Shown here: in pieces, positions 1 to 20,722 of the stretch | Layout of the letters: every line of letters begins with the position of its first letter | Numbering within the stretch: the first letter of the stretch is position 1 | Virus record (IMG/VR): IMGVR_UViG_3300032278_000153 | Span: 1 to 20,722 of that record | DNA length: 20,722 nt | Strand: one strand, 5' to 3' | Source: a virus | The notes under the pieces: model-generated | The model's database searches: none | Told to the model about the DNA's origin: nothing | What the model saw: only the letters and a program-made list of their open reading frames with translations | Made by a program: the position numbers and the translations under genes

Positions 1-770
1 TCTATACGTCGGACATCAACCGGGCCATGGGCACCGGCTACCACGCAGGCCTGGCCCTCTACTACATCTGTCGGATGAACGGCGACCTGGCCGACAAAGG
101 CGACTGTGTCTCCGAAGCCCTGTCTGCCCTCCGCAGGGAGATCGCCCTCGCTGACGAGGAAATCTTCTCCTGGACCTACCAACAGGAAACCGCCCGTGAA
201 AAGCGCATAGACCTGAATCTCAGCGAGGCTGAGAACATGCTGTCCGCTCTGATCGTGGCCTACTTCGACCAGGGCCGGGTCTGGCCAAACGAATACGAGG
301 TCAAGATGGTGGAGAAGTCCATCATGCTGCCCCTGTTCACAGACGACGCCCACACAGAGGGCATGTGGGCCCGGAAAGGAACCGTCGACCTGGTCCTCCA
401 AGGCCCGGACGGCTGGCACCGGATCGTTGACCACAAGACGGCGAAGAAGAAGTGGCAGAAGAACAAGGAGAGCCACCGCAACACCCCACAGCCAGGGTTC
501 TACATCGGGGCCCTGCAAGAAGTCCTTCAGGATGACAATGTCACGTTCACTTATGACATTGCGTCGTGGAAGGGAGACTTCCAGCGGATAGATGCGCCAC
601 GCACCGTGGCTCAGGTTGACGCTGTGATGTCAAAGGCCCAGTTGACTGCTGGGTTGCTTGAAGGAAACACCTTCTTGCCAAACACAACATCGTTCCTCTG
701 TACCGAAAGGTTCTGCGACCACTGGTTGAAGTGCCCTTACGGCGAGATTCTGGAACGAACCGACTCCTAA
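1..770 (+). CDS. RecB/Cas4-like PD-(D/E)XK nuclease (5' partial)
   Basis: The reading frame is open at the left edge (in frame from base 3), so the true start lies outside; the first internal ATG is at 27. Numbering from that ATG: a G-x-x-x-x-H-type motif at residues 2-6, the acidic residue of GTVDLV at D121, VDHKTA giving D135-x-K137, and Q155 followed by Y159. This is the motif order of the PDDEXK_1/RecB/Cas4 family, with Asp in place of the usual Glu of ExK. The C-terminus has C225-x4-C230-x5-C236, like the three clustered cysteines that help hold a [4Fe-4S] cluster in Cas4 and AddB; the fourth ligand could be C15, C27 or a residue upstream of the window. The expected role is DNA end processing or recombination during replication. 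It is followed after 13 bases by the next gene. The nuclease fold is well supported; the iron-sulfur cluster is inference. Confidence 0.8.
   Translation, partial: YTSDINRAMGTGYHAGLALYYICRMNGDLADKGDCVSEALSALRREIALADEEIFSWTYQQETAREKRIDLNLSEAENMLSALIVAYFDQGRVWPNEYEVKMVEKSIMLPLFTDDAHTEGMWARKGTVDLVLQGPDGWHRIVDHKTAKKKWQKNKESHRNTPQPGFYIGALQEVLQDDNVTFTYDIASWKGDFQRIDAPRTVAQVDAVMSKAQLTAGLLEGNTFLPNTTSFLCTERFCDHWLKCPYGEILERTDS
616..633. repeat. Dispersed palindrome, copy 1
   Basis: TTGACG-N6-TGTCAA, one arm mismatch, centre CTGTGA, inside the 3' part of the PD-(D/E)XK nuclease gene. The codon phase differs from that of copies 2 and 3 (QVDAVMSK). Confidence 0.75.
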
Positions 771-783
771 GGAGGAGCAGCAC

Positions 784-1365
784 ATGGCTTACAGCCCCCA
801 AGAGAAGGCCGAAATCGTGGCCCAGGTTGCGGCGAAGGTGGCAGGCAACATCTGCTGCGGGAACCCCGACCCGAACGTCTATCTGGCCACCGTGGAGACA
901 GTCCACAACGACCTTGTGGAGAGGATCGCTTCGGCTACTGCTGCGATCACCGTTGCGGCGGCGGAAACGCTCGTAACCCAGGTCTTCCCCGGGACGACGG
1001 TCCACGCCGGTCCTGGGCTGGTAGCCCCGGCACCGACACCGGCACCAGCCCCGGCCCCGTCACCGGGGCCCGCCTATGCACCACAGGTCCAGGCCGGGCC
1101 CATCAACGCCGCCTCCAACGAGGAATCCAAGTGGGCAGACGCTCTGGTCAACAACCCGGACAACTGGCACAACAACATTGGCGACAAGAAGTCTGCGGCT
1201 GGTCCCGACTTCCGCCACAAGACCATCCAGGGCCCACCAGACAACCACGGTAAGACCTGGAACATCGGCCTCTGGATCAAGTCAGACAAGTTCAGCACCC
1301 GGGCCCCCGACTGGGTGTTCTCACACCTGGGCCTGGACATCCCCGCCGGTTACAGCGTTTCCTAG
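784..1365 (+). CDS. Putative ssDNA-binding protein with an OSB-like PDF motif
   Basis: 193 aa, with a strong ribosome binding site (AAGGAGG) before ATG 784. Residues 1-65 look helical, residues 80-105 form a Pro/Ala linker, and residues 115-170 form a conserved-looking module: W117, NPDNWHNN (124-131), DKK (134-136), GPDFRHK (140-146) and LWI (163-165). The arrangement W-x-N...K...PDF-(R/K)-HK...LW resembles the PDF motif of plant organellar ssDNA-binding (OSB) proteins, where this motif rather than the OB fold carries ssDNA affinity. That resemblance is from memory of the family and was not searched. The position immediately before a DnaB-like helicase supports a role in replication, for example coating ssDNA or recruiting the helicase. 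C24 and C25 form an unusual CC pair. It could instead be an unrelated replication accessory protein. Confidence 0.6.
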   Translation: MAYSPQEKAEIVAQVAAKVAGNICCGNPDPNVYLATVETVHNDLVERIASATAAITVAAAETLVTQVFPGTTVHAGPGLVAPAPTPAPAPAPSPGPAYAPQVQAGPINAASNEESKWADALVNNPDNWHNNIGDKKSAAGPDFRHKTIQGPPDNHGKTWNIGLWIKSDKFSTRAPDWVFSHLGLDIPAGYSVS

Positions 1366-1370
1366 CCGCC

Positions 1371-2249
1371 ATGCCTGTACGCCGACTAGAGGAGGTTGGC
1401 GAGGAGTTGAGCCGGTGGGCGACATCCGGTCTGACCCGGATCCCCACCGGCTATCCCCTCTTTGACTCCAGAACAAACGGAGGCATAGCCCCCGGAGAAG
1501 TGTTCCTGTTCCTGGCCCGCACCAGTGTCGGCAAGACCTGGTGGGCTCTCAACATGATTGCCAACCAGGACGAAACCACACCGATGATCTTCTTCTCCTT
1601 GGAGATGCACGCCCGGTACATACTCCAACGCCTGGCCGGGATAGCCAGCAACACCCCGACGATTGACATTGAGCGGTCATTATCGGCAACGGGAGAAGCC
1701 GCCGGGGTGGGCATAGCGGAGAGGCGGTACCCGATGCTGGCCATAGAGGACGAGCCCGGCCTGTCGGTACGAGCCATGAGGGAGGCCCTAGAGGAGTACG
1801 CCGCCACCTTCGGTCAACCAGCCAGGCTCGCTGTCGTTGACTACATGGAACTGGTCCGGTCCCCCGGCATGACCCAGGTGGAGAACGTCGACAAACTGGG
1901 ATGGTCCCTCAAGGACTTCGCACGCAAGGAGGACATCGCCCTGGTGGTCCTACACCAGGTCAAACGGGGGGACAACAACCAGGGCCACCAGCCCCTCACC
2001 ATGACCGACGCCCGATTCGGTGGGGAGATGTCCGCCGACTATGTAGCGGGAGCCTTCCGGCCCTGCCTGAACCCCAACCTGAGCCCGGACATGAGGGTGG
2101 CCATGGACAACGACTTCCGGCTCCAGTTCCTCAAGACCCGCTCCTCAGGCGGGATCTACCCCGACGGTGTCCGGCACCACTTCGACACACAGACAGGGTC
2201 AATCGTCCCCATGCCCTCTGACCTACCCACCGAACAACTGGAGTTCTAA
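1371..2249 (+). CDS. DnaB-like replicative helicase (RecA-type ATPase core only)
   Basis: 292 aa. Residues 30-290 match the C-terminal ATPase domain of DnaB: a Walker A-like ARTSVGKT (49-56; DnaB normally has G-R-x-x-x-G-K-T, so the first Gly is Ala), FFSLEM (74-79), Walker B LAVVDYMEL (153-161), VLHQVKRG (193-200, equivalent to the DnaB sensor/Q-x-x-R segment) and FLKTRSSGG (253-261, the arginine-finger region). The helical N-terminal domain of full-length DnaB (about 450 aa) is absent, leaving only some 30 residues before the core. The gene begins 5 bases after the preceding stop without a clear ribosome binding site, so translational coupling is likely. It presumably unwinds the fork with the TOPRIM primase at 2641. 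A recombinase or KaiC-like ATPase is possible, but FSLEM and the VVDYME motif favour DnaB. Confidence 0.85.
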   Translation: MPVRRLEEVGEELSRWATSGLTRIPTGYPLFDSRTNGGIAPGEVFLFLARTSVGKTWWALNMIANQDETTPMIFFSLEMHARYILQRLAGIASNTPTIDIERSLSATGEAAGVGIAERRYPMLAIEDEPGLSVRAMREALEEYAATFGQPARLAVVDYMELVRSPGMTQVENVDKLGWSLKDFARKEDIALVVLHQVKRGDNNQGHQPLTMTDARFGGEMSADYVAGAFRPCLNPNLSPDMRVAMDNDFRLQFLKTRSSGGIYPDGVRHHFDTQTGSIVPMPSDLPTEQLEF

Positions 2250-2419
2250 TGGGTGTAGCCATGGAGAAGCAAACGGTGTACCTGGGAGCGGGCCTCGTCC
2301 GGTTTGCCTGGCGCATCTACGACGACGACGTAATGGTCGACTACGCCTTCACCAAGGAGGAAGCAGAGAAGAAGGTCAGCAGCCTCCAAGAACAGAAGGA
2401 GCATCGGGATGGGGCTTAG
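2249..2419 (+). CDS. Small protein of unknown function (56 aa)
   Basis: The start ATG shares one base with the helicase stop (TAATG), and a second in-frame ATG lies four codons later. The frame is 56 codons: an N-terminal half with aromatic residues (VYLGAGLVRFAWRIYDDD) and a C-terminal half that is a charged probable helix (TKEEAEKKVSSLQEQKEHRD). The end overlaps the start of the next gene by 11 bases in another frame. Its place between helicase and primase suggests a replication accessory role, but nothing in the sequence identifies it. The overlapping junctions on both sides are the main reason to believe it is translated. Confidence 0.6.
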   Translation: MGVAMEKQTVYLGAGLVRFAWRIYDDDVMVDYAFTKEEAEKKVSSLQEQKEHRDGA

Positions 2420-2651
2420 GGCGAGAAGGGCGTTCCTGTCCTGGCTTCGGCTGGGGATGAAGAACGGGTGGATTGGCCCGCCTGTGTGCGACACCCACGA
2501 CGGGACCCCGACCTCTGAGGAGGAGGACGAATGCGACTTCGACTGCTGCATCCATGTGGTACGCCTATACACCGACCTTGAACACAAGGCAGCGGTGGAA
2601 GCAAACCACTTTATGACACAGGAACGAAAGAAGGAGTTCGGTGGAGACTGA
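2409..2651 (+). CDS. Small acidic conserved-looking protein (80 aa)
   Basis: Starts inside the end of the 56-aa gene and ends 11 bases inside the primase frame. Visible pieces are a basic, hydrophobic N-terminus (MGLRARRAFLSWLRLGMKNG), a PPVCDTHDGTP segment, an acidic run EEEDE, a cysteine pair (DCCIHVVRLY) and a histidine-containing tail (EHKAAVEANHF). The pattern C-x-x-H...EEE...C-x-H...RLY...EHK resembles small hypothetical proteins seen in actinobacterial phages; this is recollection, not a search result. The Cys and His residues could bind a metal. The function is unknown. Confidence 0.65.
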   Translation: MGLRARRAFLSWLRLGMKNGWIGPPVCDTHDGTPTSEEEDECDFDCCIHVVRLYTDLEHKAAVEANHFMTQERKKEFGGD

Positions 2652-3534
2652 ACTGGACGAAATGAAGGAGGTCGCCAGAGAGGTCCGCATGGAGACCGTC
2701 CTGGACCTTCTGTCTCTTGACCCGCCGGACAGTAGCCACAAGATCCGGTCGATCCACAACCCCGACGAGAACGTACCCAGCCTCCACATCTACGAGTACG
2801 ACTTCTACGACTTCTCCACCGGCCAGGGCGGGGATCAGATTGAGTTCGTGAAGTTGGTTCTGAACTGCAACTTCTGGCGTGCTTTGACATTCATCTGTCA
2901 AGCAGAGGGGATGGACGGTAAACGAGATGAGATGGCCCCCAAGGCGCTGCCCGACCTGACCGACAGGTTCAACGACGAACCGGCAGGCTGTGCCACACCC
3001 CGGCATAATGCCCGGCACATGGTGGCGAAGAAGTGGCCCTACCTGACCCTGGACGATGTTGAGTCGTTCGGTATCAAGGTCACCCAGTATTCCCTGTGGA
3101 TCCCGTTCTGGTATGAGGGCAAGATCGTAGGCATAAAGACCAGGGGCACCATGGGAGCAGACAACAAGATGAGCGTCAAAGGGAGCCGCTTTACCACGGC
3201 TTTATACAGTGTCCTGTACCGGCCAGAAGCCACCCACGCTTGGATCTGTGAGGGGGAGTCAGATACCTGGTGCCTGTCTAAGGCCCTCAAGAACGACGAA
3301 CGTCACGCTGTCTACGGTGTACCGGCAGGAGCCGGGGCCATCCAAGCCCGCTGGTTCAACGGTTGGCCTTACGAGACCACGTTCCTCCTGTTGGATGACG
3401 ACCTGGCCGGTCGCAGTGCCGCCGACAAGATCCGAACAGCCCTAGAAGATTACGATGTCCAAGGCATTTTCCTGCCAGGTGGACGGCTCGCAGAGGCATT
3501 GGCCGAAGGCTGGGCACCCCCAGCAGTAGACTGA
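2641..3534 (+). CDS. TOPRIM DNA primase with a degenerate zinc-finger region
   Basis: 297 aa starting at GTG 2641, with AAGGAG four bases upstream. Residues 34-70 follow the layout of the DnaG CHC2 zinc finger (I-H-N-P-D-E-N-V-P-S-L-H then Y-D-F-S-T-G-Q-G-G-D-x-I-x-F-V), but the metal-binding cysteines are replaced; only the equivalent of the histidine (H39) remains. Residues 150-260 form a TOPRIM domain: WICEGESD (201-208, the catalytic Glu) and LLLDDDLAG (249-257, the D-x-D metal site). The protein would make RNA primers for the DnaB-like helicase encoded just upstream. It is shorter than bacterial DnaG (about 580-600 aa) and lacks a helicase-binding C-terminal domain. Apart from a possible role in sensing DNA without zinc, activity is expected to be normal because both TOPRIM motifs are intact. 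One copy of the dispersed palindrome lies inside it at 2884-2901. Confidence 0.82.
   Translation: METELDEMKEVAREVRMETVLDLLSLDPPDSSHKIRSIHNPDENVPSLHIYEYDFYDFSTGQGGDQIEFVKLVLNCNFWRALTFICQAEGMDGKRDEMAPKALPDLTDRFNDEPAGCATPRHNARHMVAKKWPYLTLDDVESFGIKVTQYSLWIPFWYEGKIVGIKTRGTMGADNKMSVKGSRFTTALYSVLYRPEATHAWICEGESDTWCLSKALKNDERHAVYGVPAGAGAIQARWFNGWPYETTFLLLDDDLAGRSAADKIRTALEDYDVQGIFLPGGRLAEALAEGWAPPAVD
2884..2901. repeat. Dispersed palindrome, copy 2 (perfect arms)
   Basis: TTGACA-N6-TGTCAA with centre TTCATC, inside the primase gene; it encodes LTFICQ. Confidence 0.8.
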
Positions 3535-3540
3535 AGTGCG

Positions 3541-3894
3541 ATGTCTAACCCTGCCCGGTCCAAAGGCACCGCCTTTGAGAATGAAGTCCTTGTCGCCCTG
3601 CAAGAGATTTGGCCCGACGCCGACAGAGCCAAGGCAGGCAACAAGTCGGACGACTTCACCGGGGTACCCATCCCCGTGGAGGCCAAGCACCGGAAACAGT
3701 GGGACATACGGGAATGGGTGCGGAAGATACGGGCCGTGGCACCCGACCACCAGTGGGCCATCGTGGCTGCGGACGGGGACAGACGACTGTCGATGTCGCC
3801 GGGCACCGTGGCCATCGTGGACGCAGAGTTCCTGTACGAACTACTGGAGGCCTGGGACATGCTGGGTGTGCCAGAGGAACTGGCCGATGAGTGA
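3541..3894 (+). CDS. Small PD-(D/E)XK nuclease, Holliday-junction-resolvase-like
   Basis: 117 aa. E13 (in AFENEV), D38 (in KSDDFTG) and E47-x-K49 (in PVEAKH) give the E...D...ExK catalytic pattern of small PD-(D/E)XK enzymes such as archaeal Hjc resolvases and VSR/restriction-like phage proteins. An N-terminal S-K-G-T-A-F-E helix precedes E13, as in Hjc-type proteins. It starts 6 bases after the primase stop and its final codons overlap the next gene by 8 bases. Likely roles are resolving recombination or replication branches, or nicking DNA; substrate choice cannot be read from sequence. The second half, containing W-A-I-V-A-A-D-G-D, fits the strands that follow the active site. Confidence 0.72.
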   Translation: MSNPARSKGTAFENEVLVALQEIWPDADRAKAGNKSDDFTGVPIPVEAKHRKQWDIREWVRKIRAVAPDHQWAIVAADGDRRLSMSPGTVAIVDAEFLYELLEAWDMLGVPEELADE

Positions 3895-4441
3895 GCCCTA
3901 CAAGCGCACCCGGGAACAGAAGGTACACGACTTCTCCAACGCCCGGGAGTACGAGGAGTATGTAGCGGAGTCCATTGGGATACCGGTTATCACCCGGTTC
4001 GACGCCACCGATGACCTGGACATCTGGGTACCGGGCTACTACGTCGAAGTCAAAGAGAAGAACCAGAACTACACCCAACGCTGGCACCTGGTCGACGGGG
4101 TCCCCGAACGTAACCTGTTCGTAATAGATGAACTGACTGTTCGGCGGGCCTGCACCAAGTACCCTCATGTGTTCTTCCTGCTCCGGGACAACGTCCACGA
4201 CCATCACCTACCTGAGGACCAGCGGCAGCCCCGCCTGTTCATCGTCCCCATCTGGGAACTGATAGCCGTAGAACGGGTCCGTAGGGACCGGAACGGCAAG
4301 GGCAAGTGGATCCTCAACCTAGACAACTTCACCAGGCTCGCTGACGAAGCCGACATCCCTGCCTTTGCCATACTTGCCCTCGTCAAACAACTCTGGTTGA
4401 CATCAGAGTGTCAAACGAGACTGGAGGTCCCGGAAGTATGA
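3887..4441 (+). CDS. Second small PD-(D/E)XK-like protein
   Basis: 184 aa. The start is set at ATG 3887, which overlaps the previous stop (ATGAGTGA); the frame is open upstream to 3536, but that part is the shadow of the resolvase-like gene. E24, D43/D45 (TDDLDIWVPG) and E54-x-K56 (YYVEVKEK) form a PD-(D/E)XK-type active site, followed by a Q-R-W/H segment (residues 63-66) where such enzymes often place a helix. The remaining part has a hydrophobic strand (VFFLLRD) and LFIVPIWELIAV. It is not obviously a copy of its neighbour: only the catalytic pattern is shared. It may be a nuclease acting on phage or host DNA. A perfect copy of the palindromic repeat lies near its 3' end (4397-4414). Confidence 0.65.
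   Translation: MSEPYKRTREQKVHDFSNAREYEEYVAESIGIPVITRFDATDDLDIWVPGYYVEVKEKNQNYTQRWHLVDGVPERNLFVIDELTVRRACTKYPHVFFLLRDNVHDHHLPEDQRQPRLFIVPIWELIAVERVRRDRNGKGKWILNLDNFTRLADEADIPAFAILALVKQLWLTSECQTRLEVPEV
4397..4414. repeat. Dispersed palindrome, copy 3 (perfect arms)
   Basis: TTGACA-N6-TGTCAA with centre TCAGAG, near the end of the second small nuclease gene, 24 bases before the start of the 46-aa gene. Confidence 0.8.
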
Positions 4442-4578
4442 GCCTCAATACCTTCCTCATGCTCTGCAATGTCTGGATCTTCTGTAGTCTGATCTACCGC
4501 CAGATCCGGCTCCGACGCAGGGAAGCGGAGATAGAGGAAAACCAGTTTTGGATGGCCAAGATGAGAAAGTGGAACTGA
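4438..4578 (+). CDS. Small single-pass membrane protein (46 aa)
   Basis: The start overlaps the previous stop as ATGA. Residues 3-19 (LNTFLMLCNVWIFCSLI) form one membrane segment, followed by a strongly basic stretch (RQIRLRRRE) and a short charged tail ending in KMRKWN. By the positive-inside rule the tail should be cytoplasmic. The function is unknown; membrane-anchored small proteins in phage early regions are often host-takeover or exclusion factors, which is only a possibility here. Support comes from the overlap and the clean membrane/charge pattern. Confidence 0.55.
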   Translation: MSLNTFLMLCNVWIFCSLIYRQIRLRRREAEIEENQFWMAKMRKWN

Positions 4579-4587
4579 GAGGAAACC

Positions 4588-4740
4588 GTGGCACTCACAC
4601 CAACAGGTGAAGACAGGACAATGACCAGGCTGGCGCTTCTGGAGGAGCGGGAGAAGGACGCCGCCCTGCTGAAGGCGAAGTGGAAGGCCGAACGGGAAGC
4701 CATGGGTAACAGGAACCGCCGCCTGCCAAGTCCCGCATGA
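4588..4740 (+). CDS. Small charged coiled-coil-like protein (50 aa)
   Basis: GTG start at 4588 preceded by GAGAGGA at suitable distance; the stop overlaps the next ATG as ATGA. Residues 12-40 (MTRLALLEEREKDAALLKAKWKAEREA) should form one amphipathic helix with heptad-like leucines, then a basic tail (GNRNRRLPSP). No family is recognised. The tight overlap with the kinase gene suggests co-translation. Confidence 0.5.
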   Translation: MALTPTGEDRTMTRLALLEEREKDAALLKAKWKAEREAMGNRNRRLPSPA

Positions 4741-5297
4741 TCGTAGGGTTCGGCCACCGGGCCCAGGTTGGTAAAGACACGGCAGGGGACTGGCTGGTGA
4801 ACCAGGGTTGGGAACGCCTAGCGTTCGCAGACCTGGTCCGGCAAGTCCTTTACACCCTGGACCCGGTGGTCGACCCCGTATCAACCGACTACTACTTCTG
4901 TCTCCAGAACATGGTCGACAAGATGGGTTGGGAAATAACCAAGAGCAACCGGGAGGTCCGGGGCCTGCTCCAGAGGCTGGGTCATGGCTTGCGTGAGGTG
5001 CTAGACCCTGCCGTGTGGTGTAGGCCGGTGATCAGAGATGCCGAACTCCTAGATGAGTCGGGCACCAACGTGGTCATCACCGATGTCCGGTACATGAACG
5101 AGGTGGAAGCCATCTGGAAGGCGGGGGGAAGGGTCTACCGGGTAGACAGGGATGTGCCCATCCTCAATCACTCCGGCGAGGAACAGTTGGATGAGTTCCA
5201 GGGCTGGGACGGGGTCATTGACAACAACGGGTCAATCAACGACCTATACGGTCAGGTCAAGGCTCTGGTCATGGGATACACGCTAGATGTAGATTGA
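4737..5297 (+). CDS. Deoxynucleoside monophosphate kinase (T4 gp1-like)
   Basis: 186 aa. The N-terminus MIVGFGHRAQVGKDTAGDWL contains a P-loop (G6 to T15, with GKDT as in phage dNMP kinases). L-A-F-A-D follows at residues 28-32, R-x-L-L-Q-x-L-G-x-G-L-R at about 80-91, a Walker-B-like VVITDVRYMNEVEAI at about 112-126, and VYRVDR later. This order matches the dNMP kinase family of T4 and many actinophages, which phosphorylates dNMPs to dNDPs using ATP to feed DNA synthesis. The length is ordinary for the family. It begins with an ATGA overlap and lacks its own clear ribosome binding site. Confidence 0.82.
   Translation: MIVGFGHRAQVGKDTAGDWLVNQGWERLAFADLVRQVLYTLDPVVDPVSTDYYFCLQNMVDKMGWEITKSNREVRGLLQRLGHGLREVLDPAVWCRPVIRDAELLDESGTNVVITDVRYMNEVEAIWKAGGRVYRVDRDVPILNHSGEEQLDEFQGWDGVIDNNGSINDLYGQVKALVMGYTLDVD
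5218..5235. repeat. Dispersed palindrome, copy 4
   Basis: TTGACA-N6-GGTCAA, one mismatch, centre ACAACG, inside the dNMP kinase gene (VIDNNGSI). Confidence 0.6.
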
Positions 5298-5301
5298 CCC
5301 C

Positions 5302-5484
5302 ATGAGCAGGGTCACCAAACTTCTCGTAGCGGTCACCGGGCTCCTCGTTGCTGTTGGCACGCTAGTAGGCACCATTAGCATGACCATCGGTAAGGGGCCG
5401 GACACCTCAGGAGGGATTACGATTGTCTTGAACAGCCCAGAGGCTTACGAGACCTTCCTCGCTGAACACCCAGCAAACGGCTGA
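5302..5484 (+). CDS. Small N-terminally membrane-anchored protein (60 aa)
   Basis: Residues 5-29 (TKLLVAVTGLLVAVGTLVGTISMTI) make one hydrophobic segment after a short basic start (MSRVTK), which could be a membrane anchor or an uncleaved signal. The rest (GKGPDTSGG...PEAYETFLAEHPANG) is short and polar, likely outside the membrane. It starts 4 bases after the kinase stop. The function is unknown; similar short anchored proteins accompany phage lysis and superinfection-exclusion genes, but the context here is metabolic. Confidence 0.5.
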   Translation: MSRVTKLLVAVTGLLVAVGTLVGTISMTIGKGPDTSGGITIVLNSPEAYETFLAEHPANG

Positions 5485-5494
5485 CGGAGACACC

Positions 5495-5773
5495 ATGGGG
5501 CTAGTAGCCGGTAGCGACACCTGGGCTGTTTGGACGACCCAGACAGGCACCGAAGGACACCCGACCTCGTTCCACTACGCCCCCACCGAAATGGGGTTCA
5601 TCCATGAGGTCCACCCGACAGGGGAATGCCTCTGCGGGCCCCAACGGATAGATGTCTGGCATGAGACACCCGATGGAGAGATGTTCATACCCCATTACCG
5701 GCACCAGGCCTTAGACGGGGTCTATTACGACGACATGGAAGTCGACCAGTTCCCCGATGAAAGTTTGGATTGA
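5495..5773 (+). CDS. Protein of unknown function (92 aa)
   Basis: ATG 5495 has GGAG at about 6-7 bases. The sequence is rich in aromatic and acidic residues and histidine: WAVWTTQTGTEGHPTSFHYAPTEMGF, then HPTGECLCGPQRIDVWHE, with a C-x-C pair (ECLC) and several histidines (H35, H38, H54) that could bind metal. The tail YYDDMEVDQFPDESLD is strongly acidic. Its last 17 bases overlap the ferredoxin start, so the two are probably translated together; a partnership with the ferredoxin is possible but unproven. Confidence 0.6.
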   Translation: MGLVAGSDTWAVWTTQTGTEGHPTSFHYAPTEMGFIHEVHPTGECLCGPQRIDVWHETPDGEMFIPHYRHQALDGVYYDDMEVDQFPDESLD

Positions 5774-5987
5774 CCAAGACTTATGCACAGGCGACGGACT
5801 ATGCGCCGAAATCGCTCCCAGCGTCTTTGTGATGGCAGAAGACGGCCTTGCCTATGTGGCAGAGGGTGGGGTCATGCTGCCGGGCCAGGGGCCATCGACC
5901 CTAGCCCAGGTACCTGACGATCAGGCAGAAGCAGTTATCGAATCTGCCGAAGACTGCCCCGGCGAGTGCATCTTCATTGAGTTGTAA
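5757..5987 (+). CDS. Small ferredoxin, C-x2-D-x2-C type
   Basis: 76 aa. MKVWIDQDLC(10)TGDGLC(16)AEIAPSVFVM followed by EDGLAYV and a C-terminal EDC(67)PGEC(71)IFIEL is the layout of single-cluster bacterial ferredoxins of the [3Fe-4S]/[4Fe-4S] type. The second cysteine of the usual C-x2-C-x2-C is Asp13, as in Pyrococcus furiosus ferredoxin, where Asp can ligate a [4Fe-4S] cluster or be absent from a [3Fe-4S] one. C71 is an extra cysteine. Ferredoxins of this size donate electrons to cytochromes P450, reductases and similar enzymes; such genes are known in actinobacterial phages. No redox partner is visible in the window. It is the last gene of the + block, and its 3' end overlaps the opposite gene by 14 bases. 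Confidence 0.85.
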   Translation: MKVWIDQDLCTGDGLCAEIAPSVFVMAEDGLAYVAEGGVMLPGQGPSTLAQVPDDQAEAVIESAEDCPGECIFIEL

Positions 5988-6231
5988 GCGACGGGTCGTA
6001 GTCCAACGCACCCGGCTTGGCAAACACCGCTGGGTCGCCGGTCTCCTTGAACTTCTCCATTTTTGGGTTGAGGCTCGCACCGCCTATAAAACTATTTACA
6101 GAGATGGAAGCCAAGGCCGCTCTAGTTCTCGCCGGGTCAAATGACTTTCCGCACTCCGGGCACCAGATGGTAGGGCGAGACTCAGGGTCTGGCTTGAACT
6201 CGCATTTGGGGCAAACATCTTCGTTTGACAT
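5974..6231 (-). CDS. Zinc-ribbon protein (85 aa)
   Basis: C7-P-K-C10 and C24-P-E-C27 form a two-knuckle zinc ribbon in the first 30 residues; the remainder (ALASISVNSFIGGASLNPKMEKFKETG) has no recognisable domain and ends in a polar tail. It is the last gene of the - block, 3 bases after the holin-like gene, and converges on the ferredoxin with a 14-base overlap. Zinc ribbons this small often mediate protein-protein or nucleic-acid contacts. Its role at the end of a lysis/virion operon is unknown. Confidence 0.7.
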   Translation of the reverse strand: MSNEDVCPKCEFKPDPESRPTIWCPECGKSFDPARTRAALASISVNSFIGGASLNPKMEKFKETGDPAVFAKPGALDYDPSLTTQ

Positions 6232-6234
6232 CGG

Positions 6235-6441
6235 CTAGTCAGTCAGGGACGAGGTTCCCTTGGTGCCGATCCGCTGGGCTACAACGCCCTTCAGGACGGC
6301 CAACGCAGCAGCGAACCCGGCTCCTGCCATCAGTTTCCACTGGTCGACCCCCAGGTCGAACACTGAGTTGGAGGTCATGGCCCCCAGGGCAGCCTGCAAA
6401 AATGTGGCCGCCAGTCTCTCTACAAGATCCTTAGTAAACAT
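6235..6441 (-). CDS. Putative holin (r1t-like)
   Basis: 68 aa. The N-terminus MFTKDLVERLAATFLQAALGAM followed by a second hydrophobic segment WKLMAGAGFAAALAVLKGVVAQRI fits the layout of small r1t-type holins, which start with F-x-x-D-x-x-E-R and have two membrane helices. Such holins oligomerise in the inner membrane and release endolysin at lysis. A purine-rich AAGGGG lies about 10 bases before the ATG, spaced by a run of A. Neighbours are the membrane-anchored coiled-coil protein upstream and the zinc ribbon downstream. No endolysin gene adjoins it. The family call is from residue pattern only. Confidence 0.62.
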   Translation of the reverse strand: MFTKDLVERLAATFLQAALGAMTSNSVFDLGVDQWKLMAGAGFAAALAVLKGVVAQRIGTKGTSSLTD

Positions 6442-6454
6442 ATTTTTTTACCCC

Positions 6455-6982
6455 TTACCAGTTGTCGTCGTACCAGTTATCGCACCACACTCTTGTGCGG
6501 CACGCCTGTTCGTTCATGTCGGTCCTCCACCACAAATCCCCCAACTCCCAGCCGACCTCCTCTAGCCGCTGCTGGATCGCTTCGATGTCGTCAACCCACT
6601 CAGGCTCCCTGTCAGCATCAAGCAACAGGGCAGCAACCGAATCCTGTAGGTCTTCAAGGTCGTCGGATAAATCCTCGTAAGCGGCCTGCTCTATCGCCAC
6701 CAAGGATTCGACCATGTCAGTCGTGGCTAGATCAGATAGATCAACCGGTTCCGGTGTAGGGATCGCCTGAATCGCTGCCAACAACTGGGCGCTAGTAACA
6801 AGATTGCTGGTGTCTACGACCTCAATAGCCGCCACCGAATCTTCCAGTATGTCGATACGGCTCGCAACCTGAGCGGCGTTCCAGGTCACCACAGCCGACA
6901 CGGCCACAATCGACCCCACAAGGCCCAAGGTCAGTTTGGAGACCTGGACCTTCTTTAGTTGGTCGACCACATCGTCAGACAT
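6455..6982 (-). CDS. Membrane-anchored coiled-coil protein (possible lysis or virion accessory)
   Basis: 175 aa. After a short polar N-terminus, residues 17-35 (LTLGLVGSIVAVSAVVTWN) form one membrane segment. Residues 38-150 are acidic and helical with heptad-like spacing (SRIDILEDSVAAIEVV, LVAIEQAAYEDLSDDLEDLQDSVAALLL, IEAIQQRLEEVGWELGDLWW). The last 25 residues carry two cysteines and many Trp, Tyr and Asp (ACRTRVWCDNWYDDNW). Start ATG and the upstream stop overlap as TGATG. Topology with one N-terminal anchor and a long outward coiled coil resembles unimolecular lysis accessory proteins or spanin-like proteins, and it sits next to the holin-like gene. A tail chaperone or a host-surface factor is also possible. 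Confidence 0.55.
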   Translation of the reverse strand: MSDDVVDQLKKVQVSKLTLGLVGSIVAVSAVVTWNAAQVASRIDILEDSVAAIEVVDTSNLVTSAQLLAAIQAIPTPEPVDLSDLATTDMVESLVAIEQAAYEDLSDDLEDLQDSVAALLLDADREPEWVDDIEAIQQRLEEVGWELGDLWWRTDMNEQACRTRVWCDNWYDDNW

Positions 6983-8931
6983 CAGTCCGCTTTCCTCAGA
7001 ACAACCGTAGCCAATAGGCGATGTCGCTTGAGCGCCTGGGATCTATCGTAAACCCCCAGGGCTCTCGTCTGGACCTGTAACACTTCATAAACCTCAGCAG
7101 CCTTAGTAATCGGCCAGTCAATGTCCTGATAGTTTACTCGCCTCTGTGTCAATGCTGCCAGGGTCCTGGCCCGCAGGGTTCCAGCCCCCGGTGCGTTCTC
7201 AGGCAGGGGGTGACCATTCAGCCCCCGTACGCTGTCCCCGCAATCTACAACGATTGACACCACTGTGTCACGCAGACCGATGGCATGGTATTTGACCTGC
7301 ACAAAGTTCAGAGTCGTCGTGGCCGTGCCGCTCCCCACAAACACAACCTTGTATTGGAGAGACCGGGACGACGACGACAGCCTCGTACTCTGAGAGGTGC
7401 CACCAACCGTGTCCAACGAGGACAAGGCCGTGTAGGTGGTCCCCTCGTCAATCGAAACGTGCGGAGTGACGGAACAACCGGTCGCAATAGGAGGGGTCAA
7501 CACAACGATCTCGTCCCAGCCCTTAGCCAGGGCGCTCCCACCGTCGATGCGGGACCCGATCAGGGTCCCAGCGGTCAGGAACGCAGTGGTCGACTCCTTC
7601 TTGATGCCATCCCCCACAACCGAATAGACGACCCTCCCGTCCCACACATCCGCCCCGTAGACATCCCCGGCGACCGCCTCGTCCGACTCAAAGAACTTCG
7701 CATACCCGCCGGTCTCCAGGTCGTAACACCCCAGGCCTGTCTTGTTCCCGGAAGTCATCTTCTTCCACCCCCAGAACACCTGGTTGTCTCTGGCGGTGAA
7801 CTCGCCCACAGCATGGTCGTCGGCGGTGGCCTTGTCAGCCAGTTCAGTAATAAAGAACGGGGTCAGAGCCCCGGTCTGCGGGTCCGGTACACCCCTGTAG
7901 ATGTATGCGGTGCCGGTGCTGCCGGTGCTTTGCCGGTAGGCCCGCACAAAGATGGAGCCCCCAGCGGCGAACACTTCCCGGGGGGACAGACCAGGTGGCA
8001 TGTCCCAGGCCACAAACGGGTACTGGGTGTTGCCGCTGCTGTCCAGGCCCAGGGGCCAGGCGTAGACCATGCCCCGGTTGCCCTTGTAGGCGCAGAAGTA
8101 AACATGCCCGTTGGCTTCAGCGAAACTCCCCACAGTCCAACCTTGACCTAACGTCAGGTGGCCCCCGGAGCGTTCCTCTGTCCCCACATCGCTTCCCCCT
8201 CCGATGGAGAAAGAGGTGAACCGGTTGGGGGTGGAAGAACTGTTGGCGATCACCCCGGCGCAGATCCGGCCCGCTGCGTAGGCGACGGTGTGGGCCACCG
8301 CAGCATTCCACTGGGTGGTGATAGCAGAGGTTGTCCCCCGCAGAATCCCCTCCGCCCCACACGCCGCATACCAGTATTGACCGTCGGATGTCAAATCTTG
8401 GATGTTGCCTGGGTTACCACCGTGGGCCAACGTGAAGGCGCTGCCCGCCGATGGCGACGCCGCATTCGTGTACGGGGTCAGGGTAGCCACAGCGGTCTGG
8501 ACATACAGGGTGACCCCAACCACCACCAGTCGGGGTGTGGCGTAAGTGTTAGCGGCCATCTCCGGGGTCGACGCCAGCAACTTGATGGAGCCCGGCTCAG
8601 AGAACGGATCCAGGCCCTCGCTAGACAGGAACATCGTAGAGTCGCTGTCCTGACGGTTCAGGAACGTCTGGCCCTGGCCCCCCACCCAGGAGTCCCCCGA
8701 CCCGAACGAATACCGCTCCACCGCCTGGTCGAACGGGGTGTCCCCCGTAGCCAACCGGTCAGGGATCAGAGGAATAGTGGTCTTCTCGTACCCCTCCCCC
8801 TCAGCGGACTCCGCCAGGATGTACCCCGTGCCGTCAATGGCTATGTCATACACCGTCCCAACAGTGGACAGCGCAGTGATGCTGGCCGGTTCCGTGAAGT
8901 CCGTTTCCAGGACAATCTCATCGGCAGCCAT
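6982..8931 (-). CDS. Large virion protein, beta-propeller-like (minor tail protein)
   Basis: 649 aa, rich in Gly, Ser and Thr. From about residue 20 to 440 it shows repeated strand-turn units each ending in an aromatic/Gly pattern (QYWYAACGAEGILRG, HVYFCAYKGNRGMVYAWPL, SIFVRAYRQSTGSTGTAYIYRG, QVFWGWKKMTSGNKTGLGCYDL, RVVYSVVGDG), which suggests a beta-propeller. Residues about 450-550 look like a beta-sandwich, and the C-terminus (VYEVLQVQTRALGVYDRSQALKRHRLLATVVL) is helical. Proteins with this plan occur as minor tail or baseplate proteins in actinophages. Its position between fibre-like and lysis genes fits. The start overlaps the upstream stop as TAATG. Two palindromic sites (7254-7271 and 8377-8394) lie inside. 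Confidence 0.6.
   Translation of the reverse strand: MAADEIVLETDFTEPASITALSTVGTVYDIAIDGTGYILAESAEGEGYEKTTIPLIPDRLATGDTPFDQAVERYSFGSGDSWVGGQGQTFLNRQDSDSTMFLSSEGLDPFSEPGSIKLLASTPEMAANTYATPRLVVVGVTLYVQTAVATLTPYTNAASPSAGSAFTLAHGGNPGNIQDLTSDGQYWYAACGAEGILRGTTSAITTQWNAAVAHTVAYAAGRICAGVIANSSSTPNRFTSFSIGGGSDVGTEERSGGHLTLGQGWTVGSFAEANGHVYFCAYKGNRGMVYAWPLGLDSSGNTQYPFVAWDMPPGLSPREVFAAGGSIFVRAYRQSTGSTGTAYIYRGVPDPQTGALTPFFITELADKATADDHAVGEFTARDNQVFWGWKKMTSGNKTGLGCYDLETGGYAKFFESDEAVAGDVYGADVWDGRVVYSVVGDGIKKESTTAFLTAGTLIGSRIDGGSALAKGWDEIVVLTPPIATGCSVTPHVSIDEGTTYTALSSLDTVGGTSQSTRLSSSSRSLQYKVVFVGSGTATTTLNFVQVKYHAIGLRDTVVSIVVDCGDSVRGLNGHPLPENAPGAGTLRARTLAALTQRRVNYQDIDWPITKAAEVYEVLQVQTRALGVYDRSQALKRHRLLATVVLRKAD
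7254..7271. repeat. Dispersed palindrome, copy 5
   Basis: TTGACA-N6-TGTCAC, one mismatch, centre CCACTG, inside the beta-propeller-like virion gene. Confidence 0.7.
8377..8394. repeat. Dispersed palindrome, copy 6
   Basis: TTGACC-N6-TGTCAA, one mismatch, centre GTCGGA, inside the beta-propeller-like virion gene, 1123 bases from copy 5. Confidence 0.7.
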
Positions 8932-9647
8932 TACGTCGTCGGCACCCGGTTGGTGTTCCTGGCCTGAACCAGGATCTTATACTTGAAGTCGTCCAGGAAC
9001 GCATAGTTCAGGACGTAGGACGATGCAGTACCGGTCACCCAGTCGGTGTCGAACAGTTCCACATCGGTCTCAAACTCCAACAGCCTGACCCGGTACGCCT
9101 GCTGGGCCTCACCCGTACCCCCATGGGCGTAGGTCCAGTTCAGGGTCATTGCCGCTAGCGAGTTCATCACATAAGTGGAAGCAGTCCCCTTGTTGGTCGC
9201 CCCAAACAGGACATCACCCGGCGTGAGGGTCGGCTCCCCCAGGTTCAGTGTGTTGATGTCCTCCGTGTCAGGGGCGCTGGTGTAATAATCGGCGTCCCCG
9301 ATACCAATAGTCTGCGGGCCACGAACCGTGACCTCAACAGTCAGATCAGTGTTGCCATGCAGATCCAGCGCCTCGCCATAGATGGCTGCCAGATCGGTGG
9401 CGTGGGTGGTGCCAGCGCCCGCTACCCACCCGGTGTTGTCGTACTCAGTGGAACCAGCGTCGTTGGTGTATCGAACCCGGTAATACTCTTGGGAATCCCC
9501 CTGGGCCTGCGTGTACGTCCATGAGACCGTGAGGGGGTTCGATGTCGCCGTGGTTATAGCCGCAACAACGACAGTCGGAGTGTCGTGAAGTGTCCCCCCG
9601 GCGATCCCGTCGCCGCCCAACTTTCCGCCCCCAACCGTGTGCGCCAT
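8931..9647 (-). CDS. Virion protein with two FN3/Ig-like domains
   Basis: 238 aa when started at ATG 9647, which overlaps the upstream stop as TAATG; the frame is open further, to 9701, but that part is a shadow of the upstream gene. Two tandem domains are visible: NPLTVSWTYTQAQGDSQEYYRVRY with DNTGWVAGAG (about 37-82) and MTLNWTYAHGGTGEAQQAYRVRL with FDTDWVTGTA (about 168-212). The pattern W-T-Y...Y-R-V-R...W-V-x-G repeats, which is an internal duplication of a fibronectin type III-like fold. Such modules bind host carbohydrates or decorate tails and capsids. The role in the particle is inferred from position. Confidence 0.65.
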   Translation of the reverse strand: MAHTVGGGKLGGDGIAGGTLHDTPTVVVAAITTATSNPLTVSWTYTQAQGDSQEYYRVRYTNDAGSTEYDNTGWVAGAGTTHATDLAAIYGEALDLHGNTDLTVEVTVRGPQTIGIGDADYYTSAPDTEDINTLNLGEPTLTPGDVLFGATNKGTASTYVMNSLAAMTLNWTYAHGGTGEAQQAYRVRLLEFETDVELFDTDWVTGTASSYVLNYAFLDDFKYKILVQARNTNRVPTT

Positions 9648-9994
9648 TACGCATAACTCAGGGCCGTCGCCGGGAACACGACCTTGCGGCCACTGTCCCA
9701 AGTAGCCGCAGCGCCACCGCCCAGGTTGGAACCGGTCTCCGCTTCTGTTCCACCCCTGGCAATCGTCAAGGTGTAAGGGTTGGAGGACCCGGTGATAGCG
9801 GTCACCTTCACCAGTTCAGGCTGATGTTCAGCCGCCTCCGGGTCGATAGCCATGACCATGTAGTCCCCCGCCCCCCAGGACGTATCGTCAGGGACCGCAG
9901 AGTTGGTAGCGAAGTTGACCTGGGCGCTAGTAGCGACGTTGGATATACCAGCGTGCAGTGTCCCCTCACAGAAGTTGATGTATTTCCTAGCCAT
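9647..9994 (-). CDS. Small virion structural protein
   Basis: 115 aa. A good ribosome binding site (GAGGT) precedes ATG 9994. Visible features are MARKYINFCEGTLHAGIS, then LVKVTAITGSSNPYTLTIARGGTEAETGSNLGGGAAATWDSGRKVVFP. The YTLTIARGGTEA...W-x-x-G segment is a beta-hairpin motif also present in the next gene on the 5' side (LTVARGYAGTTAVATHEG) and common in phage neck and tail proteins. No enzymatic motif is seen. It probably forms part of a tail or neck structure. Confidence 0.55.
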   Translation of the reverse strand: MARKYINFCEGTLHAGISNVATSAQVNFATNSAVPDDTSWGAGDYMVMAIDPEAAEHQPELVKVTAITGSSNPYTLTIARGGTEAETGSNLGGGAAATWDSGRKVVFPATALSYA

Positions 9995-10002
9995 GGTTCA
10001 CC

Positions 10003-10923
10003 TCAGACTATTACTTTCGGCATCTTACGGAACGTCCTGTTACGAGGCACATTCTGAACCCGCCGGGCCTCGTCAATCCGACGGTAGAACTCGCCCCACA
10101 ACTCACGCATGAGCCGCACGTTGAACCCCTGCCTCACAGCAGCGTCCTGGTTCCACTCCTCAATCTGATCCAAGTCCAGGCGGGTGATCTCATGCCCCGT
10201 AATCGCATAGGCCGCAGCCCACAACGACGGCAAATCCTCAGTAGCCAACGGCACACTCAAAGTCGAACTCTCCGCCGGAGGCACTGTTGACCAGGCGTAG
10301 GGCTCCACCGAAACCACAATCAGAGCATCGTCGTTCTCCACCGTGGACGGGACCCTCACGGCCTTGGTCGAAGTGACCAGGCCCGTCGGGAGGTCTTCCT
10401 CAAACTGCCACCCCCCAACGTCGATGATCCTGCCGGTAACCCCGATCATGTGCCGGACACTCAACACCCGCTGGGTGGCAGCAGGCATCTCAATGTATTG
10501 CTTCCCTGAGGTCCGGTACATGGTGGCGTTCGTTATGTACGGCAGGTAGATGTTCATGGGACCAGACACACAACGCTGCACAAAGCGGGAGATGTCGGCC
10601 CGCAGATGCCCTGGCTGAACCAGGACCGGGTCGGTGCCCTCATGGGTGGCTACAGCGGTAGTCCCCGCATAGCCCCGGGCCACCGTCAAAGTGTCAGTAG
10701 CGGTATCCACCGCAGTGACCAGCATCGCCTCCTGGTTGATCTCAATAACGTCCGTTATCGAAATCTTGGAAGCGTCCCCAGTCGTCAACGTCAGCGTGGT
10801 GTCGGCAGCGTCGCTAGGCGCACCAGACATGGTGACCTGCAAAGGGCGCTCCGAATGCCGGTACAGCCTTGACAGAGTCTCGTCAATCAGCGTGCCCAGG
10901 GACACAGAAACATTGGTAGCCAC
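10003..10923 (-). CDS. Virion structural protein, possible head-tail connector
   Basis: 306 aa starting with GTG 10923; one base is shared with the upstream stop (TAGTG). The N-terminus LGTLIDETLSRLYRHSERPLQVTMSG precedes a beta-rich region with LTVARGYAGTTAVATHEGTDPVLVQPG (about 75-105). A central part contains PYITNATMYRTSGKQYIEMPAATQRVLSVRHMIG. The C-terminal third is helical and charged (ITRLDLDQIEEWNQ, LMRELWGEFYRRIDEARRVQN, RNRTFRKMPKVIV). An ARG-x-x-G-T hairpin plus a helical bundle is typical of phage adaptor and neck proteins, so a head-tail connector role is plausible but not certain. One palindromic site (10869-10886) lies near the 5' end. Confidence 0.5.
   Translation of the reverse strand: MATNVSVSLGTLIDETLSRLYRHSERPLQVTMSGAPSDAADTTLTLTTGDASKISITDVIEINQEAMLVTAVDTATDTLTVARGYAGTTAVATHEGTDPVLVQPGHLRADISRFVQRCVSGPMNIYLPYITNATMYRTSGKQYIEMPAATQRVLSVRHMIGVTGRIIDVGGWQFEEDLPTGLVTSTKAVRVPSTVENDDALIVVSVEPYAWSTVPPAESSTLSVPLATEDLPSLWAAAYAITGHEITRLDLDQIEEWNQDAAVRQGFNVRLMRELWGEFYRRIDEARRVQNVPRNRTFRKMPKVIV
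10869..10886. repeat. Dispersed palindrome, copy 7
   Basis: TTGACA-N6-CGTCAA, one mismatch, centre GAGTCT, near the 5' end of the connector-like gene. Confidence 0.65.
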
Positions 10924-11747
10924 TACCGCCTAGACCTCATTCTTCCCGGGAATCTTCCAGCCCTGTTCGTTCTGTAGTGCAAATCTACTCGCAAACTCAA
11001 GGGCCCGGCAACGGTACCAATCGCCCCACCCGTGTCCTCTGCCAGGTCCATCAGTTCCTCCACGCTGAGAGTCCTGTCCCCCAATGCTTCCAGGAATGCA
11101 GCGACCTCCTCTACCGTAAGGCTGACAGCCGCCAGGGCCTCCGCCCCAGCACCAGTGTCGGTCTGGGAAAGGAAAACCCCGTGGGCGTCCAGGTAGGCCA
11201 GTGCCTCAGTAACTGACAGTGCATTGTCAAACGAGACCGTGAGGTCTGTGCCAGAACCAGTGTCCGCCTGGGTTTGGCCAATAGTAACCCAGGACCCGGC
11301 ACCCCGATACTGCTTCGCTGACTGGTAGGCGACATCATTCCGGTACCCCTGCTGAGTCCCATACCAGTAGTTGAGGGCTTCCGAATCGGTGGCAGCAATC
11401 CCGCTGATCTCAGTTTCAGACCCGGACCCGGTATCGGTACCCGCAACACCCATACCCTGGGAATCCGTGATCCCTGTAACCCACTCCAGGAGCGGCCCAC
11501 CGCCCTCCAAAGTAACAGAGATGGCGGGATACGTTCCCTCCGCCCCGGAGCCCGTGTCGGACGGTGTAAGGACGACTGAGAGCGTCTGAGCGTCAACACC
11601 CGAACCGGCATCCCCAATCGGGTCGTCAATGCCCGTTCGGTACTGGGCTTCGACCCGGTACGGGTGGCTGTTCCGGTATGTGAGATCGAATACGCCAGGC
11701 CTGTAATGGCCCGGGTTTCGGTAGAGGAGTGCTGACCGGTAGGCCAT
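10923..11747 (-). CDS. Repeat-rich virion protein with YR hexads and DTGSG repeats
   Basis: 274 aa; GGAG precedes ATG 11747. The first 38 residues carry Tyr-Arg pairs at 3, 9, 15, 24, 30 and 36, giving spacings of 6, 6, 9, 6 and 6; further YR pairs are at 135, 147 and 258. A second repeat, D-(T/A)-G-(S/A)-G, is at 46, 64, 105, 162 and 197, with DTGG at 238, each followed by a short beta-strand (TLSVVL, AISVTL, LTVSF, AAVSLTV). The C-terminus ends RFPGRMRSRR. Low-complexity virion proteins with comparable YR-type and GSG-type spacers are found in tails of actinophages. It is likely an elongated tail or fibre-associated protein. A palindromic site lies at 11213-11230. Confidence 0.5.
   Translation of the reverse strand: MAYRSALLYRNPGHYRPGVFDLTYRNSHPYRVEAQYRTGIDDPIGDAGSGVDAQTLSVVLTPSDTGSGAEGTYPAISVTLEGGGPLLEWVTGITDSQGMGVAGTDTGSGSETEISGIAATDSEALNYWYGTQQGYRNDVAYQSAKQYRGAGSWVTIGQTQADTGSGTDLTVSFDNALSVTEALAYLDAHGVFLSQTDTGAGAEALAAVSLTVEEVAAFLEALGDRTLSVEELMDLAEDTGGAIGTVAGPLSLRVDLHYRTNRAGRFPGRMRSRR
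11213..11230. repeat. Dispersed palindrome, copy 8
   Basis: CTGACA-N6-TGTCAA, one mismatch, centre GTGCAT, inside the YR/DTGSG repeat gene; the last copy before a gap in the series that reaches to 16809. Confidence 0.7.
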
Positions 11748-11750
11748 GGG

Positions 11751-11951
11751 CTACTCCGTCGGCAGAACTTCTAGCAACGAATCAGGAATGGTATGCGGCT
11801 TGGCGGCAGTAGACCATTCCTGGTTCTCGTAGTCCCACCATGTCTCATCTTCTGCTGGTTCCACTTCCGGCAAGCCAAGCGCCATAATCTCAGCCTGGAC
11901 ATCATCGGAAAACTCATCTGGGAGAGGCAGCAAACTTTCAAGTACGGCCAT
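11751..11951 (-). CDS. Small acidic protein in the tail operon (66 aa)
   Basis: Start chosen at ATG 11951, which overlaps the upstream stop as TAATG; a GTG at 11972 in the same frame would add seven residues but lies inside the upstream gene. The sequence (MAVLESLLPLPDEFSDDVQAEIMALGLP...PAEDETWWDYENQEWSTAAKPHTIPDSLLEVLP) has a WWDYEN-x-x-W aromatic segment between acidic stretches. The combination of a helical N-terminus and W-rich middle may bind another tail protein. No family is recognised. Confidence 0.55.
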   Translation of the reverse strand: MAVLESLLPLPDEFSDDVQAEIMALGLPEVEPAEDETWWDYENQEWSTAAKPHTIPDSLLEVLPTE

Positions 11952-12727
11952 TAGATCATCACCGTTCCCCACCCGCCGCCGGGAATCTTGACTTCATGCG
12001 TAGCGCCACTGATCGCAAGTGAAGTGCCTGTGATCGAAGCCGTTGCGGTAACCGGGGGAGGCCCCTTGACGGCAACGAGGGCAGTCCCATACCAATCGCT
12101 CCAGTTCGGCCCCCATGAGGTGGTGTGATACTGCTGGTTAGCGTTGTAACGCTCCGCATAGGTGATGCCAAAGGTGCCGCCCTGACCCCAGCCGTTGGCG
12201 AAACTGGCCCCGGTGATGCCGGAACCGCCGTTGTCGGCTTTGGCGAAAGCGATCCACATTGCGTCCTCGGCGGCACCAAGGTTGCAACCGCTGGTTGCCC
12301 CATACAGGTTGCCGGTGTCGTACCGGGAGTAGAGGGTGTTTATCCTGTGGACTGCCCAGTCGCTGAAAGACGACCCCGACGGCGTGCCCGAAAGGCGAAT
12401 GTGGTTGTACGACGACAAGTGCTGACCGGGGTTGAAACTGGAACCGGTCGTAAATGTCCAAGTGTGTCCGGCGGTGGAGGTGGCGGTTCTCTGGTAGAGA
12501 TGACCTGTGTATTCCTGAGCCCCATTGTTCCGACAGTGCTCAACTAGAGTCCAACCAGTAGGGGCAGTGGGGGCGTAACCGTAGTATGTCTGATTGTCGG
12601 CAATCCACAAGAGTTCCCGGTCACCTACGTTGCCGGTAGGCCCGGTCTGGGTGCCGTAAGTAAGAGACCACGCATACGACGACCATGTGTAGCCGTATGA
12701 GGTGCCTTCTACGACTGGGTAAGCCAT
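11951..12727 (-). CDS. Fibre-like virion protein (host-contact candidate)
   Basis: 258 aa, very rich in Tyr, Trp, Gly, Ser and Thr. Layout: an N-terminal beta region (SYGYTWSSYAWSLTYGTQTGPTG), DRELLWIADNQTYYGYAPTAPTGWTLV, a central jelly-roll-like stretch (HLYQRTATSTAGHTWTFT), NGWGQGGTFGITYAERYNANQQYHTTSWGPNWSDWYGTALVAVKG, then a short tail (TASITGTSLAISGATHEVKIPGGGWGTVMI). The order LWIADN...PTGWTLV...HLYQRTA...W-T-F and ...ALVAVKG is familiar from phage receptor-binding or fibre-tip proteins. It starts 4 bases after the upstream stop. The receptor-binding role is inferred from composition and context. Confidence 0.6.
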   Translation of the reverse strand: MAYPVVEGTSYGYTWSSYAWSLTYGTQTGPTGNVGDRELLWIADNQTYYGYAPTAPTGWTLVEHCRNNGAQEYTGHLYQRTATSTAGHTWTFTTGSSFNPGQHLSSYNHIRLSGTPSGSSFSDWAVHRINTLYSRYDTGNLYGATSGCNLGAAEDAMWIAFAKADNGGSGITGASFANGWGQGGTFGITYAERYNANQQYHTTSWGPNWSDWYGTALVAVKGPPPVTATASITGTSLAISGATHEVKIPGGGWGTVMI

Positions 12728-12731
12728 CGGC

Positions 12732-13103
12732 TTAGGTGACTGTTACGTTGCAGGCCGTCAACTCAAATGTATTACCTGCGACAATCGCCGCACTGGAAGC
12801 CAATGCCCCCGCCGCCAAAGGGTTACCGCCCGAAGCAGCGTCCCACAGGCTGATGTGCGTGTACGTTTCGGAGGTCGATACGCCCGTCCAAGTGACTGTT
12901 GCGGACAACGCTGCGACGCCGCCCGACGAAGCATTCCAGTTACCAGCCACACGGGTAGTGTTTCCGGCAGCACTACTAGCACCGTCCTCACCCGGATCGC
13001 CAATGTGCAACTTGATGTAGACCTGCGAAACCGTCGACCAAGCAGCAGTGCCCAACAGGTGATCTGCGATCTTGTTCTCTGCGTAGTTCGATGTAGACGG
13101 CAT
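12732..13103 (-). CDS. Phage tail/fibre-associated protein
   Basis: 123 aa with GGGGA ahead of ATG 13103. It begins MPSTSNYAENKIADHLLGTAAW, then VYIKLHIGDPGEDGASSAAGNTTRVAGNW, VTWTGVSTSETYTHISLWDAASGGNPLAAGALASSAAIVAGNTFEL. The pattern Y-x-E-N-K-x-x-D-H-x-L-G...V-Y-x-K-L-H-x-G-D-P-G-E-D-G...R-V...T-H-x-x-L-W-D is a familiar small structural protein found beside tail fibres in actinophages and cyanophages. No catalytic residues are evident. It likely assembles with the neighbouring fibre-like proteins. Confidence 0.7.
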   Translation of the reverse strand: MPSTSNYAENKIADHLLGTAAWSTVSQVYIKLHIGDPGEDGASSAAGNTTRVAGNWNASSGGVAALSATVTWTGVSTSETYTHISLWDAASGGNPLAAGALASSAAIVAGNTFELTACNVTVT

Positions 13104-13111
13104 GGTTTCCC

Positions 13112-14227
13112 CTAGGCCGCTGTGTAACGGATGACGACAGTGGCATCAGCCCCGGCAGTACCGGAACCGATCTGGTCAATGTCCACGGTAAGAACATCGC
13201 CAGCCGCCACAGCGGTCACATCCGGTGTAGCCGCCGAACCGTCTTGGTCCCCGGCAGCGACTGTTGGGCGGTTGCCCTGCGTGGTGAAGATCGTGGTGCC
13301 GCCCTTGTGAACATCAAAGATGGCGTTAGCGCCGACCGGTGCCGTGTTGCAGGTGGCGATCACATCAACAACGGTGACCGCCATCGGTACCTTCAAGCGC
13401 CCCTTCCCGGCGGCGGCGACCAGGTCACCGACCTTGGAGAAGGTGAACGCTGCTGTGGATGTGGTCAGCACCGCCGCACCACCGGAGGTGACAGCAGTGG
13501 AGTTCAGTGTCCCCGTACCGGCGTTGTAAGTGACCCCGGCGTCGGTCTTAGCGGCCAGGCTGCCGGTAGCGGACTCAAACAAAGCCACGTTGCATGTGGT
13601 GTCTGTGGTATCAGCGACGGTGACCGTGCTGCTGAGGGTAGCCGTGGCGGCATTACCAGAAGTGGCCTGGTTGCCTGCTGAGTTGACACCTGGGAGGGTG
13701 ATGTTTCCGGTGCCGTCGAACGACACCCCACCAATGTCCCGTGCTGTCGCTAGGGCTGTTGCTGTAGCGGCGTTGCCGGTGGCTGACCCGGCGGTGCCGG
13801 AGCAGTTACCAGTCACGTTCCCGGTCAGAGGACCAGCGAACCCGGTAGCCGTCAACACCCCCGTAGCAGCGTTGTAAGTAGCCCCGGCATCCGACTTCGG
13901 AGCCAGGTCACCAGTGGCCGACTCAAACAAAGCCACCGAACAGGTGGTATCGGTCGTGTCAGCGACCGTGATAGTCGTAGGTACAGAGGTGGGTACGGCA
14001 GCCCACTCAGTGTCGCCGTCGCCCTGCTTTACAAGAACCTGATTAGTTGAAGCCCCAGCAGCCGTCGTAGATCCAATACCAAGTTTCGTTTCCAGCGCAA
14101 TAAGCGCACCAGAATGATTGGTGTGAACAACATCATGTTCATAACCAGAATCGTCCATCTCCGTGGACGAACTGGGAGAAGGCTGTTGCGTGGAAGTGTC
14201 CAGCGCCGTCGGATAAGCGGTCGCCAT
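13112..14227 (-). CDS. Tail fibre protein with an internal duplication
   Basis: 371 aa. The N-terminus (AYPTALDTSTQQPSPSS...HDVVHTNHSGALIALETKLGIG) matches the virion-attachment part of many fibre proteins, where H-x-x-H and A-x-x-A-L-E-x-K-L-G lie close to the start. A roughly 40-residue unit occurs twice, at residues 86-125 and 201-241 (TVADTTDTTC-(S/N)-VALFESATG...DAG-(A/V)-TYNA). Low-complexity segments rich in Ala, Thr and Gly (GNAATATA, twice) separate them. The C-terminal 95 residues (GRLKVPMAVTVVDVIATCNTAPVGANAIFDVHKGGTTIF...LTVDIDQIG) are a beta-sandwich head of a type common in fibres. It starts one base after the upstream stop. Trimerisation and host contact are inferred. Confidence 0.78.
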   Translation of the reverse strand: MATAYPTALDTSTQQPSPSSSTEMDDSGYEHDVVHTNHSGALIALETKLGIGSTTAAGASTNQVLVKQGDGDTEWAAVPTSVPTTITVADTTDTTCSVALFESATGDLAPKSDAGATYNAATGVLTATGFAGPLTGNVTGNCSGTAGSATGNAATATALATARDIGGVSFDGTGNITLPGVNSAGNQATSGNAATATLSSTVTVADTTDTTCNVALFESATGSLAAKTDAGVTYNAGTGTLNSTAVTSGGAAVLTTSTAAFTFSKVGDLVAAAGKGRLKVPMAVTVVDVIATCNTAPVGANAIFDVHKGGTTIFTTQGNRPTVAAGDQDGSAATPDVTAVAAGDVLTVDIDQIGSGTAGADATVVIRYTAA

Positions 14228-14228
14228 G

Positions 14229-14747
14229 CTACGAAACCGTGATCGTTACCGTCAGCGTCCACTCTGAGCCCGAAGCCTTCGTGCCCAGAGAGGCCACCTT
14301 ACGGTTCAGGGCCGTGCCGGTGTCTTCCCCGCCAGTGCCGCTAGAAGCGCTGCGGATGCTCCATTCCTCCCAGGCAAAGTTGCCCTCAGCGGAACCCCAC
14401 ACCGACTTCCAAGTCATCGTCTGGGCAGTCCGGTCTGGGAACGTGGCCTCCATTGCCTGGTAATCCCTGGCGGAAGTACCCGCCTGGAGGCCGGTCTGCC
14501 CCGCAGCAGCCGCTGTAGTGCTGGTACCTACCCCGATATAACTACCCGTGCCATAAGCGGTAACAGAACCGATAGCACAGAGAAGATCCAGCAGATTCTG
14601 GATCCCCCCGTTCAGAAGAAGGTTGTCCTCAGTAGTGATCTTGTCGTCCGGGGGGAGCCCTTTAGCCCGGTCAGAAGCAACATTCCACTTCTCAACGGTG
14701 GCTACAACACCCCAGTCTTTGGTGTCGATGACATCAGGTGCGCTCAT
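14229..14747 (-). CDS. Virion structural protein of the fibre cluster
   Basis: 172 aa; GAGGA lies 4 bases before ATG 14747. N-terminal half: KDWGVVATVEKWNVASDRAKGLPPDDKITTEDNLLLNGGIQNLLDLLCAIG. C-terminal half: a beta-rich segment (YGTGSYIGVGTSTTAAAAGQTGLQAG...ATFPDRTAQTMTWKSVWGSAEGNFAWEEWSIRS...LNRKVASLGTKASGSEWTLTVTITV). The motif N-x-L-L-x-x-G-x-x-x-L-L-D-L-L followed by Y-I-G-V-G-x-x-x-T-A-A-x-x-x-Q-T-x-L resembles structural proteins found near fibres in other phages. The function is not otherwise known. It follows a 79-base gap that may hold a promoter. Confidence 0.6.
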   Translation of the reverse strand: MSAPDVIDTKDWGVVATVEKWNVASDRAKGLPPDDKITTEDNLLLNGGIQNLLDLLCAIGSVTAYGTGSYIGVGTSTTAAAAGQTGLQAGTSARDYQAMEATFPDRTAQTMTWKSVWGSAEGNFAWEEWSIRSASSGTGGEDTGTALNRKVASLGTKASGSEWTLTVTITVS

Positions 14748-14826
14748 AGATCCTCACTATACACCGGTCACGGGACGGCCACCAGATAGGTGACCGCCCC
14801 GCAAACGGGTTATTGGCTATGCCGGT
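14748..14826 (-). promoter_or_regulatory. 79-base intergenic region with inverted repeat and -10-like TATAGT
   Basis: CGGTCAC (14765-14771) and GTGACCG (14790-14796) can pair across 18 bases, and a small CCCG/CGGG hairpin lies closer to the upstream gene. TATAGT (14761-14756 on the - strand) lies just before the ribosome binding site of the next gene, with no good -35 at 16-18 bases. It may regulate the high-expression capsid versus fibre genes; there is no U-tract to support a terminator. Confidence 0.25.
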
Positions 14827-15255
14827 TTACGGTGCAGCCGATGTGGTGTTGGTCTGGTGATCGTGCGGCTCACGCAAGGTGAGTTTCACGTTCGCCGTGT
14901 GTCCACCCGAAGTGGTGATGTCATACGTCGCCTTCATAAACTGCTTGTAGACATCCATTCGGATGTAAAGGGTTGAACTGTCGTCGTCGTGAGCGATTGC
15001 AGGACAGGAACCGTACTCAACGGTGTTTGCACCCGCTGCGGTATCCGCACCCTCAAATCGGATCCCACCGGCAACGAACGAAGCGTTCGCACCGATAGCG
15101 CCCAATACAATCTCCATGACAACGGGCCCTGGCTTGTCGACCTGAACCCAACCGGTGTTGCCGTCCGCCGCAATAGCAGTATCTGCGAGGAGTACGCCAC
15201 CAGTTGCGTCCCGGACAAGTGTGCCTGGACCGACTGTGGTTGACGATTGCGCCAT
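14827..15255 (-). CDS. Putative capsid decoration / minor capsid protein
   Basis: 142 aa immediately after the major capsid gene, with AGGAGG 8 bases before ATG 15255. It is beta-rich (TLVRDATGGVLLADTAIAADGNTGWVQVDKPGPVVMEIVLGAIGANASFVAGGIRFEGAD, then STLYIRMDVYKQFMKATYDITTSGGHTANVKLTLREPHDH) with no long helices. Genes in this place often encode decoration or cement proteins that bind the mature shell. The family is not recognised by residue motif, so the role rests on gene order. Confidence 0.5.
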   Translation of the reverse strand: MAQSSTTVGPGTLVRDATGGVLLADTAIAADGNTGWVQVDKPGPVVMEIVLGAIGANASFVAGGIRFEGADTAAGANTVEYGSCPAIAHDDDSSTLYIRMDVYKQFMKATYDITTSGGHTANVKLTLREPHDHQTNTTSAAP

Positions 15256-15266
15256 GTCTCAGCCTC

Positions 15267-16205
15267 CTATGCTTCCGTGAGGCCGGTATGCCTCACAATG
15301 GATAGAGGGTTGTAAATGGCCAGGCCGGGGTAAACCTCAACCCGACCCAAGTGCCCAGGCGCTGCCTCAGTCTCACCAAAGTCATTTACGTCGAACGACC
15401 CGCCCAGGCCCAACAGGCCTGTCACGTTCTCGTCCTCGCCAAAGGCGATGTAGTAAATGCTTGAAGTGACGCTGCTTGATCCCTGTGTCTCATCGAACGC
15501 AAGGATCGCAGAACCTGTTGCATCATCTCCGATGATCCGAACGGGAATCCCGTTCCATTGCAGAATCTGGCGGCCAAACCGGTCATCCCCTACATCAAGC
15601 AGGGAGAAGTAACCAGATGTGTTGCGACCAAGGGTCGTCAACTTGCGCCGGATAAAGCGGTTCATCAGGATGACATCAGCACTGGACTGGCTACGCAAAA
15701 GATCGTGCGCCTCGTCCATCTTCGCCAATGTGAGGGGTCCGCCATTCGTTGCCTCAGCAATCGTCTGGCCCAAACCCTCAGTGATAAGGGAGTTGATTCC
15801 CTTGAAATCCTTGGCGGTGCCGGTGCCGTCGAAGAAATACTTGTCGTAAGTCCTGGACATGGCCTTTGCGAACTTGGCGTACTGCCTGGCTTTCGCAGAG
15901 ACTACGTTCCCACGGACTCTGACAAGGTAGTTATCGACAAATACCTCGCCACCAAGGATAGCCGTACCAAAGTACCGCTCCGTGTCTGTGCCGAATGACC
16001 TGGTGTAGGCCTCGTTCACATCACGGAAAGCGGGCGTTGGCAGACTGTTTTCGACCTGCACCTTGAGAGCGTTCCCAGCGATGGCGGTCTGCGGAAGCAT
16101 CTCAAGAATCGGAGATTCCTGGATCAGGGTCTCAACGACCCCACGCTTCAACTGATCGTCACCGTACTTGGCCGCCTCAAGGAGGGTCACGCTGCCGCTT
16201 GGCAT
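15267..16205 (-). CDS. Major capsid protein (HK97-fold)
   Basis: 312 aa, preceded by AGGAAGG at good distance from ATG 16205. The N-terminal arm (LLEAAKYGDDQLKRGVVETLIQESPILEMLPQTAIAGNALKVQVENSLPTPAFRDVNEAY) is the typical start of small HK97-type capsid proteins. It is followed by helices (NVVSAKARQYAKFAKAMSRTYDKYFFDG), LAKMDEAHDLLRSQSSADVILMNRFIRRKLTTL, a beta region with WNGIPVRIIGDD, and YIAFGEDENVTGLLGLGG near the end. Length and order fit the T=7 shell subunits of many phages. It follows a scaffold-like gene and precedes the decoration-like gene, as in most capsid operons. A link to any particular capsid subfamily cannot be made by eye. Confidence 0.85.
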   Translation of the reverse strand: MPSGSVTLLEAAKYGDDQLKRGVVETLIQESPILEMLPQTAIAGNALKVQVENSLPTPAFRDVNEAYTRSFGTDTERYFGTAILGGEVFVDNYLVRVRGNVVSAKARQYAKFAKAMSRTYDKYFFDGTGTAKDFKGINSLITEGLGQTIAEATNGGPLTLAKMDEAHDLLRSQSSADVILMNRFIRRKLTTLGRNTSGYFSLLDVGDDRFGRQILQWNGIPVRIIGDDATGSAILAFDETQGSSSVTSSIYYIAFGEDENVTGLLGLGGSFDVNDFGETEAAPGHLGRVEVYPGLAIYNPLSIVRHTGLTEA

Positions 16206-16249
16206 ATCGCTGGCCTTCCTGTGGTTAGTGGGTGATTAGATGGGACCCT

Positions 16250-16738
16250 CTAACGACGGCGCTTACTGGGCTTATTCTCCAGCGCCCACTCAATGGCCTG
16301 AACACCGGTCAGTTTCTCCGGGTTGATAGCCGGAGTTGGCTGGCCGGACATTGCGCCCACCTGGCGAGCCCTGTCAAATGCCTCAGCATCGGTATGAGAA
16401 CCAGAATCAGGTGCCGGGCCAAGGAACTCCTCAACCTGGCGATCCAACTCATCGCCCTCAAAACCCCGCCTTGCTAGCAGGTCCCTGGCCAACTCCTCTT
16501 GCTGACCACGACGATCCTCATGGATCTCCCTGGCCCGCTCCTCAAGTTGGCCTATGTCGACGCCGTCCAGATCCGTGGGCTTCACAAGCGACAAACCGTG
16601 CTGCTGAATAACCTCTTGGGCTTTCAGGCCGGTAAGTTCGCCTCTAAGCGATTTGTTCTGTTCTAGCGTTTCCTCCAACTTCTGTCGGAGGGTGCCTCCC
16701 GACATCTCAGAAATATCTTCATCAGTGTCGTATGGCAT
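16250..16738 (-). CDS. Capsid scaffolding protein
   Basis: 162 aa, AGGAG 6 bases before ATG 16738. Highly charged and helical: EDISEMSGGTLRQKLEETLEQNKSLRGELTGLKAQEVIQQHG, then LEERAREIHEDRRGQQEELARDLLARRGFEGDELDRQVEEFLGP, and a basic end (NPEKLTGVQAIEWALENKPSKRRR). A coiled-coil rod with a basic C-terminus that can touch the capsid subunit is the usual shape of scaffolds. It lies 44 bases before the major capsid gene. A promoter-like sequence and a hairpin lie upstream of it, suggesting its own transcript. Confidence 0.75.
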   Translation of the reverse strand: MPYDTDEDISEMSGGTLRQKLEETLEQNKSLRGELTGLKAQEVIQQHGLSLVKPTDLDGVDIGQLEERAREIHEDRRGQQEELARDLLARRGFEGDELDRQVEEFLGPAPDSGSHTDAEAFDRARQVGAMSGQPTPAINPEKLTGVQAIEWALENKPSKRRR

Positions 16739-16760
16739 ATGTCGCTCCTGGTCTCGTACG

Positions 16761-16787
16761 CTTCTGGACCCCAGGGGTACCCAGAAG
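16761..16787 (-). promoter_or_regulatory. Long hairpin in the scaffold-gene leader
   Basis: CTTCTGG pairs with CCAGAAG (7 bp), and inside them ACCCC pairs with GGGGT, with a 2-base bulge (AC) and a very small loop, so the innermost pairs probably open. It sits between the candidate promoter and the AGGAG of the scaffold gene. No U-tract follows on the - strand, so it is more likely a 5' leader structure or a processing/stability element than a terminator. Confidence 0.5.
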
Positions 16788-16796
16788 GATTGGTAT

Positions 16797-16826
16797 ATCT
16801 AAGTATAACTGACACGGCGCTGTCAA
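16797..16826 (-). promoter_or_regulatory. Candidate promoter for scaffold and capsid genes
   Basis: On the - strand, TTGACA (16826-16821) is followed after 18 bases by TTAGAT (16802-16797) inside an AT-rich stretch (TATACTTAGATATACC) that stands out from the GC-rich surroundings. The other possible -10, TATACT, is only 13 bases away, which is too short for a sigma-70-type promoter. The -35 is part of palindrome copy 9, so a bound regulator could block it. Confidence 0.38.
16809..16826. repeat. Dispersed palindrome, copy 9
   Basis: CTGACA-N6-TGTCAA, one mismatch, centre CGGCGC. It covers the stop codon of the 625-aa gene and, read on the - strand, begins with TTGACA, so it may overlap a promoter for the scaffold gene. 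Confidence 0.75.
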
Positions 16827-18700
16827 TAGCGGACGCCGGTCGCTCCTCGTCCTGGTTGCGCCAGACGGGCCCCACGGGAAGTAGTAGCAAACCCCCCGGG
16901 GGTACGGGCCCGTGCCAACTCGCCTTGACGGGCCCGTGTCAAAAGATCAGTTTCAGGGGCTTGGCTCAAGAACACTGCGTTCTCAAACTCCTCCTGGCCG
17001 AACGTGGCAGCGCCCTCCCCTTGGACGTTCGTCCTGCGAATCATGGATTCGATCATCGAACCCTGGTTCACGAAAGACCCGTAGCCCTTCAAGGCCTTAG
17101 CCCGGTCGATACCGGCCTGCCTGAACTCCCCCACACGCTCCATAGACGGGACCACCAGCCCCTGCTCCGCTGCGGCACCGCCGACAAGAGCAAACTGGAA
17201 CGCTTCTATCAGTTCGTCCAACTCCAACAATGAGTCACCGTCCGGGTCCCCCAAATACAAGGCCTCCACCAGGCCCTGGGCCTGCTCCGTGGAAAGAGCG
17301 TTGATCCTAGCCAGCGCACCCTCCGGCAAAGCCCCCTGCGCTTGCAGGGTGTTCAGGGTCTCAGCAGTGGCCTCCAAGGCGGCGTCCGTGGCGTTAGCCA
17401 CCCAGGTGGAGTAGTCAAACTCTGCGTCCAACAGGTTCTGGTTGTATTGCCCAATCAGCGTCCTTGACGCTTCCGGGTCAACCACGGCCTGGTACAGGTC
17501 GTCTATGGAAACGTCCATGTTGGCGTAAGTCTTGAACGTCGCCCTCACATGGGCGGAGTTGTTTACCAGATCCCTGTAAGTATCCAGCCTGCTTTGGAGT
17601 TCGGTTGTTGAGATGCCTCGCTCCATGAGCGTTGCATAATCCACCGGGTTCTCCGTGGCGCTGTTGAAGATTTCCTTGCCGCCGATAGAGCCAGCGTCAA
17701 TCAGCACATTGCGATACTCCCTGACCTGGTCGACATACGACTGTTCATCGGTGAACCTCATACGTCCCTGCTCGTCGGTGATGCCAGGGAATGTGGCCAG
17801 GTACTGCGGGGTGTCCCGGACCTGTGCGATCAGAACGTCCGTGTCTATGCCCTCCGTGACGGCCTCTGTGATCATTGCGCCCAGGTTCAGGTCCTTAGCC
17901 CACGGGAAATGCTTCAGCGCCCATTCCTGAGCGGTACCGGTTTCAGCGAAGAAGTCAACTGCGGTTGAGTCCTCCTGAAGGATGACCTCCAACTCGTCGT
18001 CCACCAGCGTCTGCTCGTTCCCGCCAGTCACCGCCGGTATGAAGGGCACTCCGTTCGGGTACTGGTCAGGGTCCAACCCCATGTCCCTCATAGCCTGATT
18101 CTGGACACCCTTCACCGAACCGACTTCCATGCCGTCGGCCCCGCCGACGACCTTTCTTTCCCAGTTCTCTATCCGCTGCCCGTGCCTCACAAATGGGCTG
18201 CCTGTCGTAGGATCTTTCCCCATAGCGCCCGGTTCGTCGCTCCAAACCTCGTAGTTCGTCATACCCGTCGTCTGATCCATGAACGCACCAGACGCCTTTT
18301 CGCCCCACCAAGAGTGGGTAGGATCAGCCGCAGCAGCAGGCGGGATCTCAGACCCGTAGTTCCGATACGGGGAAGTACCCCCCGAAAGTCCCTGCACTGG
18401 TTCGCCCGGCGTCAAATACCCCAGGTCCATGCCCCGTTGGGAGGCCCCGCCGTGCATGCCGACGACACCGGTCCAGTCCTCCACCCAGCCACCAGTGGCC
18501 GGGTCCCGGAACCCCGGAACGCCACCAGGGCCGGAGCCGCTGTTAGCGCCCCGGTACTCCGCCGAATACTCAAAGATCGCCCCAGTGGCATTACTGGTGT
18601 TGATCGGATTCAGAGTGCTGTTCGGATCAGGATGGATCTGCCCCGCATAGATCGCAGCGAACGTCACCGTCTTCCCGTCCTCATTCACCCACTCAGCCAT
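16823..18700 (-). CDS. Large internal virion protein (probable ejection protein)
   Basis: 625 aa. GAGGAGG precedes ATG 18700, which overlaps the upstream stop as TAATG. The first about 200 residues are Gly-, Asn- and Pro-rich (GANSGSGPGGVPGFRDPATGGWVEDWTGVVG; NYGSEIPPAAAADPTHSWWG). The middle and end are helical, with repeated ALE/LAR-type segments (AALEATAETLNTLQAQG, LARINALSTEQAQGLVEALYLGDPDGDSLLELDELIEAFQFALVGG) and an EF-hand-like DPDGDSLLELDE stretch. The C-terminus has a small tandem repeat (LTRARQGE then LARARTPG). A low-complexity start with a long helical body, next to a lysozyme-bearing gene and upstream of the scaffold, fits an ejected core protein. It shows no terminase or portal motif. 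Confidence 0.5.
   Translation of the reverse strand: MAEWVNEDGKTVTFAAIYAGQIHPDPNSTLNPINTSNATGAIFEYSAEYRGANSGSGPGGVPGFRDPATGGWVEDWTGVVGMHGGASQRGMDLGYLTPGEPVQGLSGGTSPYRNYGSEIPPAAAADPTHSWWGEKASGAFMDQTTGMTNYEVWSDEPGAMGKDPTTGSPFVRHGQRIENWERKVVGGADGMEVGSVKGVQNQAMRDMGLDPDQYPNGVPFIPAVTGGNEQTLVDDELEVILQEDSTAVDFFAETGTAQEWALKHFPWAKDLNLGAMITEAVTEGIDTDVLIAQVRDTPQYLATFPGITDEQGRMRFTDEQSYVDQVREYRNVLIDAGSIGGKEIFNSATENPVDYATLMERGISTTELQSRLDTYRDLVNNSAHVRATFKTYANMDVSIDDLYQAVVDPEASRTLIGQYNQNLLDAEFDYSTWVANATDAALEATAETLNTLQAQGALPEGALARINALSTEQAQGLVEALYLGDPDGDSLLELDELIEAFQFALVGGAAAEQGLVVPSMERVGEFRQAGIDRAKALKGYGSFVNQGSMIESMIRRTNVQGEGAATFGQEEFENAVFLSQAPETDLLTRARQGELARARTPGGFATTSRGARLAQPGRGATGVRY
16925..16942. repeat. 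Dispersed palindrome, copy 10
   Basis: TTGACG-N6-TGTCAA, one mismatch, centre GGCCCG, in the 3' end of the 625-aa gene, where the - strand encodes LTRARQ. A degenerate second version (GGTACG-N6-TGCCAA) lies 24 bases away at 16901-16918 as part of an in-frame tandem repeat. Confidence 0.65.
17464..17481. repeat. Dispersed palindrome, weak copy
   Basis: TTGACG-N6-GGTCAA, two mismatches, centre CTTCCG, inside the 625-aa gene. A match this weak can arise by chance. Confidence 0.35.
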
Positions 18701-20598
18701 TAGACAATCCTCCTCACACCGCCGCCGAACCCGAAAGTGGACTCCATAGTCTTCAGAGTATCGGCGGTGAGTTCCTTGGCCCGCCTAGACGACTGCCACT
18801 CCGGCTTCCCACGAAGCCTCGTCCTGTATTCGACCGGGGTTTCCCCCGAAGTCAAAGCCAACATCAGATCCTCGTTACCCAACGGGTGAGCCGCATTTAT
18901 CGGGGATTCCATCTCACTGTTGTGGATATTCACCCAAGGGGCGGCGTACTCCGTGGTACTCAGCAGGTCCGGTTTCCCAGGAAACTTCGATGAGGCCGTA
19001 GCCCGAATGTCGTCCATCACTTCCACCATGGAAATCTCATTCGACATCAGTTGCGTAGCCAAGTCCTGCACATCCCAAGAATAGTTCTCAGGGTCTAGCC
19101 CCCACTTGGAATAGGCCTCCTGCAACTGCTGGACCTTCGCATCACGCTCCACCTCGTACTGGCCAGCGGCCACCTGGGTGTCGTGAACGTGGATCTTCCA
19201 GGCGTTATTGACCTCGCCTGGCAGGTCCGCCGCATACTGCTTGATGGCGTCACCGACATCCCAATGGGAGGCCTCCCCCATAGCAATCGCTGTCGCCCAC
19301 TCCAACAGGGTCTTCCCGCCGACAACCAGGGTGTCGGCAGGGCGCTCAAACGTGCTGGTGTAATACTGGAACTGCTTGTAAAGGCCGCTCTGGGAATCTT
19401 CCAGGACCCGCTGTTCCATGGCCCGTCGTTCGGCCCGGGTAGCAGCGTCCCAGTTCGCAACCAGGTTTGTTCTTGACTGCCCCCAGTCAGTTGCCTGGAT
19501 CTGCAACTTGACGTATTCCATCGCCTCCAACAGCGTCGGGTTGGCGATGACCTGGGCGATGATCTGCTGGACACCAGTGTCGTCAAGGGCGGTGGTACCG
19601 GCCAGGAACGCTTCGGTCACCAGTTGGTGGATGACCTCGTTGATCGGCAACGCATCTTCGTCGGGTGTGAGGAAGAAGCCCTGGTCGTTGAACCTGATCT
19701 TGTTGACCGGGATGACCTCCCCGGTTTGTATCCAGTTCGGGTTGCCTGAAACGGCCTGATCCCAAGTGGTCCGGTCCATTGAAATGGGGTCAACGCCCGT
19801 AGGCACCCCTTCAAGACGCCAGACGACTGCGACATTTTCCCCGACAGCAATCGGGTCATCAGTGAGGAGCGGGAGAGCGTAATAGAAAGTGGAGTGTTGC
19901 CCTGTCCAGGGCGCTCCTGGTGCCGACGACAACTCCCTTACTTCGTAGAACTGTCCTTCGGACGTTCCAAGGTTTTCGATTTGTCGACCCACCTCGTCGG
20001 CGGCTGGTTCTTCTGAGGTTGCTATACCCAACGTATTCAGATGCTGGGTGACAGCGGTCAGCACACCCCCCTCACCGTGGTCGGTGAATCTTGTCGGGTC
20101 GGCCAGTTCGCTGTAACCGTCCTCGCCCCGCCAACCCTCAAACACGGTTGCGATGGCAGGGTCGGCAGCGATGCTGGCCAAGTCGGATCCACCCTGGCTG
20201 ACCAGGTGCTGCAACATGGGTAGGGCGAAACCGTCCCTGAGGGTCCTTACGGTTGCGTCCACCCCCTGCTCCCAGTCCCTGTAGGACATCACCGGAGGAA
20301 CATTGCTACCGTATGTTGTCATGCCAGCCGCCAGACTGTCTTCCATCCGTTTGGCCGTGATCTCAGCCGGGGAGAGGTCTTGCCCCTGGTAATCCCTGGT
20401 TTCCCCTGCCATTTTTGTGGTGTTGAGCGGGTTGAACCTGGGCCCATCCACCCGGCTCACAGGGCCCTCCATCATCATCCAAGTGACCAGGATCATCAAG
20501 TTGCCCTCAGTCACCGGAGCGTTCAGACCCTCCAGGACAGCGACAGCAAACTTGGTCATCTCATCAGACGACAACCCGTTGATCTGGGGTTCTGGCAT
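18700..20598 (-). CDS. Internal virion protein with lysozyme/transglycosylase-like N-terminus
   Basis: 632 aa when started at ATG 20598, which overlaps the stop of a 31-aa ORF (TAATG); a TTG at 20640 in the same frame would add 14 residues and also has an AGGGG, but the coupled ATG fits the local pattern better. Residues about 18-125 (LMILVTWMMMEGP...FNPLNTT...YRDWEQGVDATVRTLRDGFALPMLQHL) follow the order E-G...N-P-L-N-T...Y...W/G-x-x-A-T-x-x-T-L used by a family of phage and bacterial peptidoglycan-degrading domains; the E of MMMEG is the candidate catalytic residue. The remaining 500 residues are helical and Gln/Glu-rich. Virion-associated hydrolases open the wall during DNA entry. Activity has to be considered unproven. 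Confidence 0.6.
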   Translation of the reverse strand: MPEPQINGLSSDEMTKFAVAVLEGLNAPVTEGNLMILVTWMMMEGPVSRVDGPRFNPLNTTKMAGETRDYQGQDLSPAEITAKRMEDSLAAGMTTYGSNVPPVMSYRDWEQGVDATVRTLRDGFALPMLQHLVSQGGSDLASIAADPAIATVFEGWRGEDGYSELADPTRFTDHGEGGVLTAVTQHLNTLGIATSEEPAADEVGRQIENLGTSEGQFYEVRELSSAPGAPWTGQHSTFYYALPLLTDDPIAVGENVAVVWRLEGVPTGVDPISMDRTTWDQAVSGNPNWIQTGEVIPVNKIRFNDQGFFLTPDEDALPINEVIHQLVTEAFLAGTTALDDTGVQQIIAQVIANPTLLEAMEYVKLQIQATDWGQSRTNLVANWDAATRAERRAMEQRVLEDSQSGLYKQFQYYTSTFERPADTLVVGGKTLLEWATAIAMGEASHWDVGDAIKQYAADLPGEVNNAWKIHVHDTQVAAGQYEVERDAKVQQLQEAYSKWGLDPENYSWDVQDLATQLMSNEISMVEVMDDIRATASSKFPGKPDLLSTTEYAAPWVNIHNSEMESPINAAHPLGNEDLMLALTSGETPVEYRTRLRGKPEWQSSRRAKELTADTLKTMESTFGFGGGVRRIV

Positions 20599-20693
20599 TA
20601 CTGAAACGCCTTTCGCCAAGCGGCCATGCGACGGTACCAAGCACCACCCCTGGCCGATTCATCCGACAAAGCAACTTGACGGGTCCGTGTCAT
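20598..20693 (-). CDS. 31-aa basic ORF coupled to the internal virion protein
   Basis: ATG 20693 has AGGAG three bases upstream (AGGAGATATG), and the frame MTRTRQVALSDESARGGAWYRRMAAWRKAFQ runs 31 codons to a TAA that overlaps the next ATG as TAATG. The product is basic with a possible amphipathic C-terminal helix (YRRMAAWRKAF). Both the ribosome binding site and the coupled junction match the rest of the operon, so it is likely translated, if only as a leader for the next gene. One copy of the palindromic repeat covers its first six codons. Confidence 0.5.
   Translation of the reverse strand: MTRTRQVALSDESARGGAWYRRMAAWRKAFQ
20676..20693. repeat. Dispersed palindrome, copy at the 31-aa ORF start
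   Basis: TTGACG-N6-TGTCAT, two mismatches from the consensus, centre GGTCCG, overlapping the start codon of the 31-aa ORF. On the - strand it differs from copy 10 at only two of 18 bases. Confidence 0.5.
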
Positions 20694-20722
20694 ATCTCCT
20701 GATTCCATCCCAGTCTCAGTCG

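Follow-up and report, generated by a model that had tools for sequence, protein, structure and literature searches.

Dispersed TTGACA-N6-TGTCAA palindromes in a marine phage clade and a candidate triple helix-turn-helix binder

Results and discussion

Palindromic sites along the window

The window analyzed here, the whole 20,722-nt stretch of IMG/VR record IMGVR_UViG_3300032278_000153, is a fragment of an uncultivated marine phage and carries the palindrome TTGACA-N6-TGTCAA in two perfect, eight one-mismatch, and four two-mismatch copies, the majority of which fall in coding sequence. All 14 coordinates and mismatch classes listed in the first-pass annotation, as well as the copy-free gap it described between 11231 and 16808, were confirmed on recount. 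A further copy at 19473–19490, absent from that list, matches only the core pattern TGAC-N8-GTCA, and the core count of the 20.7-kb window is 15.

The exonuclease gene at the left end (PD-(D/E)XK type, 3–770, + strand) contains a one-mismatch copy (616–633); in relatives its left side is adjoined by a gene for a triple helix-turn-helix (HTH) protein, which would lie outside the window. A two-mismatch copy (1663–1680) sits within a DnaB-like helicase gene, and a perfect copy (2884–2901) within a primase-like gene has 18/18 bases the same in G011, a relative with 43% GC. The arms of the other perfect copy (4397–4414), which lies in the 3′ part of a gene with the next start 23 bp on, are also identical in G011. 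One-mismatch and two-mismatch copies follow within a deoxynucleotide monophosphate kinase gene (5218–5235) and over the start of a leftward gene by a convergent junction (6225–6242), respectively. Two one-mismatch copies lie in a 649-aa late gene, the first (7254–7271) at a position kept in G005, G006, G009, and G011, and the second (8377–8394) at a position likewise kept in relatives, as is that of the one-mismatch copy near the start of a 306-aa gene (10869–10886). The one-mismatch copy in a 274-aa gene (11213–11230) is lost from G009 and G011, whose versions of this protein have diverged. Beyond the gap, which contains the major capsid protein gene (15267–16205, − strand) that served as the query for finding relatives, a one-mismatch copy (16809–16826) stands 70 bp ahead of the gene preceding the capsid gene, and a 625-aa gene holds both a one-mismatch copy common to G009 and G011 (16925–16942) and a two-mismatch copy (17464–17481). 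The last copy, with two mismatches, is by the right end of the window (20676–20693).

The number of copies far exceeds that of shuffled sequences. Order-1 to order-3 Markov shuffles yield 0–0.07 copies with one mismatch or none and 0.5–0.9 with two, as compared to the 10 and 4 observed. Protein-preserving codon shuffles (n = 100), which the first-pass annotation had named as a refuting test, give 0.59 copies with one mismatch or fewer, never more than 2, and the excess thus survives this test. An unbiased dyad search over every 4+4 and 5+5 word pair with spacers of 0–20 returns the same element, with TGAC-N8-GTCA as the top 4+4 dyad (15 copies, shuffle maximum 6) and TTGAC-N8-GTCAA as the top 5+5 dyad (8 copies, shuffle maximum 2). 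The spacer is strictly N6 and the core TGAC-N8-GTCA is invariant; within the arms, only the outer T and the inner A differ between copies. The genic copies do differ in codon phase, as had been proposed, but only phases 0 and 1 are used; a copy in the third would put an in-frame TGA stop codon into the gene, which restricts the choice of phase.

Conservation of the arms in relatives

Full-length 47-kb relatives carry 28–36 cores per genome. At genic sites common to the 59%-GC lineage and the 43%-GC relative, we compared codons that encode the same residue: third positions are identical in 29/30 cases in the arms, versus 3/15 for the centre and a background of 38%. Drift of the arms among relatives was the other outcome that the first-pass annotation held would count against the sites, and instead it is the arms alone that stay constant between sister lineages 17% apart in G+C. 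As that annotation argued, protein constraint is insufficient to explain the copies, and the constancy of the arms supports selection on the sites as DNA and not for the encoded protein. That the sites reflect chance, codon usage, or protein constraint might be entertained from the mostly coding position of the window copies; with the Markov and codon shuffles, the unbiased dyad search, and the fixed third positions all refuting it, we assign this explanation a negligible probability.

Copies are spread over the entire genome, many of them deep in genes and far from gene starts. In three full-length genomes the early/middle region has a 2.8–3.6-fold higher site density, while the early/late ratio in the window is only 1.23. 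Spacing is not regular at ~1 kb, as its CV is no more even than random, and very close pairs are modestly depleted in G005 and G011. Three relatives (G012, G013, and G021) are site-less, and no alternative dyad clearly stands out in them. A search for DNA-level matches to cultured phages returned none, and the capsid protein is at most 37% identical to those of Paenibacillus, Streptomyces, and Gordonia phages. A host search with the capsid protein over genome contigs gave no match, and a scan for the site pattern returned only single hits, 22 of them, all in unrelated bacteria; chance would yield about as many.

The sites as protein-binding DNA

Judged from these sequence patterns, a DNA-binding protein almost certainly uses the sites, and their symmetry and fixed spacing fit a dimeric protein, as was first suggested, or one with multiple HTHs. 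We favor protein-bound DNA over RNA hairpins or promoters because pairing is uncompensated and a −10 box is missing. Stem changes at genic copies comprise 3 compensated pairs, 26 that leave G:U in the sense and 31 in the antisense strand, and 46 unpaired on both strands, and thus show neither compensatory base changes nor a preference for pairing in the sense RNA. When a −10 hexamer (at least 5/6 matches) was sought 15–19 bp after TTGACA, as sigma-70 promoters would have, there was no enrichment in the window or G005, and G009 and G011 have 1 versus 0.14 expected and 3 versus 1.2, respectively. G011 has a methyltransferase gene, but a long bipartite site that is enriched, not avoided, argues against a methylation or restriction target.

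Tyrosine integrase, resolvase, ParA, and ParB genes were not found in G005, G009, or G011, and the genes scanned in site-bearing phages match no repressor family. A link to lysogeny is rejected, as the site-bearing genomes have no integrase or resolvase, and G012, which does have a tyrosine integrase, lacks the sites. The missing ParA and ParB also speak against parS-like partition sites, an option that the first-pass annotation had raised.

A candidate binder

The best candidate for the binder, as we infer from co-occurrence and domain content, is a conserved 204-aa triple-HTH protein encoded beside the exonuclease gene. Its gene is seen at 10001–10597 of L093, a contig 97.8% identical to the left part of the window, and on the minus strand at 10953–11567 of contig L039. 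The protein matches Pfam HTH_23 in three stretches and has HTHs resembling sigma-70 region 4; the sigma fold reads TTGACA −35 boxes. An AlphaFold model shows tandem HTHs, and a structure search found no specific homolog, with nothing below E = 0.05. There is weak similarity to the D5-like PHROG family, and D5 of phage T5 is a dsDNA-binding regulator. All 17 of 17 loci with the protein at 47% identity or more have 8–14 cores per 10 kb, while two phages with only 25–28% identical homologs have 0 and 1 site in all. This co-occurrence follows one clade, and shared ancestry alone could explain it.

RNA elements in early-gene leaders

Nearly every early gene has one site between a leader RNA element and the ribosome-binding site. 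In the early leaders of relatives, including L093, the palindrome follows a mini-tRNA-like element that shows covariation, including at the tRNA elbow, and matched no Rfam 15 family, and in a sister phage hammerhead ribozymes stand in its place, so the two are apparently exchangeable. This replacement suggests mRNA punctuation, whereby the leader elements probably cut early phage messages into single-gene pieces. The early mRNA of phage T7 is processed by RNase III, and here too structured RNA elements would probably be the places where a polycistronic early message is split gene from gene; unlike in T7, these are mini-tRNA-like RNAs or hammerhead ribozymes. It is possible, though we hold this tentatively, that in this lytic marine clade almost every early gene is preceded by a module in which an RNA cut element (a mini-tRNA with a tRNA elbow, a mini-tmRNA, or a hammerhead ribozyme, interchangeable between relatives) splits the polycistronic message and a dyad operator for the triple-HTH protein lies at the new 5′ end, coupling a transcription block to RNA punctuation, with the operator also spread genome-wide.

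Proposed role and alternatives

We give an even chance to the proposal that the ~30 sites per genome are dispersed operators for a phage-encoded binder, with the triple-HTH protein as the best candidate, that tune early and middle transcription. A dimer or multi-HTH protein would read two TTGAC(A) half-sites, about one helical turn apart, as DNA, and when bound it would block RNA polymerase at many places, in both directions since the sites are symmetric. Its most likely role would be to turn down or pace early and middle transcription.

Genic copies far from gene starts suit a genome-organizing protein as well as a regulator. Such a nucleoid-type protein could compact, segregate, or shield replicating DNA with regulation secondary, and the genome-wide distribution, symmetric sites that need no orientation, and the D5-like similarity of the candidate are in its favor; we nonetheless consider it unlikely given the strong early/middle bias, the placement in leaders directly ahead of start codons, the missing ParA/ParB, and the irregular spacing. 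Somewhat less probable still is that a host regulator binds and that the phage adopted its operator for control by host state or titration of the regulator. While we infer the phage origin of the binder, which leaves room for this idea, in lineages of both 43% and 60% GC the sites go together with a phage gene, dozens of late-gene sites would be unusual for a host regulon, and the related phages G012 and G021 lack sites.

We regard it as improbable that the palindromes act as mRNA hairpins (6-bp stem, 6-nt loop) that stabilize 5′ ends or bind protein. The leader palindrome does fold as a hairpin in predictions, and other leader copies have unrelated hairpins in its place (TCCTGGCC-ACCA-GGCCAGG and TTCAGC-AAATA-GCTGAA), as if a hairpin there were useful. 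However, a hairpin role would leave the arm sequence unfixed, and the stem changes at genic copies described above do not fit it.

Comparison with known dispersed repeats

The closest analog of the sites is the 17-bp repeat TGTTCGG-N3-CCGAACA of Cluster O (Corndog) mycobacteriophages, a perfect dyad of unknown function present in >30 copies genome-wide, about one third of them genic and denser at one end, with a variable centre and no meaningful orientation, in phages without integrase or parAB (PMC4351075). Both repeats have invariant arms, a variable centre, ~30 or more copies, one denser genome region, and genic as well as intergenic copies. The arms (TTGACA/TGTCAA, not TGTTCGG/CCGAACA) and spacer (N6, not N3) differ, and no DNA-level kinship was detected, making these another repeat family of the same kind. 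Dispersed dyad repeats in such phages without lysogeny genes have so far had no explanation; to the Cluster O case the present sites add an evolutionary test, a link to leader RNA elements, and one conserved candidate binder that opens the question to direct testing. The leaders hold something rarer, a covarying mini-tRNA element with apparent swaps for hammerhead ribozymes, which would open the punctuation of phage mRNA by ribozymes or tRNAs to direct tests.

In Cluster K, the Start-Associated Sequences (SAS) are 13-mers without symmetry that overlap the Shine-Dalgarno region, and the ESAS repeats are imperfect 17-mers (PMC3203893). The leader copies resemble them in that small non-structural genes carry them just ahead of the start codon and an inverted repeat is present upstream of the start, but SAS and ESAS are not spread through late genes as the present sites are (PMC3203893).

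Cluster A stoperators (L5 gp71, TipsytheTRex) are oriented, asymmetric 13-bp sites bound by a monomer in temperate phages (PMC9283540). They share with our sites a dispersed distribution and an HTH binder, here a candidate, and number >20, many near gene starts (PMC9283540). The label "stoperator-like" from the first-pass annotation is not supported in the strict sense, as the core TGAC-N8-GTCA is symmetric, the sites are largely genic, and the site-bearing genomes examined lack the integrase, resolvase, and ParA/ParB genes sought. The site is its own reverse complement and its departures from the palindrome show no sense-strand bias, so it is not oriented with transcription. The L5 stoperator contains TGTCAA, a half-site identical to the one described here, which we note as a lead only.

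The palindrome and its context

The window, a 20,722-base IMG/VR virus record, has the gene content of a tailed phage, with a PD-(D/E)XK exonuclease, a DnaB-like helicase, a primase-like protein, a RusA-like resolvase and a deoxynucleotide kinase encoded on the plus strand within 1-5990, and late genes, including that of the major capsid protein (15267-16205), following this block on the minus strand. A search of 50,697 phage records gave the window no DNA-level match, and the identity of its capsid protein to those of cultured phages does not exceed 37%. Used as a query against IMG/VR, the capsid protein retrieved 34 relatives, three of which are about 47 kb long: G005 and G009 (60% GC each) and G011 (43% GC), the last with a 99-base terminal repeat.

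The palindrome TTGACA-N6-TGTCAA, whose copy positions in the first-pass annotation were all correct on rescan, occurs in the window 10 times with at most one mismatch, compared with 0-0.07 copies expected by chance under Markov models of order 1-3 and 0.59 (maximum 2 in 100) in shuffles that keep each protein and its codons. A motif-blind search that covered all dyads of 4+4 and 5+5 bases, with spacers of 0-20, placed its core, TGAC-N8-GTCA, at the top of the list for the window and for both G005 and G011. Copies with a spacer of 6 number 10 in the window, 25 in G005, 28 in G009 and 23 in G011, against 0-2 for any other spacer. TGAC is essentially invariant, and almost all variation falls on the outer T (about 80% conserved) and the inner A (64-84%).

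The arms are under selection as DNA. In alignments of window genes with their G011 orthologues, restricted to codons for the same residue, the third base was identical at 29 of 30 arm positions and 3 of 15 centre positions, over a background of 38%. Seven window sites (2884, 4397, 5218, 7254, 8377, 10869 and 16925) are present at the same codons in G011; those at 616 and 11213 are lost there. Because of these retained third positions and shared sites, together with the shuffle result, neither outcome that the first-pass annotation had named as counting against it, a codon-preserving shuffle equally rich in copies or arms drifting like third positions, was observed when both were run. Its description of the copies as lying in different codon phases stands in part: the phases differ, but genic copies occupy only phases 0 and 1, and phase 2, which is absent, would place a TGA stop codon in frame.

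Early/middle regions of G005, G009 and G011 have 2.8-3.6 times the site density of late regions (p = 0.0005, 0.0004 and 0.007, respectively), and in the early region the majority of sites lie 15-32 bp upstream of a start codon. No tyrosine integrase or resolvase was found in palindrome-bearing genomes, and no ParA or ParB in the full-length ones. Stoperators are usually read in terms of lysogeny, and this result takes that reading away; the closest case becomes the dispersed dyads, of unknown function, of Cluster O mycobacteriophages (PMC4351075). The earlier label "stoperator-like" survives only as an analogy. The palindromes are real, conserved, functional DNA sites of the dispersed-operator kind already seen in those phages, and they are very probably bound by a protein.

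A selected RNA hairpin would be expected to show the opposite pairing pattern to that found. Among 111 distinct copies, each read in the direction of its gene, changes at the outer and inner pairs give G:U in sense RNA 26 times, G:U confined to antisense RNA 31 times and G:U in neither 46 times, and 3 are compensated; sense G:U is thus not favoured. As for a promoter, a -10 hexamer at 15-19 bp is not clearly enriched. The palindromes are DNA sites, neither RNA elements nor promoters. Some early leaders of relatives carry an unrelated hairpin in place of the palindrome, so in leaders it may have a second role, at the RNA level.

A candidate binding protein

Directly left of the exonuclease gene, relatives encode a protein of 204 aa that contains three HTH units, matching Pfam HTH_23 in three stretches and resembling sigma-70 region 4. 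The contig L093, 97.8% identical to window 1-5716, encodes it just beyond the window's left end. Structure prediction gives tandem HTHs (pLDDT 79.6), and a structure search returned no specific homologue. At all 17 loci where the protein is encoded with at least 47% identity, there are 8-14 cores per 10 kb; G021 and G012, with homologues only 25-28% identical, have one palindrome and none, respectively. This co-occurrence is consistent with the triple-HTH protein as the binder, and shared descent could yield the same pattern. Sigma region 4 recognises TTGACA as the -35 box, so a protein of this fold could plausibly read a TTGAC half-site. We put the chances at about even that this testable candidate binds the palindromes and acts on transcription.

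RNA elements in the early leaders

Among relatives that include G005, G009 and G011, the early-leader palindrome lies directly 3' of a mini-tRNA-like element 40-44 bases long. The element consists of an acceptor-like stem of 5 bp and, in order, a linker usually 10-11 bases long, a 6-bp stem capped by a T-loop of 7 bases (for example UUCGAUU or UGCAAGC), the closing strand and ACGA. All six T-stem pairs form in 57 of 70 copies chosen without requiring pairing. Covariation is strong: in an alignment of 33 distinct rows, pairing holds in 99.5% of cells, and double changes occupy 81 cells against 16.9 in shuffles. Covariation also links position 4 of the linker to position 2 of the T-loop (G-U 24, A-G 21, the sole other row being shifted one base), and linker position 5 is always G and T-loop position 3 always C; these pairs correspond to the tRNA-elbow contacts G18-U55 and G19-C56. 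With a covariance model, each early region of the palindrome clade yields several copies, as in L093:4378-7567 (plus), L042:2849-6483 (plus), L045:1091-4309 (minus) and L039:13705-16937 (minus), where they precede most early genes; the model finds none in the window, which has no early region, or in the relatives G012 and G013. No Rfam family matches the element.

Several genomes also carry a tmRNA-like RNA of about 80 bases (53.6-58.2 bits; gathering threshold 47) that comprises the tRNA-like domain alone, the message part being absent: L039:12883-12963 and L086:8830-8911 (minus), and L042:7372-7448, L074:12636-12716 and L093:8609-8689 (plus). Its third acceptor pair, the alanine identity position, is G-U.

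The syntenic sister phage G021 (contig L086), in which the palindrome occurs once, carries type II hammerhead ribozymes in its early-gene leaders (L086:9995-13416, minus), six of them at gathering level and others weaker, standing where the palindrome clade carries mini-tRNA elements. Two mini-tRNA elements and the mini-tmRNA adjoin them, and a CGAGGAG ribosome-binding site follows each of these RNA elements. A hammerhead-like core, whose stem III uses the Shine-Dalgarno sequence for one of its strands, precedes the first early gene in G005 (18045, minus), G009 (2635, plus), L074 (about 7732, plus), G003, L066, L071 and L093; Rfam support for this first-gene core is weak in L086 (22 bits) and absent in G005. 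The simplest reading of this anatomy is that all these RNAs would be cut points preceding early genes, self-cleaving in the hammerhead lineage and processed by RNase P/Z in the mini-tRNA lineage. Tandem hammerheads are known to cut polycistronic RNAs in bacteria and prophages (PMC3088659).

Other features of the phage group

Sister lineages of this one syntenic group differ by 17% in G+C (43% in G011, 60% in G005, G009 and the window), and their capsid proteins are about 84% identical despite this gap. A short protein encoded at window 5757-5987 (plus) looks like a ferredoxin from its cysteine pattern alone (CTGDGLC ... CPGECI). Two giant late proteins of 1909 and 2055 aa, nearly devoid of family matches, are encoded at 23551-35683 (plus) of the 47-kb phage G005.
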